Positions 1-64,000 of a DNA stretch of 64,000 nt are shown in pieces. A program made the translations under genes and the position numbers. A model generated the notes under the pieces. The model had not been told where the DNA came from, searched no databases, and saw only the letters and a program-made list of their open reading frames with translations. The number at the start of each line of letters is the position of its first letter. Position 1 is the first letter of the stretch. The stretch is from Paraescarpia echinospica (lineage: Eukaryota; Annelida; Polychaeta; Sabellida; Siboglinidae): assembly GCA_020002185.1 (NCBI GenBank), contig CM034538.1:4357379-4421378 (forward strand), in the 5' to 3' direction.

Positions 1-50
1 ACTGCCTTAGAGACCTTGCTGGGCTTGATGTGTTCAGTCCACATCTCTAG
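1..50 (+). CDS. SYMPK: Symplekin exon 1 of window (3' end; tentative)
   Basis: The frame starting at base 1 reads [16 protein letters not shown] and ends in AG before a donor GTAGGA at 51. The split codon AG|T joins to the exon at 1708 to give HISSVNL, matching vertebrate symplekin just before IARQRP. The same segment is repeated about 22 times downstream, so which copy is the real exon end is uncertain. By analogy with the array after 34299, the most upstream copy is likeliest, and that may lie before the window. Confidence 0.5.
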   Translation, partial: CLRDLAGLDVFSPHL

Positions 51-1432
51 GTAGGAGAGAGAGACTGTCTTAGAGACCTTGCTGGGCTTTATGGGTTCAG
101 TCAACATCTCTAGGTAGGAGAGAGAGAGACTGCCTTAGAGACCTTGCTGGACTTTATGGGTTCAGTCCACATATCTAGGTAAGAGAGAGAGAGACTGACT
201 TAGATACCTTGCTGGGCTTTATGGGTTCAGTCAACATCTCTAGGTAAGAGAGAGAGAGACTGTCTTAGAGACCTTGCTGGGCTTTATGGGTTCAGTCAAC
301 ATATCTAGGTAGGAGAGAGAGAGACTGACTTAGAGACCTTGCTGGGCTTGATTAGTTCAGTCCACATCTCTAGGTAGGACGGAGAGAGAGACTGTCTTAG
401 AGACCTTGCTGGGCTTTATGGGTTCAGTCAACATCTCTAGGTAAGAGAGAGAGACTGTCTTAGAGACCTTGCTGGTCTTTATGGGTTCAGTCAACATCTC
501 TAGGTAGGAGAGAGAGACTGTCTTAGAGACCTTGCTGGGCTTTATGGGTTCAGTCAACATCTCTAGGTAGGAGAGAGAGACTGCCTTAGAGACCTTGCTG
601 GGCTTTATGGGTTCAGTCAACATCTCTAGGTAGGAGAGAGAGACTGTCTTAGAGACCTTGCTGGGCTTTATGGTTTCAGTCCACATCTCTAGGTAAGAGA
701 GAGAGACTGCCTTAGAGACCTTGCTGGGCTTTATGAGTTCAGTCCACATCTCTAGGTAGGAGAGAGAGACTGCCTTAGAGACCTTGCTGGGCTTTATGGT
801 TTCAGTCCACATCTCTAGGTAAGAGAGAGAGACTGCCTTAGAGACCTTGCTGGGCTTTATGGTTTCAGTCCACATCTCTAGGTAAGAGAGAGAGAGAGAC
901 TGCCTTAGAGACCTTGCTGGGCTTTATGAGTTCAGTCCACATCTCTAGGTAGGAGAGAGAGACTGCCTTAGAAACCTTGCTGGGCTTTATGAGTTCAGTC
1001 CACATCTCTAGGTAGGAGAGAGAGACTACCTTAGAGACCTTGCTGGGCTTTATGGGTTCAGTCCACATCTCTAGGTAGGACGGAGAGAGACTGTCTTAGA
1101 GACCTTGCTGGGCTTTATGGTTTCAGTCCACATCTCTAGGTAGGAGAGAGAGACTGTCTTAGAGACCTTGCTGGGCTTTATGAGTTCAGTCCACATCTCT
1201 AGGTAGGAGAGAGAGACTACCTTAGAGACCTTGCTGGGCTTTATGAGTTCAGTCCACATCTCTAGGTAGGAGAGAGAGACTACCTTAGAGACCTTGCTGG
1301 GCTTGATGGGTTCAGTCCACATCTCTAGGTAGGACGGAGAGAGACTGTCTTAGAGACCTTGCTGGGCTTTATGGGTTCAGTCCACATCTCTAGGTTGGAG
1401 AGAGAGACTGCTTTAGAGACCTTGCTGGGCTT
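1..1432. repeat. Donor-type boundary minisatellite, about 63-bp unit, ~22 copies
   Basis: Each unit contains a sequence readable as [16 protein letters not shown], then AG|GTAGGAG, followed by a GA-rich stretch (GAGAGAGAGACTG). Units are therefore copies of the last ~50 bases of the symplekin exon plus its 5' splice site. Units vary by point changes (CCACATCTC or CAACATCTC) and in GA repeat length. A long open frame on the minus strand here is a by-product of the repeats. Confidence 0.9.
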
Positions 1433-4400
1433 TATAGGTTCAGTCAATCTGATGACGTGTACGGGCAGTGTGACATCTGTAGGTTTGTCTTGCAGTGTCA
1501 ACCTGGTGACATGTACGGACAGTGTGACGTCTGTGGTTGTCTTGATGTGTCAACCTGATGACGTGTATGGGCAGTGTGACGTATGTGTGTTTGTCTTGCA
1601 GTGTCAATCTGATGACATGTATGGGCAGTGTGACGTCTGTGTTTGTCTTGCAGTGTCAACCTGATGACGTGTATGGGCAGTGTGACGTCTGTGTGTTTGT
1701 TTTGTAGTGTCAACCTGATGACGTGTATGGGCAGTGTGACGACCATCGCGAGACAACGGCCTCAGTTCATGGCCAGGGTTGTGCAGAGCTTCGAGACACT
1801 ACATGGTAAGTCTATTCATGGCCACATAGCTCCACAGCAGGCCCATTGCCAGAAATAACTTTTGGTCCGTCTTTAATTAATCAGAAGTGTGCCTTTGATC
1901 GAACGGCTTGCATTGAAGCCTTTTGCATCAATCACAGCAATTATTGACCAGTTTAGTTTTTTTAATGAGAAACCTAGTAATTTGAGCCATTTATTTAATT
2001 AATACTGATCCATTCGATGTGTTTCACTGCCAGTTGTGCCAGTGATAGTGATACAGTCTCCCCAGGGCAATGGTCTCCACATAGTCAGCAGCTTGAATCT
2101 CTGTGAGGTTCACTGGTCCTCTGTATGATCACTGGTTCTCTGAAGGGGGTTGCTGGTCCTCGGAAGAGCCATCAGTGGTCTATTACAGTGAACCTGCCTC
2201 CTACACTGTCCAAGTCACAAGTGGTTTATTACAGGGAAACTGCCCCTGTAGTGTCCAAGTCACAAGTGATCTATTACAGTGAACCTGCCCCCTACACTGT
2301 CCAAGTCACAAGTGGTCTATTACAGGGAACCTGCTCCTACATTGTCCAAGTCACAAATGGTCTGTTACTGTGAACCTGCTCCCTACATTGTCCAAGTCAC
2401 AAGTGGTCTGTTACTGTGAACCTGCTCCCTACATTGTCCAAGTCACAAGTGGTCTGTTACTGTGAACCTGCTCCCTACATTGTCCAAGTCACAAGTGGTC
2501 TGTTACAATGAACCTGCCCCCTACACTGTCCAAGTCACAAGTAGTCTGTTACAGTGAATCTGCCCCCCACACTATCCAAGTCACAAGTGGTCTATTACAG
2601 TGAACCTGCCCCCTACACTGTCCAAGTCACAAGTGGTCTGTTACAGTGACCTGCCCCCTACACAGTCCAAGTCACAAGTGGTCTGTTACTGTGAACCTGC
2701 CCCCACACTGTCCAAGTTACAAGTGGTCTGTTACAGTGAACCTGCCCCCTACACTGTCCAAGTCACAAGTGGTCTGTTACAGTGAACCTGCCCCCTACAC
2801 TGTCCAAGTCACAAGTGGCAAGTGTGAGAAAGAACATGAAGCTGCACATGTTGAGTTTGCTGAGACATCCAGCAGCTGTTGACTTCCATGCTCAGATCAC
2901 AACATTGCTCACTGACCTTGGAGCGACCCAGAGTGAAGTAAGTCTGTCAGATTGTGATTTATTATTATTACAAAACATTTCTATAGCACCATATATCCGG
3001 GACCAGCTCGTTCATAGGAGTTTACACACATTATAAAATCTACATGGAATTATAAGAAATATGTAAGAAATATATATATATATATTGGTAAAAATAATAT
3101 ATTAAAATTAAAAAAGGCTATAAAGTAATTAACATGCATGACAGTTTCTAAAATATGAAGGTAATTACAAAAATAGTTATATGTTAAAAATTAATTAAAA
3201 TATATTGTATAATAATTTTTTTTTTAAATTAAGAATAAATGCTGTGTACAAGATTTTTTCAGATGATGAGGGATGTGTTCAGGTGAGGAAGGCTGTGTTT
3301 TCAGGATGTGTTTGCATGATGATTGGTGTGTTTAGGCAATAAGGGATTTGTTCAGGTATGTGTTCAGGTGATGGGGATGTGTTCAGGCAATGAGAGATGT
3401 GTTCAGGTGATGAGGGCAATGCCAAAGGAGGAAGTGAGTCGCAAGAGGAAGGCGGAAGAGAAGCTGCTCGCGGCAAAGAAGGCGAAGGTCCAGCAGCCAG
3501 ATGTAAGTCTCAGGACCACACGGATCTATCATCTCTACATCATACACGGATCTGTCATCAATGTCATAATTGTCATCTATATCATACATGGATTTGTCAT
3601 CAATGTCATAGGATCTGTCATCAGTGTCACACACTGATGTATCATATATATGTCTCATGTGGATCTGTCATCTGTCACACGGATCTGTCAAATATATGTC
3701 ATACTTTGATCTATTATATATGTCTCATGTGGATCTGTTGGTGAGCGATCTTTCAGCTTCATCACACCCACTGTTTGGAATTCACTGATGTCAGTCTGCG
3801 GAATCTCCCTACTCTATCTGACTTTAAATCTTGGTTGAAGATATATCTGTTCCAACAGGCGTTCCTACTAGTCTAAGTGGTCCGTGCTTTCTGTGTGTAC
3901 TTGTACAGTCTACGTTATATATATGTGTGTATGACTGATATGTACCAGCGCAATGAGTTGTTTGCCTAAAAAGATCTGAGCTATGTAAGAGCTATCCATT
4001 ATTATTATTATCTGTGTCACATGTATCTGTCATCTATGTCACATGGATCTGTCATCTATGTCACATGTATCTGTCATCTACATCACATGGATCTGTCATC
4101 TACGTCACATGGAACTGTCATCTATGTCACATGGGTCTGTCATCTACGTTAAATGTATCTGTCATCTATGTCACATGTATCTGTCATATATGTCACATGG
4201 ATCTGTCATCTACGTTACATGGATCTGTCATCTATGTTACATGGATCTGTTATCTGCGTTACATGGATCTGTCATCTATGTCACATGGAACTGCCATCTG
4301 TGTTACATGGATCTGTCATCTACGTTATATGGATCTGTCATCTATGTTACATGGATCTGTTATCTACTTTACATGGATCTGTCATCTATGTTACATGGAT

Positions 4401-7400
4401 CTGTCATCTACTTTACATGGATCTGTCATCTATGTTACATGGATCTGTCATCTACATTACATGGATCTGTCATCTACATTACATGGATCTGTCATCTATG
4501 TCACGTGGATCTGTCATCTATGTTACATGGATCTGTCATCTATGTTACACGGATCTGTTATCTACGTTACATGGATGTGTCATGTATGTTACATGGATCT
4601 GTCATCTACATTATATGGATCTGTCGTCTATGTCACGTGGATCTGTCGTCTATGTCACGTGGATCTGTCATCTCTGTTACATGGATCTGTCATCTATGTT
4701 ACATGGATCTGTTATCTACGTTACAAGGATCTGTCATCTCTGTTACCTGGATCTGTCATCTATGTTACATGGATCTGTTATCTACGTTACATGGATCTGT
4801 CATCTATGTTACATGGATCTGTCATCTATGATACTTGGATCTGTTATCTACTTTACATGGATCTGTCATATATGTTACATGGATCTGTCATCTGCGTTAC
4901 ATGGATCTGTCATATGTGTCACATGGATCTGTCTTCTATGTCACATGGATCTGTCTTCTATGTCACATGGATCTGTTATATATATTACATGGATCTGTCA
5001 TCTATGTCACGTGGAACTGTTATCTATGTTACATTGATCTGTCATCTATGTTACATGGATCTGTCATCTATGTTACATGGATCTGTTATCTACATTACAT
5101 GGATCTGTCATCTATGTTACGTGGATCTGTCATCTATGATACATGGATCTGTTATCTACTTTACATGGATCTGTCATCTGTGTTACATGGATCTGTCATC
5201 TATGTCACATGGATCTGTCTTCTATGTCACATGTATCTTTTATCTATGTCACATGTATCTGTCATCTATGTCACATGGATCTGTCATCTATGTTACATGG
5301 ATCTGTCATCTGCATTACATGGATCTGTCATCTATGTCATGTGGATCTGTCATCTACATTACATGGATCTGTCATCTATGTCACGTGGATCTGTCATCTA
5401 TGTTACATGGATCTGTCATCTATGTTACATGGATCTGTCATCTATGTCACATGATCTATTATCACATGTGGTATAGATTTACCTGTTGACCTTGTACCAG
5501 GCGACGCCATCACGGGAGGAAGATGAAGACTATGGCATGACGCCCTTTGTGGGGCTCGGGGTGTCTGCCCCCAAACCCACCGAGTCCCTCAAACAGACAG
5601 CCATTGACATTTCAGCGGAGGATCTCATCACTCGGCTCACGCCACAGAACGTGGCTGACCTTGTCCTACTCAGCATGGTAAGTCAGTCTGCCCCCTCAGG
5701 CTTCGAAATAAGGCCCGTCCGATCGTCCCGGACGAGTAGTTTCAGTGACTGGATTAGTCCATGTTTAAAGGGGCTCTCCCATCGGACTAGCTGTAATTAT
5801 GTGAATTAATTTACGCTGTATATATGCTAGTTGGGTGTTGTGATGGAATAAAACAAAATATGACAATAAGGTAGCATTTTATCACACGTGGCTAAATATT
5901 CCGTACGACCATCGATTGGGAAACTTGCTGAATGCGGTGAATGTAAATGGCGGCTGTTTACATCTGGTTAACATAGCCATAGGTAGCGTGTTGCAGACAT
6001 CGTTACGTGCTATCCATCGTGATCGTAGTTGCGTTATTCCTGCATCGGGTGATATTTTAGCAAGTTACAAAACACCAGCAATGTTACTGATTGTTCAGTT
6101 GGCTTCGGGAAAGGAACCGCTAATGAAAAGTATATGCCAAATGATGCAACTTAGTCCGACAATGTCGGTCCTTCATCGCAGTCAGGCTTCAAATTGTGGT
6201 GGCATTGTCTTGTCCACCACTGTCATTTGCTGCCCCCTGATTAAACTAGTAATTTCTTCTGATGACTAATGACTTTGCAGTTGGATCCATGAAATCACAT
6301 GTATTTCTTTCTATTAATGACACATTTAGTTGAACATTTAATTGAAATAAGAAATGGCTTGTTTTCTTTATGAAATAAGAGCCACTTTTACTATGTGCCA
6401 TAACTGTCACATATATCACAGTATGATTAATGGTACCTGGCACATTTATTTTTAAGGACTACTAATATCACGACTAGTTGTGTCTGAGTAAGCTAGTCCG
6501 ATGGACTACCTGTCAGCTAAATCCATCATGCACCCTGCCCCCTTGTAGGTGATGTTAAGTGACTCTGCCCCCTTGTAGTTGATGTTAAGTGACTCTCTCC
6601 TCTTGTAGGTGATGTTAAGTGACTCTTCCCCCTTGTAGATGATATTAAGTTAATCTGTCCCCTTATATGTGGTGTTAAGTGATCCTTCCCCCTTGTAAGT
6701 GATGTTAACTCAGTCTGCCCCCTTGTAGTTAATGTTAAGTGACTGCCCCTTGTGTGTGATACTAAGTGACTTTTGCACCTTGTAGGTGATATTAAGTGAC
6801 TCTGCCCACTTATAGGTGATGTTAAGTGACTTTGCCCCCATGTAGGTGATGCTAAGTTATGCCTCCTTGTAGGTGATGCTAAGTGACTATGCCCCGGTGT
6901 AAGTGATGCTAAGTGAGTCTGCTCCCTTGTAGATTATGTTAAGTGAATCTGCCCCCTTGCAGAATATATTAAGTGACTCTGCCCCTTGTATATGATGTTA
7001 AGTTAATCTGCCCCCTTATATATGATGTTAAGTGACTCTGCCCCCTTGTAAGTAATTGTAGTTGATGTTAAATGACTTCCCCCTTGTAGGTGATGCTAAG
7101 TGACTGCCCTCTTGACGGTGATGTTAACTCAATCTGCCCCCTTGTAGATGATGCTAAGTGACTCTGTCCCCTTGTATATGATGTTAATTGACTGTGCCTC
7201 CTTGTAAGTGATGTTAAGTCAGTCTGTCCTCTTGTAGGTGATGTTGCCGGACACAATGCCAGCCCAATTCCAGGCGACCTACACCCCGATAGCGGCGGCG
7301 GGCACACAGGCCCAGATCAAACATCTGTCTCGACTCCTAGCCACCCAACTCACAGCCTCCAACCTCGGCAAGGGATACGCTGAGATACAACAGCAACTGA

Positions 7401-10400
7401 AGAAACAGGTGAGGTGCCTACTGCAACGCCCACACAAACAGGGTCTTATGTTGTCATTTCATGTACAAGTCTATATTGTTACTGTACAGTCATGTAATCA
7501 CATGTGTATAAGTCTGTCATGTTGTGCAATCATGTACCCACATATGTATAAGTCTATCATGTTGTGCAATCATGTACTCATATATGTATAAGTATATCAT
7601 GTTGTTCAATCATCTACTCACATGTATATAAGTCTATCATGTTGTGCAATCACCTACCCGTATATGTATAAGTCTATCATGTTGTGCAATCACCTACCCT
7701 TATATGTATAAGTCTATCATGTTGTGCAATCATGTACTCACATGTGTATAAGTCTATCATGTTGTGCAATCATCTACTCTCATATGTATAAGTCTATCAT
7801 GTTGTGCAATCACCTACTCACATATGTATAAGTCTACCATGTTGTGCAGTGTTTGAGCTAGGGTGCGATTTTGTTATATTTTCGCATTTATTTATCAAGT
7901 GTCGCATATTTTTGGAGAGTGCACAATGCCAATGTCGCATAATTATCTTAAATATCGCACTCCTAGATCAGTGGAGCGACACCTGCAGTATTGTGAAATA
8001 CATGGTTTTATTAGTCCTTTGGCCGAAGGTCCAAGGGACTATTGCCATCACTCTGCGTCCGCCGTCCGCCGTTAGCTGCCGTATCTCAGAAACCGTTCAG
8101 CAACTTTGTCTCTAATTTTGCATAGACATATCTTGGGGCACTGCCACTATGCACGAGAAATCTGTATTTGATTGAATCATTTTAAGGGCTCCCTAGGGCC
8201 TCCAAGGACCCCAAAACTGGTAAAAATGTAACATTTGGCCTATTTTTTCAAAAACTGTTCAGCAACTTTTTTTCTAATTTTGCATAGATGTATCTTAGGG
8301 TGCTGCCACTATATACAAGAAATTTGTATTTGATTGAATCATTCTAAGGGCACCTAAGGGGCCCCCAAAGTGCAAAAGGTTTACATTATCTAGTGATGTG
8401 GTTTTGAGAAGGGCCCTTGAGACCACCCCCAACATTAGATGTTGTGTATTGTGCCACAAAGTCAACAGCTGTGAGTAATCTCTACAGCCCAGTCCATTGA
8501 GACCTTGACTAATCTTTAATTGGTCACAGCACCCAGGCAGAGTAGACACACTTGACCCCTGTTAGACTGAACAGTTACCTAACACTTTTAAACTGTATCT
8601 TCAAAACTATTGATTTTCTATAATTGCAAGTTGTGTTTCTTGGAATTATAATAAAAGTACAGGACGGAATAAGAGTATAAGCCAGTAGTAAGGCGGAATT
8701 AAGTTGCAATGTGTGTATTTATAATTTTAATTGGTGTCTTTTTGACAATCCAACAACATAATTATATGCAAACAAGAGTTGCCTACATCAAACAAACAAT
8801 AATGCTGTATATTAAATCAAACGTCAAAACAAAACTCCAAACATAACACTCCATTTAGTTTGTCTCAGTGATTAGTAGTTTAACACTAACTGATATGTGT
8901 TGAAAACAGCGAATGAAGGATATCTATAATTGTTAGTATTACATTAATAGAAACAAAGCCAAATTCTGCGGGATACTCTTTAAAATAATGTAGTTAATTC
9001 CGCCAAGCCTGCCACCCTTAAATACATAAATGGAGTGATCCTCTATGTCTTGTTAACCATGTAGCTTTTCCGCATAGCATCGAGGTCACTACTGCAGTGA
9101 GGGTTGTCTGGTGACATCGCGCCATGTGAATTGGTCGCGTCACAAATTTGCCCGCGAAACGTCATTAATCATGCTTTATTGCTTAGCCCTAGACAGCGAG
9201 ATTCACAATTTATTAGCCATAATACTAACGTCCTGACCACAAATTGATCCCAATAAAACATAACAAACCTATTTATATTTAGCACACAGGTTCCCTAAGT
9301 GCTCCTTTTGTGCATACGAGTAGTTTTACAATTTGTTAGTGAAAAGATCATTATCGGCCATGATTGGTGTGGTGACCGGCGTAAACAGCATCACCGTAAG
9401 AACGAAGAGCACTGCGCGTTCGGCTTCGTCGATTCGCTGGCAAGAATAATATTTATATATACATATTCTCAGAACATTGTATCGGTGATGCAAATAAATA
9501 CATGTAGTGCGTAATAAAAACCGTATAAGATGGAACAAACAACAGTAAATAACCTTAGACCCAAATAAAAAACATAGGGTGGAACTGCCGACATTACGTA
9601 AGCGCACAGACCTGAATAAGACCGTATAGGCTGGTATTTTTTGTCCAAATAAATAGCCATACATGTACGCTTATTTGGAATGCAATAGTAGACAATTATG
9701 TTATGTTTGTGTAGGCGTAGACGGCACCATAAGATGTAAATGTACTACTTAAGTCTTAACTAAGTCTAACATATTTGGGGGATTTGACAGCAAGAATTAG
9801 ACTTACTTTGGAGCTCTATTCTGAAATGTGCGACAATATATTTGGGGGATTATTTTACTTTGTAAATATATGCTTCAAAACAAACAGCCATGCCATGTCA
9901 GATGAATTTGAATCTGTTTGACAATAACAACACAACAGCCCAGCTTAGCTTTAGGTTGTTCTAAAATACCCCTTCAAATAATCACCAACATTTTATGGAC
10001 CGATTTGCTTATTTAATCCCTATCTCCACCAAATCCAAGGCCGTACTGAAGCATGTAAAAGAATATACTCATTTAAGCAATGTCATTATGTTGGTGGTGG
10101 ATGGACTTGAGTTAGTTCTTGGCACACATTTGTAGTGGTGGTCGAGGCCGATCAGAGCCAACCTCCTTCAGCAGAACAAGACAGCAAAGATACAGATAGC
10201 AGTGACAGTGACACTGGCAACATAGCCATGGTTGAAGCAAACTTGTGTGAGAACAGTGTGAGAAGACTGTTTAATAAAGGCATATCTGACATGCAAACTT
10301 ACAAGTACAATTTATGTGACAATATCTGTCTGACTAATTAAAATATGGAAACATTGGTAATTCAGTTACTGGTTTTGTGACTTATTTATTTTTTGTAATC

Positions 10401-13400
10401 ATTATTGTTAGTATTTAAATTATCAAAAGTTGTATTAGGCTGTCCCTTCATCTTGCACTATGTGTTAGAATACTCAATCCATTAGGGGTATTTACTACCT
10501 TCAAATTATGAAATACTGACTCTGAGCTAACTAATTAGCAACAAAAACCAGTATTAGTTATGTTCTCCCTATATACATATATATATACACACATATATAT
10601 ATAATATTAGAGTGTATATTTCACACACATATACATTTCACAATCATATATACCTGTGTGTGTGACTGTCACTGTGCATGTTAGATCATTTTAGTTTGCC
10701 AATGATTTATATATATATATATTATATATGTAGGTCTCTGTCTAAAATTGGATGTCTCACTTTTTTCAAGAGGGGGGACATGTGTTCCCTAAATTTTAAA
10801 TCCTCACTCAAACACTGGTTGTGCAATCATCTACTCACATGTAAAAGTCTATCATGTTGCGCAATCATCTACTCACATATGTATAAGTATATCATGTTGT
10901 GCAATCATCTACTCACATATGTATAAGTATATCATGTTGTGCAATCATCTACTCACATATGTATAAGTATATCATGTTGTGCAATCAGCTACTCACATAT
11001 GTATAAGTATATCATGTTGTGCAATCATCTACTCACATATGTATAAGTATATCATGTTGTGCAATCATCTACTCACATATGTATAAGTATATCATGTTGT
11101 GCAATCATCTACTCACATATGTATAAGTCTATCATGTTGTGCAATCATCTACTCACATATGTATAAGTCTATCATGTTGTGCAATCATCTACTCACATAT
11201 GTATAAGTCTATCATGTTGTGCAGTCATCTACTCACATATGTATAAGTATATCATGTTGTGCAATCATCTAGCCACATATGTATAAGTATATCATGCTGT
11301 GCAATCATCTACTCACATATGTATAAGTCTATAATGTTGTGCAATCATCTACCTGGTACTCACATATGTATAAGTATATCATGTTGGGCAATCATCTACC
11401 TGGTACTCACATATGTATAATTATATAATGTTGTGCAATCATCTACTCACATATGTATAAGTATATCATGTTGTGCAATCATATATTCACATATGTATAA
11501 GTCTATCATGTTGTGCAATCATCTACTCACATATGTATAAGTATATCATGTTGTGCAATCATCTACTCACATATGTATAAGTCTATCATGTTGTGCAATC
11601 ATCTACTCACATATGTATAAGTCTATCATGTTGTGCAATCATCTACTCACATATGTATAAGTCTATTATGTAGTGCAATCATCTACTCACATATGTATAA
11701 GTATATCATGTAGTGCAATCATCTACTCACATATGTATAAGTCTATCATGTTGTGCAATCATCTACTCACATATGTATAAGTCTATCATGTTGTGCAATC
11801 ATCTACTCACATATGTATAAGTCTATTATGTAGTGCAATCATCTACTCACATATGTATAAGTATATCATGTAGTGCAATCATCTACTCACATATGTATAA
11901 GTCTATCATGTAGTGCAATCATCTACTCACATATGTATAAGTCTATCATGTAGTGCAATCATCTACTCACATATGTATAAGTCTATTATGTAATGCAATC
12001 ATCTACTCACATATGTATAAGTATATCATGTTGTGCAATCATCTACTCACATATGTATAAGTCTATCATGTTGTGCAATCATCTACTCACATATGTATAA
12101 GTATATCATGTTGTGCAATCATCTACTCACATATGTATAAGTCTATCATGTTGTGCAATCATCTACTCACATATGTATAAGTCTATCATGTTGTGCAATC
12201 ATCTACTCACATATGTATAAGTCTATCATGTTGTGCAATCATCTACTCACATATGTATAAGTCTATCATGTTGTGCAATCATCTACTCACATATGTATAA
12301 GTCTATTATGTAGTGCAATCATCTACTCACATATGTATAAATATATCATGTAGTGCAATCATCTACTCACATATGTATAAGTCTATCATGTAGTGCAATC
12401 ATCTACTCACATATGTATAAGTCTATTATGTAGTGCAATCATCTACTCACATATGTATAAGTCTATCATGTAGTGCAATCATCTACTCACATATGTATAA
12501 GTCTATGTAGTGCAATCATCTACTCACATATGTATAAGTCTATCATGTAGTGCAATCATCTACTCACATATGTATAAGTCTATTATGTAGTGCAATCATC
12601 TACTCACATATGTATAAGTCTATCATGTAGTGCAATCATCTACTCACATATGTATAAGTCTATTATGTAGTGCAATCATCTACTCACATATGTATAAGTC
12701 TATCATGTAGTGCAATCATCTACTCACATATGTATAAGTCTATTATGTTGTGCAATCATCTACTCACATATGTATAAGTCTATTATGTAGTGCAATCATC
12801 TACTCACATATGTATAAGTCTATTATGTAGTGCAATCATCTACTCACATATGTATAAGTCTATTATGTAGTGCAATCATCTACTCACATATGTATAAGTC
12901 TATTATGTTGTGCAATCATCTACTCACATATGTATAAGTCTATTATGTAGTGCAATCATCTACTCACATATGTATAAGTCTATTATGTAGTGCAATCATC
13001 TACTCACATATGTATAAGTCTATCATGTTGTGCAATCATCTACTCACATATGGACTGTATTCATTTTATTAATAATAAGAGAACTTATTTTGAGCCGAAA
13101 TCTTCAGAAACAAAGCTTGGAAGTTCGTCACAATACCTTGTGAACTCAATGCAACATTCTGAAGTATGGAGTGTGTAAAGAGTTTAATAAGATAAAATCT
13201 TAACTGTTTCAAAACCACGGTTTTTATGAAGGTTTAACAAGATTGCCTTCCACCACCTAAATCCCAGATTGCAATTGGACAGGGAAGCCTTTGGCTTATG
13301 TTCTTCTCCTCTTTCCATGTAAAGCTGGATGTACACTGCTAAACGTTTGTTGCGAGTCGTCTGTTTGATCGACTAAAAGCTGATCAGTCCTGCAATATAT

Positions 13401-16400
13401 GATGGTTCATAACTCAACAAAACTTGAGTCGTGTTGACTTGACCATTACAACACTTGTTGAACCAATTCATCGTTTCGAAAATTGAATTGCAGCAACAAA
13501 AGTTGCATAATGTACGATGGTGTCAGATGAGACGTCGTCGTTGCTTGTTGATCAAACATACGACTCGCAACAAACGTTTTACAGTGTATACCCAGCATAA
13601 ATCCCTGGTGAGGCAAGCCTTGATACTGGTCCTTTCTTTTTTTCCCTCACTCGTCTTGTACTGCTGTCTCCACCAACTGTCTCCACCCCTTCTTTCACTC
13701 TCATTCTCCACTCCTCTCCTCCAAGTCCCTCCAAATCGTTCTTTATACAGTTCTTTATACAATTCTGACGATGGGAACCACACAGATGCCCGTGGCCCAT
13801 ATTAATGGGCCACTCCAGGGAAGACCAAATAATTTCCAGCCAGACCATTCCCTGGTAGTGCAGATATCATTAGCTACTTCTACTTCCCAAACATTATATG
13901 TACCATGAGCCATGATTGGTCCAAACCCAAATTGCTGTATCTTGAATGGCAATGAGTTGATTGGATGGGCTCATCTTAACTTCCATGTTTCAACAAGGCA
14001 AATGCCATACAGTAATGAGATGGGTGTAATAAAATGGTTTACTTTCATAGTTTATTCATTTTAATGGAAGAATTTGTTATTTTTAATAACTTGATGCCTA
14101 ATTAACCAATTAAAAGGGTTCCACAATAGCCAAATAATACTGTTCAATCTGTTCTAGTAATTTGTAAAATGCAATGGTACATCACATTTAAAATCAACAT
14201 CGGATCTGTGCCAAAGTGACCAGAATAATGAGGAGATCATATTAGCAGAATCATTTACTTTGCTGTATGGAACTAATTTTGGACTGTCCTAGGATGACCA
14301 TAATTGCAAGGTGGCTGTATTCCAGAGTTGACTGTAAAGCAAGGTTTGACTGTACATTTTTATTTCATCTTCAGTTGCCCAGTTCAGCATTTACCAGAGA
14401 ATGCATCTCGGTTTCAATTAAATAGCTTCTTATTATTTGCAGCTTTTACTATTTATAATGAAGATTCATGAGAATCTTGCACCAGACGGCGACCGCAATG
14501 AGAAACATGATAAAAATACGAAGGTTGTGACCAACGCAGTCAGTATTCCTGTCTGCTCTCACCATTTTCTCCCAGAGTCTCAGTGTGTCTTCAGGGACTA
14601 TGTTGTGCGCACTCTTGGCCCACGTAGCGAGAGCGCACGCAGTCATCTCATCCTGACTGATCACTGTGCCAGTCATCTGGACATAGCGTATACCGGCGGC
14701 AACCCGGCACATACCGGCGGTATATACGTCCTCCATTGGCAGGTACCGCACATTGGGAGCAACCGCCACCAACTCGGTGACAGCGCGTATAGACAGAACA
14801 TAGCCAGGGCCGGCGCAGTACGTCGGGAAGTACGTGTCTGGATATGTCTGTGTCGACACGAAGTACTTAGAACTGACTCGGCGGTCGGGAAACACGGTGA
14901 AGCAGTAGCCACCAACGAAACGTTCCTCAGTCACTTCAATCAAGTAGTCAACGTAGCGCTGAGGCACGTTGAAACTGTCATCATCTGTTTTGAGGATGTA
15001 TTTGGCGTTTGCGCAGTACTTGATAGTCCACGTTAGGGCCATCATTGTCTTATTGGTGAGACTGCTGTAACTCTCGGCGAAATCGCCCTGGAGCACATCA
15101 CCATATTGCTGCTGCTCCAACTCCACCTGGCGGTTGAAGTTGACGTCAGTGTGCACGCCGAACGTGAATACAGTGCGGATGTTTCGGCCGCGATATGTGC
15201 GCACGCCACCCCAGGAGCTGCGGATGGCGCGACGGGCGTTAGCGTGGGGCTGGAACGATAGGACAAGGATGAGGAGGTACACACTCTCAACTCCACCGCA
15301 CGCGTGCTCGTTGGCGATCATGTACTTGACGCTGAAGTTGTTGCACTGTTCACACATGATCTTTGGCAGGAAGAAAGGCCGCAGGTTGAGCTGATCGAGG
15401 ACGTACACCGGCATTGCTGTGTAGTGGTACATATAAAACATGAATCCGGCTAGTGTCAGTAGGCTCACGACAAGCACGGTTCGTCTCCAGTGCCACTTTG
15501 AATATTGTTGGCACATCGTGAGTGCTGAAACCATACTGGTTGTGTGGGGATTAACAGGTCACATGTGGATGTCACAGGTCACATGTGGATGTCATGTGTG
15601 GATGTCACAGGTAACATGTGGATGTCATGGATCACATGTGGATGTCTTGGATCACATGTGGATGTCACAGGTCACATGTGGATGTCACGTGTGGATGTCA
15701 TGTGTGGATGTCACGTGTGGATGTCACATGTGGATGTAACGTGTGGATGTCACGGGTAACATGTGGATGTCATGGATCACATGTGGATGTCACGGATCAC
15801 ATGTGGATGTCACAGGTCACATGTGGATGTCACAGGTCACATGTGGATGTCACAGGTCACATGTGGATGTCACAGGTCACATGTGGATGTCACAGGATAC
15901 ATGTGGATGTCACAGGTCACATGTGGATGTCACAGGTCACATGTGGATGTCACAGGACACATGTGGTGTCACAGGTCACATGTGGTCTCAACAGATGCTT
16001 GTGCTGCGTAACATGCCCCTGTCTCATGTCTTCATCTTGTGAACTCATTGTCTGCAATGACGTGATGACCTTTATCTTACAGGTCATCAATGACACAGTG
16101 ACTTCTGTGTTACAACTTATCAGTGACATGATATTTGGGATTAGCTGTGTAACTGTTTCAGTGCCAGCATGCGGATCACTGTTGTTATGCAGGAGTGCCA
16201 AGCAGGCGAATTTGCTGATTATGTTCTTGCAATGTCTACTGGCATTGATGATAGAACTATAACTTGGCCCATTGGATAAATTGGTACAAAAGGAATATGT
16301 TCAGCAGCTATCATAATTACCGGTATGCTTAATATTTGTATGTGCTTAATTGTGAAAATAAACCAGAAGTCGTAACCAAAAAACGAAATGGTGTATATTT

Positions 16401-19400
16401 ACCCTGCACAATGTGTTGGTGCACATGTTTAATGAAAGTGAGTTGTGTCATCTGACTATTGTGTATTTTGAATTAAATAAAAAAGTGTCTGCCCTTTCAG
16501 GTAATGCAGTTGCTTTGTTGGTGGAATCTTCACACTAAACCCATACAAATACAAGTTTAGAACAACATGCAAGTCCTTAAAATTGCATAACATTTCTTGT
16601 ATGTCAGTGTATTGTAAATATGACTTTGTAACGCGTACTTGACCCAGTTGCACAAATTTACCAGTTGCAAAGTCAGGCTGCTCCTAAACGTTCATGTTCA
16701 CCAAGTCGTATTGATGATATACAAAGAGGTGACTGGAACGCAGCACTAAATATACTGAAGTGGACACAAATACAATTGTTTCCAGTCAACTGTTCAAATT
16801 GATTTAATTCATGTGAATACAGAATAATTCACTCAGAATTTACAGTGTTCACTTGAAATGTGCTGATGTTACCTAGGCATTGGCAGTGACAATGTAACAA
16901 CTGACTGTTGAACATATTATCTAGCTAGAAAGGGGTTGAACATGCCCTGTCACACAGGTGTATTTGTGTACCAGCTAGAGGCAGTGTGCCCTGTCAATGT
17001 GTCCACCCTACTTACCTGACTCACCTGGTGCATCTGGTGTCTGTTTGTCACTGCACATTGTCGTTGACCTACTTAGCCGTCAGAACAGTCTTTTCCAGAG
17101 TATCTGTTGCAGGCAGTATAGTCTTTTGCACAATTTATGTTACATTAAGTATTTTTATGGGTTATTTTGGTTTGTGTGATTTGTAATTAATCTACATGTT
17201 GTGTAGAAGTCTATGACTTAAAAAGAAAGAGTATTTGTGACTAATAGTGATGATACTCTTGCTGTAAGAACTCCCGGAACACACACACACGCGCACACCA
17301 CACACACATACTTGCACACATACACACCACGCGCACACGCACACACCACATACATGCACACACACACACGCACACACACACGCACGCACACACACACACC
17401 CGCACACACACACCACATATATGCACACACCATGCACACACACCAGCTGAAGACACACATGCATGCACACCCACCACACACACATGCATGCACACATGAA
17501 TGCACGCATGAATACATGCATGCATGAATGCATGCATGAATGCACGCACACACATACACACAGTAACTCGTTTATAGTTAGATGCAATTGGCGTGAATAC
17601 GTTTATTTAAAAACAAAATTGACAAATATTTCACATATAAACGTTAAATAATAAATGTTACAGATATAAACATCTTAGAATCCCCAATGAGTGTCAACAG
17701 GCCATCGACCAGGGTCTTGCCATGGATGGCAATCTTGTTTAAAACAACTCTGTCAGGATTACAGAGACTTTGAAAGACACCTTGCATCAGTGTGTTTGTG
17801 TGTACATGGCTACGTGCTTATGTATGTGGATGCTTGTATGTGTGTGTGTGTCAGTGTGTGTTTGTCTGTATGTTTGTGCATACTCATGTGTAAAATAACC
17901 CAAGACTTATTTGTTTGAAATCACATTCCCACTCTAAACCTTTAGCATTCCCTTGTTCTAATGATGGCTCTTGTGCATCCTTGCTCATGATTTTGCCTTG
18001 CGATTCTTGTATGCTGCACATCTGAGCTCGGATTCCTGAGGATAGGCGCTATAGAAAATGTATTATTATGTATGTGAACTAACATATCCATGCTTGCGTC
18101 TGTGTTTTAGCAAACTGCACAGCAAGCCGAGGAAGATGACGCAGAAGTTGGAACCTCACCCAAACACGTCATCCAGACTGTCGTAGGTGGGTCTACTTAC
18201 TGCTTCGTACCATCTACTTATAATCGAGGAAACATCTATATGCAGGTATGTGAACGTTTTCCTCTTAGACGGCTTGAACCTCTGCTAATTGCATTATGGG
18301 TCTATGGTATCCCACAGAATGTGTGTTTAAATAAGAAAGCACAACTGAAGTGTTTTATTTAGTAACCCTTCCACATTGTTGTTGATCAGACTTAGATTGA
18401 GTGCTCTGATTGCAGGTGGGTCAGTGCCTAGTGATGACTTCAAGAAGCCACCGCTGCCAATGTTGGCTCAGCCACCAAGTGTAAGTGACTGTCCCCAGCT
18501 TTACAATGTTCACACTGATGATGGTACAGCAACAACCAGATCAACAAGTACAACAACTACAATGTTCACACTGATGATGGTACAGCAACAACCAGATCAA
18601 CAAGTACAACAACTACAATGTTCACACTGATGATGGTACAGCAATAACCACATCGACAAGTACAACTACAATGTTCACACTGATGATGGTACAGCAACAA
18701 CCACATCGACAAGTACAACTACAATGTTCACACTGATGATGGTACAGCAACAACCACATCGACAAGTAGAACAACTACAATGTTCACACTCATGATAGTA
18801 CAGCAACAACCACATCGACAAGTACAACTACAATGTTCACACTGATGATGGTACAGCAACAACCACATCGACAAGTACAACAACTACGACTGATGAGTAC
18901 AGCAACAACCACATCGACAAGTACAACTACAATGTTCACACTGATGATGGTACAGCAACAACCACATCGACAAGTACAACAACTACAATGTTCACACTGA
19001 TGATGGTACAGATAAGTACAACTACAATGTTCACACTGATGATGGTACAGCAACAACCACATCGACAAGTACAACTACAATGTTCACACTGATGATGGTA
19101 CAGCAACAACTACATCGACAAGTACAACTACAATGTTCACACTGATGATGGTACAGCAACAACCACATCGACAAGTAGAACAACTACAATGTTCACACTG
19201 ATGATAGTACAGCAACAACCACATCGACAAGTACAACTACAATGTTCACACTGATGATGGTACAGCAACAACCACATCGACAAGTACAACAACTACAATG
19301 TTCACACTGATGATGGTACAGCAACAACCACATCGATAAGTACAACTACAATGTTCACACTGATGATGGTACAGCAACAACCACATCGACAAGTACAACT

Positions 19401-22400
19401 ACAATGTTCACACTGATGATGGTACAGCAACAACTACATCGACAAGTACAACTACAATGTTCACACTGATGATGGTACAGCAACAACCACATCGACAAGT
19501 AGAACAACTACAATGTTCACACTGATGATAGTACAGCAACAACCACATCGACAAGTACAACTACAATGTTCACACTGATGATGGTACAGCAACAACCACA
19601 TCGACAAGTACAATAACTACAATGTTCACACTGATGATAGTACAGCAACAACCACATCGACAAGTACAACTACAATGTTCACACTGATGATGGTACAGCA
19701 ACAACCACATCGACAAGTACAACAACTACAATGTTCACACTGATGATGGTACATCAACAACCACATCGACAAGTACAACAACTACAATGTTCACACTGAT
19801 GATAGTACAGCAACAACCACATCGACAAGTACAACAACTACAATGTACACACTGATGATGTTACAGCAACAACCACATCGACAAGTACAACAACTACAAT
19901 GTTCACACTGATGATAGTACAGCAACAACCACATCGACAAGTACAACTACAATGTTCACACTGATGATGGTACAGCAACAACCACATCGACAAGTACAAC
20001 AACTACAATGTTCACACTGATGATGGTACAGCAACAACCACATCGACAAGTACAACAACTACAATGTTCACACTGATGATAGTACAGCAACAACCACATC
20101 GACAAGTACAACAACTACAATGTTCACACTGATGATGGTACAGCAACAACCACATCGACAAGTACAACAACTACAATGTTCATACTGATGATGGTACAGC
20201 AATAACCACATCGACAAGTACAACAACTACAATGTTCACACTGATGATGGTACAGCAACAACCACATCGACAAGTACAACAACTACAATGTTCACACTGA
20301 TGATGGTACAGCAACAACCACATCGACAAGTACAACAACTACAATGTTCACACTGATGATGGTACAGCAACAACCACATCGACAAGTACAACAATTACAA
20401 TGTTCACACTGATGATGGTACAGCAACAACCACATCGACAAGTACAACTACAATGTTCACACTGATGATGGTACAGCAACAACCACATAGACAAGTACAA
20501 CAACTACAATTGCGTTATTTCTTATGTAGCATGTTTTCGAAACATCGTAATGCATTTGAGATAGAATGATTGGTGTAAGTTAATCAACATTCTTCACTGA
20601 AAATGCATCTGTAAGCCAACTAATTTAAAATGTATCCACACTAAAGTAATATGTTTCTGTTAGTTGCGTATGGTCACCGGGCCTTGTCGAGCTGTGTAGT
20701 TTGCGCACAAATCAGATAAGATATGTGAACATTTCATCGTACTTATTTAATCTCCACACCGTTACCAACATTTAGTACACAAGATGGAATGTTGTTCAAA
20801 ATCGAAAATATAGGGAGATATGCCATAGGGAAACATCTTGATATATAGTTACAGTGGGCAGTAATAAAGTGCCTAAATTTGCGTAATATCCAGAAAAACC
20901 ATTAATTTCTCAACAGCATAATTATTACCATTACCATGGCGTGTAATTTTTTTTTTAATTCCTAAAATCTGTAAAAGTTACATAGAAAAAGTAAAAGTGA
21001 GGTTAATTAGGCTAATGGCAGCATTGATGCACACAACAGAAAGCTGTCAAAATGGTTATAATGCCATTTGATGCACTTTATGCTACATTTCTGTTCACAG
21101 GCATGGTAACGGTGTTGAATTGCTTTGCTCCAGCATATAGCACAGTCAATTTCTTAAAATGTCAATTTCGACAAAAGTATTACATTCAGCGTAACCATTT
21201 ACTGTACAGTCATTTGCATATATCTGACTTGTACTAACTAATGTTTTGTGTTATTAAAACATAATTTTTGTTTTGCTTTGTTCCAAAGCCCAATTGATGG
21301 TCTAAAAGCATAATGACACATATATATATTTTTCGTGATGGGAGCCTCCCTGACCTTACTATGAATGTTACATCGTATTCTTTACATGACGGTCAAAATA
21401 AATACTGTCCGTCCGTCCGTCTCTTACAATTAGTTGCGCTGGGTCTCCCTCACTGTGATGTGTGTAGGTGCCACGCAAGACCCGAGCCTTCAAGTTGTCA
21501 AGTGTCACCCAGACCCTGGACCGCGCCACAATGGACAGCATGGCCCTGCGAGCCCTGGAGAGGATCCTCCTTAATGAGAGTGAGTAGAGTAGGCACAGGC
21601 CCTCAAGCCCTGGACAACATGGCAAATGTTCTACTGGTGTCAGCAGAGACCATGGTAGATGTTCTACATGTGTCAATAGAGATCATGGTAGATGTTCTAC
21701 TAGTGTCAACAGAGACCATGGTAGATGTTCTACAATGGTCAACAGAGACCATGATAGATGTTCTACATGTGTCAATAGAGACCATGGTAGATGTTCTACT
21801 AGTGTCAACAGAGACCATAGTAGATGTTCTACTGGTGTCAATAGAGACCATGGTACATGTTCTGTTGGTATCAACAGAGACCATGGTAGATGTTCTACTG
21901 GTGTCAACATAGACCATGGTATATGTTCTACTGATGTCAGCAGAGACCATGATAGATGTTCTGTTGGTGTCAACAGAGACCATGGTAGATGTTCTACGGT
22001 GTCAATAGAGACCATGGTAGGAGTTCAATTGGTGTCAACAGACACCATCATAGATGTTCTACTGGTGTCAGCAGAGACCATGGTAGATGTTCTACTGGTG
22101 TCAGTAGAGACCATGGTAAATGTTCTCCTGGTGTCAGCAGAGGCCATGGTAGATGTTCTCCTGGTGTTAGTAGAAACCATGGCAGATGTCCTACTGGTGT
22201 CAGTAGATACCATGGTAGATGTTAAAAAAGTAAAAATTATATAGCGCAGTATCCAGTTTTCAGGACTGTTCAAAGCGCTTTACACTTTACTCCCTGGCAG
22301 ACCTGTTCAATCGAACACCATCTCGACTTCTCTGGGAAGCTGTTCTCCTGGTGTCAGTAGAGATCATAGTAGATGTTCTCCTGGTGTCAGTAGAGACCAT

Positions 22401-25400
22401 GGTAGATGTTCTACTGATGACACAATGTGTACTGTTGCTGTAGTTGTCTTCATCAAGGGGTTATGTTTGTATCCCTCTGCAGAGACAGTGAAGTCTGGGG
22501 AGTTTGCCAGCGCCCAGATGAAGATTGCCACCAGTCTAGTGGCACAGTTCGGAGGTCAACTGAAAGATGGTAGGTTGACCTTGACCTTCTTATATTAAAT
22601 TATATTTTTCTATTGACCTTAACCTACTCTTTGAAGCCACTGAAGGTAATGATGTGGACGTTTGACGGCGATTATGTAACTTGGAACAATTGTAGAAAAC
22701 ACAGAGAGCATTGCAAGTATTATACTTATACACCTTGAAGACTTCATCAACTGAAGTCTTTGTATGTACTTTTGTTATGAAATTGGCCCCAGCCTTGCCA
22801 TGTTGGTAATGATTTCTTGAGGTGAAAACTGAATATGCATAAGAAAGTTCTCAAACAGAAATCGATTAATGCAACTTGCATACCAGGGTAGTTATGTTGT
22901 ATAGTCAATGTTCACAACATTATTGTTTAGAATTACATCATCTTCATCAGACATGAATCCATCAATGCATCATATTAGCACCATATTATGTTTTATGGTA
23001 CGAATGCTTTGTGAAACCAGAGTCTTGCCCCTAGTTGGTGTCCAATCATTACCCCATGTGAATGTGCTTGTTCAACTCATGTAAATGCTGTTGTTAAACT
23101 CGTAAATGATGTTATTTACCCGCTGTGAGCACTTTTGTTCAACTCGGGGCTGGTGTTCAGGTCGTATGTATGTTGATCGACTCATCAATGTTGTTGTTCG
23201 GCTCATCAATGTTGTTGTTCGGCTCATGTGGATGCTGTTGTTCAACTCATATAGATGGTTTTGTTAAACTTGTGTGAATGTTTCATCTTGAAGAGCTGCA
23301 GAACTTCATCTTTGCGGACCTGCGTAACCGGGCTGAGATCGCCGTGGCATGGATCTACCAGGAGTACGCCAACTTCCAAGGCTACAACCTGGTGACAGCC
23401 AGCGCAGAGAAACCCAACGTCGCAAGTTACGACGAGTGCCTCACACGCTTACTTAATGGACTGCTAGAACGCCCTGATCAGAGAGAGGGGTAAGTTGACT
23501 CACCTACTTAATGGACTGCTAGAATGCCCAAATCAAAGAGATGGGCAAGTTGACTCATCTACTTACAGGACTGCTGATAATAATAATATATATATTTATA
23601 ATTATTATGCTTCTTGGTTGTTATAAGTATATATATATATATATATTATGCATCTGGGTCATTATAAATATATATATATTATTATGCATGTGGGTCATTA
23701 TAAGTACATATATGTATTATTATGCATGTGGTCATTATAAGTATATATATATATTATTATGCATGTGGGTCATTATAAGTATATGTCCTCCGAGGCACCG
23801 ATGTCCACTTGTTTTTTCTGTGTCCTCTCACTTCCTTGCACCGTTGTCCTCTGACTGACCAATTGGCGATGTATTTAAAAGAACACAAAGGCAGTTGTTT
23901 TGACTTAAAGAGTTATGTGTTCGTTTTGCCGCCTTTCAATGAAATATGGAAACAAATGGTAGAGTGGTTAGAGTATCCAGATGGTGCCATGGTGAACTGT
24001 AGAGTGGTTAGAGTATCCAGATGGTGCCGTGGTGATGGGTAGAGTGGTTAGAGTATCCAGATGGTGCCGTGGTGATGGGTAGAGTGGTTAGAGTATCCAG
24101 ATGGTGCCGTGGTGAGCGGTAGAGTGGTTAGAGTATCCAAATGGTGCCATGGTGAACGGTAGAGTGGTTAGAGTATCCAGAAGGCGCTATGGTGAACGGT
24201 AGAGTGGTTAGAGTATCCAGATGGTGCCATGGTGAACGGTAGAGTGGTTAGAGTATCCAGATGGTGCCATGGTGAACGGTAGATTGGTTAGAGTATCCAG
24301 ATGGTGCCATGGTGAACGGTAGAGCGGTTAGAGTATCCAGAAGGCGTCATGGTGAACGGTAGAGTGATTAGAGTATCCAGATGGTGCTATGGTGAACGGT
24401 AGAGTGGTTATAGTATCCAGATGGTGCCATGGTGAACGGTAGAGTGGTTAGAGTATCCAGATGGTGCCATGGTGAACGGTAGAGTGGTTAGAGTATCCAG
24501 ATGGTGCCATGGTGAATGGTAGAGTGGTTAGAGTATCCAGATGGTACCGTGGTGAACGGTAGAGTGGTTAGAGTATCCAGAAGGCGTCATGTGAACGGTA
24601 GAGTGGTTAGAGTATCCAGATGGTGCCATGGTGAACGGTAGAGTGGTTAGAGTATCCAGCTGGTGCCATGGTAGAGTGGTTAGAGTATCCAGATGGTGCC
24701 ATGGTAGAGTGGTTAGAGTATCCAGATGGTGCCGTGGTGAGCGGTAGAGTGGTTAGAGTATCCAGATGGTACCATGGTAGAGTGGTTAGAGTATCCAAAT
24801 GGTGCCATGGTAGAGTGGTTAGAGTATCCAGATGGTGCCATGGTGAATGGTAGAGTGGTTAGAGTATCCAAATGGTGCCATGGTTAACGGTAGAGTGGTT
24901 AGAGTATCCAAATGGTGCCATGGTGCACGGTAGAGTGGTTAGAGTATCAAGATGGTGCCATGGTGAATGGTAGAGTGGTTAGAGTATCCACATGGTGCCA
25001 TGGTGAATGGTAGAGTGGTTAGAGTATCCAGATGGTGCCGTGGTGAACGGTAGAGTGGTTAGAGTATCCAGAAGGCGTCATGGTGAACGGTAGAGTGGTT
25101 AGAGTATCCAGATGGTGCCATGGTGAACGGTAGAGGGGTTAGAGTATCAAGATGGTGCCATGGTGAACGATAGAGTAGTTAGAGTATCCAGATGGTGCCA
25201 TGGTGAACGGTAGAGTGGTTAGAGTATCCAGCTGGTGCCATGGTAGAGTGGTTAGAGTATCCAGATGGTGCCATGGTAGAGTGGTTAGAGTATCCAGATG
25301 GTGCCGTGGTGAGCGGTAGAGTGGTTAGAGTATCCAGATGGTGCCATGGTGAATGGTAGAGTGGTTAGAGTATCCAGATGGTGCCGTGGTGAACGGTAGA

Positions 25401-28400
25401 GTGGTTAGAGTATCCACAAGGCGTCATGGTGAACGGTAGAGTGGTTAGAGTATCCAGATGGTGCCATGGTGAACGGTAGAGTGGTTAGAGTATCAAGATG
25501 GTGCCATGGTGAACGGTAGAGTAGTTAGAGTATCCAGATGGTGTCATGGTGAACGGTAGAGTGGTTAGAGTATCCAGCTGGTGCCATGGTAGAGTGGTTA
25601 GAGTATCCAGATGGTGCCATGGTAGAGTGGTTAGAGTATCCAGATGGTGCCGTGGTGAGCGGTAGAGTGGTTAGAGTATCCAGATGGTGCCATGGTGAAC
25701 GGTAGAGTGGTTAGAGTATCAAGATGGTGCCATGGTGAACGGTAGAGTGGTTAGAGTATCCAGATGGTGCCATGGTGAATGGTAGAGTGGTTAGAGTATC
25801 CAGATGGTGCCGTGGTGAACGGTAGAGTGGTTAGAGTATCCAGAAGGCGTCATGGTGAACGGTAGAGTGGTTAGAGTATCCAGATGGTGCCATGGTGAAC
25901 GGTAGAGTGGTTAGAGTATCAAGATGGTGCCATGGTGAACGGTAGAGTAGTTAGAGTATCCAGATGGTGCCATGGTGAACGGTAGAGTGGTTAGAGTATC
26001 CAGCTGGTGCCATGGTAGAGTGGTTAGAGTATCCAGATGGTGCCATGGTAGAGTGGTTAGAGTATCCAGATGGTGCCATGGTGAACGGTAGAGTGGTTAG
26101 AGTATCCAGCTGGTGCCATGGTAGAGTCGTTAGAGTGTCCTGATGGTGCCATGGTGAACGGTAGAGTGGTTAGAGTTTCCAGCTGGTGTCATGGTAGAGT
26201 GGTTAGGGTATCCAAATGGTGCCATGGTAGAGTGGTTAGAGTATCCAGATGGTGCCATGGTGAATGGTAGAGTGGTTAGAGTATCCAAATGGTGCCATGG
26301 TGAACGGTAGAGTGGTTAGAGTATCCAGATGGTGCAGTGGTGAACGGTAGAGTGGTTAGAGTATCCAGACGGTGCCATGGTGAATGGTAGAGTGGTTAGA
26401 GTATCCAGAAGGCACCATGGTGAACGGTAGAGTGGTTAGAGTATCCAGATGGTGCCATGGTGAACGGTAGAGTGGTTAGAGTATCCAGATGGTGCCATGG
26501 TGAACGGTAGAGTGGTTAGAGTATCCAGCTGGTGTTATGGTAGAGTGGTTAGAGTATCCAGATGGTGCCATGGTAGAGTGGTTAGAGTATCCAGATGGTG
26601 CTGTGGTGAACGGTAGAGTGGTTAGAGTATCCAGATGGTGCCATGGTGAATGGTAGATTGGTTAGAGTATCCAGATGGTGCCATGGTGAATGGTAGGGTG
26701 GTTAGAGTATCCAGATGGTGCCGTGGTGAACGGTAGAGTGGTTAGAGTATCCAGATGGTGCCGTGGTGAACGGTAGAGTGGTTAGAGTATCCAGATGGTG
26801 CCGTGGTGAACGGTAGAGTGGTTAGAGTATCAAGATGGTGCCATGGTGAACGGTAGAGTGGTTAGAGTATCCAGATGGTGCCATGGTGAATGGTAGAGTG
26901 GTTAGAGTATCCAGATGGTGCCGTGGTGAACGGTAGAGTGGTTAGAGTATCCAGAAGGCGTCATGGTGAACGGTAGATTGGTTAGAGTATCCAGATGGTG
27001 CCATGGTGAACGGTAGAGTGATTAGAGTATCAAGATGGTGCCATGGTGAACGGTAGAGTGGTTAGAGTATCCAGCTGGTGCCATGGTAGAGTGGTTAGAG
27101 TATCCAGATGGTGCCATGGTAGAGTGGTTAGAGTATCCAGATGGTGCCATGGTAGAGTGGTTAGAGTATCCAGATGGCGCCATGGTAGAGTGGTTAGAGT
27201 ATCCAGATGGTGTCATGGTGAACGGTAGAGTGGTTAGAGTATCCAGATCGTGCCATGGTGAACGGTAGAGTGGTTAGAGTATCCAGATGTTGCCATGGTG
27301 AACGGTAGAGTGGTTAGAGTATCCAGATGGTGCCATGGTAGAGTGGTTAGAGTATCAATATGGTGCCATGGTGAACAGGTTAAAATGAGGATATTGTAAT
27401 GGTAATAAGCGATGCCCTTGGCTTGTTGTCTACATGGGTCGGTTTAACCTAGTGTAAAAAAATGCTGCAAGAAACCAGAGCATTAGTCATTTCATGTAAC
27501 TCAGTGCTTTCAGTTTCTTTCACGAGTTGCACAATTACTGACTGATTTCTCTACTTTCCCTTTCAGTTTATTCAGCCGACTCGTTCTCGAAGCCCCTTAC
27601 ATCACCCCCAATGCGATCCAGGTCCTTAAGAAATACTGTCAGGACGAGGTTTGTATCGAGTCACTATTGACACAAATGTTCGTATATATATTGACATTTA
27701 CATTCTCAAAATTTAAACCATTGAAATATTTACTTTTGCATTGAATAACACGTGTTGTAGTTGGTGATGTGTCCTGCACACATGCTGTGTGCTGTAACAG
27801 GTGTTGCAGTCGGTGATGTGTGTTTTATGAATAGTGTATGTGCAGTAGGTGATGTGTGCTGTTATGTGTGCTGCAAGTGTGCTGTGGTGTTGTCTCAGAC
27901 GCGTATCTACCTGGGCATGACAACACTGAAGGAGTTGATTGTGAAGCGGCCATGCATGAAGCTTGAGTTTCTGGAGGTTCTGCTTGACTTCACCTCGCAT
28001 GAGAAGAATGACGTAAGCAACATGTTGTGCCAGATTTTAGAGAAATTATATTTAAGAATTACTTAAAAGTAGGCAACTGCCGCGTAGCACTCTACCACGT
28101 CTATATCAGAAATTTAATATATAAATGACACATAAACCAATATGAAATGCAAATGACAAAACTGAAACGTGTGAATTTTGGTCTTTAAATGCTAAATTTC
28201 CCTTAATATGTGCCCTAAATTGGCAAACTGAAATGCGGACTCAAGATCTCGGTGAGATCTACCAGACAGGTTTAACTAAAATGCTTTTACTTTAAATAGC
28301 AATTGACTGTAGCAAAAACGTAAAAATGTAAATGTTTCCATTTTGGTGAATTGACCATATAAATCTTTATGCAGCGTAACAGAAGTCGAACATGCTGTAC

Positions 28401-31400
28401 CACAAAAGATCTGTCTGTAAACTGTGCATCATAATTAACTATATGATACACTGTATCACCAGGATATCCAAATGTGAAACAAAGTGCTTGTTTTATCTGT
28501 CTTTGTGTCTTTTGTTCTAGGTTCGTAACACAGCGATCCGAGTAACAAAGAAATTGCACGAGAGGAAAGATTTGGAGGAACCAATTGAGGTAATGTTGTT
28601 GTTGCTGTGCCTCACCCTCTACTACTGTTGCTGTTGTTGTTGCTACAGCGCTACACCCTCTACTACTGTTGCTGTTGTTGTTGTTGTTGCTACAGCGCTA
28701 CACCCTGTACTACTGTTGCTGTTGTTGTTGCAGCGCTACGCCCTCTACTACTGTTGCTGTTGTTGTTCCAACGCTACGCCCTCTACTACTGTTGCTGTTG
28801 TTGTTCCAGTGCTACGCCCTCTACTACTGTTGCTGTTGTTGTTCCAGTGCTACGCCCACTACTACTGTTGTTGTTGCAGCGCTACACCCTCTACTACTGT
28901 TGCTGTTGTTATTGCAGTGCTACAACCTCTACTACTGTTGTTGTTGTTACAGCGCTACACCCTCTACTACTCTTGTTGTTGTTACAGCGCTTCACCCTCT
29001 ACTACTGTTGTTGTTGTTACATCGCTACACCCTCTACTACTCTTCTTGTTTTTACAGCGCTACACCCTCTACTACTCTTGTTGTTGTTACAGCGCTACAC
29101 CCTCTACTACTGTTGTTGTTGTTTCAGCGCTACACCCTCTACTACTGTTGTTGTTGTTGCAGTGCTACACCCTCTACTACTGTTGTTGTTGTTATAGCGT
29201 TAAACCCTCTACTACTGTTGTTGTTGTTACAGCGCTTCAGCCTCTACTACTGTTGTTGTTGTTACATCGCTACACCCTCTACTACTCTTCTTGTTTTTAC
29301 AGCGCTACACCCTCTACTACTCTTGTTGTTGTTACAGCGCTACACCCTCTACTACTGTTGTTGTTGTTTCAGCGCTACAACCTCTACTACTGTTGTTGTT
29401 GTTGCAGCGCTACACCCTCTACTACTGTTGTTGTTTCAGCGCTACACCCTCTACTACTGTTGTTGTTGTTGCAGCGCTACACCCTCTACTACTGTTGTTG
29501 TTGTTACAGCGCTACACCCTCTACTACTGGTGTTGTTGTTACAGCGCTACACCCTCTACTACTGGTGTTGTTGTTACAGCGCTACACCCTCTACTACTGG
29601 TGTTGTTGTTACAGCGCTACACCCTCTACTACTGGTGTTGTTGTTACAGCGCTACTCCCTCTACTACTGTTGTTGTTACAGCGCTACACCCTCTACTACT
29701 GTTGTTGTTACAGCGCTACACCCTCTACTACTGTTGTTGTTGTTACAGCGCTACACCCTCTACTACTGGTGTTGTTGTTACAGCGCTAATGGTGTTGTTG
29801 TTACAGCGCTACACCCTCTACTACTGGTGTTGTTGACCTCTACTACTGTTGCTGTTGTTATTACAGCGCTACGCCCTCTACTACTGTTGCTGTTGTTATT
29901 CCAGTACTACGCCCTCTACTACTGTTGCTGTTGTTGTTGCAGCGCTATGCCCTCTACTACTGTTGCTGTTGTTGTTGCAGTGCTACGCCCTCTACTACTG
30001 TTGCTGTTGTTGTTGCAACCATACGCCTTCTACTACTGTTGCTGTTCCAGTGCTACGCCATCTACTACTGTTGCTGTTCCAGCGCTACGCCCTCTACTAC
30101 TGTTGCTGTTGTTGTTGCAGCGCTATGCCCTCTACTACTGTTGCTGTTGTTGTTGCAGCGCTGTGCCCTCTACTACTGTTGCTGTTGTTGTTCCAGTGCT
30201 ATGCCCTCTACTACTGTTGCTGTTGTTGTTCCAGTGCTACGCCCTCTACTACTGTTGCTGTTGTTGTTCCAGCGCTACGCCCTCTGTTACTGTTGCTGTT
30301 GTTGCTCCAGCGCTATGCCCTCTACTACTTTTGCTGTTGTTGTTCCAGCGCTACGCCCTCTACTACTGTTGCTGTTGTTGTTCCAGCGCTACGCCCTCTG
30401 TTACTGTTGCTGTTGTTGCTCCAGCGCTACGCCCTCTACTACTGTTGCTGTTGTTGCTCCAGCGCTATGCCCTCTACTACTGTTGCTGTTGTTGTTCCAG
30501 TGCTACGCCCTCTACTACTGTTGCTGTTGTTACTCCAGCGCTACGCCCTCTACTACTGTTGCTGTTGTTTTTCCAGCGCTACGCCCTCTACTACTGTTGC
30601 TGTTGTTGTTCCAGTGCTACGCCCTCTACTACTGTTGCTGTTGTTGTTCCAGCGCTACGCCCTCTATTACTGTTGCTGTTGTTGTTCCAGCGCTACGCCC
30701 TCTACTACTGTTGCTGTTGTTGTTGCAGTGCTACGCCCTCTACTACTGTTGCTGTTGTTGTTGCAGCGCTACGCCCTCTCCTACTGTTGCTGTTGTTGCA
30801 ACCATATGCCCTCTACTACTGTTGCTGTTGTTGTTCCAGTGCTACGCCCTCTACTACTGTTGCTGTTGTTGTTGCAACCATACACCCTCTACTACTGTTG
30901 CTGTTGTTGTTCCAGTGCTATGCCCTCTACTACTGTTGCTGTTGTTGTTGCAACCATACGTCCTCTACTACTGTTGCTGTTGTTGTTCCAGCGCTACGCC
31001 CTCTATTACTGTTGCTGTTGTTGTTCCAGCGCTATGCCCTCTACTACTGTTGCTGTTTTTGTTGCAGCGCTACGCCCTCTACTACTGTTGCTGTTGTTGT
31101 TGCAGCGCTATGCCCTCTACTACTGTTCTGTTGTTGTTGCAGCGCTACGCCCTCTACTACTGTTGCTGTTGCAACCATACGCCCTCTACTACTGTTGGTG
31201 TTGTTGTTCCAGTGCTACGCCCTCTACTACTGTTGCTGTTGTTGTTCCAGCGCTACGCCCTCTATTATCTGAAGTATCTGCTGCAGCCACAACCCCCAGC
31301 TGAACTACCCACCCCCATCCACGTGACAGGAGGTAGGTTTTAATAATCACCCTGTTTTGTGTAACTATGTTGTGAGTTCATATTCATATATGTCTGTATG

Positions 31401-34400
31401 ACGCCAACTACTTGCATCCATTACATTATGCATTCATTCTGTCACAGGTGACATTGTATGACTTCATCAAATCAAATGACTTGTATGTCAGTTGACAGGC
31501 TCCACGATCAGTTGACTGACTTCATGCTTACACAAAGACATAGCCTACACACAACACACATGCGTGCTTACACACGGACTTGCATTCTACACAACCCACC
31601 TGCATGCTTACACACAAACATACATTGTAGACACTGATTGTTGCAGATGCTGTGATTGGCAGTTGGACAGAAGACAGCATCAAGTTGTGTCTCTACCTCT
31701 ACCTCGGACTGCTGCCAGTCAACCACAAACTTATCCACGAGTAGGTTCTCCTCCGTTAGGTTCACTCTGGTGTCATTAACACAGTAAATTGTGTTATGAT
31801 TTGATAGTGATTGAATTCACACTGTCAATGTGTGTCAAGGTTTGACAACAATGAAGTCAGTTGACAGTGTCTATGACATTGTGGCTGTCAAACTCTGACA
31901 CCTGCTACGTCGTGGTCTTCCAACATCACAATCAAAATTATATGTGTGTCCTCCGTCACGCTTTGCAGTTTCTAACAATGTTGATAATGGTTGTATATGA
32001 ATTACGTTACTATTATGGCATGACATTTAGATCAAACATTCACACACAGTTGTCACTTTGAAAATGTATGTTTTTGTCATAAAAACACTTTGGAGGCCAG
32101 AATTTAAAAAAATATACAGTGGAATCTACGAACCCACTACGTGTTTGACAGCCATTTTTTATGGATTGACAGACAGTTTGGTAGCAACAGGTCATGAGAG
32201 GGATAGGTCAGTTTATGTCATGGGTTGAACTAATGACATTTACACTGTCAGTGTGTTTCATGTTTGACAGTGATGTCATTGACACTGATGATGTGTGTCA
32301 TGGTTTGACAGTGATGTCATTGACACTGATGATGTCTATCATGGTTTGACAGTGATGTCATTGACACTGATGATGTGTATAATTGTTTGACAGTGATGTC
32401 ATTGACACTGATGGTGTGTATAATTGTTTGACAGTGATGTCATTGACACTGATGGTGTGTATCATGGTTTGACAGTGATGTCATTGACACTGATGACGTG
32501 TATCATTGTTTGACAGTGGTGTCATTGACTCTGATGGTGTGTATCATGGTTTGACAGTGATGTCATTGACACTGATGATGTGTGTCATGGTTTGACAGTT
32601 ATGTCATTGACACTGATGATGTGTATCATGGTTTGACAGTGATGTCATTGACACTGATGACGTGTCATGGTTTGACAGTGGTGTCATTGACACTGTGATT
32701 GACATTGTTTGAGTGGTGTCATTGACACTGATGATGTGTTTCATGGTTTGACAGTGATGTCATTGACACTGATGACGTGTATCATGGTTTGACAGTGGTG
32801 TCATTGACACTGATGATGTGTATCATGGTTTGACAGTGATGTCATTGACACTGATGACGTGTATCATGGTTTGACAGTGGTGTCATTGACACTGATGATG
32901 TGTATCATTGTTTGACAGTGATGTCATTGACACTGATGACGTGTATCATGGTTTGACAGTGGTGTCATTGACACTGATGACGTGTATCATGGTTTGACAG
33001 TGATGTCATTGACACTGATGGTGTGTTTCATGGTTTGACAGTGATGTCATTGACACTGATGATGTGTATCATGGTTTGACAGTTATGTCATTGACACTGA
33101 TGATGTGTGTCATGGTTTGACAGTTATGTCATTGACACTGATGATGTGTATCATGGTTTGACAGTGATGTCATTGACACTGATGATGTGTATCATGGTTT
33201 GACAGTGATGTCATTGACACTGATGATGTGTATCATTGTTTGACAGTGATGTCATTGACTCTGATGATGTGTTTCATGGTTTGACAGTGATGTCAATGAC
33301 ACTAATGACGTGTATCATTGTTTGACAGTGATATCATTGACACTGATGATGTGTATCATGGTTTGATAGTGATGTCATTGACACTGATGATGTGTATCAT
33401 GGTTTGATAGTGATGTCATTGACACTGTGCATGTGTGTCATTGTTTGACAGTGATGTCATTGACACTGATGATGTGTATCATTGTTTGACAGTGATGTCA
33501 TTGACACTGATTACATGTATCATTGTTTGACAGTGATGTCATTGACACTATTGACACTGGTGACGTGTGTCATGGTTTGACAGTGATGTCATTGGCACTG
33601 ATGACGTGTGTCATGGTTTGTTTGCAGGCTAGCAAATGTCTACACAGGAACCAAGCCAGATATTAAGAGGACAATCCTTCGAGTGCTGGAGACTCCGGTG
33701 AGATGTGTCCCCGACTGTCCCCTGACTGTCCCCCGATTGTCCCTTGACTGTCCCTCATCTCTCCTCTGACTGTCTCCATATTGTCCCCTGACTGTCCCTA
33801 AATTCTCCGATTATCCCCCGACTGCCCCCCAATTGTCCTCTGACTGTTCCTTTACTGTCCCCTGACTTTTTTCCAACTGTCCCCTGACTGTCCCTCGCCT
33901 GTCCCTTGGCTGTCAACAATATATAATGATATGACCACAGTTATCCTGTCTTGCTATTTTATTTTAGCATTTATATTGTGCGTATCCTAAGCGTACCAAT
34001 GACAGATGGTGAAAGCGACATGTTGCTACCTGGAATCATAAGATCAGTGGCACTTTAGTAACTAGTTTAACTTTTACCAAGAAATTGCTGTATTCCACTG
34101 TGTAGAATTTCGTCTTGTGTAAATTATGTCTGATTTTGTTAATAAGTAATTATGCCTGAAAATGCTCTAATCTGTGGTTTGGTGTTTCAGGTGAAAGGCA
34201 TGGGCATGGACTCCCCACAACTGCTGCTCCTGGTCGATAACTGTCCCAAGGGGGCAGAGACACTCATCACTCGCATCATTCACATCCTCACAGACAAAGG
34301 TACATCACTCTCTTAATGTCCTCACACAGAAAGGTATATCACTCTCTTAATGTCCTCACTGATAAAGGTACATCACTCTCTTAATGTCCTCACTGACAAA

Positions 34401-37400
34401 GGTACATCACTCTCTTAATGTTCTCACACACAAATGTACATCACTCTCTTAATGTCCTCACACCCAAAGGTACATCACTCTCTTAATGTCCTCACACACA
34501 AAGGTACACAACTCTCTTAAGTCCTCACTGACAAAGGTACATCACTCTCTTAATGTCCTCACAGATAAAGGTACATCACTCTCTTAATGTCCTCACTGAT
34601 AAAGGTACATCACTCTCTTAATGTCCTCACAGACAGAGGTACATCACTCTCTTAATGTCCTCACAGACAAAGGTACATCACTCTCTTAATGTCCTCACAG
34701 ACAAAGGTACATCACTCTCTTAATGTCCTCACAGACAAAGGTACATCACTCTCTTAATGTGCTCACATACAAAGGTACATAATTCTCTTAATGTCCTCAC
34801 TGACAAAGGTACATCATTCTCTTAATGTCCTCACTGACAAAGGTACATCACTCTCTTAATGTCCTCACACACAAAGGTACATCACTCTCTTAATGTCCTC
34901 ACACACAAAGGTACATCACTCTCTTAATGTCCTCACACACAAAGGTACATCACTCTCTTACTGTCCTCACACACAAAGGTACATCACTCTCTTAATGTAC
35001 TCACACACAAAGGTACATCACTCTCTTAATGTCCTCACACACAAAGGTACATCACTCTCTTAATGTCCTCACAGACAAAGGTACATCACTCTCTTAATGT
35101 CCTCACACAGAAAGGTATATCACTCTCTTAATGTCCTCACTGATAAAGGTATACCACTCTCTTAATGTCCTCATACACAAAGGTACATCACTCTCTTAAT
35201 GTCCTCACACACAAAGGTACATCACTCTCTTAATGTCCTCACACACAAAGGTACATCACTCTCTTAATGTCCTCACACAGAAAGGTACATCACTCTCTTA
35301 ATGTCCTCACTGACAAAGGTACATCACTCTCTTAATGTCCTCACTGACAAAGGTACACCACTCTCTTAATGTCCTCACACACAAAGGTACATCACTCTCT
35401 TAATGTCCTCACACACAAAGGTACATCACTCTCTTAATGTCCTCACTGACAAAGGTACACCACTCTCTTAATGTCCTCACACACAAACGTACATCACTCT
35501 CTTAATGTCCTCACACACAAAGGTACATCACTCTCTTAATGTCCTCACACACAAAGGTACATCACTCTCTTAATGTCCTCACTGACAAAAGTACATCACT
35601 CTTAATATCCTCACTGACAAAGATACATCACTCTCTCAATGTCCTCACTGACAAATGCACATCACTCTCTTAATGTCCTCAGAGACAAAGATACATCACT
35701 CTCTTAATGTCCTCATAAACAAAGGTACATCACTCTCTTAATGTTCTCAGAGACAAAGGTACATCACTCTCTTAATGTCCACACAGACAAATATACATCA
35801 CTCTCTTAATGTCCTCACAAACAAAGGTACATCACTCTCTTAATTTTCTCAGAGACAACAATACACCACTCTCTTAATGTCCTCATAAACAAAGGTACAT
35901 CACTCTCTTAATGTTCTCAGAGACAAAGGTACATCACTCTCTTAATGTCTACACAGACAAAGGTACACCACTCTCTTAATGTTCTCAGAGACAAAGATAC
36001 ATCACTCTCTTAATGTCCTCACAAACAAAGGTACATCACTCTCTTAATGTTCTCAGAGACAAAGATACACCACTCTCTTAATGTCCTCACAAACAAAGGT
36101 ACATCACTCTCTTAATGTTCTCAGAGACAAAGGTACATCACTCTCTTAATGTCCACACAGACAAAGGTACACCACTCTCTTAATGTTCTCAGAGACAAAG
36201 ATACATCACTCTCTTAATGTCCTCACAGACAAGGTACATCACTCTCTTAATGTTCTCAGAGACAAAGATACATCACTGTCTTAATGTTACGTACCATGTC
36301 TGGTGTGTTTTGTTGTGTTCACAGCTGCACCATCTCAAGCGTTGGTGGACCGAGTGCGAGACTTGTACCACAAGCGCGTGTCTGATGTCAGGTTCCTAAT
36401 TCCTGTACTGACAGGACTCTCAAAGGTAAGTTCCCCATTCCTGTCCTCTCTCTAGGGTTAGTTCTGTGCAAGTATTACAACCTACAAAACCAGTTTTTTC
36501 ATTAATGCATTAATCCAGTTAATATGACTAATTCATGTAATTCTATGCAATTATTTCATTAGAATTATGTTTTATTAATCACTAACGACCACAACAATAT
36601 ATCAATTTCATAACTGGAGTTTCCAGTTTGTGCCAGCATTCATGGTCCATATAAGGCATGCTCATGAATATTCAGTCCATCGGTTAGCTCCTCTGAGTTT
36701 CATGGGGTAAGAAAAACATCCAGCCACTGTTTATTTCATGGATTGAGCAAAGAAAACAAGGGAAAGGACAATATATGGAATAAACGGAGAGTGAATATAA
36801 TGGCAGCCCGTGACAGATGGATTGATTTAAAAGAGTACTTCACTGAGCCTGCGTGCAGACTTACATCATCCACATGGACACATGCTCAAAATCATTCATG
36901 TAAACACAATTATTTATCAACTTTTTGCACATTTGAGATACAAAATTATGCATAAAATGCAAGAAATGCATTTAGAAAGTATTTATGGGAAATTTATATA
37001 ATCTTTGTAGAGTATATTTTGAATGTTTATTAGCTCAGAAAGAATTGCTTTAAGTAGAGTGTATACAAGTGCTATACATAATGACCAACACTTTGTTGTG
37101 TCAAATCTTCACTGTAAATACTTCTTGTTGTGTTTCTCAGAAAGAGGTTGTAGCCGCTCTGCCAAAGTTGATCAAGCTGAACCCTGTGGTTGTGAAGGAA
37201 GTCTTCAACCGACTACTCGGTGCTCATGGTAAGTGGAGGGACTATTCATTAACGGAGAGTGTGTAAGGAGAGTAGATGAATACAATTTGGTGAAAATACA
37301 GCGGTAATTAACAGAAAGTGCCAGCAAAAGCTGTATTTCTTACGCAAGCTCAGGTCACCCAGTGTCAGCACACACGTTCTACAAACAGATGCTACATCGA

Positions 37401-40400
37401 AAGCTCTATTACATTTGGGTTCCTTGTGTGGTACGGTGGCCTGAATGTTGTGCATCGCAACACTCTGGCACGAACAGTCAGGGTTAGTGGCAAGGTGATG
37501 GGAGAAAAGTAGACCAGTCTAGAGGTTCTATACAGGCAACGGGCAGAGAGAAAGGGAAGGAATGTCTCCTCAGACCCTGAACGTCCATGTTTCCATGCTA
37601 TAAACTACTTCCTTCTGGTCGCAGCTTTCATCTCCCTCACTGTCAACTAAATCTCACTCGAAACTCATTTGTTCCCTCGTCAATTAGATTAATGAATGAG
37701 TAATTGTCCTTCATTCCCCTCCATCTCTGCCAGTCTGACACTGAGTGAGGCTGAGATGATTTGTGAGATGATTTAACTTTTTTTAACGTTTGTAACTTAT
37801 TTAACATATTGAACTTATTTCACTTATTTTAACTTATTTATTTTTTAAACTGATATAACTTATTACAATTTTTTGTATTGCATGTACATTTGTTTTATTT
37901 GTCTGGTGTCCACAGTAAGTGACTGGTGCCCACAGTAAGTGACTGGTGCCCACAGTAAGTGACTGGTGCTCACAATTATTGTTACTTACCTATTCATAAA
38001 GACTGTCCTAATTCTTAAAATGGTTAAAGGAAATAACAATAAGGCATTAGCTAAAATCCTTTTTCCATGTGTACACAAAGTTTAACATTGTATGTAACAT
38101 TTGACAACATTAAACAAATACAGAAAAATACATTTGTAGCATAAATTCAATTTTAAGCCCGTCTGTGAAGCGATTCCCGCGGAAAATTAAATTTTAATGA
38201 GCTAGGCGATCATGTGGTATCGTGACGTCATTTATGACACACACTGGCATCAGGCCGATCCTTTCCATGCATTCAGAGCATGTTTACAAGTATAGCTTTT
38301 CGGTCGAAACGAGCATCAGAATTAGTTATTGGGCAATATACCGACGTAATATAAACACTAGTCATCATAGAGGAACAAGCAGTTATCTTACGGATCCACA
38401 TGAATCGAATTTTATTCAAAACAACGAATGCGAATGCGTCAACAAGTCGACTACGTTTCGCTGAGCTTGGGCTCGTTTTCAGAATAATTATATCGAATGC
38501 AACCAACGGGAGATAATCTACACCAATAAACATACATAGCAAACAGATATTCTACAGAAAGTAACGTGTATAATCTCATAATATCACTAGAATATTGATA
38601 TATGAAGCAGAAGTTGTACAATTTATCATAACAACTGAAATCAGTCAGAGAGTTTCTGTTGGTGCTGCTAGTTCAGTTGGTAGACGCATTGGTTTCTTGC
38701 CATTTATTTTTACAATCGGGCGACGCCGGTTCAATTCTGACAGCATGCAAACCATTGATTTTCTTTACACTTTTTTTTTTCACGAAGTAATATAAACCAA
38801 ATCATTTAGTATACTATGATGCACTGTTTGTAAATATTTTTTATATTTTTGTAGTAATTATTTATTCGCCACAAAAATTTAAATATGGTCATTACATATA
38901 ACGATGTTTCTAAATTTTATTTATCCAGACAGATCACAATCTGTTTTCACATATATAATTACAATATATTACCGTACAATATATTTACAATTAATAAATT
39001 ATATATCCATTACATTTGTTTGGATAAATAAAATTTAGAAACATCGTTATATAATGACCATATTTTCATTTTTGTGGCGAATAAATAATTACTACAAAAA
39101 TAAAAATAATTTACAAACAGTGTATTATAGTATAAAATGATTTGGTTTATATTACTTCGTGAACACATAAACAAAAAAAGTGTAAAGAAAATCAATGGTT
39201 TGCATGCTGTCAGGATTGAACCGGCGTCGCCCGATTGGAAAATAAATGGCAAGAAACCAATGCGTTTACCAACTGAGCTAGCGGCACCAACAGAAATTCA
39301 CTGACTGATTTAAGTTGTTATGATAAATTGTACAACTCCTGCTTCATATATCGATATTCTAGTGATATTATGAGATTATACACGTTACTTTCTGTAGCTG
39401 GATACAATATTAAAGTTAATGTTAAATTAGCAGAAAATATTGTTACATTTCGTCGTCACCTCAAAACCTATCTTTTCAATATTGCCTATCCTCCCTAGCT
39501 TCCTAGCACATCCATCCATTTGTTGACGAATTTCGCCTAGCACACGAGTACGAGAATGCTTAATCCTTTGGTTTTGGTGCGCCACTGAGCTCGGATTGTC
39601 TGAGGATATTGGCGCTTAAGAAGTTATTTATTATTATTATATATGTTTGCTATGTATGTTTATTGGTGTAGATTATCTCCCATTGGTTGCATTCGATATA
39701 ATTATTCTGAAAACAAGCCCAAGCTCGGCGAAACCTAGTCGACTTGTAGGCCCATTCGCATTCGTTGTTGTGAATAAAATTCGATTCAAGTGGAACCGTA
39801 AGATAACTGTTTGTTCCTCTATGATGACTAGTGTTTATATTACGTCGGAATATTGCCCAATAACTCATTTTGATGCTCGTTTCGACCGAAAAGCTATACT
39901 TGTAAACATGCTCTGAATGCATGGAAAGGGTCGGCCTGCTGCGAGTTTGAGTCATAAGTGATGTCACATCTCGGCATCCCGAAAAGCGCGCCAAAAATAT
40001 GCATATTCGAAAATGTCCGGATGCACAGCATAAAATGTGGAATTTCTAATTCATTTAATTTTGTTGATTTTTTTGGCTTGGTGGACGTGGAAATAGATAG
40101 CAGGATGTAATATAACATGAATTCAAGCAATAGATGTTTTTATTCCCTTTAAGAAAAGTTTCCTATTAAGCATTAAGTGTTGTGCATTTGAAATTGCCTC
40201 CTATCAACCAATTGTGTTGTAGTTGGTTGTAGGACAGTGTGCTGGGGTTGGTTGCAGTACAGTGTGCTGTGGTTGTTTGTAGTACAGTGTGCTGTGGTTG
40301 GTTGTAGTACGGTGTGCTGTGGTTGTTTGTAGTACAATGTGCTGTGGTTGTTTGTAGTACAGTGTGCTGTGGTTGGTTGTAGTACAGTGTGCTGTGGTTG

Positions 40401-41551
40401 GTTGCAGTACAGTGTGCTGTGGTTGTTTGTTGTACAGTGTGCTGTGGTTGGTTGTAGTACAGTGTGCTGTGGTTGGTTGTAGTACAGTGTGTTGTGGTTG
40501 GTTGTAGCACAGTATGCTGGGGTTGGTTGTAGTACAGTGTGCTGTTGTTGATTGTAGCACAGTGTGTTGTGGTTGGTTGTAGGACAGTGTGCTGGGGTTG
40601 GTTGTAGTACAGTGTGCTGTTGTTGATTGTAGCACAGTGTGTTGTAGTTGGTTGTAGGACAGTGTGCTGGGGTTGGTTGCAGTACAGTGTGCTGTGGTTG
40701 TTTGTAGTACAGTGTGCTGTGGTTGGTTGTAGTACGGTGTGCTGTGGTTGTTTGTAGTACAATGTGCTGTGGTTGTTTGTAGTACAGTGTGCTGTGGTTG
40801 GTTGTAGTACAGTGTGCTGTGGTTGGTTGCAGTACAGTGTGCTGTGGTTGTTTGTAGTACAGTGTGCTGTGGTTGGTTGTAGTACAGTGTGCTGTGGTTG
40901 GTTGTAGTACAGTGTGTTGTGGTTGGTTGTAGCACAGTATGCTGGGGTTGGTTGTAGTACAGTGTGCTGTTGTTGATTGTAGCACAGTGTGTTGTGGTTG
41001 GTTGTAGGGCAGTGTGTTGTTGGTTGTAGGACAAGACAGTGGCTACTCGAGTCCTCTCACCCCAGCCGAGCTGCTCATAGCCCTACACTACGTGGACACA
41101 CAAAAGTGTGACATGAAAACAATCATCAAAGGTGAGAGTCCCCTCTAGCCTTGTTTCCTGCGCCTGTGCACACAGTATCATTCAGAGATTCATCTGAGTT
41201 AGTGATACAATTTGTTTATTACACACATTTCTACAGTAAACTATTTTGTGGACTTGGCTGGTGGCTACAAATGAATATAGAAACTCAGTGGGCCAGAACA
41301 CAGAACAAGTATTTTAAAACTAATTTTAATAATATCTAATTATAAACGTGTTCTATGTTGCAGCCACCAACCTGTGTTTTGCCGAGCGCACGGTCTACAC
41401 ACAGGAGGTGCTGGCTGTGGTGATGCAGCACCTGATGGAACAGAGTCCTCTGCCCACCCTCCTCATGAGGACTGTGCTCCAGTCCCTCGCCATGTACCCT
41501 CGCCTCATTGGCTTCGTCATGAACATCATGCAGCGCCTCATCACAAAACAG
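1..41551 (+). CDS. SYMPK: Symplekin gene, overall span of the first copy (22 exon segments, 5' and 3' incomplete)
   Basis: Symplekin is the nuclear scaffold that bridges CPSF and CstF in pre-mRNA 3'-end cleavage and polyadenylation and also serves in histone pre-mRNA processing; in vertebrates it is also found at tight junctions. The exons listed separately (1-50, 1708-1805, 2783-2937 and on to 41364-41551) join with matching phases and no stop into 2382 nt, 794 codons, against about 1270 residues for the vertebrate protein. The first six cover the end of the N-terminal HEAT-repeat region, a basic NLS-like stretch and a linker. The last six or so fall in the conserved symplekin C-terminal domain. 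The start codon and upstream exons lie before the window. The variable C-terminal tail lies after exon 22 and is not seen. Introns range from 229 bp to 10.7 kb and are mostly minisatellite. The span given includes introns. Family assignment is by remembered similarity, without a database search. Confidence 0.93.
1433..1740. repeat. Acceptor-type boundary minisatellite, ~54-bp unit, ~6 copies
   Basis: The unit runs TTTGTCTTGCAG|TGTCAACCTGATGACGTG then TATGGGCAGTGTGACG, i.e. the 3' splice site plus the first ~35 bases of exon 2. The last unit passes into the real exon at 1708. The array begins inside a unit of the upstream donor-type array, around 1440, at a shared CAGTCAA/CAGTGTCAA. Confidence 0.9.
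1708..1805 (+). CDS. SYMPK: Symplekin exon 2 (HEAT region)
   Basis: The acceptor TTTTGTAG ends at 1707 and the donor GTAAGT starts at 1806. It encodes [20 protein letters not shown] and continues through [15 protein letters not shown] and the ETLH end are near-invariant in animal symplekins. Phase: one base completes a split codon at the start and one base is left at the end. The first 35 bases of this exon and its acceptor are copied in the array upstream. Confidence 0.93.
1806..2104. other. Intron sequence without recognisable feature
   Basis: AT-rich, single-copy looking intron between the donor of exon 2 and the next array. No conserved coding frame seen. Confidence 0.6.
2105..2817. repeat. 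Acceptor-type boundary minisatellite, 46-bp unit, ~15 copies
   Basis: Units read GTGAACCTGCCCCCTACACT, GTCCAAGTCACAAGTGG, TCTGTTACA. CTGTTACAG|TGAACCTG is the acceptor of exon 3 plus its first ~35 bases ([12 protein letters not shown]). The last copy is the true exon start. Earlier copies are more degenerate (2110-2230). Confidence 0.92.
2783..2937 (+). CDS. SYMPK: Symplekin exon 3 (HEAT region)
   Basis: The acceptor CTGTTACAG ends at 2782 and the donor GTAAGT starts at 2938. It encodes [20 protein letters not shown], then the helix with [14 protein letters not shown] and [10 protein letters not shown]. This is one of the best conserved stretches of the family (vertebrate NLPPTLAKSQV..SVRKN). 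The exon start and acceptor are repeated about 14 times upstream. Confidence 0.95.
2938..3255. other. AT-rich intron with a SINE/LINE-tail-like fragment
   Basis: 2955-3030 holds TTATTATTATTAC followed by a CTATAGCACC-like stretch. It resembles, in reverse, the 3' tails with GCGCTATAGAAA and (ATT)n seen at 18030 and 39600. The rest is AT-rich with a short TATATA run near 3070. Confidence 0.4.
3260..3415. repeat. Degenerate short repeat at the exon 4 acceptor
   Basis: Irregular units of about 20-25 bp sharing GATGTGTTCAGG(T/C)(G/A)ATG(A/G)G. The last unit supplies the exon 4 acceptor TGTTCAG|GTGATGAGG. It is a further, older-looking acceptor-type array. Confidence 0.65.
3407..3502 (+). CDS. 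SYMPK: Symplekin exon 4 (basic, NLS-like)
   Basis: The acceptor GTGTTCAG ends at 3406 and the donor GTAAGT starts at 3503; both ends are in phase 0 (32 codons). It encodes a lysine/arginine-rich stretch, with RKRKAEE followed by AAKKAKVQ, at the position where vertebrate symplekin has its basic nuclear localisation region (TRKRP...LKKMK). Nuclear import is inferred from the composition. Confidence 0.85.
3505..3735. repeat. 22-bp minisatellite, left part (degenerate)
   Basis: Units related to ATGGATCTGTCATCTATGTC start just after the exon 4 donor and are interrupted by the retrotransposon tail at 3736. Confidence 0.75.
3736..4010 (+). mobile_element. 3' end of a CR1/L2-like non-LTR retrotransposon, truncated
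   Basis: The segment encodes, with one frame break, [14 protein letters not shown] and then [20 protein letters not shown] followed by AFLLV and a stop. This is the typical C-terminal end of LINE ORF2 in the CR1/L2/Rex1 group (the FxxxxPxxWNSLP...FKSxLKxxLF pattern). A ~130-bp tail follows, ending in CATTATTATTATTAT. It is a 5'-truncated dead copy and splits the 22-bp array. Confidence 0.75.
4011..5458. repeat. 22-bp minisatellite, ~65 copies
   Basis: The unit is ATGGATCTGTCATCTATGTT plus AC, with C/T variants (TCAC, TTAC). Because 22 is not a multiple of three and units lack stops, all + frames stay open for hundreds of codons (for instance 4014-5489). These are not genes. The array ends about 45 bp before exon 5 and shows no exon sequence. 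Confidence 0.92.
5501..5677 (+). CDS. SYMPK: Symplekin exon 5 (acidic linker and TPxNVAxLVLxSM block)
   Basis: The acceptor TTGTACCAG ends at 5500 and the donor GTAAGT starts at 5678; phase 0 to 0, 59 codons. An acidic start (REEDEDYG) is followed by a variable linker and then [14 protein letters not shown], which matches the vertebrate LTPDNVANLVLISM block. Confidence 0.93.
5697..6537 (+). mobile_element. Non-autonomous DNA transposon, 841 bp, 6-bp target duplication (hAT-like)
   Basis: The ends are CAGGCTTCGAAATAAGG and ...CATGCACCCTG, giving short inverted termini CAGG(C/G)T. It is flanked by CCCCCT on both sides (5691-5696 and 6538-6543), a 6-bp target-site duplication. A second, reverse-oriented member at 47385-48197 has the same ends and its own 6-bp duplication. 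Repeated subterminal GTCCGATGG/ATCGGACTAG motifs are visible. No transposase is seen; a partly conserved frame near 6000-6265 ([19 protein letters not shown]) has no known function. CAGG ends suggest hAT (perhaps a 6-bp TSD lineage), an inference. Confidence 0.8.
6538..7250. repeat. Acceptor-type boundary minisatellite, ~30-bp GT...AG unit, ~23 copies
   Basis: The unit is GTGATGTTAAGTGACTCTGC then CCCCTTGTAG. It starts with the first bases of exon 6 (GTGATGTT), continues like the exon 5 donor region (AAGTCAGTCTGCCCCC) and ends with the exon 6 acceptor CTTGTAG. Every unit is bounded by GT and AG. The 841-bp transposon sits in the first unit, next to the exon 5 donor. Confidence 0.9.
7238..7408 (+). 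CDS. SYMPK: Symplekin exon 6
   Basis: The acceptor CCTCTTGTAG ends at 7237 and the donor GTGAGG starts at 7409; phase 0 to 0, 57 codons. [17 protein letters not shown] and [19 protein letters not shown] match the vertebrate block around MPASFQAIYTP and AQIKHLARLMATQMTA. The exon opens with GTG, so acceptor and exon together read AG|GTGATG, which also resembles a donor site. The array just upstream repeats this junction. Confidence 0.94.
7475..7846. repeat. 40-bp minisatellite, left fragment (~9 copies)
   Basis: The unit is GTATAAGTCTATCATGTTGT then GCAATCATCTACTCACATAT. It is the same family as 10818-13052. The two parts were one array split by the element at 7847-10817. The left copies are more divergent. 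Confidence 0.92.
7847..10817. mobile_element. DNA transposon, 2971 bp, inverted termini CAGTGTTTGAG, TSD GTTGTG
   Basis: The left end is CAGTGTTTGAGCTAGGG and the right end CTCAAACACTG, a perfect 11-bp terminal inverted repeat. GTTGTG at 7841-7846 and 10818-10823 is a 6-bp target duplication within the 40-bp minisatellite unit. No intact transposase is found. A small frame at 10135-10341 (acidic, DSSDSDTGN) could be a remnant but is not recognised. CAGTG termini suit the hAT superfamily; the 6-bp duplication is unlike the usual 8 bp. It holds a nested repeat (8005-8580) and TA-rich microsatellites near 10570-10740. Confidence 0.78.
8005..8575. repeat. Nested dispersed repeat with two ~125-bp related halves
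   Basis: It begins with an imperfect palindrome, TAGTCCTTTGG...GGTCCAAGGGACTA. Two related segments follow (about 8085-8205 and 8250-8365), each with GTTCAGCAACTTT, CTAATTTTGCATAGA and TTTGTATTTGATTGAATCAT-like blocks. It looks like an older insertion inside the 2971-bp element. Confidence 0.55.
10818..13052. repeat. 40-bp minisatellite, main part, ~56 copies
   Basis: Very homogeneous units (GTATAAGTCTATCATGTTGT plus GCAATCATCTACTCACATAT). Variants cycle between ATCATGTTG, ATCATGTAG and ATTATGTAG in blocks, the sign of recent multi-unit duplications. One unit lacks a few bases near 12505. It lies inside the 10.7-kb intron and is not near a splice site. Confidence 0.95.
13053..13323. other. 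Intron sequence without recognised feature
   Basis: Single-copy looking, AT-rich. No conserved frame. Confidence 0.5.
13324..13596. mobile_element. MITE-like element with ~50-bp terminal inverted repeats
   Basis: The left arm GCTGGATGTACACTGCTAAA, CGTTTGTTGCGAGTCGT is mirrored by the right arm, whose reverse complement begins GCTGGGTATACACTGTAAAA, CGTTTGTTGCGAGTCGT. The whole is 273 bp with no coding capacity. The target duplication is unclear (TAAA near both ends). Confidence 0.7.
13597..14357. other. Intron sequence between MITE and glycosyltransferase gene
   Basis: Contains a pyrimidine-rich stretch (13620-13740) and otherwise AT-rich DNA. Short open frames on both strands are not conserved and not supported. 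Confidence 0.5.
14358..14363 (-). terminator. Poly(A) signal AATAAA of the GT31 gene
   Basis: The + strand reads TTTATT, so the minus strand has the canonical AATAAA 86 bp downstream of the glycosyltransferase stop codon. The spacing is plausible for a short 3'UTR, but the hexamer is common in AT-rich DNA. Confidence 0.4.
14449..15534 (-). CDS. Beta-1,3-galactosyltransferase-like glycosyltransferase (GT31), single exon, nested in a symplekin intron
   Basis: Family GT31 enzymes are Golgi type II membrane proteins that transfer galactose or GlcNAc from the UDP-sugar in a beta-1,3 linkage. The 361-residue frame has a short cytoplasmic start, a membrane anchor at about residues 19-37 ([19 protein letters not shown]) and a lumenal catalytic region. 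GT31 motifs appear in order: RRAIRSSW (101-108), YGDVLQGDF (144-152), the metal-binding triad KTDDD (182-186), [10 protein letters not shown] (236-245) and EDVYTAG (268-274). Nothing essential is missing. Length fits B3GALT/B3GNT proteins (about 310-420). The start is chosen at 15534, with A at -3 and G at +4; a second Met is at residue 7. Odd: a second hydrophobic stretch near the C-terminus (about 338-353). A poly(A) signal AATAAA lies on this strand at 14363-14358, 86 bp past the stop. The sequence CCACACAACCAG, one base before the ATG, could be the acceptor of a 5'UTR intron. It lies antisense to symplekin; substrate and exact subfamily are not determinable here. Confidence 0.9.
   Translation of the reverse strand: MVSALTMCQQYSKWHWRRTVLVVSLLTLAGFMFYMYHYTAMPVYVLDQLNLRPFFLPKIMCEQCNNFSVKYMIANEHACGGVESVYLLILVLSFQPHANARRAIRSSWGGVRTYRGRNIRTVFTFGVHTDVNFNRQVELEQQQYGDVLQGDFAESYSSLTNKTMMALTWTIKYCANAKYILKTDDDSFNVPQRYVDYLIEVTEERFVGGYCFTVFPDRRVSSKYFVSTQTYPDTYFPTYCAGPGYVLSIRAVTELVAVAPNVRYLPMEDVYTAGMCRVAAGIRYVQMTGTVISQDEMTACALATWAKSAHNIVPEDTLRLWEKMVRADRNTDCVGHNLRIFIMFLIAVAVWCKILMNLHYK
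15548..15990. repeat. 20-bp minisatellite just 5' of the glycosyltransferase gene, ~22 copies
   Basis: The unit is ATGTGGATGTCACAGGTCAC, with shorter 12-bp variants (ATGTGGATGTCA) at 15660-15750. It begins about 13 bp upstream of the glycosyltransferase start codon, so it lies in that gene's 5'UTR, promoter or 5'UTR intron. Frames reading HMWMSQ are repeat artefacts. Confidence 0.92.
15991..17275. other. Intron sequence without recognised feature
   Basis: No repeat array or conserved frame seen. It could include the promoter of the antisense glycosyltransferase, but no core element can be defended. Confidence 0.45.
17278..17565. repeat. CA-rich microsatellite with ATGC-rich end
   Basis: (CA)n interspersed with CG and TACA, turning into GCATGCATGAAT repeats at 17480-17545. 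The duplicated block after the gap starts inside this tract (17505 corresponds to 44159). Confidence 0.9.
17930..18080 (+). mobile_element. 3' tail of a CR1/L2-like retrotransposon
   Basis: GCACATCTGAGCTCGGATTC then CTGAGGATAGGCGCTATAGA ending in ATGTATTATTATG. The same tail pattern is at 39580-39640, with a related (ATT)n end at 3955-4010. Only the untranslated end is present. Confidence 0.5.
18111..18186 (+). CDS. SYMPK: Symplekin exon 7 (variable linker)
   Basis: The acceptor TGTGTTTTAG ends at 18110 and the donor GTGGGT starts at 18187. It encodes [20 protein letters not shown] plus IQTVV and leaves one base. The region is poorly conserved in the family; the call rests on phase, splice sites, an unchanged second copy at 44765 and its place between two conserved exons. 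Confidence 0.8.
18187..18415 (+). other. Short intron flanked by a direct repeat AGGTGGGTC
   Basis: The exon 7 end plus donor reads GTAGGTGGGTC and the acceptor plus exon 8 start reads GCAGGTGGGTC. A 9-bp direct repeat therefore spans both splice junctions. Confidence 0.8.
18416..18480 (+). CDS. SYMPK: Symplekin exon 8 (proline-rich linker)
   Basis: The acceptor TGATTGCAG ends at 18415 and the donor GTAAGT starts at 18481. It encodes [20 protein letters not shown] and PS, a linker with little conservation. Its first bases (GTGGGTC) repeat the start of the preceding intron. The 229-bp intron before it is one of the shortest in the gene. Confidence 0.8.
18502..20510. repeat. 53/56-bp minisatellite, ~37 copies
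   Basis: The unit is AATGTTCACACTGATGATGG, TACAGCAACAACCACATCGA, CAAGTACAAC(AAC)TAC, with an optional AAC. It starts about 20 bp after the exon 8 donor. A truncated unit occurs near 18885-18900. The second copy of the locus has a somewhat shorter array (45156-47026). Confidence 0.95.
20511..21467. other. Intron sequence; empty site of an 813-bp transposon
   Basis: AT-rich with no gene. At about 20873 the sequence GCAGTAATAAAGTGCC is the empty target of the transposon present in the second copy at 47385. Confidence 0.75.
21468..21579 (+). CDS. SYMPK: Symplekin exon 9
   Basis: The acceptor GTGTGTAG ends at 21467 and the donor GTGAGT starts at 21580; 37 codons plus one base. [20 protein letters not shown] followed by [12 protein letters not shown] matches the vertebrate segment containing GGRKKIFRLSDV and KRILRAEK, a helical region N-terminal to the second HEAT-like block. 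Confidence 0.93.
21618..22222. repeat. 33-bp minisatellite, ~18 copies
   Basis: The unit is GTTCTACTGGTGTCAACAGA then GACCATGGTAGAT. 33 is divisible by three, so frames remain open on both strands (reading TMVDVLLVS or [10 protein letters not shown]); these are not genes. It continues at 22342-22416 after a short insertion. Confidence 0.93.
22223..22341. mobile_element. Short dispersed repeat inserted in the 33-bp array
   Basis: A-rich start (AAAAAAGTAAAAATTATATA), then GCGCAGTATCCAG and TTCAAAGCGCTTTACAC, a pattern common to SINE or LINE tails of marine invertebrates. It is found at the same place in the second copy (49561-49678), so it is older than the split of the two sequences. Confidence 0.5.
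22483..22569 (+). CDS. SYMPK: Symplekin exon 10
   Basis: The acceptor CCCTCTGCAG ends at 22482 and the donor GTAGGT starts at 22570. Two bases complete a lysine codon, then [20 protein letters not shown] and QFGGQLKD follow. It matches the vertebrate helix with RIKILASLVTQFNSGLK. Confidence 0.92.
22570..23293. other. Intron with a minor GTTGTTCGGCTCATCAAT repeat
   Basis: Mostly unique sequence. At 23090-23260 a degenerate repeat of GTTGTTCAACTCAT/GTTGTTCGGCTCATCAAT precedes the exon; the second copy has one extra unit. No other feature. Confidence 0.6.
23294..23489 (+). CDS. SYMPK: Symplekin exon 11
   Basis: The acceptor ATCTTGAAG ends at 23293 and the donor GTAAGT starts at 23490; 196 nt. 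It encodes [20 protein letters not shown], then [12 protein letters not shown] and [20 protein letters not shown]. The match to vertebrate ARLDLAFAWLYQEYNAYL and [21 protein letters not shown] is strong. The acceptor has an A-rich end (TTGAAG), weaker than usual, but it alone keeps the phase. Confidence 0.94.
23590..23790. repeat. ~37-bp AT-rich repeat, ~5 copies
   Basis: Units of TTATTATGCATGTGGGTCAT followed by TATAAGTATATATATA. Present in both copies of the locus. Confidence 0.8.
23955..27376. repeat. 40/33-bp minisatellite with Pol III A-box-like motif, ~88 copies
   Basis: The unit is GGTAGAGTGGTTAGAGTATC then CAGATGGTGCCATGGTGAAC; a 33-bp variant lacks GTGAACG. TGGTAGAGTGG matches the A-box consensus TRGYNNARNNG, and the wording GTAGAGTGGTTAGAG is tRNA-like; no B box is present. 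Multi-unit blocks recur (24600-25300, 25200-25650, 25600-26050). The second copy has only ~1.45 kb of this array (51313-52762), so the two differ by about 2 kb. Confidence 0.95.
27567..27648 (+). CDS. SYMPK: Symplekin exon 12
   Basis: The acceptor CCCTTTCAG ends at 27566; the donor GTTTGT at 27649 is a weak GT site. It encodes [20 protein letters not shown] and KKYCQDE, matching vertebrate [26 protein letters not shown]. The second copy (52956-53037) differs by one silent change (CTT to CTC at 27627). Confidence 0.94.
27649..27898. other. Intron with TG-rich repeats before exon 13
   Basis: 27735-27890 holds loose repeats of GTTGCAGTCGGTGATGTGT and GTGTGCTGT. No gene. Confidence 0.55.
27899..28012 (+). 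CDS. SYMPK: Symplekin exon 13
   Basis: The acceptor TTGTCTCAG ends at 27898 and the donor GTAAGC starts at 28013; 38 codons in phase 0. [18 protein letters not shown] and the end DFTSHEKND match vertebrate SRTYLGMSTLRDLIFKRP and LSSHEKDK. One silent difference from the second copy (ACG to ACT at 27901). Confidence 0.95.
28013..28520. other. Intron without recognised feature
   Basis: AT-rich unique sequence, nearly identical in the second copy (53402-53911). A 90-codon frame on the minus strand resembles no known protein and is not supported. Confidence 0.6.
28521..28589 (+). CDS. SYMPK: Symplekin exon 14
   Basis: The acceptor TTTGTTCTAG ends at 28520 and the donor GTAATG starts at 28590; 23 codons in phase 0. 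It encodes [20 protein letters not shown] plus PIE, matching vertebrate [23 protein letters not shown]. A 2.6-kb array begins within a few bases of its donor. Confidence 0.9.
28596..31265. repeat. Acceptor-type boundary minisatellite, ~38-bp unit, ~70 copies
   Basis: The unit is CGCTACGCCCTCTACTACTG then TTGCTGTTGTTGTTCCAG. It consists of the exon 15 acceptor (TGTTCCAG) plus the exon's first ~13 bases (CGCTACGCCCTCT). The array fills the intron from 6 bp after the exon 14 donor to the exon 15 acceptor. The 5' half uses CTACACCCTC and GTTACAG variants, the 3' half CTACGCCCTC and GTTCCAG. No stop codons occur, so very long frames (up to 867 codons) appear; these are artefacts. Confidence 0.95.
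31251..31332 (+). CDS. SYMPK: Symplekin exon 15
   Basis: The acceptor TTGTTCCAG ends at 31250 and the donor GTAGGT starts at 31333. It encodes [20 protein letters not shown] and then TPIHVTG, matching vertebrate [21 protein letters not shown]. Its first 13-17 bases with the acceptor make up every unit of the array upstream. The real exon is the last copy: it carries CTCTATTATCTGAAG where array units read CTCTACTACTGTTG. Confidence 0.92.
31647..31740 (+). CDS. SYMPK: Symplekin exon 16
   Basis: The acceptor GATTGTTGCAG ends at 31646 and the donor GTAGGT starts at 31741. It encodes [20 protein letters not shown] and then [11 protein letters not shown], matching vertebrate [26 protein letters not shown]. 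A split glutamate codon GA|G joins the next exon. Confidence 0.95.
31741..32225. other. Intron without recognised feature
   Basis: Unique, AT-rich, with scattered TTGACAGT motifs that prefigure the following array. Confidence 0.5.
32226..33618. repeat. 41-bp minisatellite, ~34 copies
   Basis: The unit is GTGATGTCATTGACACTGAT then GATGTGTATCATGGTTTGACA. It runs to within 16 bp of exon 17 but does not contain exon sequence. The second copy (59200-60600) has the same array with local rearrangements (around 32695 versus 59690). Confidence 0.95.
33628..33697 (+). CDS. SYMPK: Symplekin exon 17
   Basis: The acceptor TTGTTTGCAG ends at 33627 and the donor GTGAGA starts at 33698. It encodes [20 protein letters not shown] and ETP, matching vertebrate [23 protein letters not shown]. 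It lies at the start of the conserved C-terminal domain. Confidence 0.95.
33706..33916. repeat. Short pyrimidine-rich repeat (~10 bp) after exon 17
   Basis: Imperfect repeats of CTGTCCCCTGA directly after the exon 17 donor. Same in the second copy. Confidence 0.8.
33917..34190. other. Intron remainder before exon 18
   Basis: Unique AT-rich sequence. The second copy lacks TGTG near 34100 and TTTGGTG or similar near 34180, small indels close to the acceptor. Confidence 0.5.
34191..34299 (+). CDS. SYMPK: Symplekin exon 18 (C-terminal domain)
   Basis: The acceptor GGTGTTTCAG ends at 34190 and the donor GTACAT starts at 34300. It encodes [20 protein letters not shown] then [16 protein letters not shown], matching vertebrate [28 protein letters not shown]. 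The last 14 bases and the donor are repeated about 59 times downstream. The first copy is taken as the true end because it continues the reading frame. Confidence 0.95.
34286..36290. repeat. Donor-type boundary minisatellite, 34-bp unit, ~59 copies
   Basis: The unit is CCTCACAGACAAAG|GTACATCACT then CTCTTAATGT. CCTCACAGACAAAG is the last 14 bases of exon 18 and GTACAT its donor. Variants CACACACAAAG, CACTGACAAAG and CAGAGACAAAG occur in blocks. It fills the intron nearly to exon 19. The first copy (34286) is the coding one. Confidence 0.95.
36325..36425 (+). CDS. SYMPK: Symplekin exon 19 (C-terminal domain)
   Basis: The acceptor GTGTTCACAG ends at 36324 and the donor GTAAGT starts at 36426. 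It encodes [20 protein letters not shown] and then [13 protein letters not shown], matching vertebrate [25 protein letters not shown]. Confidence 0.95.
36426..37140. other. Intron without recognised feature
   Basis: No array. A 70-codon frame at 36743-36955 (also at 63714) lacks similarity to anything I know and is left uncalled. Confidence 0.6.
37141..37228 (+). CDS. SYMPK: Symplekin exon 20 (C-terminal domain)
   Basis: The acceptor TGTTTCTCAG ends at 37140 and the donor GTAAGT starts at 37229. It encodes [20 protein letters not shown] and then VFNRLLGAH. This is among the most conserved blocks of symplekin (vertebrate [27 protein letters not shown]). Confidence 0.96.
37229..38219. other. 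Intron with a small 21-bp repeat
   Basis: 37904-37978 has four units of CACAGTAAGTGACTGGTGCC plus C, each with a donor-like CAG|TAAGT/AGTAAGTG. The rest is AT-rich single-copy sequence. Confidence 0.6.
38661..38744 (+). repeat. tRNA-like (SINE head) sequence in the left foldback arm
   Basis: TAGTTCAGTTGGTAGACGCA resembles an A box and GCCGGTTCAATTCTG a B box. The anticodon arm is replaced by a T-rich stretch and the acceptor stem does not pair well, so it is a tRNA-derived repeat, not a working tRNA. Confidence 0.6.
39206..39288 (-). repeat. tRNA-like (SINE head) sequence in the right foldback arm
   Basis: On the minus strand GCTAGCTCAGTTGGTAAACG (A box) and CGCCGGTTCAATCCTG (B box) are closer to consensus than in the left arm. 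There is no proper anticodon stem. It could serve as a Pol III promoter reading into the arm; that is an inference. Confidence 0.6.
39397..39642 (+). mobile_element. 3' end of a CR1/L2-like retrotransposon inserted in the foldback arm
   Basis: It encodes [20 protein letters not shown] then a stop, like the C-terminal end of LINE ORF2 (FRxxLKTxLF). An untranslated tail GAGCTCGGATTGTCTGAGGA, then TTGGCGCTTAAGAAG and (TTATTA)n follows. The left arm lacks it, which fixes its borders. Confidence 0.7.
40213..41029. repeat. Acceptor-type boundary minisatellite, 25-bp unit, ~33 copies
   Basis: The unit is GTACAGTGTGCTGTGGTTGG then TTGTA. Units with TTGGTTGTAG|GACAGTG reproduce the exon 21 acceptor (TTGGTTGTAG|GACAAGACAGTG) except for a short gap. 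Minus-strand frames (QPQHTVL repeats) are artefacts. Confidence 0.9.
41030..41131 (+). CDS. SYMPK: Symplekin exon 21 (C-terminal domain)
   Basis: The acceptor TTGGTTGTAG ends at 41029 and the donor GTGAGA starts at 41132. It encodes [20 protein letters not shown] then [13 protein letters not shown], matching vertebrate [27 protein letters not shown]. A 25-bp array of near copies of the acceptor runs up to it. Confidence 0.94.
41364..41551 (+). CDS. SYMPK: Symplekin exon 22 (C-terminal domain, last exon seen)
   Basis: The acceptor TATGTTGCAG ends at 41363. It encodes [20 protein letters not shown], then [20 protein letters not shown] and [20 protein letters not shown] ending TKQ. The match to vertebrate [31 protein letters not shown] is near complete. 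The end is set by conservation (MKQ|VWKYPK in vertebrates). The donor GTCGGC at 41552 is weak and is repeated in the 31-bp array that runs into the assembly gap. The exon encoding VWKYPK and the rest is not in the window. Confidence 0.93.
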
Positions 41552-43158
41552 GTCGGCTGTGTTTAGTCTTGGTGCAGAGTAGGTCGGCTGTGTTGAGTCT
41601 TGGTACAGAGTAGGTTGGCTGTGTTAAGTCTTGGTACAGAGTAGGTGGGCAGTGTTAAATCTTGGTACAGAGTAGGTCGGCTTGGTTAAGTCTTGGTACA
41701 GAGTAGGTGGGCAGTGTTAAGTCTTGGTACAGAGTAGGTGGGCTGTGTTAAGTCTTGGTACAGAGTAGGTGGGCAGTGTTAAATCTTGGTACAGAGTAGG
41801 TCGGCTGTGTTAAGTCTTGGTACAGAGTAGGTTGGCTGTGTTAAGTCTTGGTACAGAGTAGGTTGGCTGTGTTAAGTCTTGGTACAGAGTAGGTGGGCAG
41901 TGTTAAATCTTGGTACAGAGTAGGTCGGCTGTGTTAAGTCTTGATACAGAGTAGGTCGGCTGTGTTAAATCTTGGTACAGAGTAGGTCGGCTGTGTTAAG
42001 TCTTGGTACAGAGTAGGTCGTCTGTGTTAAGTCTTGGTACAGAGTAGGTTGGCTGTGTTAAGTCTTGGTACAGAGTAGGTGGGCAGTATTAAATCTTGGT
42101 ACAGAGTAGGTCGGCTGTGTTAAGTCTTGATACAGAGTAGGTCGGCTGTGTTAAGTCTTGGTACAGAGTAGGTCGGCTGTGTTAAGTCTTGGTACAGAGT
42201 AGGTCGGCTGTGTTGAGTCTTGGTACAGAGTAGGTGGGCAGTGTTAAGTCTTGGTACAGAGTAGGTCGGCTGTGTTAAGTCTTGGTACAGAGTAGGTGGG
42301 CAGTGTTAAGTCTTGGTACAGAATAGGCCGGCTGTGTTGAGTCTTGGTACAGAGTAGGTCGGCTGTGTTGAGTCTTGGTACAGAGTAGGTCGGCTGTGTT
42401 GAGTCTTGGTACAGAGTAGGTGGGCAGTGTTAAGTCTTGGTACAGAGTAGGTTGGCTGTGTTAAGTCTTGGTACAGAGTAGGTCGGCTGTGTTGAGTCTT
42501 CGTACAGAGTAGGTCGGCTGTGTTGAGTCTTGGTACAGAGTAGGTGGGCAGTGTTAAGTCTTGGTACAGAGTAGGTCGGCTGTGTTAAGTCTTGGTACAG
42601 AGTAGGTCGGCTGTGTTGAGTCTTCGTACAGAGTAGGTCGGCTGTGTTGAGTCTTGGTACAGAGTAGGTGGGCAGTGTTAAGTCTTGGTACAGAGTAGGT
42701 CGGCTGTGTTAAGTCTTGGTACAGAGTAGGTCGGCTTGGTTAAGTCTTGGTACAGAGTAGGTGGGCAGTGTTAAGTCTTGGTACAGAATAGGCCGGCTGT
42801 GTTGAGTCTTGGTACAGAGTAGGTGGGCAGTGTTAAGTCTTGGTACAGAGTAGGTCGGCTGTGTTAAGTCTTGGTACAGAGTATGTCGGCTTGGTTAAGT
42901 CTTGGTACAGAGTAGGTGGGCAGTGTTAAGTCTTGGTACAGAATAGGCCGGCTGTGTTGAGTCTTGGTACAGAGTAGGTGGGCAGTGTTAAGTCTTGGTA
43001 CAGAGTAGGTCGGCTGTGTTAAGTCTTGGTACAGAGTAGGTCGGCTTGGTTAAGTCTTGGTACAGAGTAGGTGGGCAGTGTTAAGTCTTGGTACAGAGTA
43101 GGTCGGCTGCGTTAAGTCTTGGTACAGAGTAGGTCGGCTGTGTTAAGTCTTGGTACAG
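41552..43158. repeat. Donor-side boundary minisatellite, 31-bp unit, ~52 copies, cut by the gap
   Basis: The unit is GTCGGCTGTGTTAAGTCTTG then GTACAGAGTAG. GTCGGCTGTGTT is the intron start right after exon 22 and CAG|GTCGGC or TAG|GTCGGC recurs in every unit. Variants have GTGGGCAGTG or GTTGGCTGTG. The array is interrupted by the N run, so its real length is unknown. Confidence 0.93.
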
Positions 43159-44158
43159 NNNNNNNNNNNNNNNNNNNNNNNNNNNNNNNNNNNNNNNNNN
43201 NNNNNNNNNNNNNNNNNNNNNNNNNNNNNNNNNNNNNNNNNNNNNNNNNNNNNNNNNNNNNNNNNNNNNNNNNNNNNNNNNNNNNNNNNNNNNNNNNNNN
43301 NNNNNNNNNNNNNNNNNNNNNNNNNNNNNNNNNNNNNNNNNNNNNNNNNNNNNNNNNNNNNNNNNNNNNNNNNNNNNNNNNNNNNNNNNNNNNNNNNNNN
43401 NNNNNNNNNNNNNNNNNNNNNNNNNNNNNNNNNNNNNNNNNNNNNNNNNNNNNNNNNNNNNNNNNNNNNNNNNNNNNNNNNNNNNNNNNNNNNNNNNNNN
43501 NNNNNNNNNNNNNNNNNNNNNNNNNNNNNNNNNNNNNNNNNNNNNNNNNNNNNNNNNNNNNNNNNNNNNNNNNNNNNNNNNNNNNNNNNNNNNNNNNNNN
43601 NNNNNNNNNNNNNNNNNNNNNNNNNNNNNNNNNNNNNNNNNNNNNNNNNNNNNNNNNNNNNNNNNNNNNNNNNNNNNNNNNNNNNNNNNNNNNNNNNNNN
43701 NNNNNNNNNNNNNNNNNNNNNNNNNNNNNNNNNNNNNNNNNNNNNNNNNNNNNNNNNNNNNNNNNNNNNNNNNNNNNNNNNNNNNNNNNNNNNNNNNNNN
43801 NNNNNNNNNNNNNNNNNNNNNNNNNNNNNNNNNNNNNNNNNNNNNNNNNNNNNNNNNNNNNNNNNNNNNNNNNNNNNNNNNNNNNNNNNNNNNNNNNNNN
43901 NNNNNNNNNNNNNNNNNNNNNNNNNNNNNNNNNNNNNNNNNNNNNNNNNNNNNNNNNNNNNNNNNNNNNNNNNNNNNNNNNNNNNNNNNNNNNNNNNNNN
44001 NNNNNNNNNNNNNNNNNNNNNNNNNNNNNNNNNNNNNNNNNNNNNNNNNNNNNNNNNNNNNNNNNNNNNNNNNNNNNNNNNNNNNNNNNNNNNNNNNNNN
44101 NNNNNNNNNNNNNNNNNNNNNNNNNNNNNNNNNNNNNNNNNNNNNNNNNNNNNNNNNN
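43159..44158. other. Assembly gap, exactly 1000 N
   Basis: The run of N is exactly 1000 long, typical of a gap of unknown size placed by a scaffolder. The left edge is inside the 31-bp array after exon 22 and the right edge inside the GCATGCATGAAT tract that equals 17505. Confidence 0.98.
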
Positions 44159-44764
44159 CGCATGAATACATGCATGCATGAATGCATGCATGAATGCACG
44201 CACACACATACACACAGTAACTCGTTTATAGTTAGATGCAATTGGCGTGAATACGTTTATTTAAAAACAAAATTGACAAATATTTCAGATATAAACGTTA
44301 AATAATAAATGTTACAGATATAAACATCTTAGAATCCCCAATGAGTGTCAACAGGCCATCAACCAGGGTCTTGCCATGGATGGCAATCTTGTTTAAAACA
44401 ACTCTGTCAGGATTACAGAGACTTTGAAAGACACCTTGCATCAGTGTGTTTGTGTGTACATGGCTACGTGCTTATGTATGTGGATGCTTGTATGTGTGTG
44501 TGTGTCGGTGTGTGTTTGTCTGTATGTTTGTGCATACTCATGTGTAAAATAACCCAAGACTTATTTGTTTGAAATCACATTCCCACTCTAAACCTTTAGC
44601 ATTCCCTTGTTCTAATGATGGCTCTTGTGCGTCCTTGCTCATGATTTTGCCTTGCGATTCTTGTATGCTGCACATCTGAGCTCGGATTCCTGAGGATAGG
44701 CGCTATAGAAAATGTATTATTATGTATGTGAACTAACATATCCATGCTTGCGTCTGTGTTTTAG

Positions 44765-44840
44765 CAAACTGCACAGCAAGCCGAGGAAGATGACGCAGAA
44801 GTTGGAACCTCACCCAAACACGTCATCCAGACTGTCGTAG
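44765..44840 (+). CDS. SYMPK: Symplekin exon 7, second copy
   Basis: Identical protein segment ([13 protein letters not shown]...) and splice sites (TTTTAG, GTGGGT) as 18111-18186. Confidence 0.78.
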
Positions 44841-45069
44841 GTGGGTCTACTTACTGCTTCGTACCATCTGCTTATAATCGAGGAAACATCTATATGCAGG
44901 TATATGAACGTTTTCCTCTTAGACGGCTTGAACCTCTGCTAATTGCATTATGGGTCTATGGTATCCCACAGAATGTGTGTTTAAATAAGAAAGCACAACT
45001 GAAGTGTTTTATTTAGTAACCCTTCCACATTGTTGTTGATCAGACTTAGATTGAGTGCTCTGATTGCAG

Positions 45070-45134
45070 GTGGGTCAGTGCCTAGTGATGACTTCAAGAA
45101 GCCACCGCTGCCAATGTTGGCTCAGCCACCAAGT
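45070..45134 (+). CDS. SYMPK: Symplekin exon 8, second copy
   Basis: Same as 18416-18480 ([13 protein letters not shown]...), acceptor TTGCAG, donor GTAAGT. The AGGTGGGTC repeat at both intron ends is kept. Confidence 0.78.
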
Positions 45135-45155
45135 GTAAGTGACTGTCCCCAGCTT

Positions 45156-47026
45156 TACAATGTTCACACTGATGATGGTACAGCAACAACCAGATCAACA
45201 AGTACAACAACTACAATGTTCACACTGATGATGGTACAGCAACAACCAGATCAACAAGTACAACAACTACAATGTTCACACTGATGATGGTACAGCAATA
45301 ACCACATCGACAAGTACAACTACAATGTTCACACTGATGATGGTACAGCAACAACCACATCGACAAGTACAACTACAATGTTCACACTGATGATGGTACA
45401 GCAACAACCACATCGACAAGTAGAACAACTACAATGTTCACACTCATGATAGTACAGCAACAACCACATCGACAAGTACAACTACAATGTTCACACTGAT
45501 GATGGTACAGCAACAACCACATCGACAAGTACAACAACTACAATGTTCACACTGATGATGGTACAGCAACAACCACATCGACAAGTACAACTACAATGTT
45601 CACACTGATGATGGTACAGCAACAACCACATCGACAAGTACAACTACAATGTTCACACTGATGATGGTACAGCAACAACCACATCGACAAGTACAACTAC
45701 AATGTTCACACTGATGATGGTACAGCAACAACCACATCGACAAGTACAACAACTACAATGTTCACACTGATGATAGTACAGCAACAACCACATCGACAAG
45801 TACAACTACAATGTTCACACTGATGATGGTACAGCAACAACCACATCGACAAGTACAACAACTACAATGTTCACACTGATGATGGTACAGCAACAACCAC
45901 ATCGATAAGTACAACTACAATGTTCACACTGATGATGGTACAGCAACAACCACATCGACAAGTACAACTACAATGTTCACACTGATGATGGTACAGCAAC
46001 AACTACATCGACAAGTACAACTACAATGTTCACACTGATGATGGTACAGCAACAACCACATCGACAAGTAGAACAACTACAATGTTCACACTGATGATAG
46101 TACAGCAACAACCACATCGACAAGTACAACTACAATGTTCACACTGATGATGGTACAGCAACAACCACATCGACAAGTACAATAACTACAATGTTCACAC
46201 TGATGATAGTACAGCAACAACCACATCGACAAGTACAACTACAATGTTCACACTGATGATGGTACAGCAACAACCACATCGACAAGTACAACAACTACAA
46301 TGTTCACACTGATGATGGTACAGCAACAACCACATCGACAAGTACAACTACAATGTTCACACTGATGATGGTACAGCAACAACCACATCGACAAGTACAA
46401 CAACTACAATGTTCACACTGATGATGGTACAGCAACAACCACATCGACAAGTACAACAACTACAATGTTCACACTGATGATAGTACAGCAACAACCACAT
46501 CGACAAGTACAACAACTACAATGTTCACACTGATGATGGTACAGCAACAACCACATCGACAAGTACAACAACTACAATGTTCACACTGATGATAGTACAG
46601 CAACAACCACATCGACAAGTACAACAACTACAATGTTCACACTGATGATGGTACAGCAACAACCACATCGACAAGTACAACAACTACAATGTTCACACTG
46701 ATGATGGTACAGCAACAACCACATCGACAAGTACAACAACTACAATGTTCACACTGATGATGGTACAGCAACAACCACATCGACAAGTACAACAACTACA
46801 ATGTTCACACTGATGATGGTACAGCAATAACCACATCGACAAGTACAACAACTACAATGTTCACACTGATGATGGTACAGCAACAACCACATCGACAAGT
46901 ACAACAACTACAATGTTCACACTGATGATGGTACAGCAACAACCACATCGACAAGTACAACAACTACAATGTTCACACTGATGATGGTACAGCAACAACC
47001 ACATCGACAAGTACAACAACTACAAT
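45156..47026. repeat. 53/56-bp minisatellite, second copy
   Basis: Same units as 18502-20510. Total about 140 bp shorter, with different order of AAC-containing units and without the truncated unit seen near 18890. Confidence 0.93.
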
Positions 47027-47384
47027 TGCGTTATTTCTTATGTAGCATGTTTTCGAAACATCGTAATGCATTTGAGATAGAATGATTGGTGTAAGTTAAT
47101 CAACATTCTTCACTGAAAATGCATCTGTAAGCCAACTAATTTAAAATGTATCCACACTAAAGTAATATGTTTCTGTTAGTTGCGTATGGTCACCGGGCCT
47201 TGTCGAGCTGTGTAGTTTGCGCACAAATCAGATAAGATATGTGAACATTTCATCGTACTTATTTAATCTCCACACCGTTACCAACATTTAGTACACAAGA
47301 TGGAATGTTGTTCAAAATCGAAAATATAGGGAGATATGCCATAGGGAAACATCTTGATATATAGTTACAGTGGGCAGTAATAAA

Positions 47385-48197
47385 CAGGGTGCACGGTGGA
47401 TTTAGTTGACAGGTAGTCCATCGGACTAGGTGACTCAGAAACAACTAGTCCTCATATTGTTTTACTAGTCCTTAAAAATCAATCATACTGTTGTATCATA
47501 TATGTGTGACAGTTATGGCACATAGTAAAAGTGGCTTTTTTCATAAAGAAAACAAGCCGTTTCCCATTTCAATTAAATGTTCAACTAAATGTGTCATTAA
47601 TAAAAACAAACACGTGATTTCGTAGATCCAATTGCAAAGTTATCAGAAGAAATGACTAGTTTAATCAGGGGCAGCAAACACTGAACAGGAGTCGTGGACA
47701 AGGCGATGCCAGCAGAATTTGAAGCCTTTTCATTAGCGTTTTCTTTCCCGAAGCCGACTAAACAATCAGTAACATTGCTGGCGTTTGGTAACTTGCTAAA
47801 ATAATCACCCAATGCAGGAATAACGCAACTACCATCACAACGGGATAGCACGTAACGATGTCTGTAACCCGCGCATGTATGTTTGTCCATATCGCTCATC
47901 ACTCATGGTCGCTAGGTGGCACTACCTATCCTACGCTAACCGGATGTAAACAGCCGCCATTTACATTCACTGCGTTCAGCAAGTTTCCCATCTGACAGTC
48001 GTACGGAATATTTAGCTGCCTGTGATAAAATGTTACCTTACTGTCTGATTTTGTTTTATTCCATCACAACACCCATAGCGTAAATTAATTTACATAATAA
48101 CAGCTAGTCCGATGGGACTGCTCCACTAAACATGGACTAGTCCGATCACTGAAACTACTCGTCCGGGACGATCGGACCGGCCTTATTTCGCAGCCTG
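47385..48197 (-). mobile_element. 813-bp hAT-like non-autonomous transposon, insertion present only in this copy
   Basis: The + strand ends are CAGGGTGCACGGTGG and ...TTATTTCGCAGCCTG; it is in reverse orientation to the element at 5697-6537. AATAAA occurs on both sides (47379-47384 and 48198-48203), and the corresponding place in the first copy (near 20873) has one AATAAA and no element. This proves insertion with a 6-bp duplication. No transposase. A frame on this strand (47902-47597) shares parts with the other member but has no known function. Confidence 0.87.
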
Positions 48198-48803
48198 AAT
48201 AAAGTGCCTAAATTTGCGTAATATCCAGAAAAACCATTAATTTCTCAACAGCATAATTATTACCATTACCATGGTGTGTAATTTTTTTTTTAATTCCTCC
48301 TAAAATCTGTAAAAGTTACATAGAAAAAGTAAAAGTGAGGTTAATTAGGCTAATGGCAGCATTGATGCACACAACAGAAAGCTGTCAAAATGGTTATAAT
48401 GCCATTTGATGCACTTTATGCTACATTTCTGTTCACAGGCATGGTAACGGTGTTGAATTGCTTTGCTCCAGCATATAGCACAGTCAATTTCTTAAAATGT
48501 CAATTTCGACAAAAGTATTACATTCAGCGTAACCATTTACTGTACAGTCATTTGCATATATCTGACTTGTACTAACTAATGTTTTGTGTTATTCAAACAT
48601 AATTTTTGTTTTGCTTTGTTCCAAAGCCCAATTGATAGTCTAAAAGCATAATGACACATATATATATGTCGTAATGGGAGCCTCCCTGACCTTACTATGA
48701 ATGTTACATCGTATTCTTTACATGACGGTCAAAATAAATACTGACCGTCCGTCCGTCTCTTACAATTAGTTGCGCTGGGTCTCCCTCACTGTGATGTGTG
48801 TAG

Positions 48804-48915
48804 GTGCCACGCAAGACCCGAGCCTTCAAGTTGTCAAGTGTCACCCAGACCCTGGACCGCGCCACAATGGACAGCATGGCCCTGCGAGCCCTGGAGAGGA
48901 TCCTCCTTAATGAGA
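48804..48915 (+). CDS. SYMPK: Symplekin exon 9, second copy
   Basis: Same protein as 21468-21579 ([13 protein letters not shown]...), with acceptor GTGTAG and donor GTGAGT. Confidence 0.9.
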
Positions 48916-48954
48916 GTGAGTAGAGTAGGCACAGGCCCTCAAGCCCTGGACAAC

Positions 48955-49755
48955 ATGGTAAATGTTCTACTGGTGTCAGCAGAGACCATGGTAGATGTTC
49001 TACATGTGTCAATAGAGATCATGGTAGATGTTCTACTAGTGTCAACAGAGACCATGGTAGATGTTCTACAATGGTCAACAGAGACCATGATAGATGTTCT
49101 ACATGTGTCAATAGAGACCATGGTAGATGTTCTACTAGTGTCAACAGAGACCATGGTAGATGTTCTACTCGTGTCAATAGAGACCATGGTACATGTTCTG
49201 TTGGTATCAACAGAGACCATGGTAGATGTTCTACTGGTGTCAACATAGACCATGGTATATGTTCTACTGATGTCAGCAGAGACCATGGTAGATGTTCTGT
49301 TGGTGTCAACAGAGACCATGGTAGATGTTCTACTGGTGTCAATAGAGACCATGGTAGGAGTTCAATTGGTGTCAACAGACACCATCATAGATGTTCTACT
49401 GGTGTCAGCAGAGACCATGGTAGATGTTCTACTGGTGTCAGTAGAGACCATGGTAAATGTTCTCCTGGTGTCAGCAGAGGCCATGGTAGATGTTCTCCTG
49501 GTGTTAGTAGAAACCATGGCAGATGTCCTACTGGTGTCAGTAGATACCATGGTAGATGTTAAAAAAGTAAAAATTATATAGCGCAGTATCCAGTCCTCAG
49601 GACTGTTCAAAGCGCTTTACACTTTACTCCCTGGCAGACCTGTTCAATCGAACACCATCTCGACTTCTCTGGGAAGCTGTTCTCCTGGTGTCAGTAGAGA
49701 TCATAGTAGATGTTCTCCTGGTGTCAGTAGAGACCATGGTAGATGTTCTACTGAT
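48955..49755. repeat. 33-bp minisatellite, second copy, with SINE-like insertion at 49561-49678
   Basis: Same array and same internal insertion as 21618-22416. A unit near 21990 that is shortened by two bases in the first copy is full length here. Confidence 0.9.
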
Positions 49756-49819
49756 GACACAATGTGTACTGTTGCTGTAGTTGTCTTCATCAAGGGGTTA
49801 TGTTTGTATCCCTCTGCAG

Positions 49820-49906
49820 AGACAGTGAAGTCTGGGGAGTTTGCCAGCGCCCAGATGAAGATTGCCACCAGTCTAGTGGCACAGTTCGGAGGTCAACTGA
49901 AAGATG
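49820..49906 (+). CDS. SYMPK: Symplekin exon 10, second copy
   Basis: Identical to 22483-22569 ([13 protein letters not shown]...). Confidence 0.9.
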
Positions 49907-50651
49907 GTAGGTTGACCTTGACCTTCTTATATTAAATTATATTTTTCTATTGACCTTAACCTACTCTTTGAAGCCACTGAAGGTAATGATGTGGACGTTT
50001 GACGGCGATTATGTAACTTGGAACAATTGTAGAAAACACAGAGAGCATTGCAAGTATTATACTTATACACCTTGAAGACTTCATCAACTGAAGTCTTTGT
50101 ATGTACTTTTGTTATGAAATTGGCCCCAGCCTTGCCATGTTGGTAATGATTTCTTGAGGTGAAAACTGAATATGCATAAGAAAGTTCTCAAACAGAAATC
50201 GATTAATGCAACTTGCATACCAGGGTAGTTATGTTGTATAGTCAATGTTCACAACATTATTGTTTAGAATTACATCATCTTCATCAGACATGAATCCATC
50301 AATGCATCATATTAGCACCATATTATGTTTTATGGTACGAATGCTTTGTGAAACCAGAGTCTTGCCCCTAGTTGGTGTCCAATCATTACCCCATGTGAAT
50401 GTGCTTGTTCAACTCATGTAAATGCTGTTGTTAAACTCGTAAATTATGTTATTTACCCGCTGTGAGCACTTTTGTTCAACTCAGGGCTGGTGTTCAGGTC
50501 GTATGTATGTTGATCGACTCATCAATGTTGTTGTTCGGCTCATCAATGTTGTTGTTCGGCTCATCAATGTTGTTGTTCGGCTCATGTGGATGCTGTTGTT
50601 CAACTCATATAGATGGTTTTGTTAAACTTGTGTGAATGTTTCATCTTGAAG

Positions 50652-50847
50652 AGCTGCAGAACTTCATCTTTGCGGACCTGCGTAACCGGGCTGAGATCGC
50701 CGTGGCATGGATCTACCAGGAGTACGCCAACTTCCAAGGCTACAACCTGGTGACAGCCAGCGCAGAGAAACCCAACGTCGCAAGTTACGACGAGTGCCTC
50801 ACACGCTTACTTAATGGACTGCTAGAACGCCCTGATCAGAGAGAGGG
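50652..50847 (+). CDS. SYMPK: Symplekin exon 11, second copy
   Basis: Identical protein to 23294-23489 ([15 protein letters not shown]...). One more GTTGTTCGGCTCATCAAT unit lies upstream than in the first copy. Confidence 0.92.
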
Positions 50848-51312
50848 GTAAGTTGACTCACCTACTTAATGGACTGCTAGAATGCCCAAATCAAAGAGAT
50901 GGGCAAGTTGACTCAACTACTTACAGGACTGCTGATAATAATAATATATATATTTATAATTATTATGCTTCTTGGTTGTTATAAGTATATATATATATAT
51001 ATTATGCATCTGGGTCATTATAAATATATATATATTATTATGCATGTGGGTCATTATAAGTACATATATGTATTATTATGCATGTGGTCATTATAAGTAT
51101 ATATATATATTATTATGCATGTGGGTCATTATAAGTATATGTCCTCCGAGGCACCGATGTCCACTTGTTTTTTCTGTGTCCTCTCACTTCCTTGCACCGT
51201 TGTCCTCTGACTGACCAATTGGCGATGTATTTAAAAGAACACAAAGGCAGTTGTTTTGACTTAAAGAGTTATGTGTTCGTTTTGCCGCCTTTCAATGAAA
51301 TATGGAAACAAA

Positions 51313-52762
51313 TGGTAGAGTGGTTAGAGTATCCAGATGGTGCCATGGTGAACTGTAGAGTGGTTAGAGTATCCAGATGGTGCCGTGGTGATGGGTAGAG
51401 TGGTTAGAGTATCCAGATGGTGCCGTGGTGAGCGGTAGAGTGGTTAGAGTATCCAAATGGTGCCATGGTGAACGGTAGAGTGGTTAGAGTATCCAGAAGG
51501 TGCTATGGTGAACGGTAGAGTGGTTAGAGTATCCAGATAGTGCCATGGTGAACGGTAGAGTGGTTAGAGTATCCAGATGGTGCCATGGTGAACGGTAGAT
51601 TGGTTAGAGTATCCAGATGGTGCCATGGTGAACGGTAGAGTGGTTAGAGTATCCAAATGGTGCCATGGTGAACGGTAGAGCGGTTAGAGTATCCAGAAGG
51701 CGTCATGGTGAACGGTAGAGTGTTTAGAGTATCCAGATGGTGCTATGGTGAACGGTAGAGTGGTTATAGTATCCAGATGGTGCCATGGTGAACGGTAGAG
51801 TGGTTAGAGTATCAAGATGGTGCCATGGTGAACGGTAGAGGGGTTAGAGTATCCAGATGGTGCCATGGTGAATGGTAGAGTGGTTAGAGTATCCAGATGG
51901 TACCGTGGTTAACGGTAGAGTGGTTAGAGTATCCAGAAGGCGTCATGGTGAACGGTAGAGTGGTTAGAGTATCCAGATGGTGCCATGGTGAACGGTAGAG
52001 TGGTTAGAGTATCAAGATGGTGCCATGGTGAACGGTAGAGTAGTTAGAGTATCCAGATGGTGCCATGGTGAACGGTAGAGTGGTTAGAGTATCCAGCTGG
52101 TGCCATGGTAGAGTGGTTAGAGTATCCAGATGGTGCCATGGTAGAGTGGTTAGAGTATCCAGATGGTGCCGTGGTGAGTGGTAGAGTGGTTAGAGTATCC
52201 AGATGGTGCCATGGTAGAGTGGTTAGAGTATCCAAATGGTGCCATGGTAGAGTGGTTAGAGTCCAGATGGTGCCATGGTGAATGGTAGAGTGGTTAGAGT
52301 ATCCAAATGGTGCCATGGTGAACGGTAGAGTGGTTAGAGTATCCAGATGGTGCCATGGTGAACGGTAGAGTGGTTAGAGTATCAAGATGGTGTCATGGTA
52401 GAGTGGTTAGAGTATCCAGATGGTGCCATGGTAGAGTGGTTAGAGTATCCTGATGGTGCCATGGTGAACGGTAGAGTGGTTAGAGTATCCAGATGGTGCC
52501 ATGGTAGAGTGGTTAGAGTATCCAGATGGTGCCATGGTAGAGTGGTTAGAGTATCCAGATGGTGTCATGGTAGAGTGGTTAGAGTATCCAGATGGTGTCA
52601 TGGTGAACGGTAGAGTGGTTAGAGTATCCAGATGGTGCCATGGTGAACGGTAGAGTGGTTAGAGTATCCAGATGGTGCCATGGTGAACGGTAGAGTGGTT
52701 AGAGTATCCAGATGGTGCCATGGTAGAGTGGTTAGAGTATCCATATGGTGCCATGGTGAACA
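51313..52762. repeat. 40/33-bp A-box-like minisatellite, second copy (~37 copies)
   Basis: Same unit as 23955-27376 but less than half the length. Flanks are almost identical, so the difference is pure array contraction or expansion. Confidence 0.93.
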
Positions 52763-52955
52763 GGTTAAAATGAGGATATTGTAATGGTAATAAGCGATGC
52801 CCTTGGCTTGTTGTCCACATGGGTCGGTTTAACCTAGTGTAAAAAAATGCTGCAAGAAACCAGAGCATTAGTCATTTCATGTAACTCAGTGCTTTCACTC
52901 AGTTTCTTTCACAAGTTGCACAATTACTGACTGATTTCTCTACTTTCCCTTTCAG

Positions 52956-53037
52956 TTTATTCAGCCGACTCGTTCTCGAAGCCCCTTACATCACCCCCAA
53001 TGCGATCCAGGTCCTCAAGAAATACTGTCAGGACGAG
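52956..53037 (+). CDS. SYMPK: Symplekin exon 12, second copy
   Basis: Same protein as 27567-27648; one silent change (GTCCTC for GTCCTT). Weak donor GTTTGT kept. Confidence 0.92.
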
Positions 53038-53287
53038 GTTTGTATCGAGTCACTATTGACACAAATGTTCGTATATATATTGACATTTAAATTCTCAAAA
53101 TTTAAACCATTGAAATATTTACTTTTGCATTGAATAACACGTGTTGCAGTTGGTGATGTGTCCTGCACACATGCTGTGTGCTGTAACAGGTGTTGCAGTC
53201 GGTGATGTGTGTTTTATGAATGGTGTATGTGCAGTAGGTGATGTGTGCTGTTATGTGTGCTGCAAGTGTGCTGTGGTGTTGTCTCAG

Positions 53288-53401
53288 ACTCGTATCTACC
53301 TGGGCATGACAACACTGAAGGAGTTGATTGTGAAGCGGCCATGCATGAAGCTTGAGTTTCTGGAGGTTCTGCTTGACTTCACCTCGCATGAGAAGAATGA
53401 C
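53288..53401 (+). CDS. SYMPK: Symplekin exon 13, second copy
   Basis: Same protein as 27899-28012; first codon ACT for ACG (silent). Confidence 0.93.
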
Positions 53402-53911
53402 GTAAGCAACATGTTGTGCCAGATTTTAGAGAAATTATATTTAAGAATTACTTAAAAGTAGGCAACTGCCGCGTAGCACTCTACCACGTCTATATCAGAA
53501 ATTTAATATATAAATGACACATATAAACCAATATGAAATGCAAATGACAAAACTGAAACGTGTGAATTTTGGTCTTTAAATGCTAAATTTCCCTTAATAT
53601 GTGCCCTAAATTGGCAAACTGAAATGCGCACTCAAGATCTCGGTGAGATCTACCAGATAGGTTTAACTAAAATGCTTTTACTTTAAATAGCAATTGACTG
53701 TAGCAAAAACGTAAAAATGTAAATGTTTCCATTTTGGTGAATTGACCATATAAATCTTTATGCAGCGTAACAGAAGTCGAACATGCTGTACCACAAAAGA
53801 TCTGTCTGTAAACTGTGCATCATAATTAACTATATGATACACTGTATCACCAGGATATCCAAATGTGAAACAAAGTGCTTGTTTTATCTGTCTTTGTGTC
53901 TTTTGTTCTAG

Positions 53912-53980
53912 GTTCGTAACACAGCGATCCGAGTAACAAAGAAATTGCACGAGAGGAAAGATTTGGAGGAACCAATTGAG
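53912..53980 (+). CDS. SYMPK: Symplekin exon 14, second copy
   Basis: Identical to 28521-28589. Confidence 0.9.
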
Positions 53981-53986
53981 GTAATG

Positions 53987-56900
53987 TTGTTGTTGCTGTG
54001 CCTCACCCTCTACTACTGTTGCTGTTGTTGTTGCTACAGCGCTACACCCTCTACTACTGTTGCTGTTGTTGTTGTTGTTGCTACAGCGCTACACCCTGTA
54101 CTACTGTTGCTGTTGTTGTTGCAGCGCTACGCCCTCTACTACTGTTGCTGTTGTTGTTCCAACGCTACGCCCTCTACTACTGTTGCTGTTGTTGTTGCAA
54201 CGCTACGCCCTCTACTACTGTTGCTGTTGTTGTTTCAATGCTACGCCCTCTACTACTGTTGCTGTTGTTGTTCCAATGCTACGCCCTCTACTACTGTTGT
54301 TGTTGTTGTTCCAACGCTACGCCCTCTACTACTGTTGTTGTTGTTGTTCCAACGCTACGCCCTCTACTACTGTTGCTGTTGCAGTGCTACGCCCTCTACT
54401 ACTGTTGTTGCTGTTGTTCCAACGCTACGCCCTCTACTACTGTTGCTGTTGTTGTTCCAGTGCTACGCCCTCTACTACTGTTGCTGTTGTTGTTCCAGTG
54501 CTACGCCCACTACTACTGTTGCTGTTGTTGTTGCAGCGCTACACCCTCTACTACTGTTGCTGTTGTTATTGCAGTGCTACAACCTCTACTACTGTTGTTG
54601 TTGTTACAGCGCTACACCCTCTACTACTGTTGTTCTTATTGCAGTGCTGCAACCTCTACTACTGTTGTTGTTGTTACAGCACTACACCCTCTACTACTGG
54701 TGTTGTTGTTATAGCGTTAAACCCTCTACTACTGTTGTTGTTGTTACAGCGCTTCAGCCTCTACTACTGTTGTTGTTGTTACATCGCTACACCCTCTACT
54801 ACTCTTCTTGTTTTTACAGCGCTACACCCTCTACTACTCTTGTTGTTGTTACAGCGCTACACCCTCTACTACTGTTGTTGTTGTTTCAGCGCTACAACCT
54901 CTACTACTGTTGTTGTTGTTGCAGCGCTACACCCTCTACTACTGTTGTTGTTTCAGCGCTACACCCTCTACTACTGTTGTTGTTGTTGCAGCGCTACACC
55001 CTCTACTACTGTTGTTGTTTTTACAGCGCTACACCCTCTACTACTGGTGTTGTTGTTACAGCGCTACACCCTCTACTACTGGTGTTGTTGTTACAGCGCT
55101 ACACCCTCTACTACTGGTGTTGTTGTTACAGCGCTACACCCTCTACTACTGGTGTTGTTGTTACAGCGCTACTCCCTCTACTACTGTTGTTGTTACAGCG
55201 CTACACCCTCTACTACTGTTGTTGTTACAGCGCTACACCCTCTACTACTGTTGTTGTTGTTACAGCGCTACACCCTCTACTAATGGTGTTGTTGTTACAG
55301 CGCTACACCCTCTACTAATGGTGTTGTTGTTACAGCGCTACACCCTCTACTAATGGTGTTGTTGTTACAGCGCTACACCCTCTACTATTGGTGTTGTTGT
55401 TACAGCGCTACGCCCTCTACTACTGTTTTTGTTATTGCAGTGCTACACCCTCTACTACTGTTGTTGTTGCAGCGCTATGCCCTCTACTACTGTTGCTGTT
55501 GTTGTTCCAACGCTATGCCCTCTACTGCTGTTGTTGTTGTTGCAGCGCTGCGACCTCTACTACTGTTGCTGTTGTTGTTGCAGCGCTATGCCCTTTACTA
55601 CTGTTGATGTTGTTATTACAGCGCTACGCCCTCTACTACTGTTGCTGTTGTTATTCCAGTACTACGCCCTCTACTACTGTTGCTGTTGTTGTTGCAGCGC
55701 TATGCCCTCTAGTACTGTTGCTGTTGTTGTTGCAGCGCTACGCCCTCTACTACTGCTGCTGTTGTTGTTGCAACCATACGCCTTCTACTACTGTTGCTGT
55801 TCCAGTGCTACGCCCTCTACTACTGTTGCTGTTGTTGTTCCAGTGCTACGCCATCTACTACTGTTGCTGTTCCAGCGCTATGCCCTCTACTACTGTTGCT
55901 GTTCCAGCGCTATGCCCTCTACTACTGTTGCTGTTGTTGTTCCAGTGCTACGCCCTCTACTACTGTTGCTGTTGTTGCTCCAGCGCTACGCCCTCTACTA
56001 CTGTTGCTGTTGTTGTTCCAGTGCTACGCCCTCTACTACTGTTGCTGTTGTTGTTGCAGCGCTATGCCCTCTACTACTGTTGCTGTTGTTGTTGCAGCGC
56101 TATGCCCTCTACTACTGTTGCTGTTGTTGTTCCAGTGCTACGTCCTCTACTACTGTTGCTGTTGTTGTTCCAGCGCTATGCCCTCTGTTACTGTTGCTGT
56201 TGTTGCTCCAACGCTACGCCCTCTACTACTGTTGCTGTTGTTGCTCCAGCGCTATGCCCTCTACTACTGTTGCTGTTGTTGTTCCAGTGCTACGCCCTCT
56301 ATTACTGTTGCTGTTGTTACTCCAGCGCTACGCCCTCTACTACTGTTGCTGTTGTTTTTCCAGTGCTACGCCTTCTACTACTGTTGCTGTTGTTGTTGCA
56401 GTGCTACGCCCTCTACTACTGTTGCTGTTGCAGCGCTACGCCCTCTACTACTGTTGCTGTTGTTGTTCCAGTGCTACGCCCTCTACTACTGTTGCTGTTG
56501 TTGTTCCAGCGCTACGCCCTCTATTACTGTTGCTGTTGTTGTTCCAGCGCTACGCCCTCTACTACTGTTGCTGTTGTTGTTGCAGCGCTACGCCCTCTAC
56601 TACTGTTGCTGTTGTTATTCCAGTGCTACGCCCTCTACTACTGTTGCTGTTGTTGTTGCAGTGCTACGCCCTCTACTACTGTTGCTGTTGTTGTTGCAGC
56701 GCTATGCCCTCTAGTACTGTTGCTGTTGTTGTTGCAGCGCTACGCCCTCTACTACTGCTGCTGTTGTTGTTGCAACCATACGCCTTCTACTACTGTTGCT
56801 GTTCCAGTGCTACGCCCTCTACTACTGTTGCTGTTGTTGTTCCAGTGCTACGCCATCTACTACTGTTGCTGTTCCAGCGCTATGCCCTCTACTACTGTTG

Positions 56901-58238
56901 CTGTTCCAGCGCTATGCCCTCTACTACTGTTGCTGTTGTTGTTCCAGTGCTACGCCCTCTACTACTGTTGCTGTTGTTGCTCCAGCGCTACGCCCTCTAC
57001 TACTGTTGCTGTTGTTGTTCCAGTGCTACGCCCTCTACTACTGTTGCTGTTGTTGTTGCAGCGCTATGCCCTCTACTACTGTTGCTGTTGTTGTTGCAGC
57101 GCTATGCCCTCTACTACTGTTGCTGTTGTTGTTCCAGTGCTACGTCCTCTACTACTGTTGCTGTTGTTGTTCCAGCGCTATGCCCTCTGTTACTGTTGCT
57201 GTTGTTGCTCCAACGCTACGCCCTCTACTACTGTTGCTGTTGTTGCTCCAGCGCTATGCCCTCTACTACTGTTGCTGTTGTTGTTCCAGTGCTACGCCCT
57301 CTATTACTGTTGCTGTTGTTACTCCAGCGCTACGCCCTCTACTACTGTTGCTGTTGTTTTTCCAGTGCTACGCCTTCTACTACTGTTGCTGTTGTTGTTG
57401 CAGTGCTACGCCCTCTACTACTGTTGCTGTTGCAGCGCTACGCCCTCTACTACTGTTGCTGTTGTTGTTCCAGTGCTATGCCCTCTACTACTGTTGCTGT
57501 TGTTGTTCCAGCGCTACGCCCTCTATTACTGTTGCTGTTGTTGTTCCAGCGCTACGCCCTCTACTACTGTTGCTGTTGTTGTTGCAGCGCTACGCCCTCT
57601 ACTACTGTTGCTGTTGTTATTCCAGTGCTACGCCCTCTACTACTGTTGCTGTTGTTGTTGCAGTGCTACGCCCTCTACTACTGTTGCTGTTGTTGTTGCA
57701 GCGCTACGCCCTCTCCTCCTGTTGCTGTTGTTGCAACCATATGCCCTCTACTAATGTTGCTGTTGTTGTTCCAGTGCTACGCCCTCTACTACTGTTGCTG
57801 TTGTTGTTGCAACCATACACCCTCTACTACTGTTGCTGTTGTTGTTCCAGTGCTATGCCCTCTACTACTGTTGCTGTTGTTGTTGCAACCATACGCCCTC
57901 TACTACTGTTGCTGTTGTTGTTCCAGTGCTACGTCCTCTACTACTGTTGCTGTTGTTGTTCCAGCGCTACGCCCTCTATTACTGTTGCTGTTGTTGTTCC
58001 AGCGCTATGCCCTCTACTACTGTTGCTGTTGTTGTTGTAGCACTACGCCCTCTACTACTGTTGCTGTTGTTGTTGCAGCGCTATGCCCTCTACTACTATT
58101 CTGTTGTTGTTGCAGTGCTACGCCCTCTACTACTGTTGCTGTTGCAACCATACGCCCTCTACTACTGTTGGTGTTGTTGTTCCAGTGCTACGCCCTCTAC
58201 TACTGTTGCTGTTGTTGTTCCAGCGCTACGCCCTCTAT
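53987..58238. repeat. 38-bp acceptor-type minisatellite, second copy (~110 copies), with internal ~1-kb duplication
   Basis: Same unit as 28596-31265 but 1.6 kb longer. Part of the excess is a block duplicated with an offset of 1002 bp: 55,690-56,690 recurs almost unchanged at 56,690-57,690, including rare variants such as CTCTAGTACTG and CAACCATACGCCTTC. Confidence 0.93.
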
Positions 58239-58305
58239 TATCTGAAGTATCTGCTGCAGCCACAACCCCCAGCTGAACTACCCACCCCCATCCACGTGAC
58301 AGGAG
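58224..58305 (+). CDS. SYMPK: Symplekin exon 15, second copy
   Basis: Identical to 31251-31332 ([14 protein letters not shown]...). Confidence 0.9.
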
Positions 58306-58619
58306 GTAGGTTTTAATAATCACCCTGTTTTGTGTAACTATGTTGTGAGTTCATATTCATATATGTCTGTATGACGCCAACTACTTGCATCCAATACATT
58401 ATGCATTCATTCTGTCACAGGTGACATTGTATGACTTCATCAAATCAAATGACTTGTATGTCAGTTGACAGGCTCCACGATCAGTTGACTGACTTCATGC
58501 TTACACAAAGACATAGCCTGCACACAACACACATGCGTGCTTACACACGGACTTGCATTCTACACAACCCACCTGCATGCTTACACACAAACATACATTG
58601 TAGACACTGATTGTTGCAG

Positions 58620-58713
58620 ATGCTGTGATTGGCAGTTGGACAGAAGACAGCATCAAGTTGTGTCTCTACCTCTACCTCGGACTGCTGCCAGTCAACCACA
58701 AACTTATCCACGA
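58620..58713 (+). CDS. SYMPK: Symplekin exon 16, second copy
   Basis: Identical to 31647-31740 ([13 protein letters not shown]...). Confidence 0.93.
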
Positions 58714-59199
58714 GTAGGTTCTCCTCTGTTAGGTTCACTCTGGTGTCATTAACACAGTAAATTGTGTTATGATTTGATAGTGATTGAATTTACACTGTCA
58801 ATGTGTGTCAAGGTTTGACAACAATGAAGTCAGTTGACAGTGTCTATGACATTGTGGCTGTCAAACTCTGACACCTGCTACGTCGTGGTCTTCCAACATC
58901 ACAATCAAAATTATATGTGTGTCCTCCGTCACGCTTTGCAGTTTCTAACAATGTTGATAATGGTTGTATATGAATTACGTTACTATTATGGCATGACATT
59001 TAGATCAAACATTCACACACAGTTGTCACTTTGAAAATGTATGTTTTTGTCATAAAAACACTTTGGAGGCCAGAATTTAAAAAAAAAACAGTGGAATCTA
59101 CGAACCCACTACGTGTTTGACAGCCATTTTTTATGGATTGACAGACAGTTTGGTAGCAACAGGTCATGAGAGGGATAGGTCAGTTTATGTCATGGGTTG

Positions 59200-60596
59200 A
59201 ACTAATGACATTTACACTGTCAGTGTGTGTCATGTTTGACAGTGATGTCATTGACACTGATGATGTGTGTCATGGTTTGACAGTGATGTCATTGACACTG
59301 ATGATGTCTATCATGGTTTGACAGTGATGTCATTGACACTGATGATGTGTATAATTGTTTGACAGTGATGTCATTGACACTGATGGTGTGTATAATTGTT
59401 TGACAGTGATGTCATTGACACTGATGGTGTGTATCATGGTTTGACAGTGATGTCATTGACACTGATGACGTGTATCATTGTTTGACAGTGGTGTCATTGA
59501 CTCTGATGGTGTGTATCATGGTTTGACAGTGATGTCATTGACACTGATGATGTGTGTCATGGTTTGACAGTTATGTCATTGACACTGATGATGTGTATCA
59601 TGGTTTGACAGTGATGTCATTGACACTGATGACGTGTATCATGGTTTGACAGTGGTGTCATTGACACTGATGATGTGTATCATTGTTTGACAGTGGTGTC
59701 ATTGACACTGATGATGTGTTTCATGGTTTGACAGTGATGTCATTGACACTGATGACGTGTATCATGGTTTGACAGTGGTGTCATTGACACTGATGATGTG
59801 TATCATGGTTTGACAGTGATGTCATTGACACTGATGACGTGTATCATGGTTTGACAGTGGTGTCATTGACACTGATGATGTGTATCATTGTTTGACAGTG
59901 ATGTCATTGACACTGATGACGTGTATCATGGTTTGACAGTGGTGTCATTGACACTGATGACGTGTATCATGGTTTGACAGTGATGTCATTGACACTGATG
60001 GTGTGTTTCATGGTTTGACAGTGATGTCATTGACACTGATGGTGTGTTTCATGGTTTGACAGTTATGTCATTGACACTGATGATGTGTGTCATGGTTTGA
60101 CAGTTATGTCATTGACACTGATGATGTGTATCATGGTTTGACAGTGATGTCATTGACACTGATGACGTGTATCATGGTTTGACAGTGATGTCATTGACAC
60201 TGATGACGTGTATCATTGTTTGACAGTGGTGTCATTGACTCTGATGATGTGTTTCATGGTTTGACAGTGATGTCAATGACACTAATGACGTGTATCATTG
60301 TTTGACAGTGATATCATTGACACTGATGATGTGTATCATGGTTTGATAGTGATGTCATTGACACTGATGATGTGTATCATGGTTTGATAGTGATGTCATT
60401 GACACTGTGCATGTGTGTCATTGTTTGACAGTGATGTCATTGACACTGATGATGTGTATCATTGTTTGACAGTGATGTCATTGACACTGATTACATGTAT
60501 CATTGTTTGACAGTGATGTCATTGACACTATTGACACTGGTGACGTGTGTCATGGTTTGACAGTGATGTCATTGGCACTGATGACGTGTGTCATGG
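59200..60596. repeat. 41-bp minisatellite, second copy
   Basis: Same unit as 32226-33618; nearly equal length with local unit differences. Confidence 0.93.
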
Positions 60597-60607
60597 TTTG
60601 TTTGCAG

Positions 60608-60677
60608 GCTAGCAAATGTCTACACAGGAACCAAGCCAGATATTAAGAGGACAATCCTTCGAGTGCTGGAGACTCCG
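60608..60677 (+). CDS. SYMPK: Symplekin exon 17, second copy
   Basis: Identical to 33628-33697. Confidence 0.93.
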
Positions 60678-61160
60678 GTGAGATGTGTCCCCGACTGTCC
60701 CCTGACTGTCCCCCGATTGTCCCTTGACTGTCCCTCATCTCTCCTCTGACTGTCTCCGTATTGTCCCCTGACTGTTCCTAAATTCTCCGATTATCCCCCG
60801 ACTGCCCCCCAATTGTCCTCTGACTGTCCCTTAACTGTCCCCTGACTTTTTTCCAACTGTCCCCTGACTGTCCCTCGCCTGTCCCTTGGCTGTCAACAAT
60901 ATATAATGATATGACCACAGTTATCCTGTCTTGCTATTTTATTTTAGCATTTATATTGTGCGTATCCTAAGCGTACCAATGACAGATGGTGAAAGCGACA
61001 TGTTGCTACCTGGAATCATAAGATCAGTGGCAGTTTAGTAACTAGTTTAACTTTTACCAAGAAATTGCTGTATTCCACTGTAGAATTTCGTCTTGTGTAA
61101 ATTATGTCTGATTTTGTTAATAAGTAATTATGCCTGAAAATGCTCTAATCTGTGTTTCAG

Positions 61161-61269
61161 GTGAAAGGCATGGGCATGGACTCCCCACAACTGCTGCTCC
61201 TGGTCGATAACTGTCCCAAGGGGGCAGAGACACTCATCACTCGCATCATTCACATCCTCACAGACAAAG
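61161..61269 (+). CDS. SYMPK: Symplekin exon 18, second copy
   Basis: Identical to 34191-34299. The acceptor is TGTGTTTCAG, with a few bases of intron missing compared with the first copy. Confidence 0.93.
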
Positions 61270-63260
61270 GTACATCACTCTCTTAATGTCCTCACACAGA
61301 AAGGTATATCACTCTCTTAATGTCCTCACTGATAAAGGTACATCACTCTCTTAATGTCCTCACTGACAAAGGTACATCACTCTCTTAATGTTCTCACACA
61401 CAAATGTACATCACTCTCTTAATGTCCTCACACACAAAGGTACATCACTCTCTTAATGTCCTCACACACAAAGGTACACAACTCTCTTAATGTCCTCACT
61501 GACAAAGGTACATCACTCTCTTAATGTCCTCACAGATAAAGGTACATCACTCTCTTAATGTCCTCACTGATAAAGGTACATCACTCTCTTAATGTCCTCA
61601 CAGACAAAGGTACATCACTCTCTTAATGTCCTCACAGACAAAGGTACATCACTCTCTTAATGTCCTCACAGACAAAGGTACATCACTCTCTTAATGTCCT
61701 CACAGACAAAGGTACATCACTCTCTTAATGTGCTCACATACAAAGGTACATAACTCTCTTAATGTCCTCACTGACAAAGGTACATCATTCTCTTAATGTC
61801 CTCACTGACAAAGGTACATCACTCTCTTAATGTCCTCACACACAAAGGTACATCACTCTCTTAATGTCCTCACACACAAAGGTACATCACTCTCTTAATG
61901 TCCTCACACACAAAGGTACATCACTCTCTTAATGTCCTCACACACAAAGGTACATCACTCTCTTAATGTCCTCACACACAAAGGTACATCACTCTCTTAA
62001 TGTCCTCACACACAAAGGTACATCACTCTCTTAATGTCCTCACAGACAAAGGTACATCACTCTCTTAATGTCCTCACACAGAAAGGTATATCACTCTCTT
62101 AATGTCCTCACTGATAAAGGTATACCACTCTCTTAATGTCCTCATACACAAAGGTACATCACTCTCTTAATGTCCTCACACACAAAGGTACATCACTCTC
62201 TTAATGTCCTCACACACAAAGGTACATCACTCTCTTAATGTCCTCACACAGAAAGGTACATCACTCTCTTAATGTCCTCACTGACAAAGGTACATCACTC
62301 TCTTAATGTCCTCACTGACAAAGGTACACCACTCTCTTAATGTCCTCACACACAAAGGTACATCACTCTCTTAATGTCCTCACACACAAAGGTACATCAC
62401 TCTCTTAATGTCCTCACTGACAAAGGTACACCACTCTCTTAATGTCCTCACACACAAACGTACATCACTCTCTTAATGTCCTCACACACAAAGGTACATC
62501 ACTCTCTTAATGTCCTCACACACAAAGGTACATCACTCTCTTAATGTCCTCACTGACAAAAGTACATCACTCTTAATATCCTCACTGACAAAGATACATC
62601 ACTCTCTCAATGTCCTCACTGACAAATGCACATCACTCTCTTAATGTCCTCAGAGACAAAGATACATCACTCTCTTAATGTCCTCATAAACAAAGGTACA
62701 TCACTCTCTTAATGTTCTCAGAGACAAAGGTACATCACTCTCTTAATGTCCACACAGACAAATATACATCACTCTCTTAATGTCCTCACAAACAAAGGTA
62801 CATCACTCTCTTAATTTTCTCAGAGACAACAATACACCACTCTCTTAATGTCCTCATAAACAAAGGTACATCACTCTCTTAATGTTCTCAGAGACAAAGG
62901 TACATCACTCTCTTAATGTCTACACAGACAAAGGTACACCACTCTCTTAATGTTCTCAGAGACAAAGATACATCACTCTCTTAATGTCCTCACAAACAAA
63001 GGTACATCACTCTCTTAATGTTCTCAGAGACAAAGATACACCACTCTCTTAATGTCCTCACAAACAAAGGTACATCACTCTCTTAATGTTCTCAGAGACA
63101 AAGGTACATCACTCTCTTAATGTCCACACAGACAAAGGTACACCACTCTCTTAATGTTCTCAGAGACAAAGATACATCACTCTCTTAATGTCCTCACAGA
63201 CAAGGTACATCACTCTCTTAATGTTCTCAGAGACAAAGATACATCACTGTCTTAATGTTA
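61256..63260. repeat. 34-bp donor-type minisatellite, second copy
   Basis: Same unit and almost the same length as 34286-36290. Confidence 0.93.
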
Positions 63261-63295
63261 CGTACCATGTCTGGTGTGTTTTGTTGTGTTCACAG

Positions 63296-63396
63296 CTGCA
63301 CCATCTCAAGCGTTGGTGGACCGAGTGCGAGACTTGTACCACAAGCGCGTGTCTGATGTCAGGTTCCTAATTCCTGTACTGACAGGACTCTCAAAG
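63296..63396 (+). CDS. SYMPK: Symplekin exon 19, second copy
   Basis: Identical to 36325-36425. The window ends in the following intron, about 110 bp before the expected place of exon 20. Confidence 0.93.
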
Positions 63397-64000
63397 GTAA
63401 GTTCCCCATTCCTGTCCTCTCTCTAGGGTTAGTTCTGTGCAAGTATTACAACCTACAAAACCAGTTTTTTCATTAATGCATTAATCCAGTTAATATGACT
63501 AATTCATGTAATTCTATGCAATTATTTCATTAGAATTATGTTTTATTAATCACTAACGACCACAACAATATATCAATTTCATAACTGGAGTTTCCAGTTT
63601 GTGCCAGCATTCATGGTCCATATAAGGCATGCTCATGAATATTCAGTCCATCGGTTAGCTCCTCTGAGTTTCATGGGGTAAGAAAAACATCCAGCCACTG
63701 TTTATTTCATGGATTGAGCAAAGAAAACAAGGGAAAGGACAATATATGGAATAAACGGAGAGTGAATATAATGGCAGCCCGTGACAGATGGATTGATTTA
63801 AAAGAGTACTTCACTGAGCCTGCGTGCAGACTTACATCATCCACATGGACACATGCTCAAAATCATTCATGTAAACACAATTATTTATCAACTTTTTGCA
63901 CATTTGAGATACAAAATTATGCATAAAATGCAAGAAATGCATTTAGAAAGTATTTATGGGAAATTTATATAATCTTTGTAGAGTATATTTTGAATGTTTA

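Follow-up and report, generated by a model that had tools for sequence, protein, structure and literature searches.

Exon structure of the symplekin gene

The window, by which we mean the whole stretch of 64,000 nucleotides analyzed (C8:4357379-4421378 within a 1.08-Gb assembly), contains a gene that we identify as symplekin from the similarity of its predicted product to the human protein. Joining 28 exons at GT/AG sites, 21 wholly within the window and seven upstream of it (L002), gave a single open frame of 993 amino acids; exon edges were set by the uninterrupted reading frame together with alignment to human symplekin. The model for the window part, 794 amino acids in length, matched human symplekin from residue 2 to 794 (E 1.6e-259). 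This first model took window positions 1-50 as an exon, and the preliminary description of the locus likewise placed an exon end at 50, but this sequence is an array copy, and the true exon end is at -653 (L002 9346, C8:4356725), outside the window. The symplekin exons range from 54 to 196 bp, with a median intron length of 724 bp. Those wholly within the window are the following.

1708-1805, 2783-2937, 3407-3502, 5501-5677, 7238-7408, 18111-18186 and 18416-18480, + strand: symplekin exons 1-7 of the window, in one open frame
21468-21579, 22483-22569, 23294-23489, 27567-27648, 27899-28012, 28521-28589 and 31251-31332, + strand: symplekin exons 8-14 of the window, in one open frame
31647-31740, 33628-33697, 34191-34299, 36325-36425, 37141-37228, 41030-41131 and 41364-41551, + strand: symplekin exons 15-21 of the window, in one open frame

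For the final symplekin exons, after 41552, no tblastn match (E 0.01) was obtained to ~70 kb beyond the window end; these exons may lie in the assembly gap or elsewhere in the assembly. A galactosyltransferase ORF (14455-15558, - strand; Pfam PF01762, E 9.4e-40) is nested in a 10.7-kb symplekin intron.

Tandem arrays copy exon edges in nine symplekin introns

Tandem arrays with a TRF score of at least 80 and a period of at least 9 were scored in the 27 closed symplekin introns. Placement counts use only arrays reaching this score and, in symplekin, do not include the one that follows 41551 in an open intron. Ten of the 30 arrays, spread over nine introns, overlap an exon by 8-53 bp. The donors copied are those at -3773, -1613, -653, 23489 and 34299, and the acceptors those at 1708, 2783, 3407, 7238 and 31251. 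The arrays in or reaching into the window, together with two that adjoin an exon, are listed here.

1-1445, + strand, extending left to -705: 63-bp array, 53 exon bp plus the start of the donor
1443-1741, + strand: 54-bp array, acceptor plus 34 bp of the exon beginning at 1708
2174-2818, + strand: 46-bp array, acceptor plus 36 bp of the exon beginning at 2783
3250-3414, + strand (TRF span 3358-3414): degenerate ~20-bp array, acceptor plus 8 bp of the exon beginning at 3407
6535-7245, + strand: 30-bp array, acceptor plus 8 bp of the exon beginning at 7238
23450-23575, + strand: 55-bp array of 2.3 copies, 40 exon bp plus the donor at 23489
28594-31264, + strand: 38-bp array, acceptor plus 14 bp of the exon beginning at 31251, 72 units scored
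34285-36287, + strand: 34-bp array, 15 exon bp plus the donor at 34299, 58 units scored
40213-41033, + strand: 25-bp array adjoining the acceptor at 41030, sharing 4 exon bp
41550-43158, + strand: 31-bp array beginning at the donor at 41551, sharing 2 exon bp and running into an assembly gap

Upstream of the window, the units of the -3773 array (42 bp) and the -1613 array (34 bp) include 15 and 17 exon bp, respectively.

The preliminary description had proposed that arrays in at least eight introns are copies of splice junctions, each with its own sequence, and had named nine such junctions. TRF arrays are present at all of the named places, the arrays are indeed junction copies with individual sequences, and seven of the nine junctions stand: 1708, 2783, 31251, 34299, 7238, the 63-bp array, which does copy an exon end plus donor, and 3407, which had been put forward with a hedge. 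Exon copying is not established for the acceptor at 41030 or the exon end at 41551, given the 4 and 2 exon bp shared, and the 41551 array was in any case kept out of the count since it lies in an open intron. Three junctions had been overlooked, 23489 within the window and -3773 and -1613 outside it, so that the number of introns with junction-copy arrays is seven in or reaching into the window and nine in the part of the gene that was read.

Some of these introns consist of little else. In the intron before 1708, the donor-copy array adjoins the acceptor-copy array with zero unique bases between them, and the intron before 31251 is nearly all array, with 86 bp of unique sequence. Arrays account for 52% of the symplekin span and for 33% of the span of the clathrin heavy chain gene described below. 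By eye, unit lengths have no evident preference for multiples of three, and the extra copy in the 23489 array has GC in place of GT. A 22-bp stretch at the donor end (5675-5696), three bases of which are exonic, is similar to the 30-bp unit in the 6535-7245 array on the acceptor side of the same intron, such that one short unit holds both intron ends.

Since the exons encode a conserved protein, we regard the array as having been copied from the exon. In searches of the 1.08-Gb assembly, which skip very common words, the 63-bp symplekin unit gave a single location, as did an 85-bp clathrin unit. Thus, both of the two units tested look like local copies and not dispersed satellites, and with both restricted to their own locus, a dispersed satellite landing at exons was ruled out as a source.

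A second copy of part of the locus differs in array length

The window also contains a second version of part of the gene.

44159-64000, + strand: second copy of 17505-37029, on a contig between two 1000-N gaps

From sequence comparison, this contig is most likely the other allele. The unique intron DNA of the two copies differs by 0.57% substitutions over 4774 aligned columns, and the 13 exons differ at two of 1257 bases, with splice dinucleotides intact. Two arrays differ markedly in TRF span: an intronic 40-bp array occupies 23958-27376 (3419 bp) in one copy and 51314-52761 (1448 bp) in the other, and the junction array at 31251 occupies 28594-31264 (2671 bp) and 53985-58237 (4253 bp). The remaining pairs are of similar length (2003 and 2004 bp for the junction array at 34299, 126 and 126 bp for that at 23489, and 2009 and 1871, 606 and 607, and 1403 and 1411 bp for other arrays), and the case for length instability therefore rests on two arrays. 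The duplication of symplekin exons in 44159-64000 is also a trap for annotation.

The two 1000-N gaps and the duplicated contig point to local assembly trouble, which raises the question of whether the arrays are themselves an assembly artefact. We regard this as extremely improbable given that both copies of 17505-37029 bear the arrays at 23489, 31251 and 34299 with exons and splice sites intact, and that the same structure is found on another scaffold.

Junction-copying arrays are found in other genes

Three other genes were sampled. Exons of the clathrin heavy chain gene (CLTC, on C9) were located by tblastn with the human sequence, giving a model of 27 exons with an open frame of 1440 amino acids; residues 1-170 and those after 1610 of the human query are outside it. 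Six of its 18 arrays overlap an exon, by 8-22 bp. The second gene was sampled because its exons were recognised in the DNA flanking the window.

C8, - strand, ~21-29 kb upstream of the window start: S28-type, PRSS16-like gene in which three arrays copy junctions

Its sequence matches that of PRSS16, and we take it to be an S28-like gene on this basis. Three of its five arrays overlap an exon (by 43, 36 and 22 bp), and its frame is without stops when the innermost splice sites are joined. The third, a piece of POLR2A comprising 10 exons, has an open frame of 676 amino acids from the innermost splice sites; none of its four arrays overlaps an exon, the nearest ending 5 bp before an exon start.

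Over the four genes, 19 of 57 arrays overlap an exon by at least 8 bp, and such arrays are present in three of the four. Junction-copy arrays are thus not special to symplekin but are found in at least two other genes of the genome. The preliminary description had singled out their density in one gene as the notable point, a view that does not hold with two of the three other genes also carrying them. In all four genes, joining the innermost sites gives open frames, indicating that the genuine boundary is the copy beside the exon.

Placement of arrays relative to exon edges

We compared the observed overlaps with a null that places founding units, at their observed lengths, with equal probability anywhere in the present unique intron sequence plus the edges. 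For symplekin at an 8-bp cut, 10 overlaps were observed and 6.2 expected (P = 0.03), with 6.7 expected at a 5-bp cut (10 observed, P = 0.06) and 5.6 at a 12-bp cut (eight observed, P = 0.12). At the 8-bp cut, six were observed and 1.3 expected for CLTC (P = 0.0008), three and 1.5 for the S28-like gene (P = 0.15), and zero and 0.37 for the POLR2A piece. Pooling the four genes gave 19 of 57 versus 9.4 expected at 8 bp (P = 0.00016), 19 versus 10.1 at 5 bp (P = 0.0006) and 14 versus 8.4 at 12 bp (P = 0.014); without symplekin, the pooled values at 8 bp were nine versus 3.2 (P = 0.001). The pooled overlap, about twice the uniform expectation, disfavours purely random placement in introns of the present unique length. 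The earlier statement that recurrence at so many sites is not due to chance is weak as an argument from symplekin alone and was set aside in that form. The symplekin and CLTC counts equal the chance expectation if the effective founding introns had ~100-150 bp of unique sequence.

As a view of placement that does not depend on TRF, we counted edges with repeated 24-mers among 124 edges of symplekin, CLTC and the POLR2A piece (the S28-like gene is not in this set). On the exon side, there were zero such edges at 60 bp inside (one at -72) and five at -12, followed by 15 at the junction, 17 at +12, 21 at +24 and 31 at +60, with 25-35 deeper in the intron out to +300. Across these 124 edges of three genes, coverage climbs on passing from the exon into the intron and does not peak at the junction itself. 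Starts of arrays concentrate in the final ~12 bp of exon sequence, a bin that was noticed post hoc, in which the count of repeated edges goes up by 10, versus 16 over the first 60 intron bp. We also asked on which side of the edge arrays end, limiting each test to arrays with a period above the tested distance. Within 20 bp of an edge, 11 ends are inside the exon and three outside (P = 0.03); the test was not significant at 30 bp (eight inside, five outside, P = 0.29) or at 40 bp (eight inside, three outside, P = 0.11).

One interpretation of these numbers is that minisatellites arise preferentially at splice junctions, which would act as mutational hot spots, with duplications tending to start ~8-17 bp inside exons, for example due to co-transcriptional R-loops, the step in composition between exon and intron, or microhomology at the splice consensus. 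The pooled excess, the asymmetry of array ends within 20 bp and the jump of 10 repeated edges in the -12 to 0 bin all speak for it, and if it were true, a sizeable share of intron growth would consist of copies of exon edges. We nevertheless consider it rather unlikely, as the asymmetry loses significance at 30 and 40 bp, coverage has no maximum at the junction, the symplekin signal taken alone fades from P = 0.03 to 0.12 at the 12-bp cut, the excess in both symplekin and CLTC would vanish with founding introns of ~100-150 bp, and no overlap is seen among the four arrays of the POLR2A piece. A mechanism targeting splice junctions is possible, but, contrary to the preliminary description, recurrence does not establish one; short founding introns would account for the symplekin and CLTC counts, and the profile lacks a junction peak. 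The data allow a modest real preference for the exon edge, which is unneeded if founding introns were short. What the placement makes clear is that junction-copy arrays are tolerated.

Alternatively, the arrays could be relics of introns gained when an exonic AGGT segment was duplicated in tandem (a Rogers-type model). This would fit the introns that are almost entirely array, and the donor and acceptor ends are alike in three of the 62 introns compared in symplekin, CLTC and the POLR2A piece, the S28-like gene not being in this set (scores of 31, 29 and 23, where the 99th percentile for mismatched pairs is 20). The other 59 introns have no excess similarity between their ends, which rules out intron gain as a general explanation, and the repeat units examined contain intronic sequence absent from the flanking exons. 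As the source of these arrays, it appears quite improbable.

Decoy splice sites are largely intact

As the preliminary description had stated, the arrays carry many decoy splice sites. Among 404 units at 19 edges, agreement with the consensus was 92.8% (749/807) in splice-dinucleotide columns and 94.6% in other columns; in the same units, it was 94.2% in exonic and 95.0% in intronic columns. The 58 mismatches in 807 splice-dinucleotide positions compare with ~44 expected from the other columns, and since these columns are slightly less intact, weak selection against decoys may operate. Decoy erosion by strong selection is ruled out by dinucleotide integrity near that of other columns; the decoys are neither strongly purged nor maintained. 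In individual arrays, all decoys can be intact, as for 32/32 GTs along the whole 63-bp array at -653 and 41/41 sites at CLTC 23465. The least intact are those at 7238 (G of AG, 65%), 2783 (A of AG, 69%) and S28 6604 (G of GT, 70%), and in the three-unit -3773 array, the T of GT is at 50%.

With a 20-mer junction probe for 16 edges (a set without the S28-like gene), AG or GT was kept by 287 of 318 near copies, and 235 of these 287 score as high as the true site with a simple matrix entered by hand. Use of a decoy would bring intron sequence into the transcript; in the 63-bp array, reading the frame from the sequence, AG running into GTAG gives AGG TAG, a stop. Dozens of intact look-alikes beside true exon edges are apparently ignored by the cell.

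Hundreds of intact decoys, most of them scoring as high as the true site, could suggest that the arrays are functional and kept by selection, competing for splicing factors or tuning inclusion or retention. This seems highly improbable, given that conservation is no higher in splice dinucleotides than in other columns, nor in exonic than in intronic columns, and that one junction array differs by 1.6 kb between near-identical copies.

Where exons are short and introns long, splice sites are paired across the exon (exon definition). The explanation we favour, and consider probable, is that these mirage-type arrays stem from random founding duplications that are tolerated as the exon-proximal copy is used through exon definition. 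A short stretch across an exon edge would be tandemly duplicated, with founding duplications landing roughly at random within introns and near them, in a region very rich in minisatellites, and the array would then expand and contract like other minisatellites. The gene would stay functional by using only the copy beside the exon body: with sites paired across the exon, established splicing knowledge suggests that, among equivalent sites, the one giving the smallest exon would win. If arrays grow only outward into the intron, the genuine edge always gives the smallest exon.

At each copied exon edge, up to tens of near-identical splice sites stand in series and a single one would be expected to yield the normal protein, which makes the edge a natural experiment. 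The choice among equal splice sites (exon versus intron definition, order of transcription) thereby becomes directly testable. The arrays also illustrate how introns can grow in minisatellite-rich genomes while the genes stay intact, and they call for caution when genes are annotated or short reads mapped in genomes of this kind.

Comparison with known boundary-spanning repeats

The "mirage" minisatellites of amphioxus, which the preliminary description had mentioned, are in print (PMC3087553; PMC3902484). According to these reports, they occur in the globin genes BflGb6 and BflGb9, Adh3, troponin C and PGBD5 as tandem repeats across the exon-intron boundary, at donors or acceptors, with AG/GT decoys; the copy number of the BflGb6 mirage varies between haplotypes, and RNA evidence of normal splicing is reported. 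A mirage-based model of intron gain has been proposed for the amphioxus globins (PMC3087553). By sequence, the arrays described here appear to be mirage-type minisatellites as known from amphioxus, here denser and longer. As in amphioxus, the repeat units span the exon-intron boundary and array length differs between copies (2671 versus 4253 bp at 31251, for what are presumably alleles). Unlike the mirages in those accounts, they reach ~72 units and kilobase lengths at 19 junctions in three of four genes, and some introns are almost nothing but array. Normal splicing across the amphioxus mirages is reportedly backed by RNA, whereas the present arrays are known from genomic sequence. In searches of the assembly (1.08 Gb, with a 69-Mb scaffold), C1q gave at least two matches, COX1 gave none, and the molluscan haemocyanin beta-sandwich gave none, in a search where control genomes gave no match either. 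The genome size and the low C1q count would speak against a lancelet. Should the host prove not to be one, mirage arrays would not be confined to lancelets.

Other systems share single features with these arrays. Human segmental duplications contain variable internal tandem repeats at exon-intron boundaries (PMC2812944) and so likewise have minisatellites at this position, but those repeats may create novel introns or alter recent paralogs, while the present arrays are in a conserved gene with an apparently unchanged protein. Intron gain by tandem duplication (PMC4974935) similarly involves tandem duplication of splice-site sequence, but the present introns need not be new, 59 of 62 being without end similarity. 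The earthworm metallothionein genes have intronic minisatellites (PMC12783039), again large arrays in an intron of an animal gene, with exon-edge copying by their units left unstated in the accessible part of that report. Among titles and abstract openings, a scope outside which most subscription journals fall, no exon-edge arrays were recognised beyond those of PMC3087553, PMC3902484 and PMC2812944.

Other repeats in the window

Two further repeats were noted. The same 40-bp unit is found in two separate arrays, 7483-7848 and 10818-13052, 3 kb apart in one intron. A long imperfect inverted repeat, detected by eye at 38200-39900, is probably a mobile element.
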